A stretch of DNA of 64,000 bases, taken from Chelatococcus sp. HY11 (GTDB lineage: Bacteria > Pseudomonadota > Alphaproteobacteria > Rhizobiales > Beijerinckiaceae). The first letter of the stretch is position 1; every line of letters starts with the position of its first letter. Shown piece after piece: positions 1 to 64,000 of the stretch. The stretch lies in assembly GCF_018398335.1 (NCBI RefSeq), contig NZ_JAHBRX010000002.1, positions 1,054,001 through 1,118,000 of the forward strand, written 5' to 3'. The notes below the pieces were generated by a model that made no database searches, was not told where the DNA came from, and was given only the letters and a program-made list of their open reading frames with translations. The position numbers and the translations under genes were made by a program.

Positions 1-648
1 CTTAGCCGCCTCCATCGCTGCTGTTGCACAGTCGATATACTTGCTACGCCGTTTGAAGCCCGCGGAAGCGATTAAGGCGCGTGCGCGGCACTGCGTGAGG
101 CGGGACACTATCGGCTCGGCGCCGAAGCCGCTGAACAGCGGAAGCACCACCGCGCCCATGTAGGAAAGCGCAATCATCGAGACGACTGCCTCAAGGCCGG
201 GTTCCATCAACAGCCCGACGCGATCTCCCCGCTTCAGGCCGAGCTTCACCAACCCGCCGGCGAAATGGCGCACTTGGTCGTGTAAGGCAGCGTAGCTTAC
301 GCGCCTGATCTCACCGTCCTCGCGTTCCGCGATGACCGCCGTCCGCTCGGAAGTCTCGGGATTTTTCGCCCAAGAAAAAATCGTATCGGCCCAATTCAGC
401 TGGCCGCCAAGAAACCATTTGGGGAACTCACGCCCGGCGGAGAAATCAACCAGCTGGCTATAGGGTTTTGTCCATTTCAGATCGCAATAGGCTGAAATCG
501 CGGACCAGTAGCGATCGGGCTCTGCGATCGACGTCTCATACAGCCTCTCATAGCTGTCTGCTCCCAACAGTCCCATGATCTCGGTGACGTTCGCCCGCGC
601 GATTTGCTCGGCGCTTGGATACCAGATGTCAGATTCTGCCTTTGGCAT
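1..648 (-). CDS. Acyl-CoA synthetase (acetyl-CoA synthetase-like), partial
   Basis: This is the N-terminal part (216 codons read) of an AMP-forming acyl-CoA ligase; the rest lies beyond the left edge of the window. It opens MPKAESDIWYPS and runs through an acetyl-CoA synthetase-type N-terminal region (about residues 35-90) into the start of the AMP-binding domain (GGLVKLGLKRGDRVGLLMEP, then MGAVVLPLFSGFG). It is the last gene of the minus-strand operon that begins with the binding protein at 6096, 47 bases after the enoyl-CoA hydratase. By context it would load the imported acid onto CoA. Substrate unknown; the motifs for ATP and CoA binding are outside the window. Confidence 0.85.
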   Translation of the reverse strand, partial: MPKAESDIWYPSAEQIARANVTEIMGLLGADSYERLYETSIAEPDRYWSAISAYCDLKWTKPYSQLVDFSAGREFPKWFLGGQLNWADTIFSWAKNPETSERTAVIAEREDGEIRRVSYAALHDQVRHFAGGLVKLGLKRGDRVGLLMEPGLEAVVSMIALSYMGAVVLPLFSGFGAEPIVSRLTQCRARALIASAGFKRRSKYIDCATAAMEAAK

Positions 649-695
649 GATGCGCTCAACTATCTTACTGGAGAATAAGGATTGCTCGAAACAGC

Positions 696-1508
696 TCAAA
701 GAGACTTATCTTTGGTGAAGTTGGGAGACCGTCGCTCTCGGAACGAGGCGAGCCCCTCGGCAGCGTCGTCCCCGCTAAAGCCCAACATCTCCAAGGCAAG
801 CGATGTATCAAAGGCAGGTCCCGCAGTCCGGAGCCAGTTGTTCAGCGCGTATTTCGTGAGGCGGATGGCGGTTTGCGAGCCGTCCGTTAGGCGCTTTGCC
901 ACACCAAGCGCAGTCTCCTCCAGCACGGCTTCGTCAACGGCCAGCGAGACGAGCCCGATCTGCTCCGCGCGCGCTCCGGTTATGGGCTCGTTGAGCAAGA
1001 GATGGTACTTCACCTTCGCCATGCTGCAGAGAAGGGGCCAGAGGATAACGGCGTGATCGCCCGCACACACGCCGAGCCGTACATGCCCGTCCACAAGCCT
1101 GGCGTTATTGGCGGCAATCGAAATGTCGGCCAGCAAGCCAGCAGCCAGTCCACCCCCCACGACGGCACCCTGTAGCGCTGATACAATAGGCTTCGAGCAA
1201 TTCACCATGTTATAGACCAGATCACGCGCCTCTCTCCAGACGCGCATCCGAAATTCGACGTCCACAATCATCGCTTCTACGACATCGAACTCGCCGCCTA
1301 CCGAGAAATGTTCTCCCTCTCCACACAGGAGAACGACCCTGACTTCCGGGTCGGCGTCTATCTCTCTCCAGATATCCGCGATTTCGCGATGCATGTCGGC
1401 GCTTAGTGCATTCTTTCTATCCGGCCGATCGAAGGAAACACGCAAAATGGCATCATCCAATCGCCGGATGCTCAGGGAGCTGTATCGTACATAGCGATCA
1501 ATCATCAC
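696..1508 (-). CDS. Enoyl-CoA hydratase/isomerase family protein
   Basis: Crotonase-fold protein of 270 residues. The oxyanion-hole segments are visible: GEHFSVGGEFD near residue 70 and GAVVGGGLAAGLLADI near residue 115. The position of the second catalytic acid falls in DGHVRLGVCAGDHA, so the usual PE motif of hydratases is absent, and the reaction may be isomerisation or another crotonase chemistry rather than simple hydration. It starts 29 bases after the livF stop and is followed by the CoA ligase, which places it in the same operon. Adjacent ATG codons at 1508 and 1505 are both possible starts. Confidence 0.88.
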   Translation of the reverse strand: MMIDRYVRYSSLSIRRLDDAILRVSFDRPDRKNALSADMHREIADIWREIDADPEVRVVLLCGEGEHFSVGGEFDVVEAMIVDVEFRMRVWREARDLVYNMVNCSKPIVSALQGAVVGGGLAAGLLADISIAANNARLVDGHVRLGVCAGDHAVILWPLLCSMAKVKYHLLLNEPITGARAEQIGLVSLAVDEAVLEETALGVAKRLTDGSQTAIRLTKYALNNWLRTAGPAFDTSLALEMLGFSGDDAAEGLASFRERRSPNFTKDKSL

Positions 1509-1537
1509 AAATCCCGTATATCCGTCATGACCACTGC

Positions 1538-2242
1538 TTAGAGACCGAGATACGCCCGTCGCACTTGTTCATCGCCGAGAAGATCTGATGCCATGCCTTC
1601 CGCAGCAATAACTCCGAGATCGAGCACATATCCTTGGTCCGCAACGGCGAGCGCCTTCTCCGCGTTTTGTTCGACCAACAAGACCGTGATCGACTTGCGT
1701 TTGATTTCCAGGAGAACCTGGAAAATCGTCTCTACGACAAGGGGCGCGAGCCCCAACGACGGTTCGTCCAGCATGAGAAGCCGCGGCCGTCCCATCAACC
1801 CCCTTGCGATAGCCAGCATCTGCTGCTCGCCACCGCTCAGTGCCCCGGCCTGCTGGCTAAGTCGTTCGCGAAGCCGCGGGAATAGCTCAAGCATCGAGTC
1901 GAAATCGCGACGCACCTCGCGGCCTCGCGGTCGGATGTAGGCGCCGAGCATAATATTGTCGTGGACCGACATGCGGCTAAGAACCATCCGTCCTTCCGGC
2001 ACCTGAACAACACCGCGCCGGACAATTCCATCAGGCTCGAGCGTAGACAGGTCCTCTCCATCCAAACACACGCTGCCTTCGGCGCGTCCAACGAGGCCCG
2101 AAATCGTGCGTAGCAAGGTCGTCTTGCCAGCACCGTTCGGCCCGATGACGGCAACCAGCTTGCCGGCCGGAATCGACAGATTGACGCCACGAAGGGCAGC
2201 GCTGCCATTATAGTTCACATGGACATTGCTGAGCTCGAGCAC
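1538..2242 (-). CDS. livF: Branched-chain amino acid-type ABC transporter ATPase LivF (system 1)
   Basis: ATP-binding subunit of a Liv/HAAT-type importer, 234 residues. Walker A GPNGAGKT lies at residues 34-41, the ABC signature LSGGEQQ near 136, and Walker B with D-loop reads LMLDEPSLGLAP, typical of LivF. I chose the GTG at 2242 rather than an ATG 25 codons upstream: it follows the livG stop by one base, has a GGAAAGG ribosome site inside livG, and gives the normal N-terminus VLELSNVHVNY. It pairs with LivG and the permeases LivM and LivH; substrate class unknown. Confidence 0.93.
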   Translation of the reverse strand: MLELSNVHVNYNGSAALRGVNLSIPAGKLVAVIGPNGAGKTTLLRTISGLVGRAEGSVCLDGEDLSTLEPDGIVRRGVVQVPEGRMVLSRMSVHDNIMLGAYIRPRGREVRRDFDSMLELFPRLRERLSQQAGALSGGEQQMLAIARGLMGRPRLLMLDEPSLGLAPLVVETIFQVLLEIKRKSITVLLVEQNAEKALAVADQGYVLDLGVIAAEGMASDLLGDEQVRRAYLGL

Positions 2243-2243
2243 C

Positions 2244-2990
2244 TCAAAGCGCCTTTCCAAGATACGATTCCACGACCGCGGGATGGTTCGCAATAAAAGC
2301 GGGCGCACCTTCTGCAATCTTCCGTCCGAAGTTCAGCACCGCGATTCTATCGCAGACACTCATGACCAGCCGCATGTGGTGTTCAATAAGAATGATGCCA
2401 ACACCTTGCTCTCGGATGTCCGCGATGATCCTCATCAACCGATCAATCTCGACGGGATTCATACCGGCCGCAGGCTCGTCAAGTACCAATACCTTTGGGC
2501 GCAGGGCCAGCGCCCTGGCGATCTCAAGTCGCTTCTTTTCGCCGTATGACAGAGCGCCTGCAGTGCAGGACGTACGCTCTGCCAAACCCAGCTGCGCGGC
2601 AATCTCTCGCGCTTCATCTTTCAGTTTGCGCTCGCTCCTCGTGTTGAACAGCCCAAGGCGCGCAGAAAGCGACGAACAATGAACTGTTTGGCTGACGCGG
2701 ATATTGTCTATCACGGACTGCTCCCAGAATAATCGCAGGTTCTGGAAGGTGCGGGCGAGACCAGCGGCTGCGATGGCGCTGGAACTTTGCGCGGTGAGAT
2801 TGCGACCATCCAGAACAACAGTACCCGTCGAAGGAGTGAGCACGCCTGTCAGCAGATTGATCGTCGTGGTCTTACCGGACCCGTTCGGACCAATTAGCCC
2901 GAGTATCTCGTTTCGTGTGACGCTCAAATCAAGTTTCGAGACCGCCTTGAGACCGCCGAACGATTTGCTAAGATCGACTACGTCCAGCAT
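2244..2990 (-). CDS. livG: Branched-chain amino acid-type ABC transporter ATPase LivG (system 1)
   Basis: Second ATPase of importer 1, 248 residues from the ATG at 2990. Walker A GPNGSGKT is at 34-41. The signature is LSYGEKKR and Walker B is LVLDEPAAGMNP, as in LivG. A longer open frame reaches 3083, but its extra 31 residues overlap livM and look non-coding; the ATG at 2990 follows the livM stop by four bases. It ends one base before livF, so translation is probably coupled. Confidence 0.93.
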   Translation of the reverse strand: MLDVVDLSKSFGGLKAVSKLDLSVTRNEILGLIGPNGSGKTTTINLLTGVLTPSTGTVVLDGRNLTAQSSSAIAAAGLARTFQNLRLFWEQSVIDNIRVSQTVHCSSLSARLGLFNTRSERKLKDEAREIAAQLGLAERTSCTAGALSYGEKKRLEIARALALRPKVLVLDEPAAGMNPVEIDRLMRIIADIREQGVGIILIEHHMRLVMSVCDRIAVLNFGRKIAEGAPAFIANHPAVVESYLGKAL

Positions 2991-2994
2991 GATG

Positions 2995-3888
2995 TTATCG
3001 GCGCTCCATCGAGACACGACGATTGTTCGTAACGCGATGCCAGGCGTTCTCGAGCCTCGACCAAAACTCTCCCTCAAGCCCACGTGGAAACAGAATGGCT
3101 ATGAATAGCACGATGAGGCCGTAGACTATCATCCGATAGTCGCCGAAAATCCGAAGAGTTTCGGGCAGTATAGTTAATACAACAGCCCCAATCAACGGAC
3201 CGAAAAACCGCTCGCTGCCTCCAACCGCGACAAAGAATATCGATATTAACGCCAAGTGGAAGCCGAAGTTATCCGCATTGACGAAGGATAGATATGTCGC
3301 ATAAAGGCCACCGCCAACGCCGGCGATGAATGCGCCAAACGCAAACATACCGACCTTGATGGAGACAACGTCAATCCCCGCGCAGGCAGCAGCAACCTCA
3401 TCCGCGCGGATCGCCTTGGCCGACAGGCCGATCCTGGATCTTTCGAGAAGCGCAAATGCTGCTACGACAATCACCAGGGCGATCAGAATTTGGGGCCAGC
3501 CGGTCAGCACGTGGATGCCGCGGAAGCCGAGCGCGCCCCCTGGACCGAGCAAGATGCCGTTCACGTCTACCTGATAGCTGAAATTGTGGAAGAATACGCG
3601 CACAACTTCCGAAAAGCCAACCGTCGCGAGAGCAAGATAAATGCCCCGGATGCGCAGGCACGGATAGCCAAGCAGCAAGCCGATAAAGGCGCAGCCGCAT
3701 GCGGAAATAAGTAACGACGGCAGCAGCTGAACGCCGAACAGCGATGTCAGCATTCCGGTCGCATAGGCCCCGATTGACCAAAAGCCAACCTGGGCCAGAG
3801 AGAACTGCCCAACCATGAATGTCGCATAGACGCTGAGTGCGAGGAGGGCGTTGAGTCCGCACATTTCGAGAATGCTGAGATATCCCAT
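2995..3888 (-). CDS. livM: Branched-chain amino acid-type ABC transporter permease LivM (system 1)
   Basis: Integral membrane permease of 297 residues with about eight to ten hydrophobic segments. It shows LivM hallmarks: FSLAQVGFWSIGAYATGML near residue 30, YLALATVGFSEVVRVFFHN near 85 and the coupling loop region SAKAIRADEVAAACAGIDV near 155. It starts three bases after livH ends. It forms the translocation pore with LivH and docks on LivG/LivF. Confidence 0.93.
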   Translation of the reverse strand: MGYLSILEMCGLNALLALSVYATFMVGQFSLAQVGFWSIGAYATGMLTSLFGVQLLPSLLISACGCAFIGLLLGYPCLRIRGIYLALATVGFSEVVRVFFHNFSYQVDVNGILLGPGGALGFRGIHVLTGWPQILIALVIVVAAFALLERSRIGLSAKAIRADEVAAACAGIDVVSIKVGMFAFGAFIAGVGGGLYATYLSFVNADNFGFHLALISIFFVAVGGSERFFGPLIGAVVLTILPETLRIFGDYRMIVYGLIVLFIAILFPRGLEGEFWSRLENAWHRVTNNRRVSMERR

Positions 3889-3891
3889 GCG

Positions 3892-4806
3892 CTAGTCCCG
3901 CCTCACTTGTGGTCCGGAGAAGAGCCCCTGCGGCCGCACGACCAACACGGCGAAAAGGATAATGAAAAGAACCGCTTCTTTGACGGAGGCGGATACCAAC
4001 CCGACTATTGTCATCTCGATGACGCCCACGATGAGACCGCACACCATCGCGCCATAGAGACTTCCTAGGCCAGCAAGCACAATTATTACGAAGCCAGTCA
4101 GGAGCAGATGCGCGCCCATAAAGGGGCCGACGGTCCCCATTGAGACGCCGATCAGACATCCCGCCGCGCCAGCGATTGCCGACGCGACGGCGAAAACGGT
4201 GATCTCGACGCGACGGACATTAATTCCGAGAAGCCAAGCGACGGTGGGATTTTCCTCAACGGCGCGGATGGCCCGCCCCATGTTGCTGCGTGATATCCAC
4301 CAATGCAGCACGATCATGAGGATCACAGCGACAATGAAGATCACGACATAGGCGCCGCGGACAAGAACTGGCCCCACCAATATAACCAGATCCTCCAGCT
4401 TTGATGGAAATGGCGAGAACTCTGGAGAGAATTCTGGAACCTTGCGGCTTATCAAGAGGAATGTCTCCTCCAGTATCAAGGTCACGGCCGCGCTTGTAAC
4501 GAACGGGGCTAGCGGGGAGGCATTGCGCAACGGTGCAAAGGCGACGAACCAGACGAGCACGCCGATAATCGCACCACTGAGCACGGAGGCGGCGAAGCTC
4601 AGACCAAGAACAGCGTAACTATTTGCGCCACCGAGACGCAAACTGACATAGGCGCCCGCAAAAGCGGAAGCCATGATCGTCGCACCATGCGCGATATTCA
4701 GTCTGTTGAGCACACCGAAGATCAACGTGAATCCGATGGCAACAAGAGAATAGGTCGCACCAAACAACAGGCCGTTGACAAGGTACTCAAGAATGAGCAT
4801 ATCCAC
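3892..4806 (-). CDS. livH: Branched-chain amino acid-type ABC transporter permease LivH (system 1)
   Basis: Integral membrane permease of 304 residues. The LivH N-terminus LVNGLLFGATYSLVAIGFT and the segment NRLNIAHGATIMASAFAG are clear, and the coupling-helix stretch reads MGRAIRAVEENPTVAWLLGI near 195. A gap of 63 bases separates it from the binding-protein gene upstream. Together with LivM it should make the inner-membrane channel of importer 1. Confidence 0.93.
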   Translation of the reverse strand: MDMLILEYLVNGLLFGATYSLVAIGFTLIFGVLNRLNIAHGATIMASAFAGAYVSLRLGGANSYAVLGLSFAASVLSGAIIGVLVWFVAFAPLRNASPLAPFVTSAAVTLILEETFLLISRKVPEFSPEFSPFPSKLEDLVILVGPVLVRGAYVVIFIVAVILMIVLHWWISRSNMGRAIRAVEENPTVAWLLGINVRRVEITVFAVASAIAGAAGCLIGVSMGTVGPFMGAHLLLTGFVIIVLAGLGSLYGAMVCGLIVGVIEMTIVGLVSASVKEAVLFIILFAVLVVRPQGLFSGPQVRRD

Positions 4807-4869
4807 CTCGACACAGATGCTTATGCTGTGGCTCGGTTGGAGCCAAACCGTCCGGCTAGCGCGCTTCGC

Positions 4870-6096
4870 CTATGGCGTTGACGGCGGCCGCCAGAGGACG
4901 AATTTGCCATCGTTGGCCGTCAGATAGACACCGCCTTTAGGTGTTTCCCGATCAGCGCTGAAAGCCACATTCTCTCCTGTCGGGCTAGTGAGTTTGACCG
5001 CCGCGAGCGCGTCGCGGAATTTCTTGCGATCTGCCGCCAATGTTTCCGGCGTATTGCCGATGCCAGCCTCCTCAATCGCTTTTGCGATGAGAAAACCGGC
5101 TTCATATCCCGTCACAGAGAACATGTTGACGTCCTGGCCGTACCGCTTCCGATATTCCTCCGTGAACGCGGCTATTTGGGGCGCTTGTGGATCATAACCC
5201 GCGGCCATGACCATGCCTTCCACGACAGAGGCTCCAGATTTCAACGTCTCCTCGGTCAACAGGGAAATGTTTCCGATGAAGAGCTTCGGTGACAGTTGAC
5301 GGCGTCTCGCTTCTTTGAGAAAGTTCAAGCCGGTCAAAGTCGGCGCCATTACGTAGACGATATCGGGATTAGACGCACGTATTTCATTGACCTGCCTTGT
5401 AAAATCACGATCCGACGTAACGGCCTCCGTAGAGGCAACCACCTTAATTCCAAGCTCCTCGAGCGCCGGTAAAATCGAGCGCTGTGTAATGGCCGCGTAA
5501 TATGGATTGTCCTTTATGATAAACAACGCTGCGGTCTTGGGATTAATTGCCTTCTTAACATCGCGTATCAGGCTAATAATGACGTCATTTTCAATGAATG
5601 CGTTACGGAATGCGTATTTCGAAAGCTTGGTGATATCGGGTGTTCCAACCGAAGAGGAATGAACGACGATCGGGTTGTCGATACGTTCAAGCTCAGCCAG
5701 GTAATTATAGACGGCGGTTCCCGCATTAGAATTGGAGATGCCTTTTACCATCAAAACTTGATCATCCGCGATGAGGCGCTTTAGTAGCGCAATCGACTGG
5801 GCAGGATCTGTCCCTGCGTCATAGCCGTTTGGACTAGGCGTTACCGCGATCTTAACCTTTTTGCCGCCGACGTTTACACCGCCCTTCGCGTTGATCTCGT
5901 CGAAGGCAATCTGGGTACCCCACATATTGGATAGGCCGTACGGTGCGTAGGTCCCGGTTTGGGCCTCAAGCATACCAATTCGCACTGTCCCCTCGTCTTG
6001 GAATGCGGCTGCATGGTCTACCGCCGCGACGCCCCCGAGGGTTGCGACTAAGCATGAGATGATAATGCGGAGATTCCCGCCTGCTTTCTTCGTCAT
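4870..6096 (-). CDS. ABC transporter substrate-binding protein, Leu/Ile/Val-binding type (system 1)
   Basis: Periplasmic binding protein of 408 residues (type 1 fold). An export signal spans about residues 1-32 (MTKKAGGNLRII... ending VDHAAAFQ), followed by the mature start GTVRIGMLEAQTGTYAPYG typical of the family. I chose the ATG at 6096 because GGGAGGAAAG precedes it; the longer frame to 6135 lacks a ribosome site. It is the first gene of the minus-strand operon and sets importer specificity. The ligand cannot be told from the sequence; the operon partners (CoA ligase, crotonase) suggest a carboxylic acid rather than an amino acid. Confidence 0.93.
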   Translation of the reverse strand: MTKKAGGNLRIIISCLVATLGGVAAVDHAAAFQDEGTVRIGMLEAQTGTYAPYGLSNMWGTQIAFDEINAKGGVNVGGKKVKIAVTPSPNGYDAGTDPAQSIALLKRLIADDQVLMVKGISNSNAGTAVYNYLAELERIDNPIVVHSSSVGTPDITKLSKYAFRNAFIENDVIISLIRDVKKAINPKTAALFIIKDNPYYAAITQRSILPALEELGIKVVASTEAVTSDRDFTRQVNEIRASNPDIVYVMAPTLTGLNFLKEARRRQLSPKLFIGNISLLTEETLKSGASVVEGMVMAAGYDPQAPQIAAFTEEYRKRYGQDVNMFSVTGYEAGFLIAKAIEEAGIGNTPETLAADRKKFRDALAAVKLTSPTGENVAFSADRETPKGGVYLTANDGKFVLWRPPSTP

Positions 6097-6261
6097 TCTT
6101 TCCTCCCGGTAATACCGTGATCCTGCGGCCTTCAAAGCGGGCCTTGCTCGGATATTCAGTCGGCGTTCGAGCGTCTTACCGCGCTACTCCTGTGTTATCG
6201 ATCCACGTCCGGATTTAATCCTTATCGAACTCAGGTTTTCTAAGTCCATTGGTTGAATGCG

Positions 6262-6290
6262 AGGCTATGACTAATTACTTCGCCTGTCAA
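6262..6290 (-). promoter_or_regulatory. Probable sigma70 promoter of liv operon 1
   Basis: On the minus strand TTGACA (complement of 6285-6290) is followed after 17 bases by TAGCCT (complement of 6262-6267), about 170 bases before the binding-protein start. The match to the -35 box is exact and to the -10 box weak. The remaining bases between 6097 and 6429 hold no gene. I do not see a good copy of the palindrome found in the regulon further right. Confidence 0.4.
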
Positions 6291-6429
6291 CAGGGGCGTT
6301 GATTCGGTGGTGGCGGCGTACTCCAGTATGCCGGTCAACATATGCGTTGATCATCTCGCCGCGGGAACTTATTGTGATGTCATCAAAGATCCAAGAAATG
6401 ACAATCGCAGCTTGCAGGAGTACGCCTCA

Positions 6430-7380
6430 ATGAATGCAAACCGGCTGACGGACAAAATTGCGATAGTCACAGGCGGCGGACGTGGAATAGGCTATTGCGA
6501 AGCTCTTGCTCTCGCACGTGAGGGCGCACAAATCGTCATCAGTGATTTTGGCCGCAATGAAGATGGCCAAGTACTAGCCGCAATTGCTGCAGAAGAGATC
6601 AATCATGCCGGTGGCCAGGCCGTTGGTGTGGCTGAAGATCTCGCGACCACCTCAGGAGCCCGTCGCACCGTCGAAGCGGCGCTGGACACGTTTGGCGGTC
6701 TCGACATTCTCGTGAACAATGCCGGCATGCGGGCCGGCAATCCAGTGCATAAAATGACAGATGATCAGTGGGAGTTGGTTATCAGCAGCCACCTGAAGGC
6801 CTCGTTTCTTATGATACGAGCGTGCGTACCTCTACTTAGGCAACGCGGCGGCGGATCTATCGTGAATACGGGTTCCGAGGCCGGGCTTGGTATGGTGTTT
6901 AATCCAGCCTACGCGGCAGCAAAGGAGGGCCTCGCTGGCCTCACGCGAAGCGTCGCACGGGAAACGGGACGGTTTGGTATCCGTTGCAACCTTATTCGGC
7001 CGCGCGCGACGGCGGGTAAGACCGGCGGGGGCGACTGGTTTCAACAAAATCTCGCGGGAACTTGGCGGCCTCTTCTGGAAGCCCTTGGGCGATATTGGAT
7101 AGGCGAACGGGGGACAAGCGGGTGGGATCGGAAGGCCCCACCTCATTCGATTGGTGCCTTCGTTGCCTGGCTGTGCTCACCGGCGGCGGTCCACCTCAAT
7201 GGCCAGGATTTCTTCGTGGGAGGCCATGAAATCGCGCTGATTTCCCAGCCTCAGTTTCACCGAACTCTATACAGGGAAGAAGGCTGGACGATCGATGCGC
7301 TAGATGCGATGGCCTCTGACATCACGGGCGATCTCGTCGATCACTTCCGTGTGGCAAACCCCTTTGAGAACGACGACTGA
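6430..7380 (+). CDS. SDR family NAD(P)-dependent oxidoreductase
   Basis: Short-chain dehydrogenase of 316 residues. The nucleotide motif TGGGRGIG is at residues 14-21, NNAG near 97, the catalytic Ser in NTGSEAG, and the YxxxK pair is Y161/K165 (YAAAKEG). After the standard core it carries a longer C-terminal part (about 60-70 residues, ending VANPFENDD) than simple SDRs, as in 3-hydroxyacyl-CoA or HSD17B4-like dehydrogenases. The start at 6430 is preceded by CAGGAG ten bases upstream; the frame continues to 6307 without a ribosome site. It is divergent from liv operon 1. Confidence 0.9.
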   Translation: MNANRLTDKIAIVTGGGRGIGYCEALALAREGAQIVISDFGRNEDGQVLAAIAAEEINHAGGQAVGVAEDLATTSGARRTVEAALDTFGGLDILVNNAGMRAGNPVHKMTDDQWELVISSHLKASFLMIRACVPLLRQRGGGSIVNTGSEAGLGMVFNPAYAAAKEGLAGLTRSVARETGRFGIRCNLIRPRATAGKTGGGDWFQQNLAGTWRPLLEALGRYWIGERGTSGWDRKAPPHSIGAFVAWLCSPAAVHLNGQDFFVGGHEIALISQPQFHRTLYREEGWTIDALDAMASDITGDLVDHFRVANPFENDD

Positions 7381-7615
7381 AGCTCAACGCGCAAAGCCTT
7401 CGGGTATGGTAGCTCCAGACGCTACAGATTCTGCTCAGGCCGTGAATTTTTTCGTATCGCAACGATGCTTTTATTTTACTTTGACGGATTTCGTTCCTCG
7501 CAAAGAATTGATATTCTTCCCGGAAATAGTCTGATGCTTCCACATATTGGCGGAAGTGCGCGATTTAATTTTTAGAGACGTCAAGCGAGTTATCCGATCA
7601 AAGGCAACTAGCTCG

Positions 7616-7896
7616 ATGAAAATCCAAGTGCCAGTGAAGCGGGTGGTGGACTGCAACGTGAGGATCCGCGTCAAGGGCGACGGGCCTGGCGTTGACCTGG
7701 CGAATGTGAAGATATCGATGAACCCGTTCGACGAGATCGCGGTGGAGGAGGCTCAAAGGTCATCGTCGCCATCAACAAGGACGAGGAGGCGCCCATCTTC
7801 CAGGTCGCCGACTACGGCCTCGTCGGCGACCTCTTCACCCTCGTCCCCAAACTCGCAGAGGAACTCGGTAAAGCCGACACGTGGCGAGGATCGTGA
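7616..7896 (+). pseudogene. etfB/etfA deletion scar (electron transfer flavoprotein remnant)
   Basis: The first 45 or so codons (from ATG 7616, [19 protein letters not shown] to [12 protein letters not shown]) are the unmistakable start of electron transfer flavoprotein beta subunit. At about 7752 the sequence switches, in a different frame, to the extreme C-terminus of the alpha subunit (7753-7896: [16 protein letters not shown] through [17 protein letters not shown] and a TGA). About 200 codons of etfB and nearly all of etfA are missing, so the locus is an internal deletion and cannot make a functional ETF. A functional copy must lie elsewhere if the acyl-CoA dehydrogenases downstream use ETF. 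Confidence 0.85.
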
Positions 7897-7956
7897 GAAA
7901 ATCGGGAGGGCGGCCGGAGTGCCACTGGCGGAAGAGCAAATGAGTGCATGGCACCT

Positions 7957-9459
7957 TTAAGCTTCATTGAAAACTTCCTTACGGTGCTTCCACAGACTCG
8001 AAGCGAAGAAGGTGCCGACCAACAACACGGTTGCCAAGAGGAAGATAGCGCTAATCGGGCGGGCTACGAACAATATTGGATCGCCGCTCGAAATTATCAT
8101 AGCGCGCCGAAAATTCTCTTCGAGCATTGGCCCCAGAACAAAGCCCATAATCAGGGGTGCGACCGGGCAGCCGTATCGGAGCAAGAGAAAGCCGAGGACA
8201 CCGAAACCTGCGGCCAGGAAGACATCAAAAGCCGAGTTGCCGACGCCATAAGCACCTATGCAGCAGAAAAGCAGAATGGCGGGGAACAGATATGTATACG
8301 GAATTTGAAGAAGCCGAACCCACAGGCCGATCAGCGGAAGGTTGATGACAAGCAACATCGCGTTGCCAACCCACATACTGGCAATAAGGCCCCAAACGAG
8401 GTCCGGCCGTGTCGTCATGACTTGAGGCCCCGGTGCAATGCCCTGCAACATCAGCGCTCCGACCATCACCGCCATGATGGCATTGGATGGAATGCCGAGA
8501 GTGAGCATCGGAATAAAGGAGGTCTGAGCGCCAGCATTGTTGGCGGCCTCGGGGCCCGCAACACCTTCAATAGCCCCCTTCCCGAACCGTTCTGGCGAAC
8601 GTGAAATTTTTCGCTCGACTGCATAGGCCGCGAAGGAGGAGAGCAAGGCACCTCCGCCCGGCAGAATACCAAGGAGGGCGCCGATGCCCGTGCCGCGTAG
8701 CGTTGGCGCGCAGGCTCGGCGCAGATCGTCACGCGTCGGCCATAGGCTGGTGATCTTTACCGTAGCCATTGATCCGAAAGAACCCGTGATCAGGTTATTG
8801 ATGATATCCGCGATGCCAAAGAGGCCAATGGCCAAGGCTACGAAACTGATACCTCCCATTAAAGCGGGCAGCTCGAAGGTGTAGCGTTGAATTCCGGAAT
8901 TGATGTCGAGGCCAACAGTCCCCAAAAGAATACCCAGCAGGATCATACCGACCGATTTGAGGAGCGATCCACTTGACAGGGCTGTCGCCCCTACTAACCC
9001 AAAGAGCATCAATGAAAAATAATCTGCGGGCCCGAACATCAGGGCCAATCGCGACAGCGGGATTGACAGCGTCGCGATTACGATTGTTGCAAGCGTACCG
9101 GCTACGAAGGACGCGTAGGCAGCAGTCGCGAGCGCGACCCCGGCGCGTCCCTGCCGCGCCATCTGATAGCCGTCGATACAGGTGACGGCGGACGAGCTTT
9201 CCCCGGGGAGATTGACGAGGATAGCGGTGGTCGAGCCACCGTATTGCGCACCGTAATAAATGCCTGCCAGCATGATCAGCGCCGACTCAGCTGGAAAATG
9301 GAACGTGATCGGCAGGAGAATAGCCAGAGTGGCAAGCGGTCCGAGGCCAGGCAGTACCCCAATGAGGGTGCCGACCATACAGCCTATGAAAGCCAGCGCT
9401 AGATTGCTTGGTAAAAGAGCAACGGCAAAGCCGGTCTGCAAATTATCGAGCAACGTCAT
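7957..9459 (-). CDS. tctA: Tripartite tricarboxylate transporter large permease TctA (system 1)
   Basis: Large membrane subunit of a TTT-family secondary importer, 500 residues, about a dozen hydrophobic segments. Family motifs are clear: [21 protein letters not shown] near residue 30, [20 protein letters not shown] near 70 and [21 protein letters not shown] near 315. The ATG at 9459 overlaps the tctB stop by four bases (ATGA), so I prefer it over the longer frame to 9519. It works with TctB and the periplasmic TctC encoded divergently at 10103. Confidence 0.94.
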
Positions 9460-9911
9460 CGTAACACGCTCGGCAGCACCGGCAGCGGAAGATCGAGAAG
9501 CGTAACGAACAGCACGCACGAACCGACCGCGAGTAACACGGCCATGGCGCTTGTGCGCGGCCAGGACTGCCCCGGATGGGCTAACGCTCCGATAACGACA
9601 GCAAGAAACGATGCAATAGCAAGACCAAGCGGCTCGATTGCCAGGCCGAATACTACGAGAGCAAGCGCGGGCACAACAACAGCCCGCGGTGTGATGCGGG
9701 GTAAGTTCAGGCCATCTCGTCGCAAGCCGCGAAACAGCAACACCGCCCCGATCCCCATCAACATGACAGCGACATAACGGGGCAGGTAGCCTGGCCCCAT
9801 CTGTGCAAGCGAGCCGTGGCTAAGATCCCGGGCGAAGACGAGAAAAAGGCCCGCCGCGACAATCAGCATAAAGCCGGCGCCGAGATCTTCTCGGTTCCTT
9901 AATCTGAGCAT
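9456..9911 (-). CDS. tctB: Tripartite tricarboxylate transporter small permease TctB (system 1)
   Basis: Small membrane subunit, 151 residues, with four predicted hydrophobic segments (AGFMLIVAAGLFLVF, YVAVMLMGIGAVLLF, AVVVPALALVVFGLAI, MAVLLAVGSCVLFVTLL). It overlaps tctA by four bases. The upstream intergenic region (9912-10102) is shared with tctC, in divergent orientation. Confidence 0.88.
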   Translation of the reverse strand: MLRLRNREDLGAGFMLIVAAGLFLVFARDLSHGSLAQMGPGYLPRYVAVMLMGIGAVLLFRGLRRDGLNLPRITPRAVVVPALALVVFGLAIEPLGLAIASFLAVVIGALAHPGQSWPRTSAMAVLLAVGSCVLFVTLLDLPLPVLPSVLR

Positions 9912-10070
9912 TACATTCGCCCCCTAAAATTGCGCTGCCCGCCCAAAAATGGAATTTTCATCAGTTTCTTCCCTCTCGACATGAATGTAAAGGGTCTTAT
10001 TAATTATTTGTAATCACGCCACTAAATGGGCTTGCAAACCCGACATTCTTGTCGTTTATTCGTTTAATAA

Positions 10071-10085
10071 TAGAATTTTATTCGG
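10071..10085. promoter_or_regulatory. Palindromic operator, tctC promoter (site 1 of 7)
   Basis: TAGAATTTTATTCGG, a copy of the NCGAA-N5-TTCGG palindrome shared by seven intergenic regions in this window. It starts on the predicted -10 box TAGAAT (10071-10076), which lies 16 bases after TTGTCG (10049-10054), and ends 17 bases before the tctC start. A repressor bound here would block tctC transcription. The left arm is weaker than in the other sites (AG for CG). Confidence 0.55.
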
Positions 10086-10102
10086 CTTATGGGAGGGGTC
10101 AA

Positions 10103-11077
10103 ATGGGTGCGGACAATTTGCGTCGCGGCATGCTAGCTGCCGTTATCCTCATCTTTGGCGCAGCGCAGGTTCAGGCGAACAGCTACCCAACGCGGCCGGT
10201 GACGATTTCGATCGGCTACTCTGCGGGCGGTACGGTCGATATCGCATCGCGCATCATCGCGGACGATCTCACGAAGCGGCTGGGACAGCGCTTCCTGGTT
10301 GATAATCGGCCCGGCGCGAGTGGAATGGTGTCCGCCGACTATGTCGCGCGCGCGAAGCCCGATGGGTACACGATCGGTATGATCACGACGTCGCAACTCG
10401 GTACCAATCCGCATCTGTACAGCAAGATTGCCTATAAAGCGGCGGATTTCACCACCCTTGGCATGGCGGTCAAAGCGCCGATCGCTTTAGCCATCCCCAC
10501 CGCCTTACCTGTCAAGACGCTCCAGGAATTTCAGGCCTACGCGCAGCAACATGGCGCGCAAATGACCTACGGATCCTTTGGGCTGGGGACGAACGCTCAG
10601 CTCGTCACCGAAGTCATGAGCGACGCTCTTGGCATCAAGATGAAGCATGCGCCTTACGTCCAAGGGGCCATGGCCCGAACCGATCTCACCTCCGGCACCA
10701 TCCAGGCGCTCGTCGATTCAGTTGCCACCCTCGCTCCGCTTCACCAGGGTCAGCAGATCAGGATCATTGCCAATTTCGACGGGGAGCGTGCAGCCTCGTT
10801 GCCTGATGTCACGACATTCAAGGAGGCGGGCTTCAAGGACCTCGTTGCCTATACCTGGCTTGGCTTCCTCGCTCCAAAGGGGGTGCCCCCGTCAATGGTC
10901 GATACCTTCAACACCGCGCTCAAGGATTCTTTATCCGATCCTGCGGTAAAAAAACGCCTCCAGGATGCAGGATTCGTGGTGACATGGTCATCGCCTGCGG
11001 ACATGGCGGCTGAGATCAGCAGTGACTATGATCGCTGGGGGCCAGTCATTAAGCGCCTCGGCATCAAGCTTGACTGA
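10103..11077 (+). CDS. tctC: Tripartite tricarboxylate transporter substrate-binding protein TctC (Bug family)
   Basis: Periplasmic Bug-family receptor of 324 residues. Signal peptide about 1-25 (GMLAAVILIFGAAQVQA), then YPTRPVTISIGYSAGGTVDIASR and the motif VDNRPGASGMV, both standard for the family. The start at 10103 has a strong GGGAGGGG site four bases upstream; the frame begins earlier but without support. Bug proteins bind carboxylates; the aspartate usually contacting the ligand is consistent with the GGTVD loop. It is separated from tctBA by a divergent promoter region and preceded by one copy of the shared operator. Confidence 0.93.
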   Translation: MGADNLRRGMLAAVILIFGAAQVQANSYPTRPVTISIGYSAGGTVDIASRIIADDLTKRLGQRFLVDNRPGASGMVSADYVARAKPDGYTIGMITTSQLGTNPHLYSKIAYKAADFTTLGMAVKAPIALAIPTALPVKTLQEFQAYAQQHGAQMTYGSFGLGTNAQLVTEVMSDALGIKMKHAPYVQGAMARTDLTSGTIQALVDSVATLAPLHQGQQIRIIANFDGERAASLPDVTTFKEAGFKDLVAYTWLGFLAPKGVPPSMVDTFNTALKDSLSDPAVKKRLQDAGFVVTWSSPADMAAEISSDYDRWGPVIKRLGIKLD

Positions 11078-11574
11078 CGGCTTCAAGTACTATGAATGGC
11101 AGTGATACACGCTGACAATAGCTTGCAGATTCCGAGCTGATTGCGAGAACCTCAGTCTCACGCCCACTGATACCGCTCAAATTTCGACCGGCTGGATGTG
11201 CACGCTTAGTGACCGATCCAGCCGTGCAATTGAAGGTTGTATTTGTCCAATGCGTCGTATGTTACTTAGGAAAGCAACAGGACGCGAATTTGATGATAGA
11301 ATCTAATGATCGACGCGTTCTATCACTATATCTGCCAGCAGCTTCAGTAGGCCGTCAGGCGCTTCTTGGCTGCGGAGCGAATCGAAGCGCGGGTTGGCTC
11401 GAAGGACGCTTTGAGCCGAACGTCCGTCCCGTGCCTGCTCGCGGGTCGACTGAGCAGGCCTTGGCAGGCGCACGTGGATCCTAGGATATCCATTCTCCGA
11501 TGCGCAAGATCGGACCATCAACGGTCATCATTGAACTAGAACGTCGTATAATGATAGCTGGCGATACGCCCGCG
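11078..11574. other. Intergenic stretch with an inverted repeat; no convincing gene
   Basis: No coding frame here resembles a protein I recognise. After tctC there is a nine-base inverted repeat, CGGCTGGAT (11189-11197) and ATCCAGCCG (11216-11224), with an 18-base loop and no T tract; it may stabilise the tctC transcript end. The rest, up to the end of the TetR gene, looks like decayed sequence. Confidence 0.4.
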
Positions 11575-12267
11575 TTAATGCCCCAGCAGGGCCATCGTGC
11601 GATCGATAACCGAGCCCGTTACCTTCATGAGATCCCGCGGGCGTCGATAGATCAGCCATGTGATGATCAGCTGGTTCACGCTACCGTTCAGGATCGTCGC
11701 CGTCTCATAGGGATTGTGGCCGGAGGGCCACTCACCCGCCGCCTCGCCTTGGCGAATGAGGTGAACGATAACGCGCACATAGTCGTCGATCGCGTGGCGA
11801 ACTGTGGTTTCCCCTACGAGAACGCTTGGCCAAATCTCTAGATAAAGCGTGCGCGACCATTCCGGATTGCGGCGGGCGAAATCGGCCGCCAGCCAGAGAT
11901 AGAGCCGCAGGCGTTCGCGTGCCGTTGCCTTGCCGGCAACGGCTTCGGCATACTCGCTATAGAACCGGCCAAACACGCTGAGCGGCACAGCATAGGCGAG
12001 CTCCTCCTTGCCCGGGTAATACTCATAGATCGACGAGACCGGCATGCCAGCTTCCGAAGCAATATCACCGATCCTCGCACGGGAGATGCCGTCGCGTGCG
12101 AAGACACGCAACGCCGCCCGCAGAATCTCCTGTTCGCGACGCTTGGAACGATCCTGCTTGCGCTCTCCCGTATCGCCACTCCACCGATTGACGATATCGG
12201 CCAGAAAGTCGTCCCATGGGACAAGTGCTGTGACAGGCCCGCCGGCCTCATTAGTTTTCTTTAGCAT
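11575..12267 (-). CDS. TetR/AcrR family transcriptional regulator, candidate master repressor of the catabolic regulon
   Basis: One-domain-plus-ligand-pocket regulator of 230 residues from the ATG at 12267. The TetR N-terminal helix-turn-helix occupies about residues 45-90: EILRAALRVFARDGISRARI, GDIASEAGMPVSSIYEYYPG, KEEL. A tail of roughly 40 residues precedes the HTH, unusual for the family, so a later start is possible. The C-terminal ligand domain has YLWLAADFARRNPEW. An NCGAA-N5-TTCGG palindrome sits on its own predicted promoter (12359-12373) and on six other promoters in the window, so autoregulation and control of the neighbouring operons is likely. The ligand is probably a CoA ester or acid of the pathway (inference). 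Confidence 0.9.
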   Translation of the reverse strand: MLKKTNEAGGPVTALVPWDDFLADIVNRWSGDTGERKQDRSKRREQEILRAALRVFARDGISRARIGDIASEAGMPVSSIYEYYPGKEELAYAVPLSVFGRFYSEYAEAVAGKATARERLRLYLWLAADFARRNPEWSRTLYLEIWPSVLVGETTVRHAIDDYVRVIVHLIRQGEAAGEWPSGHNPYETATILNGSVNQLIITWLIYRRPRDLMKVTGSVIDRTMALLGH

Positions 12268-12358
12268 TGCCCTTTTGCCTAAAGACCTTTGAAACACCGG
12301 GCCGTTCACCAGCCACTTGCGGAGGCCAGGCGACATCGGACGCCATATCATCGTTCCG

Positions 12359-12373
12359 CCGAAGTTAATTCGG
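12359..12373. promoter_or_regulatory. Palindromic operator, tetR promoter (site 2 of 7)
   Basis: CCGAAGTTAATTCGG, arms fully complementary (CCGAA/TTCGG). On the minus strand it overlaps the predicted -10 TAACTT (complement of 12362-12367), 17 bases from TTGCTT (complement of 12385-12390). It is about 90 bases before the TetR start, where an autoregulatory operator is expected. Confidence 0.6.
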
Positions 12374-12412
12374 CAATCATCCTGAAGCAAGCTCACACGT
12401 CAGGTGGGGCAA

Positions 12413-12437
12413 GCCCGCCGGGGCGAATCCGGCGGGC
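12413..12437. other. GC-rich stem-loop in the tetR-thiolase intergenic region
   Basis: GCCCGCCGG (12413-12421) pairs perfectly with CCGGCGGGC (12429-12437) around a seven-base loop. No T tract follows on either strand. It lies between the two divergent operators and may insulate the two transcripts; the remainder of 12268-12779 contains no gene. Confidence 0.35.
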
Positions 12438-12618
12438 AAACTCCGCGCTCGCCATCAGCACATGAAGCGGCCGTCCAAGGCAAGGTCAAATCCGACTGCA
12501 TTTCGCTTTTCCGATAGGATCGGGGCATCCTTCGGTCGAAACGCGCCGAAGTGTCTCGACGTTCACTACCATCGCCCCCCGAGCCACACCCAAGTCTAAA
12601 GCCGGTTAGATCACAAAA

Positions 12619-12633
12619 CCGAAAATTATACGA
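12619..12633. promoter_or_regulatory. Palindromic operator, thiolase-operon promoter (site 3 of 7)
   Basis: CCGAAAATTATACGA. The wider block from 12615, AAAACCGA..., is very close to that of site 7 (12615-12638 against 46148-46171), including the flanking AAAA and CTTTT. A TTGACA box follows at 12642-12647, with CATAGA about 18 bases beyond. It lies about 150 bases before the first gene of the 16-gene operon. Confidence 0.55.
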
Positions 12634-12779
12634 CTTTTAAGTTGACAGTCAGCACCCGCCGGCGACATAGATGAAGGCATGATCCGCTCGGCTCCCGAGA
12701 AAGGCGATCCGTCGGACAAGAAGAGACAGCTCCAAGCGCCACGCGTGGCCGCATTTCTGGATCTGCAAAGGGAACGCTC

Positions 12780-13898
12780 ATGACATTGGACCGGGTTGCC
12801 GTCGTTTCTTCGGCACAGACAGAGCTTCGCCCTGCCTGGAGCGGTGCGCAGCATATCGACCTGATCTCGGCGGTTGTGGCCCAGGTGTTCAAAGGCACCG
12901 GCCTCACTCTGGACGATGTGGACTTCGTCTTCGATTCCGGCAGCGATGTCCTCGACGGCCGATCAATTTCGAATTGCGGTTTTCTCGGCGCAATGGGCGC
13001 TCATCACAAAGAGGAATCGCGCGTCGAGGAGGACGGACTCTGGGCCGCCCAATACGGCGTGACAAAGATCGCCTCGGGTGCCGCACGCGTGGGACTGATC
13101 ATAGCTTATTCCAAGCCCTCGGAATCCGAAGTCAACGCATTCTACGCAAGCCAGTGCGAGCCCTTCTACCAACGCCCAGTCGGCTTCGATCACCGTGCCG
13201 CAAGCGGCCTGCAGGCCCAGCGCTATCTGGCGGACTCCAAACTTGACCTGAGCGCGCTGGCGCGCCTGACGCACCGACGCTGGAGCGATGCCGCTCAGCG
13301 CGGCAAGGTGTCAATCGACGCGGTTCCGGATGAAGCGGCAATACTCGGTGACGTCAACACCGCTGCGCCGCTCACGAAACTCATGATGTCACGGCCCATC
13401 GATGGGGCGGTGGCCGTCCTTCTCGCCTCGGAGGATATCGCCCGGCGCGCTGCGCGCCCGCCTGTGTGGGTGACAGGGATGGGCAGCGCCAGCGACCGGC
13501 ATGCCTTCGCCAGCCGGACGCCAGGGCGGCTCGAGGCCTGCGAGGCCGCCGCCTCCTCGGCGTTCAAGAGGGCTGGCTGGCTGGTGAAGGATGCAGGCCT
13601 TGCAGAGGTCAGTGCATCCTCGGCAGCATCCGAATTGATGGTGCTGGAAGCCCTCGGCCTGGCCAAGCCTGGCCAAGCGATTTCCCTTCTCGATAATGAC
13701 AGCACGGCGATCAATCGCTCGGGTGGCGCCCTGCCGGCCGATCCCATCATGGCCACAGGCCTCGTGCGGCTCGCCGAAGCCGCGCGGCAACTGAGTTACC
13801 CCACAGAGTACGGCCTGTCCTCTCCCACCTCGGCCATCGTGCATGGCGCCGGTGGCGTCGGCATGCAGTCGCACTGCGTCTTCACGTTGGAGGTCTGA
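12780..13898 (+). CDS. Thiolase-like protein, subunit 1 (no canonical active-site Cys)
   Basis: SCP2-thiolase-like fold, 372 residues. The segment that normally carries the acyl-accepting cysteine reads EEDGLWAAQYGVTKIASG (about residues 85-100), with no Cys, and the usual GHP motif reads ADPIMATG. The C-terminal glycine loop is HGAGGVGMQSH. Such changes are known in the thiolase-fold aldolases of steroid side-chain breakdown (Ltp2 type) and in non-catalytic subunits. It is the first gene of the operon, two bases before a second thiolase-like gene and upstream of an OB-fold partner, so a heteromeric complex is likely. Confidence 0.85.
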   Translation: MTLDRVAVVSSAQTELRPAWSGAQHIDLISAVVAQVFKGTGLTLDDVDFVFDSGSDVLDGRSISNCGFLGAMGAHHKEESRVEEDGLWAAQYGVTKIASGAARVGLIIAYSKPSESEVNAFYASQCEPFYQRPVGFDHRAASGLQAQRYLADSKLDLSALARLTHRRWSDAAQRGKVSIDAVPDEAAILGDVNTAAPLTKLMMSRPIDGAVAVLLASEDIARRAARPPVWVTGMGSASDRHAFASRTPGRLEACEAAASSAFKRAGWLVKDAGLAEVSASSAASELMVLEALGLAKPGQAISLLDNDSTAINRSGGALPADPIMATGLVRLAEAARQLSYPTEYGLSSPTSAIVHGAGGVGMQSHCVFTLEV

Positions 13899-13900
13899 TC

Positions 13901-15052
13901 ATGGCGCGTCACGTTGGAATTGTCGGCGTCGGCCAAACACATCATGCGCGCCGCCGCGTGGACGTCAGCCAGGCCGGCCTCGTGCGCGAGGCCGTCGACA
14001 GGGCGTTGGCCGATGCTAAGCTCACCATCGAGGATATCGACTCGGTAGTCGTCGCCACCGGACCGGTGCTCTTCGCGGCCGTCAACCAGCCGGAGAAATG
14101 GGTGGCGGATGCCATCGGCGCACGGCTGAAGCCCGTCGTCCGCGTCACCAGCGGCGGCGGCACCGGCCTCGCAGGCGCCCTCGCCGGCTATTATCAGATC
14201 GCTGGCGGATTTGCTGAACGCGTTCTTGTCGTCGCCTATGACAAGCTGTCTGAGGGTGCGCTGCAATACTCCATCTCCACACTCTATGATCCGTTCTGGG
14301 GCCGAGAGTTTGCGGTAGGCATCATGGGCTTCTCCGCCGCATACTGGCGGGCGCGGATGGATGTCCTCGGCCATACCGAGGAAGCCGCTGCCATGGTCGG
14401 GGTCAAGAATCGCAAGAACGCGATGAGAAACCCTTATGCGCATGTCAAAAAGGAAATCACTGTCGACGACGTTCTGAACTCGCGGCCCTTAGCCTGGCCG
14501 ATAAAGCTGCTCGATGTCCCGCCGATTTCAGACGGCGCTGCCGCCGTGGTTCTATCGTCCGAGAAAGCGGCCGCGAAGTCGACGGACCGTCCAGCTTGGA
14601 TCCGTGGCATGGGATATTTCTGCGAGGCGGATAACGCCGCGCAACGCTCCATGCTGGTTTCCGAGCCGCTGGCCATCGCCGCCCGTCGTATCTACCGGTC
14701 TGCTGGCATCACCAACCCGCGTCGGCAATTCGATGTCGTGGAAGTGCAGGAACCGTACACCTGCTTTGAGCTGAGCTACTATGAAAGCCTTGGTCTCTGT
14801 GCGCCTGGCGAGGCCGCGGAGCTGATCGCCTCCGGCGCAACGCAGATGGACGGTGACATTCCCGTCAATCCGTCTGGCGGCTGCGCGGGCGCCAATCCCA
14901 TCGGCGCGGCGGGCCTCATTCGCCTCATCGAAGGCGCAGCCCAGGTCATGGGCAAGGCTGGCGATATTCAAATTCCCAATGCGAAGCTCGCCCTCGTCCA
15001 GTCGGGGGGTGGCTGGGCCAATCTGCGCGGCGTAGCCGTGCTCAGCGCGTAA
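13901..15052 (+). CDS. Thiolase-like protein, subunit 2 (no canonical active-site Cys)
   Basis: SCP2-thiolase family, 383 residues, starting MARHVGIVGVGQT. Where thiolases place the nucleophilic Cys the sequence is VTSGGGTGLAGALAGYY (about 85-100), and the GHP box is replaced by GANPIGAAG (about 330). VVEVQEPYTCFELSYYESLGLC is the family segment before it, with tyrosines that could serve as acid/base as proposed for Ltp2-like aldolases. Upstream spacing is two bases; the OB-fold gene follows after ten. Probably acts on a CoA ester, by retro-aldol or Claisen cleavage, with subunit 1 and the DUF35-like protein. Confidence 0.88.
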   Translation: MARHVGIVGVGQTHHARRRVDVSQAGLVREAVDRALADAKLTIEDIDSVVVATGPVLFAAVNQPEKWVADAIGARLKPVVRVTSGGGTGLAGALAGYYQIAGGFAERVLVVAYDKLSEGALQYSISTLYDPFWGREFAVGIMGFSAAYWRARMDVLGHTEEAAAMVGVKNRKNAMRNPYAHVKKEITVDDVLNSRPLAWPIKLLDVPPISDGAAAVVLSSEKAAAKSTDRPAWIRGMGYFCEADNAAQRSMLVSEPLAIAARRIYRSAGITNPRRQFDVVEVQEPYTCFELSYYESLGLCAPGEAAELIASGATQMDGDIPVNPSGGCAGANPIGAAGLIRLIEGAAQVMGKAGDIQIPNAKLALVQSGGGWANLRGVAVLSA

Positions 15053-15062
15053 GGAGGAAGCC

Positions 15063-15992
15063 ATGCTCGCCATTCCCGACACTTGGGCCCAGGACCCGCC
15101 GACTTTCCCGAGCGACCTGTCGATGCCCTATACGCTAACCCCGGGGCGCGCCGCAGGAACGTTCGTCGCTGAGATCAAAAACCGACGCATCGTCGGGTCG
15201 CGGTTCGCCGGAGGAACCGTCGCGGTGCCGGCTCAAGACTTTTGCCCGAAGACCGGCGACAGCGATCCGGAACTGGTTGAGGCGCCGCATACTGGTACCC
15301 TTACCGGTTTCACGGAAACGGACGCGGGGATCATCGCCCTGATCCGCATCGACGGCTCCGACTTCGACATGACGCACCGCATTCTCGGAACGTCGCTCGA
15401 CAGCCTCCAAGTCGGCCAGCGCGTCGAGGCCGTCTGGGGCGACGGCGAAGGCATCCTCGCCATCGAAGGTTTCCGGCTCGCGCCGGACGCCCCGCGCGGA
15501 GAGATCCGCTCGTTGCCGGACGCCGCCAAGGCGGTCGAGCAGATACCCTACCACCTCAACCTTCACTACGAGCATGCGTTTGGTCCCTATTACGGTCGGC
15601 TGTTCGACGAGATCAAGACGAACCGCCGCATCATGGGCGTGCGCACATCCGATGGTGAGGGGGCCTTGCTACCACCACGTGAGATAGACGACCTCACTCA
15701 CAAGCCAACAGGAACCTGGGTGGAGCTGAAGCAAACCGGCACAGTGCGGGCGATGTCGGTGATCCATCTGGAATTCATCGGCCAGACCCAGCCGCCGCCC
15801 TATATCTATGCCGAAATCGTGCTGGATGGCGCCTCAACCCGGCTCATCCACAATGTCGGCGGCATCGACATGAGCCGCGCCAAGGAGCTGGTGAAGCCCG
15901 GCACGCGCGTTCGGGCCGTCTGGCGCGAGGGCGAGCGCACGGGGTCGCTCGCCGACATCTCGCATTTCGAGGTGATCGACGGCGAGGAATGA
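15063..15992 (+). CDS. Double OB-fold (DUF35-like) protein, thiolase partner
   Basis: Protein of 309 residues with two copies of a DUF35/OB-fold acyl-CoA-associated unit. Each copy has a linker like FVAEIKNRRIVGSRFAGGTVAVP (about 35-58) or DEIKTNRRIMGVRTSDGEGALLPPRE (about 180-205), then a beta-rich half ending in VGQRVEAVWGDGEG or PGTRVRAVWREGER. The zinc-ribbon cysteines usual in this family are missing except one (DFCPK). Single DUF35 proteins pair with one thiolase (for example BbsA with BbsB, ChsH2 with Ltp2); the doubled form next to two thiolase-like genes suggests one partner per subunit. No enzymatic residues seen. Confidence 0.8.
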   Translation: MLAIPDTWAQDPPTFPSDLSMPYTLTPGRAAGTFVAEIKNRRIVGSRFAGGTVAVPAQDFCPKTGDSDPELVEAPHTGTLTGFTETDAGIIALIRIDGSDFDMTHRILGTSLDSLQVGQRVEAVWGDGEGILAIEGFRLAPDAPRGEIRSLPDAAKAVEQIPYHLNLHYEHAFGPYYGRLFDEIKTNRRIMGVRTSDGEGALLPPREIDDLTHKPTGTWVELKQTGTVRAMSVIHLEFIGQTQPPPYIYAEIVLDGASTRLIHNVGGIDMSRAKELVKPGTRVRAVWREGERTGSLADISHFEVIDGEE

Positions 15993-16021
15993 CGATCCGG
16001 GGTGTTGGGAGGCTCGGAGCG

Positions 16022-16852
16022 ATGTTCGAAATCCATACGCTGAGGCTCGGCGAACTCATGATCCCGCAGGGCGAAGGCCTCCTGCGGGATCCGATACACG
16101 CCTGGTACGTGACGGACGGCATCACCCGCATCCTCGTCGATGTCGGCATGCCGACCGTCGAGGAAAACAGGCGGCGGCTCGGCATCAATGCTATCGGAGG
16201 CGGTCCGGAATCGCTCGTGCGCACCTTGGGCGAATGCGGCACGGAGCCTGGGGCCATCGATATCGTCATCGCCACACATCTGCATTTCGACCACGCCTGG
16301 AATCTTGATCTCTTTCCGCAGGCCTGCGTCGTGGTGCAACGCGACGAGGTGTTCCATGCGGTTGATCCGGTCGCGACGCAGAGGATCTACTATCTTCGTG
16401 AGACCCTGCTTAGCCTTCTCGCCCGCAAAAAGCCGTCCGGACTGCGGCTCGTCGATGGCGATCTCGACCTGATACCCGGCATCCGGCTGATGAAGGTGCC
16501 CGGCCATACGCCGGGCATGCAGGTGCCGATCATCAGCACGGCCAAGGGAAAGGTGGGGCTCGTCTCCGATCTTGGCGACCACTATCGATGCTGGTTTCCG
16601 GCGGATCCGCGCGCGACGGAAAGCCCCATGCGCTTCATGGCCGGCAGCTATCTCCCCGGCAGTATCCGCAGCGAGAGCGAGCGCGTCTATCAGGACAGCA
16701 TGGCACGCGTTGAGGCGGCTTGCGACATTGTCATTCCTGCGCATGATTTCCGCATTCCCAGCCATATTCCGGCGGAGTGGTTCGCAGTGCCGGCCTCCAC
16801 GGCTGGCGACCTCGGCCATGGCAAAGCGGACCATTCCAAGGCGGTGGAGTAG
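16022..16852 (+). CDS. Metallo-beta-lactamase fold hydrolase (N-acyl homoserine lactonase-like)
   Basis: Two-metal MBL-fold protein, 276 residues from ATG 16022. The HxHxDH motif is H86, H88, D90, H91 (THLHFDHAW); later ligands appear in PGHTPGMQ, SDLGDHY and IPAHDF. The overall length and layout fit AiiA-like lactonases, so it may hydrolyse a lactone or thioester intermediate. I favour 16022, preceded by GGGAGG, over an earlier ATG at 15989 that overlaps the previous stop codon. Operon context suggests ring or lactone opening. Confidence 0.85.
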   Translation: MFEIHTLRLGELMIPQGEGLLRDPIHAWYVTDGITRILVDVGMPTVEENRRRLGINAIGGGPESLVRTLGECGTEPGAIDIVIATHLHFDHAWNLDLFPQACVVVQRDEVFHAVDPVATQRIYYLRETLLSLLARKKPSGLRLVDGDLDLIPGIRLMKVPGHTPGMQVPIISTAKGKVGLVSDLGDHYRCWFPADPRATESPMRFMAGSYLPGSIRSESERVYQDSMARVEAACDIVIPAHDFRIPSHIPAEWFAVPASTAGDLGHGKADHSKAVE

Positions 16853-16855
16853 ACC

Positions 16856-18411
16856 ATGCCCAATCTGGCCGATCATCTCTTCCGCCAGGCCCGCGAGCGG
16901 CCCGATAAGGTCGCATTGATCTACGAGGGAGAGACTTGGACCTTTGCTCGCCTCGCGGACGCCGTGCGGCGCGTAGCGGGTGGCCTCATGGCGGCAGGTG
17001 TCGGCAGCGGCACGCGGGTCGGCCTGATGACGACGGCGAGGCCGGATTTCATCATCACACAACAGGCGATCTTTGCCCTGGGTGCGACGCTGACACCGCT
17101 CAACATCTTCTACAAGCGGGCAGATCTCGCCCATGTCATCACGAGTTGCGATCTCGAAGTCCTTATCATGGACGAGGGTTTCGTCGAGAACCTGCCGGAC
17201 GAGGCCGACTGCGGCGTGCTGCGCGCCATTCTCGTCTTCGGGCTGCCGACATCAACCCATCGACTCGCACCCGCAGACGGGCTGGAGTGGGCCGGGACCG
17301 CGCTCGACGAGCCGGTCGACCTGCCGGAAACAGCCATAGGCATGATGCTCAACACCTCGGCGACGACCGGCAAGGCCAAGGGTGTCCTGCTGTCGCTCGC
17401 CAATCTCCGGGCCAACTACGACCGGACGCCCGAATGGCTCGGGCTCGGCAGCAACAGCGTCATCCTCTGTGCCCTGCCGCTGTACAACACCTTCGGTCTT
17501 AACCAGGGCATCAATGCGCTGATGGTTACGGGCGGCACCATGGTGCTCCTGCCCCGCTTCGACGCGGACCGTTGCCTCGAGGCCATTGCCGCGCATCACT
17601 GCACATTTCTGCCGATGGTGCCGACTATGCTGCAGCGCATTGTCGATCATCCCGAAGCGGAGAAGCAGGATCTCTCCTCGGTCTCGCGCATCCTGACGGG
17701 CGCCGCGCCGGTGCCGGCCGCGCTGCTCGAACGCATCTATCGCGTCATGGGGCGCAACACGGTCGTGATGACCGCCTATGGGCTCACCGAGGCGTCCGCC
17801 ATCGTGACGCTGGAGCATATAACGCTCGCGCCGGACGGCCGCATCGAACGGCCGAAGTCGATCGGCAAGGTGCTGCCCGGCATGGAGGTCCGCATCCTGA
17901 CCGAAGATGGCCGCCCGACGACGGCGGGCGAGGTCGGAGAGATCTGCATCAAAGGCCCCAACGTCATGCAGGGCTATTACCGCCAGCCCGACGAAACCGC
18001 GGTCGCGATCCGCGACGGCTGGCTGCATTCAGGCGATCTCGGCTATTTCGACGCGGACGGCCATGGCTACATCGTCGACCGCAAGAAGGATGTGATCATC
18101 CGTGGCGGGCAGAACATCTATCCCGCCGACATCGAGGACGTGCTCTACCACGTCCCCGGCATCCGCGAGGTCGCCGTGGTCGGCCAGCCGGACGAGAAGC
18201 TGGGAGAGGTGCCGGTCGCCTATGTCTCGCTGCAACCCGATTGCCATCTCACCGCCGACGCATTGATCGATCGCTGCAAGCGGGAGCTTGCCTACTACAA
18301 GGTGCCGGCCGCCATTCACTTCCTGGCGGAACTGCCGAAGGGGCCGACGGGCAAGATCCTGCGCCGCGGCCTGAAATCGCCAGCCGCCACCTCTTCCTCA
18401 GGAGTTACGCC

Positions 18412-18415
<4 letters not shown>
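16856..18415 (+). CDS. AMP-dependent acyl-CoA synthetase/ligase
   Basis: ANL-superfamily ligase of 519 residues. P-loop-like motif LNTSATTGKAKG (about 164-175, a variant of SGTTGxPKG), the TAYGLTEA motif near 305, the YHSGD-equivalent GWLHSGDLGYFD, hinge DRKKDVIIRGGQNIYP and C-terminal GPTGKILRR with the adenylation lysine. It forms an acyl-adenylate then a CoA thioester in the cytosol. It starts four bases after the hydrolase and overlaps the next gene by four, in the main operon. Likely activates the acid delivered by the Liv importer. Confidence 0.92.
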
Positions 18416-19200
<785 letters not shown>

Positions 19201-19202
19201 AC

Positions 19203-20393
19203 ATGGACTTCACCTACAGCCCCGAGGATATCGCCTTCCGCGACGAGTTGCGCGGATGGCTCGCCACCAACCTCCCGCAGGGGTGGGGCGAGACCGTCTT
19301 CCTGCCGGAGGACGAGGACGAGAACGCCATGTTTCGCCTCGACTGGGAGCGCAAGCTCTACAAAGGCGGCTGGAACGGCATTGCCTGGCCCAGGGAGTAT
19401 GGCGGACGCGGCGCCACACTGATTGAGCAGGCCATTTTCGCCGAGGAGATGGCACGGGCCAAGGCGCCCGAAGGGCTCAACATCATCGGTCGCAACCTGG
19501 TCGCCACTACCCTGCTCCACCACGGCTCGGACGCCCAGAAAGCCCGTTTCCTACCCAAGATCATCTCCGGCGAGGAGGTCTGGTGCCAGGGCTTCTCGGA
19601 GCCCAACGCCGGTTCTGATCTCGCGGCGGTACGTTGCCAGGCCGTGCGCGACGGCAACCATTTCGTGGTCAACGGCCAGAAGATCTGGACGAGCTTCGCG
19701 CAGTATTCGCAATGGTGCATTCTGCTGGCACGCACCGATCCGTCCGCGCCCAAGCACAAAGGCATCAGCTTTCTTCTCGTTGACATGAAGACGCCGGGAA
19801 TAACCATCCGGCCGCTGCGCCAGATTTCCGGCGAATGCGAGTTCAACGAAACATTCTTCGATGATGTCCGCGTGCCCGTAGAGAACCTCGTCGGCGAACT
19901 GAATGGCGGCTGGCGCATCGCCATGACGACGCTCGCCTATGAGCGTGGCCCGGAGGATGCGCTCGGGCGTCAGCTCGTGTTCCGGCAGGAGCTCGACCAG
20001 CTCCTCGCTACAGCGGCCAAGCTCCAGCGCGGTAACCAGACCGCCATCGAGGACAGCCTGCTGCGCCAGAAGCTGGCGAAGTCTCTCGTCGCCATCGAGA
20101 TCATGCGGCTGAACTGCCTGCGTGCCTTCTCGAAGAGTCTGAAGGGCGCCCCGCGCGGGGCGGAAGCCTCCATGAACAAGCTCTACTGGAGCCACGTCAT
20201 GCAGGACATGTTCGACACCGCCATGGAGGTATTGGGGCCGCTCGCGCCGCTGACGGCCGGCGATGCGCGCGCCGTGGACGGCGGGCGCTTCCAGCTCGCC
20301 TTCCTGCGCTCCAAGGCCTTCACGATCTACTCGGGCTCCTCCGAGATCCAACGCAACATCATCGCCGAGCGCGTGCTCGGCCTGCCCAAATAG
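19203..20393 (+). CDS. Acyl-CoA dehydrogenase, subunit 1
   Basis: FAD-dependent acyl-CoA dehydrogenase, 396 residues. FAD/substrate motif WCQGFSEPNAGSDLAA is at about residues 125-140, KIWTSFAQYSQWC at about 160. LAYERG near 245 could hold the catalytic glutamate as in isovaleryl-CoA-type enzymes, and the C-terminus has IYSGSSEIQRNIIAERVLGLP. The adjacent second dehydrogenase gene suggests a heteromeric enzyme of the kind described for steroid side-chain degradation. Electrons would go to ETF. Confidence 0.92.
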   Translation: MDFTYSPEDIAFRDELRGWLATNLPQGWGETVFLPEDEDENAMFRLDWERKLYKGGWNGIAWPREYGGRGATLIEQAIFAEEMARAKAPEGLNIIGRNLVATTLLHHGSDAQKARFLPKIISGEEVWCQGFSEPNAGSDLAAVRCQAVRDGNHFVVNGQKIWTSFAQYSQWCILLARTDPSAPKHKGISFLLVDMKTPGITIRPLRQISGECEFNETFFDDVRVPVENLVGELNGGWRIAMTTLAYERGPEDALGRQLVFRQELDQLLATAAKLQRGNQTAIEDSLLRQKLAKSLVAIEIMRLNCLRAFSKSLKGAPRGAEASMNKLYWSHVMQDMFDTAMEVLGPLAPLTAGDARAVDGGRFQLAFLRSKAFTIYSGSSEIQRNIIAERVLGLPK

Positions 20394-20401
20394 GCCCGGT
20401 C

Positions 20402-21520
20402 ATGGATTTCGATTTCAGCCAGGAACAATACATGTTCCAGGACACGATCCGCGAGCTCCTGGCCAATGCCCTGACCATGGAGCATCTGCGCAACGGCGCG
20501 ACCGAGGAGCTCTGGGAGCAATTGGCCGAGACCGGCGTCTTTGCCCTCCTCACCGGTGAGGCGGACGGGGGGCTCGGCCTCGGCTTCACCGATCTGGCGC
20601 TTGTCTTCGAGGAGTTCGGACGTGCCCTCGTCCCGGCACCAGTTGCCGCGGCCATCGTCGCCGGCGGCGTCATTGCGCGCTTCGGCACGCCGGAGCAGCG
20701 GGCGGAACTGCTGCCCGGCCATGGCGAAGGCCGGCTGCGCCTGTCGCCGGCCTTCGCGGAGGCCGGCACAACCATTCCCTCCGCGATGACGGCCACGGCA
20801 AGGCCCGCCGGCACCGGCTGGACCGTCAGCGGCTCCAAGATCCTCGTGCCGGATGCGGCGGCGGCAGACAAATTGTTGGTGGCGCTGCGTTTTGGTGACG
20901 ACGAACTGGGGCTTGCGCTCATTGAGCCGACCCGGGCTGGCGTCGCGTTGCGCGAGCAGAATGTCCTGGACCTGACAGCGCGTTATCATGAAGTCACCTT
21001 TGACCGCGTTGCTCTGGCTGCAAGCGACATTCTCGGCGGCAAGCCCGATTCAGCGACCGTAGTGGCCTGTTTCGATGCCGCCGCCGCGGTGGCGGCGCTG
21101 CAGATGACGGGCATGGCGGCCCGAACGCTCGACGAGGCCGTGACCTATGTCGGCCAACGCAAGCAATTCGATCGCCTGCTCGGCTCGTTCCAGGCCATCA
21201 AGCATCGTTGCGCGGACATGGCGGTCGCCGTCGATGCCTGCCGCTCGGCCGCTTATTACGCGGCCTGGGCGCTGGACGAGGCCGCGCCGGACGAGCGCGC
21301 CCGGGCGGTGTCGATGGCCAAGTCCTGGTGCGGGGACAATGCCCGCTTCACTTGCAACCAGGCCATCCAGCTGCATGGAGGTATCGGCTTCACGTGGGAA
21401 CTGGGGCTGCATCTCTTCCTGCGCCGCATCAAATGCGAGGAGGCCTCTTTCGGAGACGCCGACTGGCATCGTGAGCGGGTGATCGACGCGACACTGCGTT
21501 CCATGGAGCTTACCGGATGA
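20402..21520 (+). CDS. Acyl-CoA dehydrogenase, subunit 2
   Basis: Acyl-CoA dehydrogenase-fold protein of 372 residues, shorter and more divergent than its upstream neighbour. FAD-contact segment GRKQ-like YVGQRKQFDRLLGSFQAIKH is at about 245-265 and NQAIQLHGGIGFTWE at about 320. The middle domain lacks a clear SEPxxGSD motif (it has SPAFAEAGTTIPS). In heterotetrameric dehydrogenases of this kind one subunit supplies the FAD pocket and the other the active base, which fits. It begins eight bases after subunit 1 and overlaps the alcohol dehydrogenase gene by four. Confidence 0.9.
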   Translation: MDFDFSQEQYMFQDTIRELLANALTMEHLRNGATEELWEQLAETGVFALLTGEADGGLGLGFTDLALVFEEFGRALVPAPVAAAIVAGGVIARFGTPEQRAELLPGHGEGRLRLSPAFAEAGTTIPSAMTATARPAGTGWTVSGSKILVPDAAAADKLLVALRFGDDELGLALIEPTRAGVALREQNVLDLTARYHEVTFDRVALAASDILGGKPDSATVVACFDAAAAVAALQMTGMAARTLDEAVTYVGQRKQFDRLLGSFQAIKHRCADMAVAVDACRSAAYYAAWALDEAAPDERARAVSMAKSWCGDNARFTCNQAIQLHGGIGFTWELGLHLFLRRIKCEEASFGDADWHRERVIDATLRSMELTG

Positions 21521-22560
21521 CGATGCGCGCCATGCTCATGCCCAGCTTCGGCGGGCCGGATGTTTTCGAATGCCGCGAAGTGCCCATGCCGCGCTGCGCG
21601 CCTGATCAGATGCGGGTGCGGGTTCATGCTTGCGGCGTATGCGGGCACGATCTTCTAAACCGCGCGGGCCATTTTCCACATACGCGGCTGCCAGCCGTCA
21701 TGGGCCATGAGATCGCGGGAACGGTGGAGGAGGCTGGCCCGCTGGTCACGCGCTTTGCGCCGGGCGACAGGGTCGCGATGATCCAGCGCATGCCTTGCGG
21801 GGTCTGCGCGCTTTGCCGGTCCGGACGGGAAAACCTCTGCACATCCGGTCCCGGCTTCTATGGCGAAGACGTCTCAGGCGGCTATGGCTCGCATGTGCTC
21901 GCCACGGAACGCAACGCGGTGAAGCTCCCGGATTCGATACCGCTTGAGATCGCCTGCACGCTGAGCTGTGCCATCGGCACCGGTTTCCACGCGCTGCGCC
22001 GCGCGCAACTCACCCTTGGCGACAGCGTGGTCATCACCGGGGCTAGCGGTGGTGTCGGCATTCATACCGTCAAGCTCGCACGGCTGCTCGGCCTCCGGGC
22101 CATCGCCATCTCCTCGTCGCCCGACAAGGTCGAGCGGCTGCGTGCGGCCGGGGCGGCTGAGGTCGTTGTTGCGCCCGACTTCCAGTTCCACAAGGAGGTC
22201 AAGGAATTGACCGGTGGCCTTGGCGCCGACGCGATTATCGAGATCGCCGGCCGTCCGACCTTCGCCTCCTCGACACGAGCCCTCAGGGCGGCGGGGCGCA
22301 TGGTGATCGTCGGCAACGTCGATCCCGGCAGCGTGGCGCTCAACCCGGCCATGGCCATCCTGCGGGAGATGGACTTCGTGGGCAGCGCCCATGCGACCGT
22401 CGCGGACCTGCAGAAAGTCATCGCACTTGTCGAACGCGGCGAGATCGCGCCGGAGATCGCCGGCGTCCTCCCCGTCGAGGACGCGGCCGAAGCCCATCGA
22501 CGCATGGAGGCCCGTGGCACCTCCGGCCGCATGGTGCTCCTGCATGGTGGGGGCGGATGA
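21517..22560 (+). CDS. Zinc-dependent alcohol dehydrogenase family protein
   Basis: Medium-chain dehydrogenase of 347 residues. Catalytic zinc ligands lie in CGVCGHD and GHE; the structural zinc loop has four cysteines (CGVCALCRSGRENLC). The NAD(P) fold shows GASGGVGIH near residue 175. It likely oxidises a hydroxyl intermediate. It overlaps the previous and following genes by four bases each, so it is firmly in the operon. Confidence 0.92.
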   Translation: MTMRAMLMPSFGGPDVFECREVPMPRCAPDQMRVRVHACGVCGHDLLNRAGHFPHTRLPAVMGHEIAGTVEEAGPLVTRFAPGDRVAMIQRMPCGVCALCRSGRENLCTSGPGFYGEDVSGGYGSHVLATERNAVKLPDSIPLEIACTLSCAIGTGFHALRRAQLTLGDSVVITGASGGVGIHTVKLARLLGLRAIAISSSPDKVERLRAAGAAEVVVAPDFQFHKEVKELTGGLGADAIIEIAGRPTFASSTRALRAAGRMVIVGNVDPGSVALNPAMAILREMDFVGSAHATVADLQKVIALVERGEIAPEIAGVLPVEDAAEAHRRMEARGTSGRMVLLHGGGG

Positions 22561-23444
22561 TGTTGGACGTCCCGCAACCGCATGTCCCATCACGCCGCGA
22601 GACCGTGGAAGTCCGCGGTCTTCGCTATGCCGTCCGTCGCTGGGGCCGTGACAATGCCCGGCCGCTCCTGATGGTCCACGGCACCCGTGAGTCATCGATA
22701 ACCTTTCAGTTCGTGGTGGACCATCTGCGGGATGATTGGCAGGTGATCGCCCCTGACTGGCGCGGCCACGGGCATTCGGACCGCGCCCAGTCCTATTGGT
22801 TCCACGATTTCGTCGGTGATCTCGCCGTCCTTGTCGAGCGCCTGTTCCCCGCGCAGGCTGTGCCGCTCGTCGGTCATAGCCTCGGCGGCAATGTCGCGGG
22901 CATATACGCCGGGCTGCGGCCGGAACGCATCTCGCATCTCGTCTCGCTCGACGGCTTCGGCCCGCTCGTCGACCATGTCCCGGTGGATCCCGTCGCCCTG
23001 TTGCGGCGGCATATTGAGGCCGGGGAGCGCCAAGGCCGCGCCTATCCCGACATTGCGACGATGGCGGCACGCCTGCGACAGGCCAATCCACGGCTCACGC
23101 AAGGGCAGGCGATGCTGCTCGCCGAGCATTCCAGCGCGGAAGGCCCGGACAGACAAAGACGCTGGCTCTATACGGGCGGCTTCCAGCGCTCGCTGCCATC
23201 GTTGCGCACGATGGCAGAGTGGGGGCGGCTATGGGCCGGGATCACAGCTCCCGCCCTTTGGGTGATGTCCGAGGATACCCGCCCGAACGCCCCGGTGCGC
23301 TTTCCCGCCGAGATCGAGCGCCGTGCCGCTCTGATGCCGCGCCTCGAACGCCGCCAGATCCCGGGCACCAGCCACAACCTGCACCATGACGAGCCAGCCG
23401 TCGTCGCAAAGCTGATCGAGGATTTCATCAGCAGACCACCATGA
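22557..23444 (+). CDS. Alpha/beta hydrolase
   Basis: Serine hydrolase fold, 295 residues. Oxyanion region MVHGTRESS, nucleophile elbow VGHSLGGNVAG near residue 105, and a C-terminal histidine in TSHNLHHDEP. Possible roles are hydrolysis of a C-C bond, an ester or a thioester in the pathway. ATG codons at 22557 and 22560 are both possible. A 70-base gap to the following livH includes a mini reading frame. Confidence 0.88.
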   Translation: MMLDVPQPHVPSRRETVEVRGLRYAVRRWGRDNARPLLMVHGTRESSITFQFVVDHLRDDWQVIAPDWRGHGHSDRAQSYWFHDFVGDLAVLVERLFPAQAVPLVGHSLGGNVAGIYAGLRPERISHLVSLDGFGPLVDHVPVDPVALLRRHIEAGERQGRAYPDIATMAARLRQANPRLTQGQAMLLAEHSSAEGPDRQRRWLYTGGFQRSLPSLRTMAEWGRLWAGITAPALWVMSEDTRPNAPVRFPAEIERRAALMPRLERRQIPGTSHNLHHDEPAVVAKLIEDFISRPP

Positions 23445-23486
23445 AGGTTTCCGATCAAAAAAATGCAGAGGGAGGACAGTCGAATA

Positions 23487-23513
23487 ATGCGCGCACGCGG
23501 TAAAGGGCCCTGA
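23487..23513 (+). CDS. Eight-codon leader reading frame before livH (tentative)
   Basis: ATG at 23487 preceded by GGGAGGACAG encodes MRARGKGP and stops at 23511-23513, one base before the livH ATG. The good ribosome site belongs to this mini-frame, while livH itself has only a weak one (AAAGGG). This could couple translation of livH to the leader. It may be coincidence. Confidence 0.25.
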   Translation: MRARGKGP

Positions 23514-23514
23514 C

Positions 23515-24387
23515 ATGCTGGCCCAGCAAGTTGTGAACGGCATTGTGCTGGGGAGCATCTATGCGCTCTCGGCGCTTGGCTTCACGCTCATTTTCGGCGC
23601 GGCGCGCCTGGTCAATTTCGCCTATGGCGAAATCCTGATGCTGGGCGCGTTCTTCACGCTCACGCTGATGAGCGCGCTCGGCCTGCCTTTCTTCGCCGCG
23701 TTGCCCGCCGGCATGGCCGCCACTGCGCTCCTCAGCGTCGTCCTGTTCTACCTCACGATCCGGCCTCTCACCCGCAAATCCTACACGTCGCTGCAAGGCG
23801 AGCTGCAGGTCATCCTGGTCACGCTCGGCCTGCTCTACGTACTGCGCGAATCCGCCTTCATCATCTGGGGCTCCGCGCCGCGCAAGATCGAGATGGGCAT
23901 ATCCGGCATCGTCCTCATAGGCGACGTGGTGCTGACCCGCCAGCGCCTCGTGGTCATCCTCATCATGGCGATCATGGTCACCGCGCTCTATCTCATGCTG
24001 TACCGCACCCGCATCGGCAAGGCACTGCGCGCCATCGCGCAGAACCGTGAGGGCGCGGCGGCCATCGGCCTCGACGGCGACCGGATCATCGCCTTCGTCT
24101 TCGCCGTTTCGGGTGCGCTCGCCTGCGTCGCCGGCAGCCTCCTCGGCACCCTCTACGCGGTGGAACCCGCCATGGGCGGCGCCCCGCTCCTGAAGGCCTT
24201 CGTGATCGTGATCTTCGGTGGCCTCGGCAGCGTGCCCGGCGCCATCGCCGGCGGGCTTGCGCTTGGCCTCATCGAGACCCTGACCGGGGCCTATATCAGC
24301 TTTGCCTTCAAGGACATCTTCACCTTCCTGCTGCTGATCGCCGTGCTGCTGCTGCGACCTGCCGGCCTGTTCGGGAGGGTGCGATGA
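23515..24387 (+). CDS. livH: Branched-chain amino acid-type ABC transporter permease LivH (system 2)
   Basis: Membrane permease of 290 residues, LivH type: VVNGIVLGSIYALSALGFT at the N-terminus, ARLVNFAYGEILMLGAFF near 35, coupling-helix region RTRIGKALRAIAQNREGAAAIGLD near 165. It overlaps livM by four bases. Part of importer 2 inside the long catabolic operon, so the substrate is probably the growth compound of the pathway. Confidence 0.94.
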   Translation: MLAQQVVNGIVLGSIYALSALGFTLIFGAARLVNFAYGEILMLGAFFTLTLMSALGLPFFAALPAGMAATALLSVVLFYLTIRPLTRKSYTSLQGELQVILVTLGLLYVLRESAFIIWGSAPRKIEMGISGIVLIGDVVLTRQRLVVILIMAIMVTALYLMLYRTRIGKALRAIAQNREGAAAIGLDGDRIIAFVFAVSGALACVAGSLLGTLYAVEPAMGGAPLLKAFVIVIFGGLGSVPGAIAGGLALGLIETLTGAYISFAFKDIFTFLLLIAVLLLRPAGLFGRVR

Positions 24388-25331
24388 ACAGGCTCGCGCT
24401 CCCCCTCTTCGTGCTCGTCATGGCGATCCTGCCGCAACTGGTCAGCGACTATCAGGTCTACCTGATGACGCTCACCGTGATCTGGGCGATCATGGCGCTC
24501 AGCATGGGCCTCGTCCTCGGCTATGTCGGCCAGATCAATCTCGGCCAGATCGCCTTCGTCGCCATAGCGGCCTATACGTCCACATTGCTGCGCCTCAATT
24601 TCGAGCTGAGCTTCTGGCTGGCCGCGCCCGTCGCGCTCGCCGTCGTCGTGGCCGTCGCGGCCATCGTCGGGCTGATCACGCTGCGGCTCAGAGGGCCGTT
24701 CTTCATTCTCGTGATGCTCGCCTTCGCGGAGATCGTGCGGCTTGTCATCGCCAATTGGCAGGAGGTGACCAACGGCCCGCTCGGGCTGCGCGGCATCGCG
24801 CCGCCGGAACCCATCTTCGGCATCTCATTCGCCAGCAAGACCGCCTTCTACTATCTCGCGCTCGTCGTGCTCGTGGTGAGCCTCGCAGCTCTCCTGAGGC
24901 TCGTCCGCAGCAAGACCGGCCGCATGCTGGTCGCGGTGCGTGAGGATGAGATCCTCGCGGAATTCGTCGGCATCCCGGTCATGCGGCAAAAGGTGATCGG
25001 CCTTTGCATCTCGGCCTTCGTGGCCGGCCTCGGCGGCCTCCTGCTCGGTCCTTTCCTCACCATTCTGGCGCCGAGCCAGTTCACGCTCTTCGCCTCGGTA
25101 GACATGATCGTGATGGTTGTCGTGGGCGGCGTCGGCACACTCGCAGGGCCGATCATAGGCGCGGTGTTCCTCACCTACATCCCGGAAATGCTAAGCTTCG
25201 CCAATCACTTCCGCCCGATCCTCATGGGCGTGGTGCTGATCGTCGTCACTCTATTTGCGCCACGAGGCATTCTCGGCCTGCTGCGAAGCCTCAAACGCAC
25301 CCCGGCAACGGAGGCGCGCGATGGCCGGTGA
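24384..25331 (+). CDS. livM: Branched-chain amino acid-type ABC transporter permease LivM (system 2)
   Basis: Membrane permease of 315 residues. MGLVLGYVGQINLGQIAFVAIAAY and ILVMLAFAEIVRLVIANW are LivM hallmarks, followed by the coupling segment GRMLVAVREDEILAEFVGI near 190. Overlaps livH by four bases and livG by eleven. Forms the channel of importer 2 with LivH. Confidence 0.94.
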   Translation: MNRLALPLFVLVMAILPQLVSDYQVYLMTLTVIWAIMALSMGLVLGYVGQINLGQIAFVAIAAYTSTLLRLNFELSFWLAAPVALAVVVAVAAIVGLITLRLRGPFFILVMLAFAEIVRLVIANWQEVTNGPLGLRGIAPPEPIFGISFASKTAFYYLALVVLVVSLAALLRLVRSKTGRMLVAVREDEILAEFVGIPVMRQKVIGLCISAFVAGLGGLLLGPFLTILAPSQFTLFASVDMIVMVVVGGVGTLAGPIIGAVFLTYIPEMLSFANHFRPILMGVVLIVVTLFAPRGILGLLRSLKRTPATEARDGR

Positions 25332-26097
25332 ACCCTTCCTCGCAGTCGACCACATCGCCAAGAATTTCGGAGGGGTCAAGGCGGTGAAGGATGTGACCTT
25401 CACGGTCCAGCGTGGCGAGATCCTCGGCCTGATCGGGCCGAACGGCGCCGGCAAGACCACGACTTTCAACCTCATCTCCGGCCTCCTGGCGCTCACCGGC
25501 GGCGAGGTGCGATTGGAAGGCCAGCGCATCAGCGGCGCCCGACCCGACCGCATTGCCTCTCTCGGCGTCGCGCGTACCTTCCAGGGCACACGGATCTTTC
25601 CGGCGCTCACGGTCCGCGAAAACCTGGAAACCGCCCTGCTGGCCCGCGCGCCGGTGGGCTTCTGGGCAGACTGGTTCGGGCTGCCGGCGGCACGCGCCGC
25701 CCATGCCGAGATCAGCGGCGAAGTCGCCGCCGTACTCGACTTCATCGGCCTGTCGGCGCAGATGGAGCGCATTGCGGGCGACATGCCCTATGCGCACCAG
25801 AGCCTGCTCGGCATTGGTCTCGCGCTGGCGCTGAAGCCGCGCCTGCTGCTGCTCGACGAGCCCTTCGCCGGCATGAACCCCAACGAGACGGCCGGGGCCG
25901 CCGCCATGGTCCGGCGCATCCGGGACAGCGGCGTGACGGTGCTTTTCGTCGAGCATGACATGGCCGCGGTGATGGGGATCTGCGACCGGATCGTCGTCGT
26001 GGATCAGGGAGCCAAGATCGCCGAGGGCACGCCGGCCGAAATCGCGGCGAACCCGCGCGTTATCGAGGCCTATCTGGGGAGCGACGAGGATGCTTGA
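25321..26097 (+). CDS. livG: Branched-chain amino acid-type ABC transporter ATPase LivG (system 2)
   Basis: ATPase of 258 residues from ATG 25321. Walker A GPNGAGKT at 39-46, Walker B LLLLDEPFAGMNPNE. The ABC signature, LSYGQQ in most LivG proteins, reads MPYAHQ here (about 155-160), losing its glycine. Whether this changes ATP turnover is unknown. An earlier in-frame ATG at 25255 lies deep inside livM and is unlikely. Overlaps livF by eight bases. Confidence 0.92.
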   Translation: MAGEPFLAVDHIAKNFGGVKAVKDVTFTVQRGEILGLIGPNGAGKTTTFNLISGLLALTGGEVRLEGQRISGARPDRIASLGVARTFQGTRIFPALTVRENLETALLARAPVGFWADWFGLPAARAAHAEISGEVAAVLDFIGLSAQMERIAGDMPYAHQSLLGIGLALALKPRLLLLDEPFAGMNPNETAGAAAMVRRIRDSGVTVLFVEHDMAAVMGICDRIVVVDQGAKIAEGTPAEIAANPRVIEAYLGSDEDA

Positions 26098-26806
26098 AAT
26101 CCGCGATCTCGAGGCGGCCTACGGCCCCATCGTCGCGCTCCATGGCATCAATCTCGCCATTGCCGAGGGCGAGGCTATCACCGTCATCGGCGCCAATGGT
26201 GCGGGCAAGTCCACACTCCTCAAGACGATCTGTGGGATGCTGAGACCGCGGGCCGGTGAGATCCGTTTTGAGGGCAAGCCAACCCTTGGCCTGTCCTCGG
26301 CGCGTATGGTGCAACGCGGTGTCGCGCTTGTGCCGGAGGGACGGCATGTCTTCCCGCAACTGACCGTGCGCGAGAACCTCGATCTCGGTGCCTACTATCG
26401 CCGCGACAACGCGTCGGTCCGCACAGATCTCGAGACCGTGCTCGACACTTTCCCGATCCTGCGCGAGCGCCTTTCGCAGCCGGGCGGCTCCCTGTCCGGC
26501 GGGCAGCAGCAGATGCTCGCTATCGGGCGAGCAATGATGTCGCGCCCGCGCCTCCTGATGCTCGACGAGCCCTCGCTCGGCCTGGCGCCGGCCATCGTAC
26601 AGCAACTCGGGCGCATCATTCGGGACCTGAACCATAACGGCACAACTATCCTGCTCGTCGAGCAGAATGCGCGGATGGCGCTACGCCTCGCGCATCGCGC
26701 CTATGTGCTCGCCACCGGCCGCGTGACGCGCACGGGCACGGGGCAGGAGTTGCTGGACGACCCCGCCGTGAAGGCGAGCTATCTCGGCGGACATTCCGGA
26801 CCGTGA
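26090..26806 (+). CDS. livF: Branched-chain amino acid-type ABC transporter ATPase LivF (system 2)
   Basis: ATPase of 238 residues. Walker A GANGAGKS at 34-41, full signature LSGGQQQM near 135, Walker B LMLDEPSLGLAP. Its signature is normal, so importer 2 combines one standard and one altered ATPase. It overlaps livG by eight bases, and a 91-base gap precedes the binding-protein gene. Confidence 0.94.
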   Translation: MLEIRDLEAAYGPIVALHGINLAIAEGEAITVIGANGAGKSTLLKTICGMLRPRAGEIRFEGKPTLGLSSARMVQRGVALVPEGRHVFPQLTVRENLDLGAYYRRDNASVRTDLETVLDTFPILRERLSQPGGSLSGGQQQMLAIGRAMMSRPRLLMLDEPSLGLAPAIVQQLGRIIRDLNHNGTTILLVEQNARMALRLAHRAYVLATGRVTRTGTGQELLDDPAVKASYLGGHSGP

Positions 26807-26897
26807 GGGCGAAAGAGCTCGCACCGGGATAAACCGCCCTGTCCGTTCCGAGTCCACCGGCGGGCAGTGCATAAAGTGGACGGAGGGTGGAGAGAAG

Positions 26898-28064
26898 ATG
26901 ACGCGGATGACCTTTGGCTGGCGCGCTGCGCTCGCCGCCGTGCTGGCGGCAACGCTTTTTCCGGCAGCCATGACCCACAAGGCCCATGCCCAGGAGAAGA
27001 CGGTGAGGATCGGCGCGATCTTCGCCCAGACAGGCCCCAACGCCTCGATTGGTTCGGAGGCGCTGATCGGCACCCAATATGCGATCAAGAAGATCAATGA
27101 GACGGGCGGTATTAAGATCGGCGCTGATACCTACAAGTTCGAGCTCGTTAATATCGATGACGAGTCAAAAGCCGAGCGCGCCGTCGCGGCCGCGGAAAAA
27201 CTGGTGGCGGACAAGACCATCCCGGTGATTTTGACGCCGCCCTCCTCCACGACGACGCTCGCGGTTGTGCCTATCGCCGAGAAGAACGGCCGTATCGCGC
27301 TTAGCTTCGTGGCCTCGGCACCCACGGTAACCGGCCCTGACCATCCGCTGAGCTTCCGCACGACACTCAGCGCCATCATGAATGTGGCCCCGTCGATCGA
27401 ATTCCTGATCAAGGAAAAGGGGATCAAGAAAATCGCCTATATTGGCCGCAATGATGACTGGGGGCGCGCGGCCGGCGCGAGCATCGCGGAAACCGCCAAG
27501 AAGCTCGGCGCCGAAGTGGTGATGACGGAATATTTCGAGTCAGGCTCCACCGATTTCTACGGCCTTCTCACCAAGGCGCGCGCTGCGGCCCCCGGGGCTG
27601 TCGTCGGTGCGGCCTTCATGGAAGACGGCGTCTCCATGATTAAGCAGTATCGGGAGCTACAGCTCAAGCAACCCTTCTTGTCGGTCGCCGTGATCTGGGC
27701 TTCTCCGGTGTTCCTGAAGGCGGCTGGAGCCGATATGGACGGCGTCTATATTTCCACCGGGCCTACGACGTCATCGAATCCTGAACTCGATGCTTTCCGC
27801 GCGGCATTCAAGGCCGAGACCGGCGCGGAGGCCCTGCCCTTCAGCATCACGGCCGTGGACAACGTCAATCTCATCGCCGAAGCGATGAGGACTGCTGGCA
27901 CCACCGATCCGCAGAAGGTCGCCGACGCCCTGCGCAAAAGTACCTACAAGGGGCTCCTGCAGACCTACAAGTTCGACGGCGGCACACAGTCCGACGTTGT
28001 CATCAACGTCAATGAGGTGAAGGACGGCAAGGTCGGCGTCATCTCCTCCCTGACGACCCGGTAG
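26898..28064 (+). CDS. ABC transporter substrate-binding protein, Leu/Ile/Val-binding type (system 2)
   Basis: Periplasmic binding protein of 388 residues. Signal peptide about 1-31 (AALAAVLAATLFPAAMTHKAHA), then TVRIGAIFAQTGPNASIG, the family N-terminus. A ribosome site GGAGAGAAG precedes ATG 26898. It closes the set for importer 2 (HMGF order followed by receptor). A stem-loop follows the stop codon. Ligand not predictable from sequence; context suggests an acid broken down by this operon. Confidence 0.93.
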   Translation: MTRMTFGWRAALAAVLAATLFPAAMTHKAHAQEKTVRIGAIFAQTGPNASIGSEALIGTQYAIKKINETGGIKIGADTYKFELVNIDDESKAERAVAAAEKLVADKTIPVILTPPSSTTTLAVVPIAEKNGRIALSFVASAPTVTGPDHPLSFRTTLSAIMNVAPSIEFLIKEKGIKKIAYIGRNDDWGRAAGASIAETAKKLGAEVVMTEYFESGSTDFYGLLTKARAAAPGAVVGAAFMEDGVSMIKQYRELQLKQPFLSVAVIWASPVFLKAAGADMDGVYISTGPTTSSNPELDAFRAAFKAETGAEALPFSITAVDNVNLIAEAMRTAGTTDPQKVADALRKSTYKGLLQTYKFDGGTQSDVVINVNEVKDGKVGVISSLTTR

Positions 28065-28078
28065 CGGCGCAGCCAAGT

Positions 28079-28105
28079 CCCGCCTGACCAGTCGGTTCAG
28101 GCGGG
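28079..28105 (+). other. Stem-loop between binding-protein gene and EthD gene
   Basis: CCCGCCTGA (28079-28087) pairs perfectly with TCAGGCGGG (28097-28105) around a nine-base loop, 15 bases after the binding-protein stop. No T tract follows, so it is more likely a transcript-stabilising element that raises binding-protein mRNA than a full terminator. Confidence 0.4.
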
Positions 28106-28122
28106 GCAACGCAACCTGCGAG

Positions 28123-28827
28123 ATGTCCATGGATCATTACATCAAGAAGATCGCTTTCCTCATGGCCAAACCCGGCCTGTCGGACGAGGCTTTTAAGCAT
28201 CACTGGCGTGAGATCCACGGTCCTCTCGTCGCCGGCTCGGAAGGTTACAGTATCTGGCGCCTGCGCTACGCGCAAAACCATGTCGTCGCGCAAGGCCCCG
28301 TCGGTTCCCCCTTCACCTTCGCCGGCATGGCGGAGTTCTGGTTGCCGGGTGTCTCGCCAAACGAGGACGCCTTCTCGGCGACGGACATCTACCGGGACCG
28401 GATCGCACCCGACGAGCGCAATTTCATCGACATGAACCGGACGATCTCCTTCGCGGCCACTGAGCAGGTGCTGAAAGCCGGCGAAGCACCCATAAAGGTC
28501 GTGATCTTCTCCCGGCGTCGCGCTGGTATCGCCGAGGCCGACCTGCGCGGGCTGATCGCGCCAATGTCAGGCCGCTCGGGCGGCAGCTCTCCGCAGGGAT
28601 GGCGGCTCGACCATGCGATCGCGGGATCGTTCCGCCTTCCCGGCGCAGCCCGGACCGAGCCGCTCGCCATCGACTGCATGGAGGCGCTCTGGTTCAATAG
28701 CAATGACGACATGCACGCTCATTTCCGCGAAACGCGGGACGAGCGGGCGAAGCTGTTCGCCGCCGAAGGACAAATGTCCTTCATCGCCGACGAACATGTC
28801 TTCCACGATACACTCAACGGTCGATGA
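28123..28827 (+). CDS. EthD domain-containing protein (two ferredoxin-like halves)
   Basis: Cytosolic protein of 234 residues with an EthD-type dimeric alpha/beta-barrel half at about 5-110 (IKKIAFLMAKPGLSDEAF, HHWREIHGPL, typical of the family) and a second, weaker half from about 120. EthD-family proteins are found with oxygenases and in ring-degradation operons and sometimes catalyse decarboxylation or cyclisation; no specific activity can be assigned. It is the last gene of the plus-strand operon and its end overlaps the convergent hydratase gene by 14 bases. Confidence 0.82.
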   Translation: MSMDHYIKKIAFLMAKPGLSDEAFKHHWREIHGPLVAGSEGYSIWRLRYAQNHVVAQGPVGSPFTFAGMAEFWLPGVSPNEDAFSATDIYRDRIAPDERNFIDMNRTISFAATEQVLKAGEAPIKVVIFSRRRAGIAEADLRGLIAPMSGRSGGSSPQGWRLDHAIAGSFRLPGAARTEPLAIDCMEALWFNSNDDMHAHFRETRDERAKLFAAEGQMSFIADEHVFHDTLNGR

Positions 28828-29602
28828 AGCGCGCCTTTCGCCCTTCGAGAAAGGCGCGCACGCCCTCGCCGCTGTCGACGCCCGCGACGAGGTTGGCCGA
28901 AAGCGATTGACAGTCGAGATAGGTGTCCATCCAGTCCTGGCCGGCCTCGGCGATCGAAGCGACCTTGCGCGCGCGGATGGCGGGCATGCTCTTTCCCGCT
29001 ATCGCCCGCGCAAGCTCCATGGCCTTGGCCTGCACATCCGCGCGCGGCACCACATAGTTGAAGAAGCCCGTCGTCTCGAGCTGCCGTGCCGTGAAGCGCG
29101 CGCCCGTGAAATACATCTCGCGGATCTTCGCCTGCGGCACGCTGAGCGATGCCAGAAGCCCCGAACCGCCGCCGACGAGACCATAGTCGATCTCGGGACA
29201 GGCGAAGACCGCATCCTCGGCCGCGATGCGGAGATCGCACAGCGCCGCCAGGATGACGCCGACGCCGATGGCCGCACCATTGATCGCGGCGATGATGGGC
29301 CGTTCGAGATTGCCGAGCCGTGGGATCTGCTCGTTGATGAAGCGGTAGCGCTCCTTGCGCTTCTCGCTGGTCATACCGACGAAATCATTGAGATCGGCGC
29401 CACCGCACCACGCCTTCGCCCCCTCGGGCGCCGTGAGCACCACGACGCGGATTTCGGGCTCCGCCTCGATGGCGCCGCAGAGCGCGCCGATGTCCTCATA
29501 GACCGAGATCGACACCGCGTTGACCGGCGGACGCGCGAAGACCACCGAGGCGACACCGTCGACATCGACCGTCAGTGTGAAAGAACCGAACTTGTGCTGC
29601 AT
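28814..29602 (-). CDS. Enoyl-CoA hydratase/isomerase family protein
   Basis: Crotonase-fold protein, 262 residues. First loop AKAWCGGADLNDF near 70, second GAAIGVGVILAALCD near 110, and CPEIDYGLVGGG near 135 with one catalytic-type glutamate retained. It lies downstream of the amidohydrolase on the minus strand, nine bases after it, in a two-gene operon with the shared palindrome in its promoter. Confidence 0.9.
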   Translation of the reverse strand: MQHKFGSFTLTVDVDGVASVVFARPPVNAVSISVYEDIGALCGAIEAEPEIRVVVLTAPEGAKAWCGGADLNDFVGMTSEKRKERYRFINEQIPRLGNLERPIIAAINGAAIGVGVILAALCDLRIAAEDAVFACPEIDYGLVGGGSGLLASLSVPQAKIREMYFTGARFTARQLETTGFFNYVVPRADVQAKAMELARAIAGKSMPAIRARKVASIAEAGQDWMDTYLDCQSLSANLVAGVDSGEGVRAFLEGRKARFIDR

Positions 29603-29611
29603 GACAACGCC

Positions 29612-30655
29612 TCAAACGAGCGGGATCGGCAGGCGATAGACGCGCACCGCGGTGTTGTGGAACAGGGCGGCCTTCTCGACGGCGCTGGCGCCGGCGGCAA
29701 GCCGCTTGAAGGCGTTCCACACGACGGAATAGGAGAACATCCCCTTGTCGACGGGGAAGTTGCTCTCGAACATGCAGCGCTCCACGCCGAAGGCCTCGAT
29801 CGCGGTCTCGACCAGCGGCCGCCAGGCTCGGGCCAGATCCTCCGAGGATGGCGGACGTGGGCCCTCATGCCAGGTCGCGCCCGTCACCACCATGCCCATG
29901 CCGCCCATCTTGATCGCGACATTGGGGCAGGCAGCGAGCAGGCGGATGTTCTCCCGCCATTGGCGGAACGTCTCGTCCTCACGCCCCTTGTATGGGCCGA
30001 CGCCGAGAGGACAACCGAAATGGTCCAGCACGATGGCGAGTTCTGGTAGTAATCGCGCCACCTCGATCAGATCCGAGAGCTGGCTGTGGTAGAGCATCGC
30101 GTCAAAGCTCAAACCATTGCGGGCGACAGTCGCCAAACCTTCTCGGAAGTCGATGCGCTTCAGGAGCCCTTCCGGTGAGGGCCGTAGCGCGATGCCATTC
30201 GGGAAATGGGGGTCGCGCGTCACGAGATGCCGCACGCCGCGGAACCGGCCGGGTGATGCCGCGCTATGCGCCGCGAGCACGCGCTCCACCGCACCGCCGA
30301 GCGTAAGGTCGGCCTTGCCGACGATGCCGCGGCAGAGCCCGCGATCGGCAAGATCGGGCCGCGCCGCGAGGGCTTTTTCAATGGCCTCGGTCTCGCCGAC
30401 AGGCTTCAGCTCGTCCGGGCCATCGGCGCGATAACTGGAATGGGCCTCGACGAAGACGGTCGCGACCACACGGTGGCCCTGCCCGACATCCGCGGCGAGA
30501 TCCGCGACAGCGTAGGGATTGCCTTCCTGCGCCCAGATATGATGGTGCGGATCGACGATAGGTAGGGACTTATCGAGAATCTCCTCATCCTGAAGGGCGA
30601 GCCAATCAGCCCGCGGGTTGGGGTAGCGGAGAGCTCCGGTAAATTCGAGCGCCAT
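29612..30655 (-). CDS. Amidohydrolase family protein (COG3618, TIM-barrel lactonase-like)
   Basis: TIM-barrel metal-dependent hydrolase of 347 residues. Metal motif PIVDPHHHIW is at about residues 33-42, VEAHSSY near 70, DHFGCP near 210 and the end-of-barrel MFESNFPVDKG near 290. Relatives include pyrone- and fucono-lactonases and related C-C hydrolases. It starts at the operator-bearing promoter 30673-30716. A lactone or amide ring-opening step is plausible (inference). Confidence 0.88.
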   Translation of the reverse strand: MALEFTGALRYPNPRADWLALQDEEILDKSLPIVDPHHHIWAQEGNPYAVADLAADVGQGHRVVATVFVEAHSSYRADGPDELKPVGETEAIEKALAARPDLADRGLCRGIVGKADLTLGGAVERVLAAHSAASPGRFRGVRHLVTRDPHFPNGIALRPSPEGLLKRIDFREGLATVARNGLSFDAMLYHSQLSDLIEVARLLPELAIVLDHFGCPLGVGPYKGREDETFRQWRENIRLLAACPNVAIKMGGMGMVVTGATWHEGPRPPSSEDLARAWRPLVETAIEAFGVERCMFESNFPVDKGMFSYSVVWNAFKRLAAGASAVEKAALFHNTAVRVYRLPIPLV

Positions 30656-30672
30656 CGGCGTCCTCCCTGAAA

Positions 30673-30687
30673 TCGAAGTTTATTCGG
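30673..30687. promoter_or_regulatory. Palindromic operator, amidohydrolase-operon promoter (site 4 of 7)
   Basis: TCGAAGTTTATTCGG. On the minus strand the promoter TTGACA (complement of 30711-30716) is 17-18 bases from TATTAC/ATATTA (complement of 30687-30693), and the operator sits at the -10/+1 position, 18 bases before the ATG. Confidence 0.6.
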
Positions 30688-30873
30688 TAATATCGCGCTC
30701 CACTTGGCCGTGTCAAAGCGCCTGTCGATCTTTCGCCGGCTATGACCGGCGCAGACAGGTGCGATCGCCTTACACCATATGAAATCATGGGATTAGACAC
30801 CGGCGCAAGGGGGGCTCCTGACAAGCTTCCGTGCAGGCGAAAGCATTGACAAAGAAGCGGCAAGGATCTAACA

Positions 30874-30888
30874 CGAAAATAATTCGGA
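30874..30888. promoter_or_regulatory. Palindromic operator, liv operon 3 promoter (site 5 of 7)
   Basis: ACGAAAATAATTCGG. TTGACA at 30847-30852 and TAACAC at 30870-30875 (17-base spacer) form the plus-strand promoter; the operator begins on the -10 box. Sites 4 and 5 are 200 bases apart between divergent operons, so both units can be repressed by the same protein. Confidence 0.6.
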
Positions 30889-30955
30889 ATAAAATGCTAT
30901 CGCACATACAGTGATGCCGCCACCCACACCGCGGCCATTTCCGAGGGAGGACACC

Positions 30956-32134
30956 ATGAAGCATGTGACGCGGGGACTCGCGGCATTTCTATTGACGGCC
31001 ACTCTGGCAACGGCGCCAGCCTGGGCTGACAGCACCGGCGTCACCGCCGATACGATCACGCTGGGTTCTTGGTCAGCCTTGACCGGCCCGTTCGCGGTGT
31101 ATGGCGTGCCAGGGGTCGCGGGGCAGACGGCTTTCTACGGCAAGTTGAACGCCGAAGGCGGCATCAACGGCCGCAAGATCCGTGTGATCACCGAGGATCA
31201 CGCCTACAATCCGCAGCAGGCCGTGGCCGCCGCGCGCAAGCTCGTCAACCGCGACAAGGTGCTCGCCATTCAGGGCGCCTATGGCACGGGCCCGAGCGCC
31301 GCCGCATTCCCTTATCTTCAGCAGGAGAGCGCTCCCTTCGTCATGCCCTATGCCGGGGCGCTCGACTGGTACGAGCCGCCGCGGCCTCTCCTCGTCGGCG
31401 CGCAGACCCTCCTTGATTATCAGGCGCGGGCCGTCGGCCGCTGGGCCGGAAAGGACGGACATAAGAACGTCGCGGTGGTGCATGCCGCTGTTGCCGCCTA
31501 TGAAAAGGTGGCATCAAATGTGGGGCCAGGCGTCAAGTCAGCTTCCCCGGACGCAACCGTGACGATGGTCCCGGTCAAGCTCGGCACGACGGACTACGCG
31601 CCGATCGCGCTTGAACTGGCCGGAAAGGCACCTGACGCCGTTGTCTTCATTGGCACGATGCAGGAACTCGCGGCTCTCGCGAAGGAATTGCGGCAGCAGA
31701 AGGTCAAGACGAGCCTCTACACCTATGGCGGCAACGTCGCCAATGATCTTATTACCCTGGGCGGAGAGGCCGTCGAGGGGCTGCGCAGTGTCTCACTGAC
31801 GCTGCCCGTGACAAGCGATGCGCCTGCCGTCGCGGCTTATCGCGAGGCGCTCGCCAAATTCGCGCCGAATGAAAAGCCAGACTACGGCTCCCTCCTGACC
31901 TACGCCCTCGCGATGGTGACTGCCGAGGCGATCCGCAACGCCGGCGAGCCACTGACGCGCGAGAGCCTGATGACAGGCTTCAACAAGCTGAGGGATTTCG
32001 ACACGGGCATCATCGGCAAGGTGACGATCACTCCTGAGCGCCGTCTCGGCACCACGGAAGTCATTCCGGTCGAGATCAAAGGCGGCCAGTGGGTTACCGC
32101 CGGCACCTTCGTGGACGCCCTGTCCAATTGGTAG
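30956..32134 (+). CDS. ABC transporter substrate-binding protein, Leu/Ile/Val-binding type (system 3)
   Basis: Periplasmic binding protein of 392 residues from ATG 30956 (GGGAGGACACC upstream; an earlier in-frame ATG at 30911 has no support). Signal peptide about 1-24 (GLAAFLLTATLATAPAWA), then TITLGSWSALTGPFAVYG. First gene of liv operon 3, directly under the palindrome 30874-30888. Ligand unknown. Confidence 0.93.
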   Translation: MKHVTRGLAAFLLTATLATAPAWADSTGVTADTITLGSWSALTGPFAVYGVPGVAGQTAFYGKLNAEGGINGRKIRVITEDHAYNPQQAVAAARKLVNRDKVLAIQGAYGTGPSAAAFPYLQQESAPFVMPYAGALDWYEPPRPLLVGAQTLLDYQARAVGRWAGKDGHKNVAVVHAAVAAYEKVASNVGPGVKSASPDATVTMVPVKLGTTDYAPIALELAGKAPDAVVFIGTMQELAALAKELRQQKVKTSLYTYGGNVANDLITLGGEAVEGLRSVSLTLPVTSDAPAVAAYREALAKFAPNEKPDYGSLLTYALAMVTAEAIRNAGEPLTRESLMTGFNKLRDFDTGIIGKVTITPERRLGTTEVIPVEIKGGQWVTAGTFVDALSNW

Positions 32135-32236
32135 CGCGATCATAGCAGGAGCCAGGCCGTTCCTAGGATGACTTTGCGCCTCTCCTTTTGATCGCGAGAC
32201 AGCCTGAACGAGACCCCCTCTTTCCAACGAGGTCCC

Positions 32237-33112
32237 ATGCACGACCTGTTGCCAGTGATCGCTGCCGGCATCGTCAGCGGTTCTGCCTATGCGCTGCTGG
32301 CGCTCGGCATCGTCATCATCTTCCGTTCCACCGATACGGTGAATTTCGCCATCGGGGACATGGCGACGCTTGGCGTCTATATCGCGGTCACGGCCATCGG
32401 CTTTGGCGTGCCGGTCGCCGGCGGCCTCTTGATCGCCATCGTCGTCGCCGGCGGAACAGGCGTTCTGACAGAACGGTTCCTGATCCGCCCATTAGGAGCC
32501 GGTCACAAGAGCCTCTTCATCGCGCTCGTCGTCACCATCGGGCTCGGCCTTGTGATCCATGCCGCGCTCGGCGCGATCTGGGGGCACCGTCCCACGACCA
32601 TTCCGGCCATCATTCCCGGAACGGCGAGCGTCTTCGGCGTCGCGCTGACCTGGAACAAGATCGTAGCCACGGCGATCGCCCTCGCGGCAATGGCGCTGGT
32701 CGCCTGGTTCTTCCGCTTCACGCCCATGGGTGTTGCAATGCGTGCAAGCGCCGAAGATCACTTCGCCGCGCGTATCGTCGGCATCAATCCGGGGCGTATC
32801 GCCGCCCTCGCCTGGTTCCTCGGCTGCGGGCTGGCGGCTATCGCCGCCTTCTTCCTCGCCATGGACACTTCGGTGAATGCCAATCTCACCCTGGCCGCCC
32901 TCTTCCGCGCCTTCGCGGGCGTCTTCCTCGGCGGGCTGACATCCATGCCCGGCGCGGCCATTGGCGGCTTCGCCATCGGCATCCTCGACAATCTCGCCGG
33001 GCGTTATCTCTCGGCTAATTATCGCGATACCATCGTCTTTGCCGTCATCGTCGCGGTCTTGTTCGTCAGGCCCTCCGGCTTCCTTGGCGCGGGCCGAAAG
33101 GAGCGGGTATGA
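32237..33112 (+). CDS. livH: Branched-chain amino acid-type ABC transporter permease LivH (system 3)
   Basis: Membrane permease of 291 residues. IVSGSAYALLALGIVIIF and TDTVNFAIGDMATLGVYIAV match LivH; the coupling segment is MGVAMRASAEDHFAARIVGI near 165. A 102-base gap separates it from the binding protein, and it overlaps the next gene by four bases. Confidence 0.93.
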   Translation: MHDLLPVIAAGIVSGSAYALLALGIVIIFRSTDTVNFAIGDMATLGVYIAVTAIGFGVPVAGGLLIAIVVAGGTGVLTERFLIRPLGAGHKSLFIALVVTIGLGLVIHAALGAIWGHRPTTIPAIIPGTASVFGVALTWNKIVATAIALAAMALVAWFFRFTPMGVAMRASAEDHFAARIVGINPGRIAALAWFLGCGLAAIAAFFLAMDTSVNANLTLAALFRAFAGVFLGGLTSMPGAAIGGFAIGILDNLAGRYLSANYRDTIVFAVIVAVLFVRPSGFLGAGRKERV

Positions 33113-34893
33113 ACGCTTTGTCCCGCAGCCTTCTCATCATCGGCATTGGCGCCGCTATCGCCGTCCTCGTCGGCTTCGCCGAAGGCTATAGCCAGTTCGT
33201 CATCGCCTCGGTCGCTTTCGTCTCGATTTCCGTGTTGGCGGTCTCAACGCTGGCGGGCCTCACCGGCATCTGGTCGATGGGTCATATGGCCTTCGTCGCT
33301 TTCGGCGCTTATCTCTCGGCCCAGCTTGCCTTGCGCGGCTGGCCCGTTGAGCTCGCCATCCCCTGCGCCATGATCGGCGCAGGTGTCGTCGGCTTCCTGC
33401 TCGGCCTCAGCGCGGGGCGGTTCTCAGTGCTCTACTTCGGGCTCCTGACCATGGCGCTGTCGCTGGCCGCCAGCGAGATCATCGGCCACTGGACCGAGGT
33501 CACCGGCGGCGACGAGGGCATCGCCGTCACGCCGGCGGTCAGTCTGGTGCTGGGCCGCGAACTCGATCTCGGCGACGCCGTCGTGCTTTGCGTTCTCCTT
33601 GCGACCCTCGCCTTCCTGCTCACCGACATCATCGCCCGCGGTCCCGTTGGCCGCCGATGGCTCGCCGTCAAAAGCCAGCGCATCGCCGCCACCGCCATCG
33701 GCCTGAAGCCCCAGCGGGACAATGCGCTGGCCTTTGCGTTTTCAGCCGCCATCGCCTCTCTCTCCGGCATCGGCATAGCCTTCTCCATCGGCTATCTTGA
33801 TCCCGTGGGCTTTGACCTGAACATGGGCGTAAAGCTCATCGTCGCGACCGTGGTCGGCGGCGCTGGCAGCCTGCTCGGCGCGCTCCTTGGCGCCGCCTTT
33901 ATCGTCGTCGTGCCGGAAATGGCGCGCAACGTGCCGGCCTTCTCCGAATTCGTGTTCGGCCTCGCCACCGTGCTAACGCTCCTGTTCCTGCGCCAGGGCA
34001 TCGTGCCCAGCATCGGCGCCGCCCTGGCGCGGCGGTGGAAGATGCGGAAGCCGCAGACGCCTTCCGACCAGGCTTTGGATAGCGGCGCGATCGCCCAGGT
34101 CGTCAGCACGCTGCTGCCGCCGGCAACCGAAACTCTTGAGACGCGAGACCTCGCTGTCGAGTTCGGGGGCGTGAAAGCCCTGCAAGGTGTCGGCCTGACA
34201 TTGCCGCCGGGCAACTCAGTCGGCCTGATCGGCCCGAACGGCGCGGGCAAGACAACTTTCCTCAACGTTTTGAGCGGCTTCTATCAGGCGACCTCGGCCG
34301 AGGCAGTCCGGCTCGGCGAGGCCGACCTCACCACGCTGAAGCCATCCGATCGCATCGGCATCGGCTTTGGGCGGACGTTCCAGCACGCGGAACTGTTCGG
34401 TGATCTCACGCTGCGCGAGACATTCGCGGTCGCAGCCCTCCAGGGGGCGGCCCGACGCCGGACGCATCGGCTGCCGGACATGACGGCCGCCGAGGTCGCA
34501 GAGCGGATCATCGCGGGGCTCAATCTCGGGGCAGTCGCGGATATGAAGCCAGCTGAGCTGCCTTTCGGCATCCAGAAAGTCGCCGATGTCGGACGCGTCC
34601 TCGCCACGGGCGTCTCCGTGGTGGCGCTGGACGAGCCTTTCGCCGGCCTCGACGCCAACGAGCGCACCGCGATCCGCACGATCCTCCAGGGTATGCGCGC
34701 CGCCGGCGTTTCCATTCTCATCATCGACCACGCTGTTCAAGAGGTCCTGGGCATTTCCGACCGTGTCGTCGTGTTTGAATTCGGCCGCCTGCTGGCGGAG
34801 GGCTTGCCCGACGCGATCCGCAACCATCCCGAGGTCCTGCGCGCCTATTTTGGCGAGGATGCCGTGGAAGCCAGAAAGGTGATGACCGCATGA
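33109..34893 (+). CDS. Fused LivM-LivG: ABC permease and ATPase in one chain (system 3)
   Basis: Single protein of 594 residues. Residues about 1-310 are a LivM permease (FVSISVLAVSTLAGLTGIWS, SMGHMAFVAFGAYLSAQ); after a charged linker (about 305-345) residues about 345-590 are a LivG ATPase with Walker A GPNGAGKT near 375 and Walker B VVALDEPFAGLDANE. The ABC signature is unusual: LPFGIQKVADVGR replaces LSYGQQ. The fusion leaves importer 3 with four polypeptides instead of five. It overlaps livF by four bases. No frameshift or stop near the joint; the fusion seems genuine. Confidence 0.93.
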   Translation: MNALSRSLLIIGIGAAIAVLVGFAEGYSQFVIASVAFVSISVLAVSTLAGLTGIWSMGHMAFVAFGAYLSAQLALRGWPVELAIPCAMIGAGVVGFLLGLSAGRFSVLYFGLLTMALSLAASEIIGHWTEVTGGDEGIAVTPAVSLVLGRELDLGDAVVLCVLLATLAFLLTDIIARGPVGRRWLAVKSQRIAATAIGLKPQRDNALAFAFSAAIASLSGIGIAFSIGYLDPVGFDLNMGVKLIVATVVGGAGSLLGALLGAAFIVVVPEMARNVPAFSEFVFGLATVLTLLFLRQGIVPSIGAALARRWKMRKPQTPSDQALDSGAIAQVVSTLLPPATETLETRDLAVEFGGVKALQGVGLTLPPGNSVGLIGPNGAGKTTFLNVLSGFYQATSAEAVRLGEADLTTLKPSDRIGIGFGRTFQHAELFGDLTLRETFAVAALQGAARRRTHRLPDMTAAEVAERIIAGLNLGAVADMKPAELPFGIQKVADVGRVLATGVSVVALDEPFAGLDANERTAIRTILQGMRAAGVSILIIDHAVQEVLGISDRVVVFEFGRLLAEGLPDAIRNHPEVLRAYFGEDAVEARKVMTA

Positions 34894-35606
34894 GCGCCCT
34901 TCTCACCGCCCGGGGCATAGGCCATCGCTATCAGGGCGTTCTCGCTCTCAACGACATCGAGCTCGATGTGCCGAAGGGCACGTTTATGGCCATACTCGGC
35001 CCGAACGGCGCGGGGAAGTCGACGCTGGCTCAGATCCTCGCCGGAGCGATCCGGCCCGCCAAGGGCCAGATCCTGCTTGAGGGCACTGACGTAACGGCGC
35101 GTGCCGGCCGACAGGGTCTCATCCGCAACGGCGTGGCGCTTATCCCTGAGGGCCGCAGGCTGTTCGGCCAGCTCACCGTGGACGAGAACCTGATGCTCGG
35201 GGCCTATGGCCAGCCGCGCGCGGTACGTGAGGCGCGGCTCGAGAAGGTCTATGCACTGATGCCCGAGGCCGTTCGCCAGGGCAAGCATCGCGCGGCCATC
35301 ACCCTCTCGGGCGGCGAGCAGCAGATGCTGGTCGTGGGCCGGGCGCTGATGGCCGAACCGCGCGCCATTCTGATCGACGAGCCGTCGCTGGGCCTTGCAC
35401 CGATCCTGACCGCCAAGGTTTATGACCTGCTGTCAGGGCTTCGGCGCGGCGGCGTGACGGTGGTCGTCTTCGAGCAATTGGCGACCCATGCTCTGCGGCA
35501 TGCGGACAGCATCGTCGTCATCAATCAGGGCGAGATTTCGTTTCGCGGAACGGTCGACGACGAGGCGACCCACGAGGCCCTGCGCACAGGCTATCTCGGA
35601 CATTGA
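34890..35606 (+). CDS. livF: Branched-chain amino acid-type ABC transporter ATPase LivF (system 3)
   Basis: ATPase of 238 residues. Walker A GPNGAGKS at 37-44, signature LSGGEQQM near 137, Walker B ILIDEPSLGLAP. It overlaps the LivMG fusion gene by four bases and is followed, 94 bases on, by the carboxylase genes, apparently in one transcript. Confidence 0.93.
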   Translation: MSALLTARGIGHRYQGVLALNDIELDVPKGTFMAILGPNGAGKSTLAQILAGAIRPAKGQILLEGTDVTARAGRQGLIRNGVALIPEGRRLFGQLTVDENLMLGAYGQPRAVREARLEKVYALMPEAVRQGKHRAAITLSGGEQQMLVVGRALMAEPRAILIDEPSLGLAPILTAKVYDLLSGLRRGGVTVVVFEQLATHALRHADSIVVINQGEISFRGTVDDEATHEALRTGYLGH

Positions 35607-35700
35607 AGAATAGAGAAGGATCAGCCGGATCAGCGGGCGACGGATCGCAGTATCCACGCCACGTGAACCGCGTGACCAAGCGGCGGAAGAGGACCCTGAC

Positions 35701-36204
35701 ATGGCAGTAAAATCCGAAGAGATCGCGACCCTTATCGAGCTCTTCAACGAATCCGAATGGGATGAGCTGCACGTCGCCTTCGAAGGCGTGCAGCTCTTTC
35801 TCTCGACCGATCCGAACGCCAGGCTCTGCTCAGGCGGTGCCGCCGTCACGGCGGCACCAGCACCCGCCATTTCCGTGCAGCCCGTGGCTGTCCAAGCGCC
35901 AGTGGCCAGGCCAGCGACCAAGCCAGCAACGCCCGCGCCGGCTCAGGACGCGGGGATTCCAGCGCATTGGGTTCCCGTGAAGGCACCCAATCTCGGCACG
36001 TTCTACCGCGCACCGAAGCCCGGCGCCGCGCCCTTCGTGGAAATCGGGCAGGCGGTGGAAGCGACAGCCGAGATCTGCCTGCTCGAAGTCATGAAGCTGT
36101 TCACGGCGGTGCAGGCCGGCGTGAAGGGCACGGTTCGCCGTGTGTGCGCCGAGGACGCCGAGATGGTCGAGCACGGCCAGGTCCTCTTTTACATCGAACC
36201 GTGA
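35701..36204 (+). CDS. Biotin carboxyl carrier protein (biotin-dependent carboxylase subunit)
   Basis: AccB-like carrier of 167 residues. N-terminal helical part (about 1-45), Pro/Ala-rich hinge (about 48-85), and a C-terminal biotinyl domain in which EVMKLF carries the biotinylated Lys132. The gene lies 16 bases before biotin carboxylase and upstream of a carboxyltransferase, so it shuttles carboxybiotin between them. Its pairing with a carboxyltransferase of the pyruvate-carboxylase type rather than AccA/AccD shows this is not the housekeeping acetyl-CoA carboxylase. Confidence 0.93.
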   Translation: MAVKSEEIATLIELFNESEWDELHVAFEGVQLFLSTDPNARLCSGGAAVTAAPAPAISVQPVAVQAPVARPATKPATPAPAQDAGIPAHWVPVKAPNLGTFYRAPKPGAAPFVEIGQAVEATAEICLLEVMKLFTAVQAGVKGTVRRVCAEDAEMVEHGQVLFYIEP

Positions 36205-36220
36205 CAGGACGGCCAAGGAT

Positions 36221-37588
36221 ATGGCGATCAAGCGCCTTTTCATTGCCAACCGCGGCGAGATCGCGGTGCGTATCCAGCGCGCGGCGAAATCGCTCGGCAT
36301 CGAGACCGTCATTGGCATTTCCGCCGCGGACAAGGACAGCCTGGGCGCGCAGATGGCTGACCGCGCGGTCGTACTCGGCCCCGCACCGTCCAGCCAGAGC
36401 TATCTCGACGTCAATCTGATCCTTCATGCGGCGCTCGCCACCGGTTGTGACGCGCTGCATCCGGGCTACGGCTTCCTCTCCGAGAAGCCTGAGTTGTCGC
36501 GGCTCTGCATGGAAAATGGCATCATCTTCGTCGGCCCGCGACAGGAGACGATCGCGACCTTGGGCGACAAGCTCGGCGCCAGGGCGCTCGCGCTCGAAGC
36601 CGGCGTTCCGACCGTACCCGGCACCGACCATATCGCCGGCGTGGCCGAGGCGAAGACGGCCGCTGAGGCGCTGGGCTATCCCGTCGTCATGAAGGCCTCG
36701 GCGGGCGGCGGCGGGCGTGGCATGTTCAAGGCTACATCGCCCGCCGATATCGAGGGCTCCTTCGAGCGCGCCTCACGCGAGGCGGAAGCCGCCTTCGGCG
36801 ACAGCCGGCTCTATATGGAGCGCTTCGTCGAGCGTGCACGCCATGTGGAAGTGCAGATTCTCGGCGACGGCGAGGGCAATGTCCTCCATTTCGGGGAGCG
36901 CGACTGCACGGTCCAGCGTCGTTACCAGAAGCTGATCGAGGAAGCACCATCGGCCGCGCTCTCGGCCGCCGTCCGCGAGCGCCTGCATGCCGCCGCTGTC
37001 CGGCTCACCGCCCATGCGCGTTATCGCAATGCCGGGACCGTCGAATTCCTCTATGACGTGGACCGCGACGACTTCTATTTCATCGAGGTGAATTCGCGCA
37101 TCCAGGTCGAGCATCCAGTCTCCGAGGCCATCACTGGGCAGGATCTGATCGCGCTGCAGCTGCGTGTGGCCGCCGGCGAGGGCCTTGGCCTGCGCCAGGA
37201 CGACATCACCATCGCCGGGCACGCCATCGAGGTGCGGATCAATGCCGAGGATCCCACGCGCGATTTCATGCCCTCACCCGGCCGCATCACGCGTTGGGGA
37301 CCGCCGGATGGCCATGGCCTCCGGCTCGACAGCCACGTCTACGAAGGCTATCTGGTGCCGCCCTTCTACGATTCCATGGTCGGCAAACTGATCGCCCATG
37401 GACGCTCACGCGAAGAGGCGCTCGAGCGCTTGCTCGCAGCCGTGAAGGCCTTTCGCATCGAAGGCATCCGCACCACCCTGCCGCTTGATGCCTTCATTCT
37501 CGATCACCCCGACTTCCGCACGAACGCCATCACCACACGCTGGCTGGAGGACCGCGGCCTGCCCGCCTTCCAGCCCGACCAGGAGTAG
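36221..37588 (+). CDS. Biotin carboxylase subunit
   Basis: ATP-grasp biotin carboxylase, 455 residues from ATG 36221 (an upstream frame to 36140 overlaps the carrier gene). N-terminus IKRLFIANRGEIAVRI, HPGYGFLSE near 80, ATP loop GGGGRGMF near 165, and EVNSRIQVEHPVSE near 290 with the catalytic-type residues. It charges biotin on the carrier with bicarbonate and ATP. Four bases separate its stop from the carboxyltransferase start. Confidence 0.94.
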   Translation: MAIKRLFIANRGEIAVRIQRAAKSLGIETVIGISAADKDSLGAQMADRAVVLGPAPSSQSYLDVNLILHAALATGCDALHPGYGFLSEKPELSRLCMENGIIFVGPRQETIATLGDKLGARALALEAGVPTVPGTDHIAGVAEAKTAAEALGYPVVMKASAGGGGRGMFKATSPADIEGSFERASREAEAAFGDSRLYMERFVERARHVEVQILGDGEGNVLHFGERDCTVQRRYQKLIEEAPSAALSAAVRERLHAAAVRLTAHARYRNAGTVEFLYDVDRDDFYFIEVNSRIQVEHPVSEAITGQDLIALQLRVAAGEGLGLRQDDITIAGHAIEVRINAEDPTRDFMPSPGRITRWGPPDGHGLRLDSHVYEGYLVPPFYDSMVGKLIAHGRSREEALERLLAAVKAFRIEGIRTTLPLDAFILDHPDFRTNAITTRWLEDRGLPAFQPDQE

Positions 37589-37592
37589 CCCC

Positions 37593-39053
37593 ATGGCTCG
37601 TATCGAGTTCCTTGATGAAACCATGCGCGACGGCCAGCAGAGCCTGTGGGGCCTTCGCATGCAAGCGGGCATGGCGCTACCCGTATCACCGCTCATCGAC
37701 CGCACGGGCTTCCGCACCATCGACCTGACCGGCGGCGGCATGCTGGACGTGCTGACCCGCTATTGCCACGAGAATTACTGGGAAGGCCTCGATCTTCTTG
37801 TGGCCTCCATGCCGCATACGCCCGTCAGGGCAGGCCTCCGCGCCAACGCCAATGTCACCTTCGGCGTTACGCCCGACGCGCTGATGGATCTCTGGGTGCG
37901 CCGCCTCTGCGCCCATGGCGTGCGATCATTCTGGATCTACGACGTCCTTTTCAACATCGACAAGATGACGCGCCTCGCCAAGGTTGCCAAGGAGGCCAAG
38001 GCCGAGGTAGCTGGCGCGATCATGTTCGCCCTGTCGCCCGTCCATACGGACGAATACTATGCGGATAAGGCGGACCAGCTGTCCGCGTCGCCGGATATCG
38101 ACACTATTCTTCTCTACGATACCGCGGGCGTCCTGGAGAAGGAACGACTCTCGACGCTCGTGCCGGCCATCGTGGCGAATGCGCGCGGCAAGAAGATCGA
38201 GATGCACTCGAACAATCTGCTCGGCCTATCGGCCAAGGCCTATCTCGATGCCATCGATCTCGGCGTGTCGATCATCCACACGGCGAGCCGGCCGATGGCC
38301 AACGGTCCGTCAGTGCCCTCCACCGAGATCATGGCGCGCAATGTGGAGCTGAAGGGCCATAGCCATGGGCTCGACACATCGCTCTTCAAGCCGGTCGCCG
38401 ATCACTTCGAGGCCGTCGGCAAGGCCGCCGGCTTCCTCGTCAATCAGTTTGCCGAATACGACGTGTTCTCCATCGAGCACCAGATTCCAGGCGGCATGAT
38501 GGGCACCTTCAAGGCCCAGCTCGCCCAGCACAATATGATGGATCGGCTGGGCGATGTGCTGGATGAGGTTGCCCGCGTCCGCCGTGAGCTCGGCTATCCC
38601 GGCATGGCGACACCCTTCAGCCAGCTGGTCGGCATCCAGGCCGTCCTGAATATCGTCACGGGCAAGCGCTACGGAACGGTGCCCGACGAAGTCGTGCAAT
38701 ATGCGGCCGGCTTCTACGGCAAGACCGTCGCGCCGGTGGACGGGAACGTACTTGATCAGATCATGGCCTCGCCGCGTGCCAAGGACGTCCTGGCCAATCC
38801 GCCGCAGCAACCCACGCTGGAGGACCTGAAGAAGCAATATGCGACCGACGACGAGGACGAGTTGATCCTGCGCGCGACCGTGCCCGCGGCCGATATCGCC
38901 AAGATGCGTGCGGCCGGGCCGGTCAAGACGACTTACCCGTTGCTGTCGTCGCCGGAAATGGAACAGGTGCGCAAGCTGATGAAGATGACCCGCTCTCCGG
39001 TGATCGAGGTCAAGTCCGCGGGAATGACCGTCTCGTTACGCCGCAACGCGTGA
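37593..39053 (+). CDS. Carboxyltransferase-like protein (HMGL/OadA-type TIM barrel) with altered metal site
   Basis: Protein of 486 residues related to the carboxyltransferase domain of pyruvate carboxylase and oxaloacetate decarboxylase alpha. The entrance motif DETMRDGQQS supplies the metal-binding aspartate D13. In characterised relatives the metal is also held by a carbamylated Lys (IKDMAG) and a HxH pair; here those positions read LLYDTAG (Tyr175) and HSNN (His205, Asn207). Two of four usual ligands are therefore replaced. The C-terminal part (about 300-480) is the post-barrel helical region and shows no biotinyl domain, consistent with the separate carrier. Acceptor unknown; a keto acid is the usual choice for this fold. 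Confidence 0.87.
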   Translation: MARIEFLDETMRDGQQSLWGLRMQAGMALPVSPLIDRTGFRTIDLTGGGMLDVLTRYCHENYWEGLDLLVASMPHTPVRAGLRANANVTFGVTPDALMDLWVRRLCAHGVRSFWIYDVLFNIDKMTRLAKVAKEAKAEVAGAIMFALSPVHTDEYYADKADQLSASPDIDTILLYDTAGVLEKERLSTLVPAIVANARGKKIEMHSNNLLGLSAKAYLDAIDLGVSIIHTASRPMANGPSVPSTEIMARNVELKGHSHGLDTSLFKPVADHFEAVGKAAGFLVNQFAEYDVFSIEHQIPGGMMGTFKAQLAQHNMMDRLGDVLDEVARVRRELGYPGMATPFSQLVGIQAVLNIVTGKRYGTVPDEVVQYAAGFYGKTVAPVDGNVLDQIMASPRAKDVLANPPQQPTLEDLKKQYATDDEDELILRATVPAADIAKMRAAGPVKTTYPLLSSPEMEQVRKLMKMTRSPVIEVKSAGMTVSLRRNA

Positions 39054-39078
39054 CAAGACTTAAGGGGGTTGCGGGGCG

Positions 39079-40467
39079 TTACTCATTGAGTTGCGCCCTC
39101 GCCCATCCGCCTCCTGCCATCGAGGCAAGCGCGAAGGGGCCGCCGAGATAGGCGGGGAATCCGAGTTCCGCCACGACAGCGTAGTCGGCCATCTGACGGT
39201 CCGCCTCGGCCAATCCCGCGCCATGGGCCTCCGCGGCGAGAACCGCGCGGGACAACAGCCGCGCGGCCCGTACCTGCCAGCCAGCGGAAGGGGCGTCGAT
39301 CCATAAACCCGTCGCCTGGGCCGATGTCGGTGGCGTAAAAGAGGGCGGAGGTACGAGCGTCGGCCGAGGAACGCGTCCGACGCCATCCCGCAAAGATGGC
39401 AGAGGTTTCGTGAAACCCGCGTGAACGGCGGCGGGCTCGGCCAGCGCCCGTCCCATGCTGTCCGCTTCGAAAGCGAGCGCCCGGCCGACATCCTCGACCA
39501 GCGGCGCCAGCCAGCTAGGCAGGCCGTTGTGTTTCGCCGCGCGCTGAAAAGCCTGCCGGCCGTGAAACAAGGTTGCCACCATCGCCCATGGCTCGGGCCG
39601 CAGGAGAAGCCGCGAAAGAGCCTCGATTTCCACCGCATTGGCCCGATCCATCGGAACCGACAGCCCCCGTTCAAGGCAATCGAGAATGGCCGTGACAGCC
39701 GGATAGTGTCCCTGGGCCTCGGCTTCGCGCTCCTGCCGGAAGGCAGCCAGTCGTGCCGGAGAGGGCGCGGGTACCCCGCCCGGGCAATCCCAGCGCGGGA
39801 GCCAATCCGGCCCGCTCTCCAGCCATGCGACTGCCTCCGCGACGGTCTTTCCCGGCGCTGCGAGCGCATCGGCGGCGCCCGCCGCGACGGCCGCTTCCGC
39901 CGACAGCCATGTCCCGTCGAACAACATGGGAACGGCGGCATCCAGCCCGATGAGGCGCGGAAGGCGCTGTGTGCCGCCACCGGCTGGAAAGAGACCGACG
40001 GTGATCTCCGGCAGGCCGAGGGTGGCTGCGCCGCCGTCCGCCATGACCCGCCAATGCCCGGCGAGCGCCAGCTCGCAGCCGCCACCCAACGCCGGGCCTT
40101 CGATCGCCACGGCGATCGGCACGCCCGCCGTCTCGAGACGGCGGAAAGCGCGCGTGAAGGGGGCGAATCGGGCATGCAGGGCGGCGAAGCGATCGTCCGG
40201 CGCAGTCGCCGCAACCATGCCACGGATCGCTTCGAACTCCGCAAGGTCGGCGCCGGCGCAGAAACCGCTCGCCTTGGCCGAGGATAAGACGAGGCCTGCG
40301 AGCCCACTTTCGGGCAGCCAGGCGGCGATCCGCTCCAGATCGGCGAGCGCCGCCGCGCTGAGAACATTCACCGTCCGCCCCGGCGTATCGAAGACGAGAT
40401 GCCCGATCGCCGGCTTTGCCATCTCGAAGCGGAAATGATCGAGCTGGGGAGGTGCTTTCACGGTCAT
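39079..40467 (-). CDS. Enoyl-CoA hydratase domain with FadJ-like tail, lacking the 3-hydroxyacyl-CoA dehydrogenase domain
   Basis: Protein of 462 residues. Residues about 1-200 are a hydratase with both glutamates (GGGCELALAG and LGLPEITVGLFPAGGGTQRL). Where FadJ/FadB proteins continue into an NAD-binding Rossmann fold, no GxGxxG is present; the last 60 or so residues (ADYAVVAELGFPAYLGGPFA) instead match the end of the dehydrogenase C-terminal domain. It therefore looks like a FadJ protein with an internal domain lost. Start ATG 40467 has GGAGCAGG upstream; a longer frame reaches 40515. Second gene after the cleavage enzyme on the minus strand. Confidence 0.83.
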   Translation of the reverse strand: MTVKAPPQLDHFRFEMAKPAIGHLVFDTPGRTVNVLSAAALADLERIAAWLPESGLAGLVLSSAKASGFCAGADLAEFEAIRGMVAATAPDDRFAALHARFAPFTRAFRRLETAGVPIAVAIEGPALGGGCELALAGHWRVMADGGAATLGLPEITVGLFPAGGGTQRLPRLIGLDAAVPMLFDGTWLSAEAAVAAGAADALAAPGKTVAEAVAWLESGPDWLPRWDCPGGVPAPSPARLAAFRQEREAEAQGHYPAVTAILDCLERGLSVPMDRANAVEIEALSRLLLRPEPWAMVATLFHGRQAFQRAAKHNGLPSWLAPLVEDVGRALAFEADSMGRALAEPAAVHAGFTKPLPSLRDGVGRVPRPTLVPPPSFTPPTSAQATGLWIDAPSAGWQVRAARLLSRAVLAAEAHGAGLAEADRQMADYAVVAELGFPAYLGGPFALASMAGGGWARAQLNE

Positions 40468-40575
40468 GATCCTGCTCCGCTCTCGGCAGGTTGAGCACGC
40501 TTCTGCAGCGAGCATGCGGCCGGGCCGGGCCGGCCGAGCGCATGGCCGGTGGCACCGGAGGTCTCGGGCGATGCG

Positions 40576-41508
40576 CTAGAAGCCCACTTCGTCGCCGCCC
40601 TTGGTGCCCAGCATGGCGCGGGCCTCTTCCGGCGTTGCGATTTCGAGGGAGAGTTCCTCCAGAATGCGCCGGCTTTTCGCGACCAGCGCGGCGTTGGACG
40701 GCGCCAGTTCGCGCTTGTTGAGGAACAGGTTGTCCTCAAGTCCGACGCGGACATGGCCGCCGAGAATGGCCCCCATAGTCGTGAAGGGGATCTGGTAGCG
40801 ACCGGCGGCGAGGATCGACAGATAATAGTCGTCGCCGAACAGGCGATCGGCGGTCGCCTTCATCGACATCAGGTTCTCCGGTTCCGGCCCGATGCCGCCG
40901 AGCACGCCGAATATCGCCTGCACGAAGAACGGCGGCTTGACGATGCCGCGCTCAGCGAAATGCGCGAGATTGTAGAGATGGCTCGTATCATAGCATTCGA
41001 ACTCGAAGCGCGTGCCGAGATCGCCGAGCTCCAGCATGGCCCGCTCGATCTGCGCGAAGGTGTTCGGCATGATGTAGTCTTTGGTATTCTCCAGATACGG
41101 CTTCTCCCAGTCATGCTTGAACGCGGTGATACGGGCCGTCGCGCCGGAGAGATTGAAGTTCATCGAGCCCATATTCATCGAGGCGAGCTCGGGCTTCGCC
41201 CATTTCGCCGCGCTCAGCCGTTCGTCCATGCTCATGCCGAGCCCGCCACCCGTCGTGATATTCACGATGGCGTCACAGGCCTGCTTGATCTGGGGAAGGA
41301 ACAGGCGGAAGGCATCGGGCGACTGCGTCGGCTTCGCCGTCTCCGGGTCACGTGCGTGCAGATGCAGAATGGCAGCGCCCGCGCCGGCCGCCTCGATCGC
41401 CTGTTGGGCGATATCAGCCGGAGTGACGGGCAGATGTGGCGACATCGAAGGCGTATGGACCGAACCAGTCACGGCGCAGCTGATGATGACCTTTTTCGAG
41501 CGTTTCAT
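40576..41508 (-). CDS. Beta-keto acid cleavage enzyme (BKACE, DUF849; 3-keto-5-aminohexanoate cleavage-like)
   Basis: Zinc-dependent TIM-barrel enzyme of 310 residues. The N-terminal strand VIISCAVTGSVHTPSMSPHLP and the metal motif ILHLHARD (HxH, about residues 47-54) are characteristic, with TTGGGLGMS near 85. The family condenses a beta-keto acid with acetyl-CoA to give acetoacetate and a new acyl-CoA. ATG 41508 has AGGAGGAAG upstream. First gene of a minus-strand unit under the palindrome at 41708-41722; the acetoacetate produced would suit the CoA-transferase at 42.3 kb. Confidence 0.92.
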   Translation of the reverse strand: MKRSKKVIISCAVTGSVHTPSMSPHLPVTPADIAQQAIEAAGAGAAILHLHARDPETAKPTQSPDAFRLFLPQIKQACDAIVNITTGGGLGMSMDERLSAAKWAKPELASMNMGSMNFNLSGATARITAFKHDWEKPYLENTKDYIMPNTFAQIERAMLELGDLGTRFEFECYDTSHLYNLAHFAERGIVKPPFFVQAIFGVLGGIGPEPENLMSMKATADRLFGDDYYLSILAAGRYQIPFTTMGAILGGHVRVGLEDNLFLNKRELAPSNAALVAKSRRILEELSLEIATPEEARAMLGTKGGDEVGF

Positions 41509-41707
41509 GGTGCTTCCTCCTGTCGTGCCCAAAGGCGCCTCTCCGTATTGCGAAGCGATGTATCACGGTGATTGTCGAGCGCCCGGAACTGCGGCAAGGC
41601 AGCCGATCTTAGCGCGTCCGGCCGCTAGTCCTCCGCGCCATGTGCGCCATGGCCAATCAACCCAATCACGGTGACACATTACCTTGCTCACCTCGCTGGC
41701 GTTGAAA

Positions 41708-41722
41708 CAGAATTATATTCGG
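41708..41722. promoter_or_regulatory. Palindromic operator, cleavage-enzyme promoter (site 6 of 7)
   Basis: CAGAATTATATTCGG. On the minus strand TTGCAA (complement of 41733-41738) is 17 bases from TAATTC (complement of 41710-41715), and a TATAAT is read two bases upstream of that; the operator covers this -10 region. It lies about 200 bases before the gene start. Confidence 0.5.
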
Positions 41723-42272
41723 ATCTGATATTTTGCAATCCTGTGTCTTTTTGTTTCTGGATAACGGTGCTAATCAAATGCGCGAAGAAGTTTCCGAATT
41801 TTTTCCGGGAAACAGCAGTGGTTGATGTGACATGGCCAGCGGAGCTGGCCCTAGACAGTTCGGGACCTGGCGGGAAGGCAATGCGTGAGGAGAAATAAGG
41901 GAGGCTTGGCTGGAGCGTGCGCGCAGAGTTATGTCGAGCTTCCGGCTGAGTGAGTGTACGGCAGAATCGTTGGAGGACCGTCCGCGCTCGCGGAAAAATT
42001 CTTCACGCCGGATATTTTTTCATCTTTGCTGCCGATCAACTTGTTTGTCAGATCAGTTGTCAATGCTGGTGCGTCAATTCTGGGGCCAACGCATTAGCGC
42101 GGCCTTCATTGTGGTTGTACCCAATCTTCGTCAGGTACCATTGAAGCTGTGACGAGAGCTGTTTTAAGCTCATGCTGATCGCATCCATTTAGGCGCTCCC
42201 GAGGCGGTTTCTGGGATGTCCTTCGCGATACAGCGGCACGCTTACACGTTTAGGAGAGTATTGGCTTGCAAT

Positions 42273-42289
42273 GCCTGAAATATTCAGGC
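42273..42289. promoter_or_regulatory. Palindrome upstream of the CoA-transferase genes
   Basis: GCCTGAA-ATA-TTCAGGC, a perfect seven-base inverted repeat with a three-base centre, 25 bases before the subunit A start. It is unrelated to the NCGAA-N5-TTCGG motif and may bind a different regulator. Confidence 0.45.
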
Positions 42290-42313
42290 GCAGCTTTTTC
42301 GGAGGGAGCGCAT

Positions 42314-43039
42314 ATGCGCAACAAGGCATTCAAGGACGGATCGTCGGCATTGGACGACGTTCTGTTCGACGGGATGGTGATCATGGCGGGCGGCTTCGGC
42401 CTGTGCGGCATCCCCGAGCATCTGATCACGGCGATCGCGCGCAAGGGGACGAAGGATCTGACCTTCATCTCCAATAACTGCGGGGTGGATGATTTCGGGC
42501 TCGGCATCCTGCTCGGCAAGGGCCAGATCAAGAAGATGGTCTCGTCCTATGTCGGCGAGAACAAGCTGTTCGAGAAGCTTTACCTGTCGGGTGAGCTTGA
42601 GCTCGAGTTCAACCCGCAAGGGACGCTCGCCGAGCGTATCCGGGCAGGCGGGGCCGGCATTCCGGCCTTCTTCACGCGCACCGGCGTCGGCACGATCGTC
42701 GCCGAGGGCAAGGAAGTCCGCCAGTTCAACGGCGAGGACTATGTGATGGAGACCGGGCTCACCGCCGATCTCGCCATCGTCAAGGCCTGGAAGGGCGATG
42801 CCGAGGGCAATCTGATCTACCGGAAGACCGCGCGCAACTTCAACCCGATGATGGCGACGGCGGCGAAGGTGACGGTGGCCGAGGTCGAGGAGATCGTGCC
42901 GATCGGCAGCCTCGACCCTGACAATATCCATACGCCCGGGATCTATGTCGACCGGATCGTCGAGGGGCATGACTACGAGAAGCGGATCGAGCGCGAGACG
43001 ACGCGTCCGCGGCCGGCGGCAGAAGCGGGAGCGAACTGA
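42314..43039 (+). CDS. 3-oxoacid CoA-transferase subunit A
   Basis: Family I CoA-transferase alpha subunit, 241 residues. Family motifs [13 protein letters not shown] near 25 and [14 protein letters not shown] near 53 are present. ATG 42314 has GGAGGGAGC upstream. With subunit B it moves CoA from succinyl-CoA (or another donor) to a 3-keto acid such as acetoacetate or 3-oxoadipate. Stop and next start overlap by one base. Confidence 0.93.
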
Positions 43040-43680
43040 TGGCGTGGTCACGCGAGGAGATGGCGGCGCGGGCGGCGGCGGAGCTGCGCGACGGCTTTTA
43101 TGTGAACCTGGGCATCGGCATTCCGACGCTCGTCGCGAATTGCATCGCGCCCGGCCTGACGGTGACGCTGCAGAGCGAGAACGGGCTCTTGGGCATCGGG
43201 CCGTTTCCCTATGAGGGCGAGGCCGATCCCGACCTCATCAACGCGGGCAAGCAGACGGTGACGGAGATCCCGGAGTCGTCCTATTTCTCGAGCGCCGACA
43301 GCTTCGCGATGGTGCGCGGCGGGCATATCGACCTGTCGATCCTCGGCGCGATGGAGGTGTCGGAGCGCGGCGACCTCGCGAACTGGATGGTGCCGGGCAA
43401 GGTCGTGAAGGGCATGGGCGGCGCGATGGATCTCGTCGCCGGCGCCAAGCGCATCATCGTGCTGATGGAGCATGTGGACAAGGCCGGCACGTCAAAGCTC
43501 GTGAAGGACTGCAGCCTGCCGCTGACAGGACGCCAGGTGGTCGACGTGGTCATCACCGACCTGGCCCTGTTCAGCTTCCCGGCGCGTGGGGAAACGCTGC
43601 AACTCACCGAACTCGCGCCCGGCGTCAGCCTCGACGAGGTCAAGGCCAAGACGGCCGCCGAATTCGCGGTGAAGCTGTAG
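43039..43680 (+). CDS. 3-oxoacid CoA-transferase subunit B
   Basis: Beta subunit, 213 residues. The catalytic glutamate E47 lies in [12 protein letters not shown], and GIGIPTL near 27 is the family glycine loop. It forms the enzyme with subunit A and may use acetoacetate released by the upstream BKACE enzyme. A strong terminator follows 70 bases after the stop. Confidence 0.94.
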
Positions 43681-43751
43681 GACAGCGACGGAAGTTCGTG
43701 ACGAACCCGGATCGGGCGTTTTCGGGTTCCTGCATCACGGGATGATCTTTC

Positions 43752-43784
43752 AGGCCGAGGCGATCAATCGCCTCGGCCTTTCTT
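43752..43784 (+). terminator. Rho-independent terminator after the CoA-transferase genes
   Basis: AGGCCGAGGCGAT (43752-43764) pairs with ATCGCCTCGGCCT (43767-43779); the stem is followed by a T-rich run TTTCTT. The only clear intrinsic terminator I found in the window. Confidence 0.85.
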
Positions 43785-43944
43785 ATGGCGATCGTCGGCA
43801 CGGGCACGGCGCGCCGAGGCCAGAATGGTCGATGAGATGCAACACGGCATCGCCGAACGGCGCCGTACAAAGAGGCCGCCTGCGCCCAGCCGAGAATGAC
43901 GAGGCGAGCGCCTTATTGGCGACGATCGCAGGCAGCTGAGATGC

Positions 43945-44928
43945 TCAGGGGATTTCTACGACGCATTTGCCCCTGTGCTGGCGAGACAGGATATGGTGAT
44001 AGCCCTTCGCTGCATCCTCGAAGGCGAACACCTCACCCGCCCGTGGATTGAGTCGACCTGTGTGGATCCAGTCAAGCATTTCACGAAGGTCCGCCCAGCC
44101 CTCGTCGTGGCCGCGCAGCAGCCCCAGCCTAGCTTCCACCCCGATCACGGATACCATTTTAACTAGCATGACGTTCGTGCGGGCCAACGCGGGGCGCCCC
44201 GACGTGAACCCAACGACAAGGATGCGGCCGCCAGGTGCTATGGCTCGCATGGACAGATCAAAGAGGTCACCGCCGACCGGGTCATAATACACGTCTGCAC
44301 CGATGCCGCGGGTCAGTTCGAGCACGCGATCGCGCAATGGCTCGGTGTTGTAGTTGATGACGTGATCGGCGCCCTCGACATCGGCCAGGCGCACATCGCT
44401 TCCGCCTGTCGCAATGACCCGCGCTCCGAGTTGTTTGCCGATCTCAACCGCAGTTGAACCCACGCCGCCCGTGGCGCCATGCACCACCAACGTCTCGCCA
44501 GCCTTAAGATAACCACGCCGGACGAGAGCATTGAATGAGGTCCAATAGTTCATCACTGACGTGGCTGCGTCCGAGAAGCTCAGCCGTTCCGGGCACGGAA
44601 ATACAAAGGCCTGCGGCATGACGCTATACTCGGCCAGTGCGCCGCCACGCATATCGACGGCGAATACCATGACGCGGTCGCCTGGGACGAATTTCGTTAC
44701 CCCCTCGCCGCAGCTGTGCACAACACCGGCGCTTTCATTTGATGGAATGTACGGCAGCGGTGGAATCTGCTGGTAGGTACCGTCAAAGATGAGGGTCTCG
44801 CCATAGGCGAGGCCTGCGGCGTGATTGCGGATCAGGATCTCGCCCGGGCCCGGCACAGGTTGCGGAAGCTCCGTCATCTCGAGTTCGAACGGCTTGGAAA
44901 AACGCCTTAGCACCCAGGCCTTCATCAT
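43945..44928 (-). CDS. Quinone oxidoreductase-type NADPH dehydrogenase (MDR superfamily, zinc-free)
   Basis: Medium-chain reductase of 327 residues without zinc ligands. Early strand MKAWVLRRFSKPFELEM, NESAGVV motif near 70, nucleotide fold GATGGVGSTAVEIGKQLGARVIA near 150. It reduces a double bond or quinone using NADPH. It overlaps the CaiB gene by four bases and follows it in one operon. Two adjacent ATG codons (44928, 44925) are possible starts. Confidence 0.92.
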   Translation of the reverse strand: MMKAWVLRRFSKPFELEMTELPQPVPGPGEILIRNHAAGLAYGETLIFDGTYQQIPPLPYIPSNESAGVVHSCGEGVTKFVPGDRVMVFAVDMRGGALAEYSVMPQAFVFPCPERLSFSDAATSVMNYWTSFNALVRRGYLKAGETLVVHGATGGVGSTAVEIGKQLGARVIATGGSDVRLADVEGADHVINYNTEPLRDRVLELTRGIGADVYYDPVGGDLFDLSMRAIAPGGRILVVGFTSGRPALARTNVMLVKMVSVIGVEARLGLLRGHDEGWADLREMLDWIHTGRLNPRAGEVFAFEDAAKGYHHILSRQHRGKCVVEIP

Positions 44929-46103
44929 GGCGCTCCCTCGCTATCCGAGCCGAGTTCAGCCCGAATCGCCGGGCCGTCGGCACCCAGTTCCGGCGCGTGC
45001 CGGCGGAGCCCGGCAGGTGTTGCAGAGAAGCGCGCCGGATGTGCCGGCTGCCGATAGGGCCCGACCACCGGATGGTCGTATTCAGCGACTGTTCCGGCCG
45101 CTATAACCTGCGGATCATTCAGAATATCGTCTGGCCAGTTCACCGGAGCATAGACCGCGTCGACAGTGGCGAGGCGGGCCAACCATTCCGCTGTAGAGCG
45201 GGTCAGTAGCCGGTCACCAACCACAGCATTCAGTTCCGCGGCATTGGCGAAGCGTTGGCCGAGCGTCTTAAAGCGCGGGTCGTCCAGCAGTTCGGGGCTC
45301 TCCAGCGCCTCGCAGACGGCCTCGAATTCGCTGGACGTCACAAAACCAAGAATGATGTGCCCGTCGGCGGTGGGATAACAGTAGCGCGTGCCGGCGACCG
45401 ACCCTCCGGGCTCGACATCTCCGCCTGCGAGAGTACTGCTTCCCATAGTTTCGGGCCACAGAAACGCCAGAGCCGCATCGAGCATGCTGACCTGGATGTG
45501 CTGGCCCTTGCCCGTGCGCTCGCGCACCAGCAAGGCGGCAGTTACGGCTTGGAAGACGAAGAGCGCCGTGACCTTATCGGTGACAGAATTCCGAACGACT
45601 TCCGGTTTTCGCGTTACTGGGTCGGCCTGGATGCCGGCAAACCCCGCGATGCCTTGCACAACGATATCGTAAACACGACGGCCAGCAGCAGGACCGCTCC
45701 GCCCGAGGCCATCAATCGATACATAGACGATGTCTTCGCGAACTGATCTCACAGCTTCGTAGCCCAAGCCGAGCCTGTCAATGACACCTGGGCGAAAATT
45801 CTGCACAACGACATCGGCGCTAGCCGCGAGCGCCAGCGCGACCGCGCGGTCATCAGGTTGCTTGAGATCGAGTACAATCGATCGCTTGTTGCGGTTCGCA
45901 TTAAGGAACATGCTGCCCATTCCGGACACGGCCGCCCGGCGATCTCCTGAACCGCGCAGCTGGTCGCCAGCAGGGGTCTCCACCTTGATGACATCAGCGC
46001 CTTGGTCGCCCAACAGCATGGTCGCAATTGGTGCTGTCAGGTTGCTGCCAAATTCGACAACGCGATAGCCGGCGAGAGGACCTTTGTCCGTCATCATTCT
46101 CAC
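44925..46103 (-). CDS. CaiB/BaiF family CoA transferase
   Basis: Class III CoA-transferase of 392 residues. GYRVVEFGSNLTAPIATMLLGD and ADVIKVETPAGD open the protein; the catalytic aspartate is in RRVYDIVVQGIAG (about residue 145). It moves CoA between acyl-CoA and a free acid without ATP. Operator site 7 lies 49 bases before the start at 46103. First gene of a two-gene operon with the quinone oxidoreductase. Confidence 0.93.
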   Translation of the reverse strand: MRMMTDKGPLAGYRVVEFGSNLTAPIATMLLGDQGADVIKVETPAGDQLRGSGDRRAAVSGMGSMFLNANRNKRSIVLDLKQPDDRAVALALAASADVVVQNFRPGVIDRLGLGYEAVRSVREDIVYVSIDGLGRSGPAAGRRVYDIVVQGIAGFAGIQADPVTRKPEVVRNSVTDKVTALFVFQAVTAALLVRERTGKGQHIQVSMLDAALAFLWPETMGSSTLAGGDVEPGGSVAGTRYCYPTADGHIILGFVTSSEFEAVCEALESPELLDDPRFKTLGQRFANAAELNAVVGDRLLTRSTAEWLARLATVDAVYAPVNWPDDILNDPQVIAAGTVAEYDHPVVGPYRQPAHPARFSATPAGLRRHAPELGADGPAIRAELGSDSEGAP

Positions 46104-46151
46104 GTCCCATCCTCCAAGCCGCTCTGCAGAAAACCGCCAAACCTCATAAAA

Positions 46152-46166
46152 CCGATAATACTTCGG
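46152..46166. promoter_or_regulatory. Palindromic operator, CaiB-operon promoter (site 7 of 7)
   Basis: CCGATAATACTTCGG. On the minus strand TTGACC (complement of 46175-46180) is 17 bases from TATCGG (complement of 46152-46157), so it overlaps the -10. The surrounding AAAACCGA and CGGCTTTT are shared with site 3. Confidence 0.6.
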
Positions 46167-46336
46167 CTTTTTCCGGTCAATCTTTTGCGGGAGCTCTCAT
46201 GACGGCCTGAAAGGCCAATGACCCGAAGCTGCCGCAGGACATCTTAGTCGACGTCGCCCCCAATGCCGGGTGGATAGCTATTGCGAACAAGAACGACGGT
46301 AGCTAGGCAGCCGTTTAGATCATAGTAGAGATTTCG

Positions 46337-46355
46337 GACTATCGAAAAGATAGTC
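46337..46355. promoter_or_regulatory. Inverted repeat upstream of cytochrome c gene
   Basis: GACTATC-GAAAA-GATAGTC, perfect seven-base arms, about 70 bases before the cytochrome c start; possible operator for the molybdenum-hydroxylase operon. The interval 46104-46422 has no other supported feature. Confidence 0.3.
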
Positions 46356-46422
46356 TGGACTTAGAAGCATAGATCGTTCCAAAACGTGCATCTATCGTAT
46401 CGCAATCTATGGAGGCGGTACG

Positions 46423-46854
46423 GTGAATTGCATAACGATTTTTGCTCCACCAACGTTGGAATCCGGTCACAATAAGAAGCTGGCGGCCGGATTACTCATT
46501 GTCATTTTGCGACTTTCTCCGCTGTTCTTTCCGTTTGCGGTTGCGGCTCAGCAGGACGATGGAGAGCGCTTGTTCCGGCAACGCTGCGCCACCTGTCACA
46601 GCGTCGATCCGGGACAAAACAAGATGGCTCCCAACCTTCATGGCATCATCGGCCGAGCTGCCGGAAGCCTCGAAGGCGCCAGCTATTCCGGTGCGATGCG
46701 GTCCTCCCGCATGACGTGGGACCGCCAGTCACTCGACTCATTTCTCGCCGCGCCGAGTCAGGTCGTGCGGGGGACACGGATGACCGCCGGCGTCCCCACT
46801 GCCGCGCAACGAGCTGCGATCATCCGTTACCTCGAAAGCCAATCCCCAGATTGA
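46423..46854 (+). CDS. Small c-type cytochrome
   Basis: Protein of 143 residues with a GTG start (GGAGG nine bases upstream). N-terminal export segment about 18-45 (LLIVILRLSPLFFPFAVAAQ), then a class I haem site CATCH at about 60-64 and an axial Met near VRGTRM (about 118). Likely accepts electrons from the molybdenum hydroxylase encoded downstream, twelve bases on, and passes them to the respiratory chain. Confidence 0.88.
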   Translation: MNCITIFAPPTLESGHNKKLAAGLLIVILRLSPLFFPFAVAAQQDDGERLFRQRCATCHSVDPGQNKMAPNLHGIIGRAAGSLEGASYSGAMRSSRMTWDRQSLDSFLAAPSQVVRGTRMTAGVPTAAQRAAIIRYLESQSPD

Positions 46855-46866
46855 GGAGAAGCAGAC

Positions 46867-47319
46867 ATGACAGCTTTCACCATCAACGGGCATGCGGTCG
46901 ATGTCGCCGCCCAACCCGACACGCCACTCCTCTGGGTGATCCGCGAGCATCTTAAGCTCACCGGCACCAAATTCGGCTGCGGGATCGCGCAATGCGGGGC
47001 CTGCACCGTCCACATCGACGGCGAGCCTGCACGCTCCTGTCAGACCTTCCTGGAGGATGTGGCCGGCCGGCAAGTGACAACGATCGAGGGTCTGTCACCA
47101 GACGCCAGCCATCCCTTGCAGAAGGCCTGGATCGCCGAGCAGGTGCCCCAATGCGGTTACTGCCAGTCCGGGCAGATCATGCAGGCGGCGGCGCTTCTTG
47201 AACACACCCCCACTCCCAGCCGTGACGAGATCGTCGCGCATATGGACGGCAATATTTGCCGCTGCGGAACCTATGTCCGCATCATCAGCGCTATTCAGCG
47301 CGCCGCGCGGGAGGGCTGA
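46867..47319 (+). CDS. 2Fe-2S subunit of a molybdenum hydroxylase (IorA-like)
   Basis: 150 residues. Plant-type cluster motif [11 protein letters not shown] at about 38-48 with a further Cys in SCQTF; second cluster Cys in [10 protein letters not shown] and NICRCGTY. It transfers electrons from the Mo centre of the large subunit to cytochrome c. Three bases separate it from the large-subunit gene. No separate FAD subunit is encoded nearby. Confidence 0.93.
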
Positions 47320-47322
47320 GCC

Positions 47323-49542
47323 ATGTCCCGGACCTCGCAGCCTCATAGCCGCGCGCTGTCGCGGCGCAGTTTCCTTGTCACGGCCGGCAGCCTCGGCATC
47401 GCCGTCGCGTTCGGGAGAGCATCCGACCCTGCCTACGGCGCGACGATGGCCCCCGCCGCCGAGGGCGCCTTTCGTCCCAACGCCTGGGTCACGATCGCGG
47501 CGGACGGCACGATCAGCATCATTGCGCCGGCCGTCGAGATGGGCCAGGGCATCACGACAACGCTGCCGCTACTCGTCGCCGAGGAATTGGATGCCGATTG
47601 GAGCCGTGTACGCGTGGTTCAGGCGCCCTCCGACGCGGGGACCTATGGCAATCCCGGCTTCTACGGGATTCAGCTCACCGGCGGCAGCGAGTCGACGCGC
47701 GGCTATCACGCGCTGCTTCGCCTGACCGGCGCCCAGACCCGCCTGATCCTCATGGTCGCTGCTGCCGGCATGCTGAACGTGCCAGTGAGGGAGCTTACGA
47801 CCGAACCGAACAAGGTCTTGCACCCACCCTCGGGCCGGGTGCTGGATTACGGTGAGGTCGCCACCAACGCCGTGCTTCCGGATCCGCTGCCGCAGGCAAC
47901 GGAGGCTGATCTAAAGTCAAGAGACAGATGGCGCTATATCGGCAGCCGGACTGTCTCACGGATCGACGTCCCCTCGAAGATCGATGGAACTGCGGTCTTC
48001 GGGACCGATGTCCAGCTTCCGGACATGCTCTACGGGGCGGTTCTGCGGGCGCCGGTCCAGGACGAGCGGCCGGAAGCCATCGACGACACAGCGGCGCGCG
48101 GTGTGCCGGGCGTTACCCATATCGTCCCACTCCCCTACGGCGTCGGCATCATTGGCGAGACGATCCAGGCGACCAGGCGTGCGATAGACCTGCTCAGCGT
48201 GACCTGGAGCACGACCTCACGGGTTCGCAACTATACGAGCCAGCGGCTGCTCGACGAGTATCGCGCTATCGGCCGCGATCTCACGAAGCAAGGCGTTACC
48301 GCGCACACCAGTGGTGACGTCGAGACCGCAATCGCCGGCGCTACGACGGTGATCGAGGTCGACTACATGAGCGATCACGTCGCCCACGCGACTATGGAGC
48401 CGATGAACGCCACCGCACGCGTCACCGGCGACAGGGTCGAGATCTGGGCGCCGACCCAGGGCCCGACAGGCACGCAGGGTTTCGCGGCGGACGTCGTCGG
48501 CACGACGCCCGACAAGGTGAAGGTCAACACGACCCTGCTTGGCGGCGGCTTCGGACGCAAGGCCGAGGCCGATTTCATCATCGATGCGGTCTCTCTGGCC
48601 AAGGCGGTGGAGGGGCGGCCCGTCAAGGTCATCTGGAGCCGCGAGGACGATGTCCGGCATGACAAGTTCCGGCCGCTCGAGGCGCAGCACATCAAGGTCG
48701 GGCTTGATGCCGAGGGGAACATCGTCGGCTGGCGTCACCGCATCGTGGCGGACTCGATCTTTGCACGCACAATGCCGCCGGTGTTCGCGCAGGCAGGGGG
48801 GCACGACGACGTCGTGACTGAAGGTGCGCAGTTCAATTACACCGTTCCGGCTCATCAGATTGAATATCTTCGCCAGGACAACGGCCTCGCCATCGGATTC
48901 TGGTTCGCGGTCGGGGTTGGCTACACGCGGTTCGCGATCGAATGCGTTGTCGACGAGATTGCTGCCGTCAGAGGCATCGATCCCGTCGCCCTGCGGCTGG
49001 AGCTTCTGAAGGACCAGCCCCGCGCGCGAAACGTGATCGAGACGGTCGCACGTATGGCGCAATGGGATCGGGCGCGAGACGGCCGAGGGCTCGGCGTCGC
49101 TTACTCCGACGCCTTCGGCTCGCATTGCGCCCAGGTCGCCGAGGTTTCGCTGAATCGGGAAACTGGCGCCATACGGGTGCACAAGGTCTGGTGCGCGATC
49201 GATCCCGGTGTGGCGATCCAGCCCCTCCATATCGAGGCCATGATGATGACCGGCATCACCAACGGTACCGGCCATGCACTGTTCGAGCAGATCAATGTCG
49301 TCGACGGCGAGGTACAGGAGTCGAATTTCGATACCTACCGGGTGATCCGCATGTCCGAGGCGCCTGAAATCGAGGTTGCGGTGCGACCGACGCCCGGGAG
49401 TCCGTTCGGCGGTATCGGTCAGGCAGGCCTTCCTCCCACCGGTCCGGCAATCGCCAACGCCGTCGCGCGGCTCACCGGGGGTGTAAGGCTTCGCCACTAT
49501 CCGTTCACTCCGGAACGGGTAAAGGCAGCGCTGGAGGCCTAG
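47323..49542 (+). CDS. Molybdopterin-binding large subunit, isoquinoline 1-oxidoreductase/aldehyde dehydrogenase type (IorB-like)
   Basis: 739 residues. Twin-arginine signal LSRRSFLVTAGSLGIAVAFG at the N-terminus, so the enzyme is exported with its small subunit. Molybdopterin-contact motifs include AVEMGQGITTTLPLLVAEEL, TLLGGGFGRKAEADF and GGIGQAGLPPTGPAIANAV. Substrates of the family are N-heterocycles and aldehydes; here unknown. Gene order cytochrome c, 2Fe-2S, Mo subunit matches periplasmic three-component dehydrogenases. Confidence 0.93.
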   Translation: MSRTSQPHSRALSRRSFLVTAGSLGIAVAFGRASDPAYGATMAPAAEGAFRPNAWVTIAADGTISIIAPAVEMGQGITTTLPLLVAEELDADWSRVRVVQAPSDAGTYGNPGFYGIQLTGGSESTRGYHALLRLTGAQTRLILMVAAAGMLNVPVRELTTEPNKVLHPPSGRVLDYGEVATNAVLPDPLPQATEADLKSRDRWRYIGSRTVSRIDVPSKIDGTAVFGTDVQLPDMLYGAVLRAPVQDERPEAIDDTAARGVPGVTHIVPLPYGVGIIGETIQATRRAIDLLSVTWSTTSRVRNYTSQRLLDEYRAIGRDLTKQGVTAHTSGDVETAIAGATTVIEVDYMSDHVAHATMEPMNATARVTGDRVEIWAPTQGPTGTQGFAADVVGTTPDKVKVNTTLLGGGFGRKAEADFIIDAVSLAKAVEGRPVKVIWSREDDVRHDKFRPLEAQHIKVGLDAEGNIVGWRHRIVADSIFARTMPPVFAQAGGHDDVVTEGAQFNYTVPAHQIEYLRQDNGLAIGFWFAVGVGYTRFAIECVVDEIAAVRGIDPVALRLELLKDQPRARNVIETVARMAQWDRARDGRGLGVAYSDAFGSHCAQVAEVSLNRETGAIRVHKVWCAIDPGVAIQPLHIEAMMMTGITNGTGHALFEQINVVDGEVQESNFDTYRVIRMSEAPEIEVAVRPTPGSPFGGIGQAGLPPTGPAIANAVARLTGGVRLRHYPFTPERVKAALEA

Positions 49543-49565
49543 ACTTACTCCAGGCCACCGAAACT

Positions 49566-49847
49566 TCACAGGTGGTTCGGATGATGGGAACTGAGCGCAG
49601 CGGCGAACTCCGAGCCGAACTCGATCAACGCCAGGTCTTCCTGTCTGACGCCGCGGGTGATCAGGGCGCGTGTGAACGCGCCCGTACCGGGACCAAGCTC
49701 GATCACCGGACCGGTAGCACTCGCCATTTCCGACGTGATGAGGCCGGCGAGCGCATGTCCCGAGGGCGCCATGGCGGCGACCCGCAGTGGGTTCCTGAGC
49801 CAAGCCTGGAAGAAGCCGAACGCCTCCGGCGCACTCTGTTGCTTCAT
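49566..49847 (-). pseudogene. Truncated SAM-dependent methyltransferase (N-terminal fragment)
   Basis: About 90 codons starting MKQQSAPEAFGFFQAW match the beginning of a phospholipid N-methyltransferase-type enzyme, with the SAM motif VIELGPGTGAFT near residue 60, then the frame stops after SSHHPNHL. The rest of the enzyme, about 100 residues, is missing, and the end of the molybdenum hydroxylase gene lies only 23 bases away. It looks like a broken gene left by rearrangement. Confidence 0.65.
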
Positions 49848-50453
49848 CGAGGTTGATCGCGAGCAGCACTTGCGTTCAGGCGGTGTGTCCCACGGAACTC
49901 GCAATCCGACAATCCGTTACAGGGAGGTATCGGAACTGAATGGCTTCGGCCGAAACGGGTTCCGAATCTCGCCTTGATGTTTGCCGGGAGGCGGGCAATC
50001 AACGGCATAGAAGCCATCTTCCGCACGAGGCGGCATAGGTCTGCGTGCCGATTTCTTCCAGTCGCCTCCGACTAAGCGGGTTTCCGGAGGTGAACCAAAG
50101 GCACGCGTCACACGATCGCTCGGTCCACGCTACCATAATGCGCGTCGCTGCCAATCGGAGGCTTAGATCGAAACCGGGGAAAAATTGCCTGGGCAGTCGA
50201 CCTGGCCGGCGTGATGCTCCGGACACCATCAACCGCAGCGTCGGCTGCAAAAGCTTCATATCGGCATCCGAGCGGCGATGCACGTCGCTGCACGCAGCGC
50301 GGATTTCATCGTCAGGGTATCTTTCCATCAACGTCCGTCTGCACGAGATACGCAAGTGCCTGGTCAGGCATCGAATCCCTGGCCATGCGGGAATAGCTGG
50401 TAGATCAAGAAGGCAGCGGCGCGATTACCCAGACGAAGCGAGCGAGTGTTGAC
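49848..50453. other. Decayed region with a duplicated gene tail
   Basis: No complete gene. On the minus strand 50108-50149 encodes SDAHYGSVDRAIV and a stop, nearly identical to the C-terminus SDAHYGGWDRAIV of the epimerase fusion at 51684-51725. The rest of the region is unassigned. Confidence 0.55.
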
Positions 50454-51380
50454 ATGACGGCGACCAGCGAACACCGACATGATGAGGGCGACGATCATGC
50501 CCACGCGCAGGTCGTCACAGCCGGCAATGAGCAGCGCATTCGTTTCGTCTTCATCATCACGGCCGGTTATGCTGCCGTCCAGGCCGTGGGCGGGTGGCTG
50601 GCCGGTTCGCTCGCCCTCATCGCCGACTCCGGGCACATGGTGTCGGACGCGGCCGCGCTGCTGCTGGCTCTGATCGCTTATCGCATGGCGCGCAGGCCGC
50701 CCGATGCGTCCCGAACCTACGGCTATCACCGCGTCCGCGTGCTCGCAGCGTTGGCCAACGGGGCGAGCCTTCTGCTCCTGGTCGCCTGGATAGCTTGGGA
50801 AGCCGTCAACCGCATCAATCAACCCGTCGAAGTCCTGGCAGGCCCGATGCTCATCGTGGCGGTCATCGGACTTCTGTTGAATGTGACCGGCGCATGGATC
50901 CTGTGGTCGGGCAACAAGGGGGACGCCAATCTCCGGGGCGCCTTCCTGCATGTGCTGGGTGATCTGCTCGGTTCCATAGGCGCGATCGCGGCCGCGATCG
51001 GCATCATGCTGACCGGCTGGATGATCCTCGACCCGCTCCTTTCGGTTCTCGTCGCGCTTCTGGTCGTCCGCTCCGCCTGGGGTCTTATCGCGGATTCAAT
51101 AAGGGTCCTCATGCAGGCCGTGCCCCGCGGCCTCGACGCCGGAAAGGTCGAGGCTGGTCTGGCGGCCCTCCCGGAAATAGCCGAAGCCGGGCATTTCCAC
51201 GCCTGGACGCTGACCGACGATACGGTCGTCGCCACGGTCCACGTCACCCCGACCGAAACGGTCAACCCCCTTTCGTTGCCGAAGCTCGTCGCAGATCGAC
51301 TAAAGCGCGAATACGCCATCGATCACGTTACGGTTCAGGTCGATGCTCCCGGCGCTCTGAACCGGCAAATCCGTTTCTGA
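50454..51380 (+). CDS. Cation diffusion facilitator family transporter (CzcD-like)
   Basis: CDF metal/proton antiporter, 308 residues. His-rich cytosolic N-terminus (HRHDEGDDHAHAQ), six membrane segments, metal-site helix IADSGHMVSDAAALLLAL near 55 and LHVLGDLLGSIGA near 160, and a C-terminal beta domain containing GHFHAWTL. Exports Zn, Co or Cd. The start lies in a short intergenic region after the decayed tract. Confidence 0.92.
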   Translation: MTATSEHRHDEGDDHAHAQVVTAGNEQRIRFVFIITAGYAAVQAVGGWLAGSLALIADSGHMVSDAAALLLALIAYRMARRPPDASRTYGYHRVRVLAALANGASLLLLVAWIAWEAVNRINQPVEVLAGPMLIVAVIGLLLNVTGAWILWSGNKGDANLRGAFLHVLGDLLGSIGAIAAAIGIMLTGWMILDPLLSVLVALLVVRSAWGLIADSIRVLMQAVPRGLDAGKVEAGLAALPEIAEAGHFHAWTLTDDTVVATVHVTPTETVNPLSLPKLVADRLKREYAIDHVTVQVDAPGALNRQIRF

Positions 51381-51683
51381 TATTCGATGGAATGTCGGTT
51401 TAGGGGTCCGATCGGCTGTGTCGATCCGAACCTGTGAGATGAACGTCGGATACGAAGGGACGCGCGCCCTGAAGCGGCGCGATCGCTAAGCGCCTTCGCG
51501 GCGAAGCGGTTGCGAGGCAAGCCAGACTCGCTTGCTGAACGTCCTGATCCTTGGTCGTCGGGCTCCCGCCTCGCGACCAAAATCCCAGGGAAAGCTGGTT
51601 AAAAAGGATCCTTTTGGGAGATTGGCTTCTTCCAGTTCAGCCTCTGATCGCGATCGCCCTTAGAGGGGCGATCGCTCCAGGCG
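51381..51683. other. Intergenic stretch with a GCGATCGC stem-loop
   Basis: No gene seen. GCGATCGCCC (51650-51659) pairs with GGGCGATCGC (51666-51675) around a six-base loop, beyond the ends of both convergent genes; it may act as a shared transcript end, though no T tract is present. Confidence 0.35.
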
Positions 51684-54221
51684 TCATACGATCGCCCGGT
51701 CCCAGCCGCCGTAATGCGCGTCGCTGCGCCTGCCGCGCGGCAGGCTCAACCCGATCAGCAGAAGGCCGATGAGGACATTGGCAACCGTCGCCGTCGCAGC
51801 CCCGCCGTCGAGGACGAAAGGCGAGACGGCGATCCAAGCTCCAAGCGCAAGATTGGCGAAGCGTACAGCGCGCGTCACTTCGGCCATCGCAGTTACCGCT
51901 ACGAGGATCACGAGGCAGCCTGTGACATGGTCGCTGAAGGAGAGCGGCGGATTTGTGCCGAACAGGAGCGGCGTCGTCATCAGCAGGATGCCGATCAGCG
52001 CGCTCGCGACCAGCGTCCAGGGGAAGTTCACGCCGCCGGTCACGAGTTCGCGCAACACCGCCGACAGCGGACGGTCGAGGTCCGGCGCCGGCGTCTGGTT
52101 CTCCGAAAGCGCCGGCCCGCCGCACCAGAACGTGCGCCAGAACGGCTCCCCCGCCTGCCTTGCACGCCTGAGGTACTGGCAGCTCGCCAGCACTTCGTCG
52201 ATCGAATAGGGAATGAGCAAGACCGTGACGGCGGCCTGAAGGATGCAGAGCGCGCACAATGCGCCGATCAGCGGCGGCTGGATGATGATGAAGCCGACGC
52301 TCACCAGACCGAGCGGGATGACCAGCAGGCCGAACAGCACAACCATCCACGGCATGGTGCGCCAGCGGCGGCGGTCGCCGATGGCGCCGGCGAGGATGTC
52401 CAGCGCATAGGCGAAGGCGCCGAGCCCGGCATCGGCGATCGGAAAGCCTTTCGACACCCAGGAGGTGACCACCGCCTCGCTGCCATTGCCGACCGGCGCG
52501 TCGCCTGGTCCGAAGAACGGATCCCAGAGTCCGTCGATATGACCGAGCTGATAGGCGGCGAGATAGCGCGAGACGAACAGGCCGACGAAAGCGAGCCCGA
52601 TGATGTGGATCCGCTGGCTGAAGGTGGACGGCGAATAGCTCCAGCCGAGCGGCCGGTCGTCATCGGCAGCAAGCGCCCGGCGGTTGATGCCCGGTGTCGG
52701 CGGTATCATCACCGCGAACATGACGATCAGCATGCCGGCCAGCGTATCTGTGGCATAGGCGCCCGCGCTGGTGGTCCAGAACAGGAGCGGCGCCAGCATC
52801 ACCCAGACGCCGATTGCGGCGGTGAGCCATTGCAGCCCGTGCCAACGCCGGCGCATGCCGAGAAGAGCCGACGCCGCGACGAGGATGCCGGACACGATCT
52901 CGCTGATGCCGAGCCGGGCGTCGCGCGTCTCGGGCGAGGCGATCTCGTGTCCGAGGGCCGGTGGTGGCGGAGCCGTGGCCGGATCGAACAGGCCGAGCGT
53001 GAAGGGGGACGCCACGAGCCACAGCCCGATCGCCGCATTGGTCAGCGGAGCCCAGAGGGTGCCTGCGCGGTGCCGTTCGATCTCCGCCTCGACCTCGTCC
53101 TCGGAACGCTCGAGCGGCCGGCGCAGACGCTCGGCCGCTTGCGCGATCTCCGGCGGCGAGGCGGCGACAGCCGCGGACTCCAGCTTGTTCGTCTCGTACC
53201 AATCAGTGGGATCGGCCTTCAGCCGCCGGATCATCTCGGGCAGCGTGGCGGTCAGGGCGTGCCGCGGCTGCCAGCCGAGAAGGCGCTTGGCGCGCGAGAT
53301 GTCGATCTCGTAGTGGTCGTCGGCATTCTCGATCATCCACGCCTTGATCTCTGTGTCCTGATCGAGGACCTGCTCCTGTAGCCAGACGCCGGGCTTCGTC
53401 ACCTCCTTGGGCAACGCGAGGGTGCGCCACTCCTCCCCGTGCACGAGCCGGCCGATCCGCCGCTGCATCTCATCATAGGTCGGTGTCTCTTCCTCGCCGA
53501 TCAGCAGAGTAGTTTCGTCGGGAAGCTCGCCGCGCCGGTCGACCGTGCGCGCCACGGCATCGGCGAGGTCGTCCCGATGGAGATAAGGTTGGCCGGTCTC
53601 GATGTCGCCGGTGAACAGATAGGCGGTCGGCCTGCGCTCAAAGATGCGGGCGATCTGCTGCGCGATGAAGGCCGCGCGGCAATTTTCGTCATAGACGCCC
53701 GCCAATCGCAAGATTGCGACCTTGACGTCGCCGCGCTCCTCCAGGATCAGCTTCTCGGTCCGCGCCTTCGATCTCGGATAGGCCCAGGCCGGTGCGAGCG
53801 GCGAGTCCTCGTCAATCTTCACGCCCTTGGCCGGGCTCGGAGCATGCACGAGCAGGGTGCTGGAGAACACGAACTGCTCCGTCTCGAAATCCCGGAGCGC
53901 GGCCAGCAGCCGGCGCGACCCCTCGACTGTCACCGCGTCGTATTTCGGGTTGTCCTCTCCGGTTGTGTCGTAGTAGGCGGCAAGGTGGATCACCGATGCG
54001 ATCCGGCCGCCACTGCGCTCGCGCACTGTCGCCAGGGCCTTCGCGACACTCTCGTCGGAGGTGAGGTCGATCTCGAGCGTTTCGATACCGGGCACCGGCA
54101 GCCTGGGCTTGGCGACATCGAGGCCGATGACCTGATAGCGCTCAACCAGGCTCTCGCCGATCGCCTGACCCAGAAAGCCGTTGCTGCCGGTGATCAGGAC
54201 CGTGGGGCGGGTCGCGTCCAA
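51684..54221 (-). CDS. NAD-dependent epimerase fused to SPW and vitamin K epoxide reductase membrane domains
   Basis: 845 residues with a TTG start at 54221 preceded by GGAAGGGA; an ATG at 54383 would add about 54 residues of doubtful quality. Residues about 5-320 form an extended SDR (TVLITGSNGFLGQAIG; YPRSK for the catalytic Tyr/Lys). Then come SPW-type paired helices (VASPFTLGLFDPA, GVWVMLAPLLFW), a VKOR-like four-helix domain with CALC (CxxC), and a last SPW pair (GAWIAVSPFVLDGG). A membrane-anchored redox or sugar-modifying role is possible; function unknown. Divergent from the DUF305 gene. Confidence 0.85.
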   Translation of the reverse strand: MDATRPTVLITGSNGFLGQAIGESLVERYQVIGLDVAKPRLPVPGIETLEIDLTSDESVAKALATVRERSGGRIASVIHLAAYYDTTGEDNPKYDAVTVEGSRRLLAALRDFETEQFVFSSTLLVHAPSPAKGVKIDEDSPLAPAWAYPRSKARTEKLILEERGDVKVAILRLAGVYDENCRAAFIAQQIARIFERRPTAYLFTGDIETGQPYLHRDDLADAVARTVDRRGELPDETTLLIGEEETPTYDEMQRRIGRLVHGEEWRTLALPKEVTKPGVWLQEQVLDQDTEIKAWMIENADDHYEIDISRAKRLLGWQPRHALTATLPEMIRRLKADPTDWYETNKLESAAVAASPPEIAQAAERLRRPLERSEDEVEAEIERHRAGTLWAPLTNAAIGLWLVASPFTLGLFDPATAPPPPALGHEIASPETRDARLGISEIVSGILVAASALLGMRRRWHGLQWLTAAIGVWVMLAPLLFWTTSAGAYATDTLAGMLIVMFAVMIPPTPGINRRALAADDDRPLGWSYSPSTFSQRIHIIGLAFVGLFVSRYLAAYQLGHIDGLWDPFFGPGDAPVGNGSEAVVTSWVSKGFPIADAGLGAFAYALDILAGAIGDRRRWRTMPWMVVLFGLLVIPLGLVSVGFIIIQPPLIGALCALCILQAAVTVLLIPYSIDEVLASCQYLRRARQAGEPFWRTFWCGGPALSENQTPAPDLDRPLSAVLRELVTGGVNFPWTLVASALIGILLMTTPLLFGTNPPLSFSDHVTGCLVILVAVTAMAEVTRAVRFANLALGAWIAVSPFVLDGGAATATVANVLIGLLLIGLSLPRGRRSDAHYGGWDRAIV

Positions 54222-54504
54222 TATTCCCTTCCTTTCCAAGTCTTCCGCGTTCCCGGTTGGATCCGGTGCGCCAACCAGGACGTGTGTGTCTCGGCGGCGC
54301 CTATCGTCTCGGCTGCCTTCTTTGCTGGCGGCCGAGCACTCCTCCAACAAACGGACGTGACGACAAGCATGATTAACGGACATGACGTCGAGCGTGACAC
54401 TCCGTGCCGGCCAGCCATCTTGGCTCGTGCACAGCGGCCCCATTGGTGGAGGGAACGATCCTGGGTCCCGAGGGTTCCGCGCTAACGGATGCTTGGACCA
54501 CCAC

Positions 54505-55020
54505 ATGAGACAATTGATGATGGACCATCAGCAATCAGCTCGGCATGGACGGACGGATACGCGAAGCTATGTCATGCTCGCGATCAATTTCCTGCTCGGC
54601 TTGATCGTCATGTACGTGGCAATGTTCACGATGATCGATGGCTGGCAGGACTTCCACAACAACATCAACATGCTTTACATGGCGCTGACCATGGCGGCTC
54701 CGATGGGCATCATCATGCTGGCGACCATGGGCAGAATGTATACACGCCGCGGTCTCAACACAGCCCTCTATCTCGGCTTCGCTGCTTTATCCGTTGCTTC
54801 GTTCGCCGCCACCCGCACCCAGGCGCTGGTCGAAGACCGCCAATTTATCGCGTCGATGATTCCGCACCATTCCGGCGCGATACTCATGTGTCGGCAAAAC
54901 CACTTCACCGATCAGGAACTCGCCCGCCTCTGCGACGACATCATTCGATCGCAGAGGAATGAAATTGAGCAGATGAACCGGATCAGATCGCGGCTGGAAG
55001 CCGGCATGGTGCCGCAATGA
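54505..55020 (+). CDS. DUF305 domain membrane protein
   Basis: 171 residues with three membrane segments (about 22-45, 53-75, 85-103) and a C-terminal DUF305 four-helix part: FIASMIPHHSGAILMCRQ near 115, LARLCDDIIRSQRNEIEQM near 140. The paired His are typical of the family, which is linked to metal handling. Start chosen at 54505; the frame extends upstream. Confidence 0.82.
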   Translation: MRQLMMDHQQSARHGRTDTRSYVMLAINFLLGLIVMYVAMFTMIDGWQDFHNNINMLYMALTMAAPMGIIMLATMGRMYTRRGLNTALYLGFAALSVASFAATRTQALVEDRQFIASMIPHHSGAILMCRQNHFTDQELARLCDDIIRSQRNEIEQMNRIRSRLEAGMVPQ

Positions 55021-55141
55021 GCGCTTCATTCAGCTTTTCGTGCTCGATTGTCATGATAACGCGATGCGTCCCAGGGGATGGTGATCCGGCCGCGTTGCTT
55101 CACCGAATGCTTGCAATCGGCGGCCCGGAAAAAGCCCCGCG

Positions 55142-56107
55142 CTATCTGGCGGCCCAGGCAGAGCTTGCGAGGAAGCGGGTGATCTCGTCCGCGATGTCTT
55201 CGTCATGGCCGAGCCAGATGTGGCCGCCGGTGGGATAGATGACGAGCCTCGCGTCGGGCATGGCGACCGCGATAGCGCGGGCGGTGGCGGCCGTGCCGAA
55301 CCGGTCGTCCTCCAGCGAAATGATCAGTGTCGGCACGGCGATCCTCGAGAAATCCAGAGCTGCCGACGCGCCGGCCAATGTCGCATCGTTGACGAGGCCG
55401 CGCCGTTTCATGCCGATCGGCATCAGCCCTTCGAGGACGGCGAGGGCACGCCGCCGCTCGTCGGCAGGAACGCGGTCGAGCAACGCCGGATCGGTGGCGA
55501 GCAGCGTTCCGATGAGCCGGCGCGGCATTGTTCTCATGAGAGCCCAGAACAGGAAATCCGAGCCGAGCACGGTGTCGACGGCCCATTTCTGCCACCAGTT
55601 CATCTCGACCGGGTCGCGGCCGGAAACATTGGCCGCCGGCACGAGAAGAACGAGGTGCGAGCAGCGTTCCGGATGACGTAGCGCGAAGGCCGCGGCCGAG
55701 AGCGCCCCGGCCGAGCCGCCGGCCACCGCCACCCGTGCGATGCCGAGATGGTCGAGCAATGCGGCGAACGCCTCGGCTTGGTTCGCCGGGGAAGAATCGG
55801 GCGCAAAATCGCTTCGGAGATAGCCAAAGCGCGAGGGGGCGATCACGCGATGCCCGCGCGCGGCCAAGCGGCTTGCGAAGAGCAGGCCCTGGTCGAAGCC
55901 GCCGCCGGTGCCGTGGATCATCAGAAGCGGCACGCCATCGCCGGCGACCACATATTCGAGTATGCCAAACCGGGTCATGACGACGGTACTGTGGCCGGCG
56001 ACCCGCCGTCTGGCTCCAGCTATGGAGGCTGAATAGCGCCTGCCGACCGCGAACACACCGGCAAAGGCGACAACCGCGGCGAGGACGCTAACTGCAATAT
56101 TTTTCAA
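55142..56107 (-). CDS. Alpha/beta hydrolase with N-terminal membrane anchor
   Basis: 321 residues. Hydrophobic N-terminus (about 3-21), oxyanion HGTGGGFDQ near 66, nucleophile AGGSAGALSAA near 130, acid in SLEDDRFG near 275 and His in TGGHIWLGHDED near 300. Possibly a lipase or peptidase; secreted or membrane-bound. Precedes (in the minus direction follows) the NAD-binding protein gene by 32 bases. Confidence 0.9.
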   Translation of the reverse strand: MKNIAVSVLAAVVAFAGVFAVGRRYSASIAGARRRVAGHSTVVMTRFGILEYVVAGDGVPLLMIHGTGGGFDQGLLFASRLAARGHRVIAPSRFGYLRSDFAPDSSPANQAEAFAALLDHLGIARVAVAGGSAGALSAAAFALRHPERCSHLVLLVPAANVSGRDPVEMNWWQKWAVDTVLGSDFLFWALMRTMPRRLIGTLLATDPALLDRVPADERRRALAVLEGLMPIGMKRRGLVNDATLAGASAALDFSRIAVPTLIISLEDDRFGTAATARAIAVAMPDARLVIYPTGGHIWLGHDEDIADEITRFLASSAWAAR

Positions 56108-56139
56108 AGCCGCTCCCTTCTCCCGCGCCGAATGTTGCC

Positions 56140-56823
56140 CTATCTGCCCGCGCTCAAAGCTCGGCCCGCGGCTGACATATTCCTCAGTCCGCGATTCTCA
56201 TGGACATGCCGGCCTCCCCCGCCGACACCGATCAGCGCGACGATGGCGTCCGCCACAGTCTCGGCGGGGATCGCTCCGTAGCGCGAGAGCGGGCCGAGCA
56301 GGACCGGCGTGAGTACCGCAAATATGTTCTGACCGATCGCCTCCCACACCCGTCGCTCGCTACGATTGCCGAGGAGGAAGCCGGGACGGATCAGGTCCAC
56401 CCGCTCGAAGCCGAGCCCGGCGACAGCCTGCTCGATCGCGCCTTTGGTCTGGAGGTAAAAGCCGGGGCCGCCCGCGCCAGCCGCGGTCATCAGGATGAAC
56501 TGGCGTGCGCCAAGCGCTCTCGCCCCCTTCGCGACGGCGAGGACGTAATCGTGGTCGACGCGGAACATCGCTGGCTGCGATCCGGCCGCGCGGATGGTGG
56601 TGCCCAGGCAGGAGATGGCGGCGTCGATGCCATCAGGCGCGATGGGCCGCAACACCTCTTCGGGCTCCCTGCAGAGTTCCTCGTAATCGATTGCGTGTCC
56701 GGACGCGGCCGAACCCTGCCGAACGAGGCAGACGGGATCGACGTCCGGGCGTTCAGCGAGCCGGGCGTTCACGAGTTTGCCGACCAGGCCTGTACTACCG
56801 GCGAGGAGAACACGTCGGATCAT
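56140..56823 (-). CDS. NAD(P)-binding oxidoreductase (HTATIP2-like atypical SDR)
   Basis: 227 residues from ATG 56823. Nucleotide loop LLAGSTGLVGKLV near 6-18, ISCLGTTIRAAGS near 70, and RVDLIRPGFLLGNR near 155. The family lacks a standard YxxxK. Upstream frame reaches 56883 but GGAGTG precedes 56823. Role unknown. Confidence 0.88.
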   Translation of the reverse strand: MIRRVLLAGSTGLVGKLVNARLAERPDVDPVCLVRQGSAASGHAIDYEELCREPEEVLRPIAPDGIDAAISCLGTTIRAAGSQPAMFRVDHDYVLAVAKGARALGARQFILMTAAGAGGPGFYLQTKGAIEQAVAGLGFERVDLIRPGFLLGNRSERRVWEAIGQNIFAVLTPVLLGPLSRYGAIPAETVADAIVALIGVGGGGRHVHENRGLRNMSAAGRALSAGR

Positions 56824-56879
56824 GCGGGACACTCCTTGACGAACCGCCGAAACGGCGGAGTGCCCATCGTACACCCCCT

Positions 56880-57167
56880 TCAATGGAAGCCGATGCCGTT
56901 AGCCGCGGCACGTTCTGGCAGATGCATTTCGCGCCAGCGGTTGGGCGGCATGCCCTCCCATTCGCGGAAGGCGCGGTAGAAAAAGGTGGTGTCCCGATAG
57001 CCGAGCAGGCAGGCCACCTCGTCGATCTCGGTCGCGGGATCGGCCAGGAGATGACGGCCGAGACCGCGCCGCGCGTCGGACAAGAGGTCGCGAACAGTGG
57101 CACCTGCGTCACATCCTTCGCGGACGAGCCGCTGCGGAGAGCCGAAGCTGTCCGCGTTCGTCCGCAA
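56880..57167 (-). pseudogene. AraC-type regulator remnant (C-terminal DNA-binding part only)
   Basis: About 95 codons. The second helix-turn-helix of AraC regulators is clear (ATEIDEVACLLGYRDTTFFYR, AFREWEGMPPNRWRE), but the first helix region is garbled (SPQRLVREGCDAGATVRDLL) and the ligand domain is absent upstream. Probably a decayed gene. Confidence 0.6.
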
Positions 57168-57300
57168 CCTCGATCATCCGCGTCAATCATCCCGAGCGGC
57201 AGAGTTCTGCCGGAGGCACAGAACGGTCGGGCACGCGCCGCGATCGGCCTCATCGCGACGCGCACAGCTGGCGTCAGCTCTCACCTCAAGGCGACGTGCT

Positions 57301-58077
57301 TTAGATCCCCGCGTACCATTCATATCCTCGATCCTCCCAGAAACCGCCCTTGCCACCCCACAGGCCGCCAAAGCTGTCGACGACCTCGATACGCATGACA
57401 TATTTGGCCTGCTTGTAGCCGAGCTGCCTCTCTACCCGCAGGCGCAGCGGAGCGCCGTGCCCGACCGTCAGGTCTTCGCCGTTCATCGCATAGGCGAGGA
57501 TCGTTTGCGGATGATACGCATCGATCAGGTCGATACTCTCATAGTAGCGGCCGCTGCCGTCGAACGTCTTTTCCAGTTCATCGGCGCAGTGGAAGACGGC
57601 GAAGCGGGCATTGGGTTTCAACCCCGCCGCCTGAAGGAGGAGGCCGAGCGGAACGCCAGTCCATTTGCCGATTGCGCTCCAGCCCTCGACGCAGTCGTGG
57701 CGGGTGATCTGGGTGCGCGAAGGGAGCTTCCTCAAGTCCGCCAGCGAGAGCTCCAGCGGGCGGTTGACCAGCCCGCCGATTTTCAGTTTCCAGTCGGCGA
57801 AGCTGCTTTCACGCAATGCGGCATACTCCTCGGAGTCAGGCGCTTGCGTACCGTTGACACGAAACGTCGGAGAAATATCGGCCTCCGTGAATTCCCGGGC
57901 CAGCGGTCCGCGCCGCAGCACCAAGCGCTGCGTGCTCATCGTCAGCGACTCGGCCGACCGCAGCACGGCATCGACACCGGCGTTCTGTTCGAGGGCGACG
58001 CCACCGCCCAGCGCAAGGGCACCGGCGCCGAGCGCGCCGCTGACGAGGAAACGGCGGCGGGTGAGGAAGCTGCTCAT
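57301..58077 (-). CDS. Sulfite oxidase-type molybdopterin oxidoreductase
   Basis: 258 residues with a twin-arginine signal (LTRRRFLVSGALGAGALALG). The conserved cysteine that holds molybdenum is in TRHDCVEGWSAIGKWTGV near 145, and GAPLRLRVERQLGYKQAKY near 220 completes the family pattern. It overlaps the cytochrome b gene by four bases, so the two probably form a periplasmic oxidoreductase attached to a membrane cytochrome. Confidence 0.91.
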   Translation of the reverse strand: MSSFLTRRRFLVSGALGAGALALGGGVALEQNAGVDAVLRSAESLTMSTQRLVLRRGPLAREFTEADISPTFRVNGTQAPDSEEYAALRESSFADWKLKIGGLVNRPLELSLADLRKLPSRTQITRHDCVEGWSAIGKWTGVPLGLLLQAAGLKPNARFAVFHCADELEKTFDGSGRYYESIDLIDAYHPQTILAYAMNGEDLTVGHGAPLRLRVERQLGYKQAKYVMRIEVVDSFGGLWGGKGGFWEDRGYEWYAGI

Positions 58078-58925
58078 GCGTCGGGTCCCCGCTGCCGGAT
58101 GGCATAACGGCCGGTGACCATCGAACGCATGTTGTTCCACGGACCCGAGAGGACGACCATGGCGACATGAACGACGACGAAGAGAACCAGCAGCGATGCG
58201 CAGATGAAGTGGAGCGTACGGGCGGATTGCCGTCCGCCGAAGATGTCGAGAAGAAACGGGAATGCCGCATCCATGCCCGGCGACATGGTCAGGCCTGTCA
58301 GCACCATCAAAGGCAGCAATCCGGCGATAACGGCGATATAGGTGAGCTTCTGCAGCACGTTGTAGTGCCGGGCCTGCTCTCCCTCGGGAAAACGCAGCCG
58401 GGCGTGATCGATGATCTCCCGCCAGACGTGGCGCGGTCCGAGCTCGCGGCGGTCCGGCGTCAGATCGCGGCGGAAGTGACCGCTCAGCAGGCCGCAAGCC
58501 AGATAGACGAAACCGTTGATGACGAAGAGCCAGGCGAAGAAGAAATGCCAGCGCCGGCCGGCGGCGAGGTCCTGATAGGATGGGAGCGTGAGCCAGCCCG
58601 GAAATGCGCGCTCTGTCCATTCGCTGCCCATCTTCGACAGGCCGAGCACCCCGGTCGTGGGAATGGAGACGCCACCGAACGTCACGAAGCCGCGTGGTTC
58701 ACCGTTGCTTTCACTCGCGCCGATCTGGATGAAGGCCCGATCGGCATCCGCTCCATACTGACCCCAGTGGAGCCGCGGGTAGGCATTGAATATCTGGAGC
58801 CCGCTCAGGAGCAGGAAGCTCAGGCACAGTACATTCAGCCAATGCGTCAGGCGGGTGACGATGGAGTGACGCCGGACCAGGACTGTCCTTCGGCGCGACG
58901 ATGGTTGCGGCATCTCCTCGTTCAT
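58074..58925 (-). CDS. Membrane cytochrome b (cytochrome b561/thiosulfate reductase type)
   Basis: 283 residues, about four membrane helices. Haem-ligand segment VTRLTHWLNVLCLSFLLLSG near 25, YLACGLLSGHF near 135, and KLTYIAVIAGLLPLMVLTGL near 190. Electron partner of the molybdopterin protein, which overlaps it by four bases. Confidence 0.9.
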   Translation of the reverse strand: MNEEMPQPSSRRRTVLVRRHSIVTRLTHWLNVLCLSFLLLSGLQIFNAYPRLHWGQYGADADRAFIQIGASESNGEPRGFVTFGGVSIPTTGVLGLSKMGSEWTERAFPGWLTLPSYQDLAAGRRWHFFFAWLFVINGFVYLACGLLSGHFRRDLTPDRRELGPRHVWREIIDHARLRFPEGEQARHYNVLQKLTYIAVIAGLLPLMVLTGLTMSPGMDAAFPFLLDIFGGRQSARTLHFICASLLVLFVVVHVAMVVLSGPWNNMRSMVTGRYAIRQRGPDA

Positions 58926-59029
58926 GGAGCGCTCCTAAACGGGTTGGTTGAATTGATGGGCGCGGTGGGTGGCTCCGCGCCTCCGGTATTTCCACCGGCC
59001 GGACGGGTCCGGCCGGCGGGATCGCCGGC

Positions 59030-59665
59030 TCACATCGGCGGGACGACGCCGTTGGTGCCGACGACGACCTGGCGCGCCGTAATCGCACCGCTTGCTGCCT
59101 TCTCGCCCGCGACGAAGACCGCCGCTCCCGACTTCAGATCGGCCTTGGTGGCCGGGGTAAGGGTGACGACGGGCGTACCTTCCGGAATGGCGATCTTCTT
59201 CTCCTTTCCGTGGTAGGAGACAGTAACGGTGCGCCCATTCACACCCTTGACCGCGTCCGCGACCGTGGCGTTGGTCATGGTGCTGTCGGGCTTCAGATCC
59301 CATCCGAAGCTGCCCTCACCGGCACCTTTCAGGGCTGGCGGGAAGATCAGAACTTCCAGCGCTCCATCGCCCCCGTCCTTTGTGGGCAGCGAAGCGATGC
59401 CGACATAATCGCCGGGCTTGATGTCGGAAATGGACGCGCGCGCAATGCCCGACACCATCCATCCCTGGGCAAGAGCAATATTGACGGTTTGGCCCTCGCG
59501 CGTGTTCACCGTCAACGCCTCACCGCCAAAGCTGACGATCGAGCCGCGAACGCGGACGGGCTCCGCCTTGGCATTCTGTGCCAAAGCGGCTGAGCTGACA
59601 CCCGTCGCGAGCGGCAGGCTGACGACGGCGGCCGCGAGAAGGGCCAGTGTGAATTTCCGAAGCAT
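59030..59665 (-). CDS. Exported protein of unknown function, beta-rich
   Basis: 211 residues with a signal peptide (about 1-30, ALLAAAVVSLPLATGV). The mature part holds OB-like repeats such as VRGSIVSFGGEALTVNTREG and SDIKPGDYVGIASLP, resembling DUF5666-type domains. It is about 100 bases upstream of the cytochrome b/molybdopterin genes and could be part of the same operon. Confidence 0.8.
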   Translation of the reverse strand: MLRKFTLALLAAAVVSLPLATGVSSAALAQNAKAEPVRVRGSIVSFGGEALTVNTREGQTVNIALAQGWMVSGIARASISDIKPGDYVGIASLPTKDGGDGALEVLIFPPALKGAGEGSFGWDLKPDSTMTNATVADAVKGVNGRTVTVSYHGKEKKIAIPEGTPVVTLTPATKADLKSGAAVFVAGEKAASGAITARQVVVGTNGVVPPM

Positions 59666-59808
59666 GTTATCTCCTTCCTACCTACTGCTAGGTAGCCATT
59701 GGCGCGACGTAGGCAGCCTGTGCGGTGCGCCAAGGGACCGCAGAAGCCGAAGAGGCGGTTTGAATCGTCCCAAGATCGAGAGAGCGCTGGGCGATCCCGC
59801 GCGCTTCC

Positions 59809-59961
59809 TCATCCCGCGCCGGACCGCCGGGCGAGCGTAATGCCCAGTGCGGCGCCGGCGGCGAGGCAACAGGCGATGCACAGGATGGCGACGATGAAAG
59901 CCTGGGTAATGCTCGCCGGGTCCGTGCGGGCACCGACGATCGCGATGCTCTGCCGAGCCAT
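59809..59961 (-). pseudogene. Possible C-terminal remnant of a membrane transporter
   Basis: A 50-codon frame, MARQSIAIVGARTDPASITQ followed by a strong hydrophobic helix (FIVAILCIACCLAAGAALG), ends with TLARRSGAG. It resembles the last helix of a major facilitator transporter but is far too short for one. The surrounding 59666-60059 has no other gene. Confidence 0.3.
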
Positions 59962-60024
59962 CGCGACGGCGATTCGGCATGGTCAGAAACTAGGGATTCA
60001 AATTCATTCGTGAACTGACGATAG

Positions 60025-60041
60025 TGAACGCATCACGTTCA
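60025..60041. promoter_or_regulatory. Palindrome in front of the LysR gene
   Basis: TGAACG-CATCA-CGTTCA, perfect arms, ending 19 bases before the regulator start. LysR proteins commonly bind such sites near their own promoter. Confidence 0.5.
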
Positions 60042-60059
60042 TTTCTGTAGGAGCGCGAC

Positions 60060-60920
60060 ATGGAATGGAGCGACGTCAGAATTTTCCTGGCCATTGCGCG
60101 CACCGGCAGTTTGGGGGCCGCCGCCCGCGCTCTGAATCTCAGTCACCCGACGGTGGGACGGCGCCTCAGGGCGCTGGAGCATGCCACCGGCCAGACGCTG
60201 TTTCAGAGAACCGCCGACGGTTTCGTGCCGACGGAGGAAGGCGCCGCCGTCATCACGCTGGCCGAACAGATGGAGGAAGGCGCACTGGCCATGGAGCGGC
60301 GGCTTGCCGGTCAGGAACAGAAACTGCAAGGAAGCTTGCGGATCTCATCTGCCGATTGGTTCGGCGCGTATGTCCTGCCTCCGATCATCGCCGACTACGT
60401 AGACGCGTATCCTCTGGTCGACGTCGAGATCCTGACGGGCACTCGCCTGTTCAGCCTTGCCCAGCGGGAGGCCGACATCGCCTTCCGCATCGTGCCGTTC
60501 GACACGCCCGACATTGTCCAGAGACGCCTGGTCCGGTTGGCTTACGGCGCCTATGTCGGAGTTGGCTCTCCCGAGCCGGCCTTTGGCGACGGCACCGGCT
60601 TTCGGCTGATCACTCACGACACGTCCACCGGGCAGTTCCCTGATATCACCTGGCTCGAGCAGAGCTTCCCGAACGCCCGGACCGTCCTGCGCTCCAACAA
60701 TCGCAATGTCCAGGGACGCATGGCCTACCAGGGCATCGGCATCGCGGTTCTGCCGCAGGTCGTCGGCGATCAGCTGGCAGGACTGCGTCGGCTCGATCTG
60801 CCAGAGGAACCGCCCGGACGGGATATCTGGATGGGTTATCATCGCGACATCCGGCGCCTTCACCGTTTGCGCGCGTTCATTGACACTGTGAACCGCCACA
60901 TCGGGAAGCTGCAATCCTGA
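60060..60920 (+). CDS. LysR family transcriptional regulator
   Basis: 286 residues. Winged helix-turn-helix at about 1-60 (IARTGSLGAAARALNLSHPT, VGRRLRALEHATGQTLFQR), then a periplasmic-binding-like effector domain. Preceded by GTAGGAG. Possibly controls the divergent cluster 59.0-58.0 kb or itself. Confidence 0.93.
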   Translation: MEWSDVRIFLAIARTGSLGAAARALNLSHPTVGRRLRALEHATGQTLFQRTADGFVPTEEGAAVITLAEQMEEGALAMERRLAGQEQKLQGSLRISSADWFGAYVLPPIIADYVDAYPLVDVEILTGTRLFSLAQREADIAFRIVPFDTPDIVQRRLVRLAYGAYVGVGSPEPAFGDGTGFRLITHDTSTGQFPDITWLEQSFPNARTVLRSNNRNVQGRMAYQGIGIAVLPQVVGDQLAGLRRLDLPEEPPGRDIWMGYHRDIRRLHRLRAFIDTVNRHIGKLQS

Positions 60921-61167
60921 GACGCTGTGTATCCTCGGAACGGGTTCATTCGCCACCGCTCTCCGCGATGCCTAGAAATTCCGATCAGTTCGCCCACAAG
61001 AGATACCCGAGTTCTTTGTCTCAAGGCCGAAGACATCGATAGCAAAGCGCATGCTGATATGTCCAGAACGGAAGCTTTCTGGAGCTCATCGACACCCCCG
61101 CGCTTCGGCAAGCCCGCCTATGTGCCATGACCCTGCTCAGATCGTTCCTCTTGAGGCCGCCTGAACT
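60921..61167. other. Intergenic, nothing supported
   Basis: Space between the LysR stop and the end of the convergent SMP-30 gene; no gene, repeat or terminator stands out. Confidence 0.4.
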
Positions 61168-62133
61168 CTAGCCAACCGCGATATCACCGCCTACGACACC
61201 TGAAAACTTGAGCGCCAATCCGCGCGTTGTGACGCGGCGTTTTGCGAGCAGGCCGCGGCTCGATAAGGTCACAAACTGGGTCTTGCGGTCGTCATCGCCG
61301 AAGCAGATGTTGGTGGTGAAGGGATCGTCGAACAGCACCGTCTCAACGACGGCTCCATGAGGCGTGATGACGGTGATGGCCCCGCTGAGCAATGTCGCCA
61401 CATGGATATTGCCATCGGCGTCGACTGCCAGGCTGTCGAACTTCTGGTAGCCGGGAAGGCCGCATAGAACTCGGCCGCCATGCGGCGCCCGGGCGTTGTC
61501 GGCTGACGCCGCGCCCGGCTCCGCAAGATCGAAAGACCAAAGCCGGCACGTCTCTGTTTCGGCGACATAAAGCACCCGCTCGTCGGGCGACAGGCCGATG
61601 CCGTTCGGCGTGAGCAGCGGATACGCCACCTCCCTGATGAACGATCCGTCAGGCCACGCATAGTAGATGGCTCCATGGTCCCGATATCGCGGATGGTTAC
61701 GCCCGAGATCCGTGAAGTAGAACCCGCCATTCCTGTCAAAAACAATGTCATTGGGCGAGTTTAGGCGATGTTCACCGCACCCCTTGTAAAGATTTGTCAC
61801 AGCGCCGGTGCGAGGATCCATGCGCTCGATCCAGCCGCCGTTGTATCCGTCTGGCACACCGTTGAGATGGATGGCGCCATCTTGCTCATACCATTTCACG
61901 CCGCCGTTGTTGCAGATGAAGAAATCGCCATTCGGGCCCAAAGCCATACCGTTCGGGCCACCGGCCGTCTTTCCGACCAGTGTCTTGCGCCCGTCCGCAT
62001 CTATGCGTGTCACCCTCTGCCCAACCATCTCGACGACAGCAACCGAGCCGTCGTCGCACCAGACAGGCCCTTCCGGAAAGGTGAGGCCGGACGTGACGAC
62101 CGTGATGTCGTTGGGGTGAAGATCATGGGTCAT
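61168..62133 (-). CDS. SMP-30/gluconolactonase/LRE family protein
   Basis: Six-bladed propeller, 321 residues from ATG 62133 (GGATGG upstream); an earlier ATG at 62163 is possible. Metal-site segments are LTFPEGPVWCDDG (Glu), HRLNSPNDIVFDRNGG (Asn), and TPNGIGLSPDERVLYVAET (Asn, Asp). Hydrolyses a lactone such as an aldonolactone. Downstream of tctA by 99 bases on the same strand, which suggests a joint function with the second TTT importer. Confidence 0.9.
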   Translation of the reverse strand: MTHDLHPNDITVVTSGLTFPEGPVWCDDGSVAVVEMVGQRVTRIDADGRKTLVGKTAGGPNGMALGPNGDFFICNNGGVKWYEQDGAIHLNGVPDGYNGGWIERMDPRTGAVTNLYKGCGEHRLNSPNDIVFDRNGGFYFTDLGRNHPRYRDHGAIYYAWPDGSFIREVAYPLLTPNGIGLSPDERVLYVAETETCRLWSFDLAEPGAASADNARAPHGGRVLCGLPGYQKFDSLAVDADGNIHVATLLSGAITVITPHGAVVETVLFDDPFTTNICFGDDDRKTQFVTLSSRGLLAKRRVTTRGLALKFSGVVGGDIAVG

Positions 62134-62232
62134 GGGGCGCCATCCGTTGTTGGTCTCGATCATGTCGCGCGTCGTGCGTAATCATCGCGTTGCATCACAA
62201 TTCGGCGCCGGCGGCTTTCCCGGCGCCGTGAC

Positions 62233-63720
62233 CTAGGATGCCGTCGCCGGCCGCGAGGGTTTGAAGCCCAGCAGGAACAGCCCCACTGCGATGATCACAA
62301 ATGTCGTCGATATCGGGCTGCTGAGAAATATTCCGAAGTCGCCGTCGGAAATCGCAAGCGCCTGCCGCGCGGACCGTTCGAACAGCGGGCCGAGCACAAA
62401 GGCGAGTATCAACAGACCGATGTCAAACCGCCCGAGCCGCAGCAGATAGCCAACGAAGCCGAAGAATACCGCGATCACGACATCGAACGGGTCGCTGCGC
62501 GTCGAATGCACGCCGATCATGCTGACCGTCAGGATCACCGGCGCCAGGAAGGCCCGCGGGACGGACAGAATGCGGACGAACAAGCCGACCAAAGGCAGGT
62601 TGAGCGCAACCAACATGACGTTGCCGATATACATGCTGACCAGAACACCCCAGAACACCTCGGGCTGCCGGTTGATCAGCGTCGGGCCGGGCACCACGCC
62701 ATGAATCATGAATGCACCGATCAGTAGTGCGGTGATCGCATTGGCGGGCAGACCCATGCATAGCAACGGAACGAACGCTCCAGCGGTCCCGGCGTTGTTG
62801 GCCGCCTCCGGCCCAGCCAAGCCTTCAACAGCGCCATGGCCGAATTCTTTTGGATTGCGCGACAGCTTCTTTTCAACGGAGTAGGACAAGAACGAGGCCA
62901 TGGTCGCGCCGCCTCCCGGCAACAGGCCGACGAGAAAGCCAAGCACCGTGCCGCGCGCCACGGGCGCCACTGAGCGACGGGTCTCCTCCCGGCTCGGTAC
63001 AAAGGCCAGCAACCCCTTGGGCGCGCTGAGGAGTTGCGCCTTGTTCTCCTTCTGTCTGGCGAGAAAAAGGACCTCGGACAGGCCGAAAAGCCCGATCGCC
63101 AGGGGGACGAGATCGATGCCGTCCGCGAGCGTGAGCGAGCCGAAGGTGAAACGCGGCTGAAGGTTCAGCGGATCCGTCCCGACATTACCCAAGAGGAGGC
63201 CGGCGGCGACCATGAGAAGCGCGCGGGGCAGGCTGGTGCTCGAGAGATAGCTGACGAGGATGAGCCCGGCCAGCATCATCATGGCGTATTCCGCGGGCCC
63301 GAAGGCGAGAATCAGCTTGGTCAGCGGCGGCGAAAGGATCGACACCGCGACGACGCCGACGGTTCCGGCGAAAAACGAGCCGAAGGCGGCGATCCCGAGT
63401 GCTGCGCCCGCCCTGCCCTTTTTCGCCATCTGATAGCCGTCGAGGCAAGTGACGACGGACGACGCCTCGCCTGGAATGCGCATCAGGACCGACGTGATGG
63501 TGCCGCCATAGGCGACACCATAGTAGATGCCGGAGAGCATGATGATCGCCGACGTCATGTTCATGCTGTAGGTCACGGGGATGAGCAGGGAGATTGTCGT
63601 CAACGGGCCAAGACCCGGCAGGATGCCGACGATCGTGCCGAGAAGCACGCCGATGAAGCAGAAGAGCAGGTTTTCGGGCGTCAGCGCGACACTGAAGCCA
63701 AGGAGGAGCATCTCGATCAC
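62233..63720 (-). CDS. tctA: Tripartite tricarboxylate transporter large permease TctA (system 2)
   Basis: 495 residues, about a dozen membrane segments. [21 protein letters not shown] near 30, [20 protein letters not shown] near 68, [18 protein letters not shown] near 300. A second TctA paralogue in the window, with tctB directly upstream (three bases). Confidence 0.93.
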
Positions 63721-63723
63721 GTC

Positions 63724-64000
63724 TCACCCCTGTGTAAAAGACGCAAGGACGTGCTCGATCATGCCTGCCGGCAGTGCCACGCCAAGAAACCGCCCAAAGA
63801 CGATGTCGCCAACAAGCGCGACCGCGACCGCGTAGCTGATCGAGGTGTGCCAGGGCCGCCGTTCCCCGAAACGCAGGATGAACACGGTCACCACGGTCGT
63901 CGTCGCGATGAACCCGCCGATGAAGACCCCGACGACGAGGCCGATCAGCGCGACCACGTAGACGCGGAAGCTGCGCTGCTCCGCCTCTTCGACGGGCCCG
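63724..64000 (-). CDS. tctB: Tripartite tricarboxylate transporter small permease TctB (system 2), partial
   Basis: C-terminal 91 residues of a TctB protein; the frame runs on beyond the right edge. Hydrophobic segments VALIGLVVGVFIGGFIATTT and YAVAVALVGDIVFGRFLGV are followed by the typical end. Three bases before tctA. Confidence 0.8.
   Translation of the reverse strand, partial: GPVEEAEQRSFRVYVVALIGLVVGVFIGGFIATTTVVTVFILRFGERRPWHTSISYAVAVALVGDIVFGRFLGVALPAGMIEHVLASFTQG

What the first reader, a model, noticed from the sequence alone, without database searches (positions are those of the whole stretch)
10071..46166. Shared palindrome NCGAA-N5-TTCGG on seven promoters: a TetR regulon for an unknown catabolic pathway
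Seen directly: 10071 TAGAATTTTATTCGG, 12359 CCGAAGTTAATTCGG, 12619 CCGAAAATTATACGA, 30673 TCGAAGTTTATTCGG, 30874 ACGAAAATAATTCGG, 41708 CAGAATTATATTCGG, 46152 CCGATAATACTTCGG. All are intergenic, all lie in front of catabolic or transport units (or tetR), and six of seven overlap a plausible -10 box. One copy sits on the promoter of tetR (11575-12267), the usual autoregulation. Together they would place about 30 genes under one repressor.
Basis: partly seen in the sequence, partly recalled or inferred. Interest (0 to 1): 0.88.

Follow-up and report, generated by a model that had tools for sequence, protein, structure and literature searches.

The report
TetR operator controlling a catabolic island
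A short two-fold symmetric DNA signal is repeated in front of the operons of a catabolic gene island in a Chelatococcus bacterium, it is also found with the same TetR-family regulator gene in several other genera, and it is best explained as the switch by which that regulator controls about 33 genes of a still unknown breakdown pathway.

Summary
All seven sites exist (30874 is really 30873) and an eighth, 41794 CCGAATTTTTTCCGG, was missed. The bare pattern is not rare (35 matches at up to 1 mismatch, 41.7 expected). With its AT-rich centre it is: 8 intergenic places reach 16.9 bits, against 0.07 per shuffle, and each site ranks first when left out of the matrix. Elsewhere in the genome matches do not exceed the control. 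The sites are kept at the same genes in C. asaccharovorans, including one operon that lies elsewhere there, and occur beside orthologues of this tetR in Enterovirga, G079, a Rhizobiaceae MAG and G353, the last found by the thiolase alone. So a TetR regulon is well supported; binding is untested. New: two promoter geometries. In 10 of 12 transport, amidohydrolase and hydratase promoters the operator begins 27-29 bases after the start of TTGAC, on the -10/+1 region, as for a repressor. At the main operon it lies just upstream of TTGAC (gap 7-9, invariant CTT, 9 of 9 genomes), an activator-like or UP-element position. Kind: a new TetR catabolic regulon, like KstR or BkaR. Substrate unknown.

The parts
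11575..12267 (-). tetR: TetR-family regulator, 230 aa, N-terminal TetR_N helix-turn-helix
   Evidence: PF00440 46.1 bits, scanned as the longer ORF 11575-12396; orthologues 48-93% identical; AlphaFold2 pLDDT 84.6, nearest solved folds B. subtilis FadR
10071..10085 (.). operator TAGAATTTTATTCGG, about 18 bases before the called start of tctC
   Evidence: 20.8 bits; counterpart TGGAATTATATTCGG before tctC of C. asaccharovorans; called intergenic
12359..12373 (.). operator CCGAAGTTAATTCGG, about 92 bases before tetR (presumed autoregulation site)
   Evidence: 21.6 bits; identical in C. asaccharovorans
12619..12633 (.). operator CCGAAAATTATACGA of the main catabolic operon
   Evidence: 18.1 bits; counterparts at a fixed distance from TTGAC in 9 of 9 genomes
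12642..12646 (+). TTGAC, presumed -35 of the main catabolic operon, 8 bases after the operator; invariant CTT at 12634-12636
30673..30687 (.). operator TCGAAGTTTATTCGG of the amidohydrolase unit (minus strand)
   Evidence: 20.5 bits; identical in C. asaccharovorans; TTGAC starts 29 bases upstream on the minus strand
30873..30887 (.). operator ACGAAAATAATTCGG of the livK2-oadA unit
   Evidence: 20.2 bits; identical in C. asaccharovorans; TTGAC starts 27 bases upstream
41708..41722 (.). operator CAGAATTATATTCGG between the divergent BKACE and CoA-transferase genes
   Evidence: 21.9 bits; identical in C. asaccharovorans
   Evidence: 18.7 bits; 14 of 15 bases kept in C. asaccharovorans
46152..46166 (.). 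operator CCGATAATACTTCGG of caiB-qor (minus strand)
   Evidence: 17.0 bits; identical before the orthologous operon on another contig of C. asaccharovorans, the only identical 15-mer of 143; TTGAC 14 bases upstream in both
10103..11077 (+). tctC-type solute receptor
   Evidence: PF03401 224 bits; gene call
12780..28827 (+). main operon (extent inferred from strand and gaps), 16 genes: thlA, thlB, OB/DUF35, metallo-beta-lactamase fold, acyl-CoA ligase, enoyl-CoA hydratase, two acyl-CoA dehydrogenases, Zn dehydrogenase, alpha/beta hydrolase, livHMGF, livK, EthD
28814..30655 (-). amidohydrolase (29612-30655) and enoyl-CoA hydratase 2 (28814-29602)
   Evidence: PF04909; PF00378
30956..39053 (+). 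livK2, livH2, livMG fusion, livF2, accB, accC, OadA-like carboxyltransferase
39079..41532 (-). FadB-like enoyl-CoA hydratase and beta-keto acid cleavage enzyme (BKACE, 40576-41532)
   Evidence: PF05853 343.6 bits
42266..43680 (+). 3-oxoacid CoA-transferase subunits A and B
   Evidence: TIGR02429 and TIGR02428 above cut-off
43945..46103 (-). CaiB-type CoA-transferase and PIG3-type quinone oxidoreductase
   Evidence: PF02515 366.6 bits

Best explanation
The palindrome CCGAA-N5-TTCGG with an AT-rich centre is the operator of the TetR-family protein encoded at 11575-12267. Without its ligand the dimer sits on eight operators and holds down tetR itself and the rest of about 33 genes in eight presumed transcription units; the ligand, most likely a CoA thioester made from the substrate, releases it. 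Shown: the sites, their statistics, their conservation, and that they go with this tetR. Inferred: binding, the ligand, the unit boundaries, and repression where the operator lies on the -10/+1 region. At the main operon the operator sits directly upstream of the presumed -35, so there the protein may activate, or block an UP element; this is open.
For: Leave-one-out: 8 of 8 sites first in the window; shuffles 0.07 against 8; no excess over the control in the rest of the genome. Conservation: identical 15-mers at 6 of 8 sites in C. asaccharovorans, 13 and 14 of 15 at the others, while the aligned intergenic DNA is 41-69% identical; caiB-qor lies on another contig there and its site is the only identical 15-mer of 143. 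Association with tetR: operator-CTT-TTGAC composite in 5 of 5 tetR-bearing and 8 of 293 tetR-lacking family genomes (the pattern was written after seeing the first promoters); the same-genus genomes without tetR, G015 and G055, show 14 and 19 matches of the palindrome against 24 and 25 for the control. Out of sample: G353, found by its thiolase, has tetR beside the operon, and its only two matrix hits of 11 bits or more in 20 kb lie in the tetR-thlA gap. Geometry. Fold nearest FadR, with the stearoyl-CoA complex 3whc first.
Against: No binding or expression data. With the window matrix the main-operon site scores only 6.1 bits in L019 and less than 9.1 in L022, not above control tiles; these two are recognised by the core and by the TTGAC distance. 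L018 (TetR 71%) and L023 (48%) show no site of 12 bits or more; L018 is cut inside the main operon and on the 4.2 kb of L023 no island gene but tetR was found. Three of nine other promoters tested show nothing: Rhizobiaceae ECH2, G353 ECH2 and EntMAG tetR. The five tetR promoters with a site show no TTGAC at a fixed distance. In C. asaccharovorans other 15-mers near the sites are identical too (36 of 498, 22 of 241 and 20 of 719 in three of the five alignments). In the second island of G198 sites occur on a contig without a TetR relative. The window also holds a LysR gene, 60060-60920, about 14 kb from the nearest site.
Confidence: 0.88

Rival explanations
1. The palindrome is the site of another regulator, perhaps an unlinked one, and tetR is only one of its targets.
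For: Sites occur in a second island of G198 on a contig without a TetR relative (the orthologue lies on another contig of that MAG). Other regulators exist, for instance the LysR gene at 60060-60920; I did not search the orthologous loci for further regulators. Binding is untested.
Against: The composite goes with this tetR in 5 of 5 against 8 of 293 genomes, and tetR lies beside or near the main operon in the loci compared. The rest of the genome shows no excess of sites, as a local regulator predicts.
Confidence: 0.08
2. Dual regulator: the same TetR protein represses where its operator lies on the -10/+1 region and activates the main catabolic operon, where the operator centre lies near -52. 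This is a variant of the best explanation, not exclusive of it.
For: Gap of 7-9 bases and invariant CTT between operator and TTGAC in 9 of 9 genomes, and gaps of 7 and 5 with CTT at two promoters of a second island in G198; TTGAC occurs at 0.00066 per position in control loci. LuxR, a TetR-fold protein with DNA complexes titled 'repression' and 'activation' (7amn, 7amt), is among the fold matches.
Against: No transcription start is mapped and the TTGAC is only a presumed -35; a dimer just upstream of -35 may also repress by covering an UP element.
Confidence: 0.3
3. The similar palindromes are a chance of AT-rich promoter DNA.
For: The bare core is no commoner than chance in the window.
Against: Shuffles of the same intergenic DNA reach 16.9 bits 0.07 times against 8; each site is recovered by the other seven; conservation across genera.
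Confidence: 0.01

Closest known systems
KstR (Rv3574) regulon of mycobacteria
   Same: TetR-family protein, short palindrome, autoregulated, many units of lipid catabolism; at its own promoter the motif partly overlaps the -10 region (passages of PMC1995591)
   Different: Operator there TnnAACnnGTTnnA; this protein scores 23 bits against the KstR cut-off of 280; other phylum and gene set
BkaR (Rv2506) regulon
   Same: Local autoregulated TetR with a palindrome and, in M. tuberculosis, a scoA target (passages of PMC3920632)
   Different: Operator core GTTA(N)T(N4)A(N)TAAC; 10 genes in M. smegmatis
FadR of Bacillus subtilis
   Same: Nearest solved fold, TM 0.73-0.74 over the model, with an acyl-CoA complex; best NCBIfam hit 57.4 bits
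   Different: Cut-off of that model is 200 bits; 22-23% identity

Membership tests
TetR family of transcriptional regulators | N-terminal TetR_N helix-turn-helix | tested here: met
   PF00440 46.1 bits, cut-off 24
TetR family of transcriptional regulators | All-helical fold with C-terminal ligand and dimer domain | tested here: met
   Ten predicted helices, pLDDT 84.6; the best PDB matches are TetR-type regulators such as FadR, KstR and MtrR
TetR family of transcriptional regulators | Binds a palindromic operator as a dimer and is released by a ligand | not testable with these tools
   Needs purified protein; only site statistics and conservation were computed
FadR (Bacillus type, NF053878) | Reaches the curated cut-off of the family model | tested here: not met
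   57.4 bits against 200
KstR (NF033703) | Reaches the curated cut-off of the family model | tested here: not met
   23 bits against 280
Local autoregulated TetR catabolic regulon (KstR/BkaR kind) | Same palindrome at its own promoter and at neighbouring catabolic operons | tested here: met
   Eight sites including 12359 before tetR, conserved in C. asaccharovorans
Local autoregulated TetR catabolic regulon (KstR/BkaR kind) | Targets derepressed when the regulator is lost | not testable with these tools
   No expression data

The most novel reading that the evidence does not exclude
A TetR subfamily that I found no description of, with operator CCGAA-N5-TTCGG, uses two fixed promoter geometries: operator on -10/+1 at transport and hydrolase units (repression) and operator-CTT-(4-6 bases)-TTGAC at the main catabolic operon (activation or UP-element control). 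It serves a CoA-dependent pathway whose thiolase-fold protein ThlB has lost the thiolase cysteine and probably acts as a lyase with its DUF35 partner.
Probability: 0.3. Interest if true: 0.58.

Novelty: new member of a known kind. Interest (0 to 1): 0.42.

Why it matters
It assigns an operator, and so a testable regulon of about 33 genes, to a rare pathway (close relatives of its thiolase-fold protein ThlB, E up to 1e-120, in 2 of 385 genomes drawn from the class, one of them this one) whose substrate is unknown. The regulator's ligand would be a direct way to that substrate, and the two geometries make a sharp test of whether one TetR protein both represses and activates within one pathway.

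Tried and rejected
The bare-core search of the own genome (100 places against 145 for the control) lists only its first places and gave nothing but the counts. Possible extra targets in the own genome: C1:797577 (no mismatch) lies in what reads as a LysR coding sequence (my gene caller began that gene too late and called the place intergenic). C2:1015146 scores 12.1; the caller calls it intergenic, but the DNA printed reads to me as the coding end of a cytochrome oxidase subunit. The two remaining intergenic hits (L135, L136) were read and not assigned to a target; the genes beside them were not identified. In C. asaccharovorans C22:31776 (no mismatch) falls between called genes in DNA that reads to me as a cupin-like coding sequence; not counted as a site. 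One extra composite match in G353 (C48) has no site of 11 bits or more in its 10 kb. Plasmid records hold no TetR relative at 1e-20. Solved structures gave only general relatives for ThlB, ThlA, the ligase and the amidohydrolase and none for the OB protein, so the substrate was not found.

Literature (open-licence full texts only; listings seen unless said): TetR with Chelatococcus and thiolase, 1 review; four TetR/palindrome/activator terms, none; TetR regulons in alphaproteobacteria, 1 paper, not opened; Chelatococcus asaccharovorans, 8 papers, not opened; TetR activators, 2 and 9 papers, not opened; TetR with ccgaa, ttcgg and palindrom, 153 papers of which 12 were listed and two opened for passages, BkaR and KstR; DUF35 aldolases, 5 papers, one opened for passages. 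In what I saw there was no description of this regulon.
Full report
Setting. The window is G000:C2:1054001-1118000 of a 6.95 Mb genome. So I take the host for a Chelatococcus species and G087 for C. asaccharovorans.

Observation. The seven 15-mers are present; one start is off by one and an eighth site lies at 41794. The bare palindrome core is no commoner than chance. The AT-rich centre makes the motif specific: the sites score 17.0-21.9 bits, the next best place in the window 12.3. Each site, left out of the matrix, outranks every non-site position, 8 of 8. Shuffled intergenic DNA reaches 16.9 bits 0.07 times on average in 300 shuffles, against 8. In 72 control loci (1.25 Mb; L024-L095, distant TetR relatives) 6 places reach 16 bits; 4 of these 6 are in Firmicutes records, two of them Paenibacillus.

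Rest of the genome. CCGAANWWWNTTCGG at up to one mismatch: 18 places, control 16; 6 of the 18 in the window. Of the 12 others, 9 lie in genes as called by my script and one in a LysR gene that the script began too late; two are intergenic. GAANWWWNTTCGG without mismatch: 16 hits, control 10; 6 of the 16 hits, from 5 places, in the window. Two patterns are not a full matrix scan, but they show no excess outside the island. The two same-genus genomes without tetR, G015 and G055, show 14 and 19 matches of the first pattern against 24 and 25 for the control.

Conservation. In C. asaccharovorans the eight sites are kept at the same genes: six identical, 10071 13 of 15, 41794 14 of 15, in intergenic alignments that are 41-69% identical; other identical 15-mers exist in three of the five alignments. 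The genes run in the same order up to the end of contig C3, but caiB-qor lies in the middle of another contig, C9, beside genes that match none of the window proteins compared, with an identical site; it is the only identical 15-mer of 143 in that alignment. Orthologues of TetR (48-93%) were found in a Rhizobiaceae MAG, a Sterolibacteriaceae MAG, a Rhodospirillales MAG, Enterovirga (two records), a proteobacterial MAG and an Acetobacteraceae MAG and in G079; the next hits fall from E 1e-65 to 6e-14.

With the window matrix frozen, the DNA upstream of the main operon in seven genomes outside Chelatococcus (two of them Enterovirga) gave best scores of 22.6, 22.6, 18.2, 17.1, 16.0, 9.1 and 6.1 bits; the first five are reached by 0 of 5479, 0 of 5711, 1 of 3837, 3 of 2791 and 6 of 2505 control tiles, the last two (L022, L019) by 166 of 2672 and 552 of 4185. 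In G353, G079 and the Rhizobiaceae MAG this best hit is the site nearer tetR or its operon; the site next to the main operon scores 16.9, 14.0 and 10.5. Nine other promoters, most chosen after sites had been seen there, gave 22.6, 20.2, 16.7, 12.6, 12.5 and 11.1 bits in six and nothing in three (Rhizobiaceae ECH2, G353 ECH2, EntMAG tetR). L018 and L023 show no site of 12 bits or more; the first is cut inside the main operon, the second holds only tetR of the genes compared. G353 was found with the thiolase protein; its tetR lies beside the operon and its only two hits of 11 bits or more in 20 kb are in the tetR-thlA gap. It is the clean out-of-sample case.

Association with tetR. CGAW-N7-CGACTT-N3-6-TTGAC occurs in 13 of 298 genomes of the family: in all 5 that hold the TetR orthologue, each at the main operon promoter, and in 8 of the 293 that do not. 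The pattern was written after the first of these promoters had been seen, so the comparison is partly circular. A looser form of it gave one extra match each in G198 and G353 and one control match in G087. The G353 promoter was read after the geometry had been seen elsewhere.

Geometry (38 site-promoter rows). Of 12 liv, tctC, amidohydrolase and ECH2 promoters with a site, TTGAC starts 27-29 bases before the operator in 10 (4 in the two Chelatococcus, 5 elsewhere, 1 in the second island of G198); the two without are tctC of the Chelatococcus pair. This places the operator on the end of the -10 box and the start of transcription, a repressing position. At caiB of both Chelatococcus the offset is 14, in the spacer. 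At the main operon the order is reversed in 9 of 9 genomes whose promoter I had: operator, CTT, 4-6 further bases, TTGAC (gap 7-9). If TTGAC is the -35, the operator centre is at about -51 to -53. In the Enterovirga MAG G198 a second catabolic island repeats both geometries: gaps of 7 and 5 before mmgE and caiB, offset 28 before livK. That contig has no TetR relative at E up to 0.1, the MAG is 61% complete, and its mmgE was found in 1 of 298 family genomes, itself: a lead, not proof. No TTGAC was found near the site for tetR (5 of 5) or for the BKACE/CoA-transferase sites; Rhizobiaceae maoC has an offset of 36 and citE of G198 of 38.

Regulator. TetR_N is present. No NCBIfam model reaches its cut-off; the best is Bacillus FadR, 57.4 of 200 bits. 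The AlphaFold2 model (pLDDT 84.6, nine sequences) is nearest to B. subtilis FadR, with and without stearoyl-CoA, with KstR, MtrR and LuxR further down. An acyl-CoA ligand is therefore the natural guess, not a result.

Pathway. The controlled units hold an acyl-CoA ligase, two acyl-CoA dehydrogenases whose nearest models are PimC and PimD (both below cut-off), enoyl-CoA hydratases, a Zn dehydrogenase, hydrolases of three folds, a biotin carboxylase set with an OadA-like subunit, a BKACE, CoA-transferases and two Liv transporters. ThlB has Gly where two solved thiolases (7yvy, 6hsj) have a Cys, and Asn for the His of the GHP motif, as I read the printed alignments (the roles of these residues are recalled). 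With its OB/DUF35 neighbour this recalls the aldolases Sal and Ltp2, which associate with DUF35 partners (passages of PMC11321319). The substrate is unknown.

Verdict. It is a new member of a known kind (KstR, BkaR: passages of PMC1995591 and PMC3920632). What goes beyond is the pair of conserved geometries, which leaves open that the protein activates its main operon.

Noticed in passing
13901-15052 and 12780-13898: Two thiolase-fold proteins beside an OB/DUF35 protein; ThlB lacks the thiolase cysteine by alignment, and no Cys stands in the usual region of ThlA as I read it: perhaps a C-C lyase rather than a thiolase. ThlB is about 90% identical outside the genus while its operon neighbours are mostly 43-80%.
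   Followed up: partly
L154 (G198:C28:11000-30000): A second catabolic island with the same operator and both promoter geometries, without a TetR relative on the 43.6 kb contig.
   Followed up: partly
39079-41532: A beta-keto acid cleavage enzyme beside a CoA-transferase pair, divergent over two operators 86 bases apart; which operator serves which gene is open.
   Followed up: partly
2001-12000: G+C of 0.54-0.57 (0.58 in 1-2000) against 0.61-0.67 for the rest of the window, with the tctABC region in it: possibly a separate acquisition.
   Followed up: no
46423-49542: Cytochrome c and a molybdenum hydroxylase pair next to caiB-qor, without a site of their own.
   Followed up: no
60060-60920: A LysR-type regulator gene in the same window, about 14 kb from the nearest site.
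   Followed up: no
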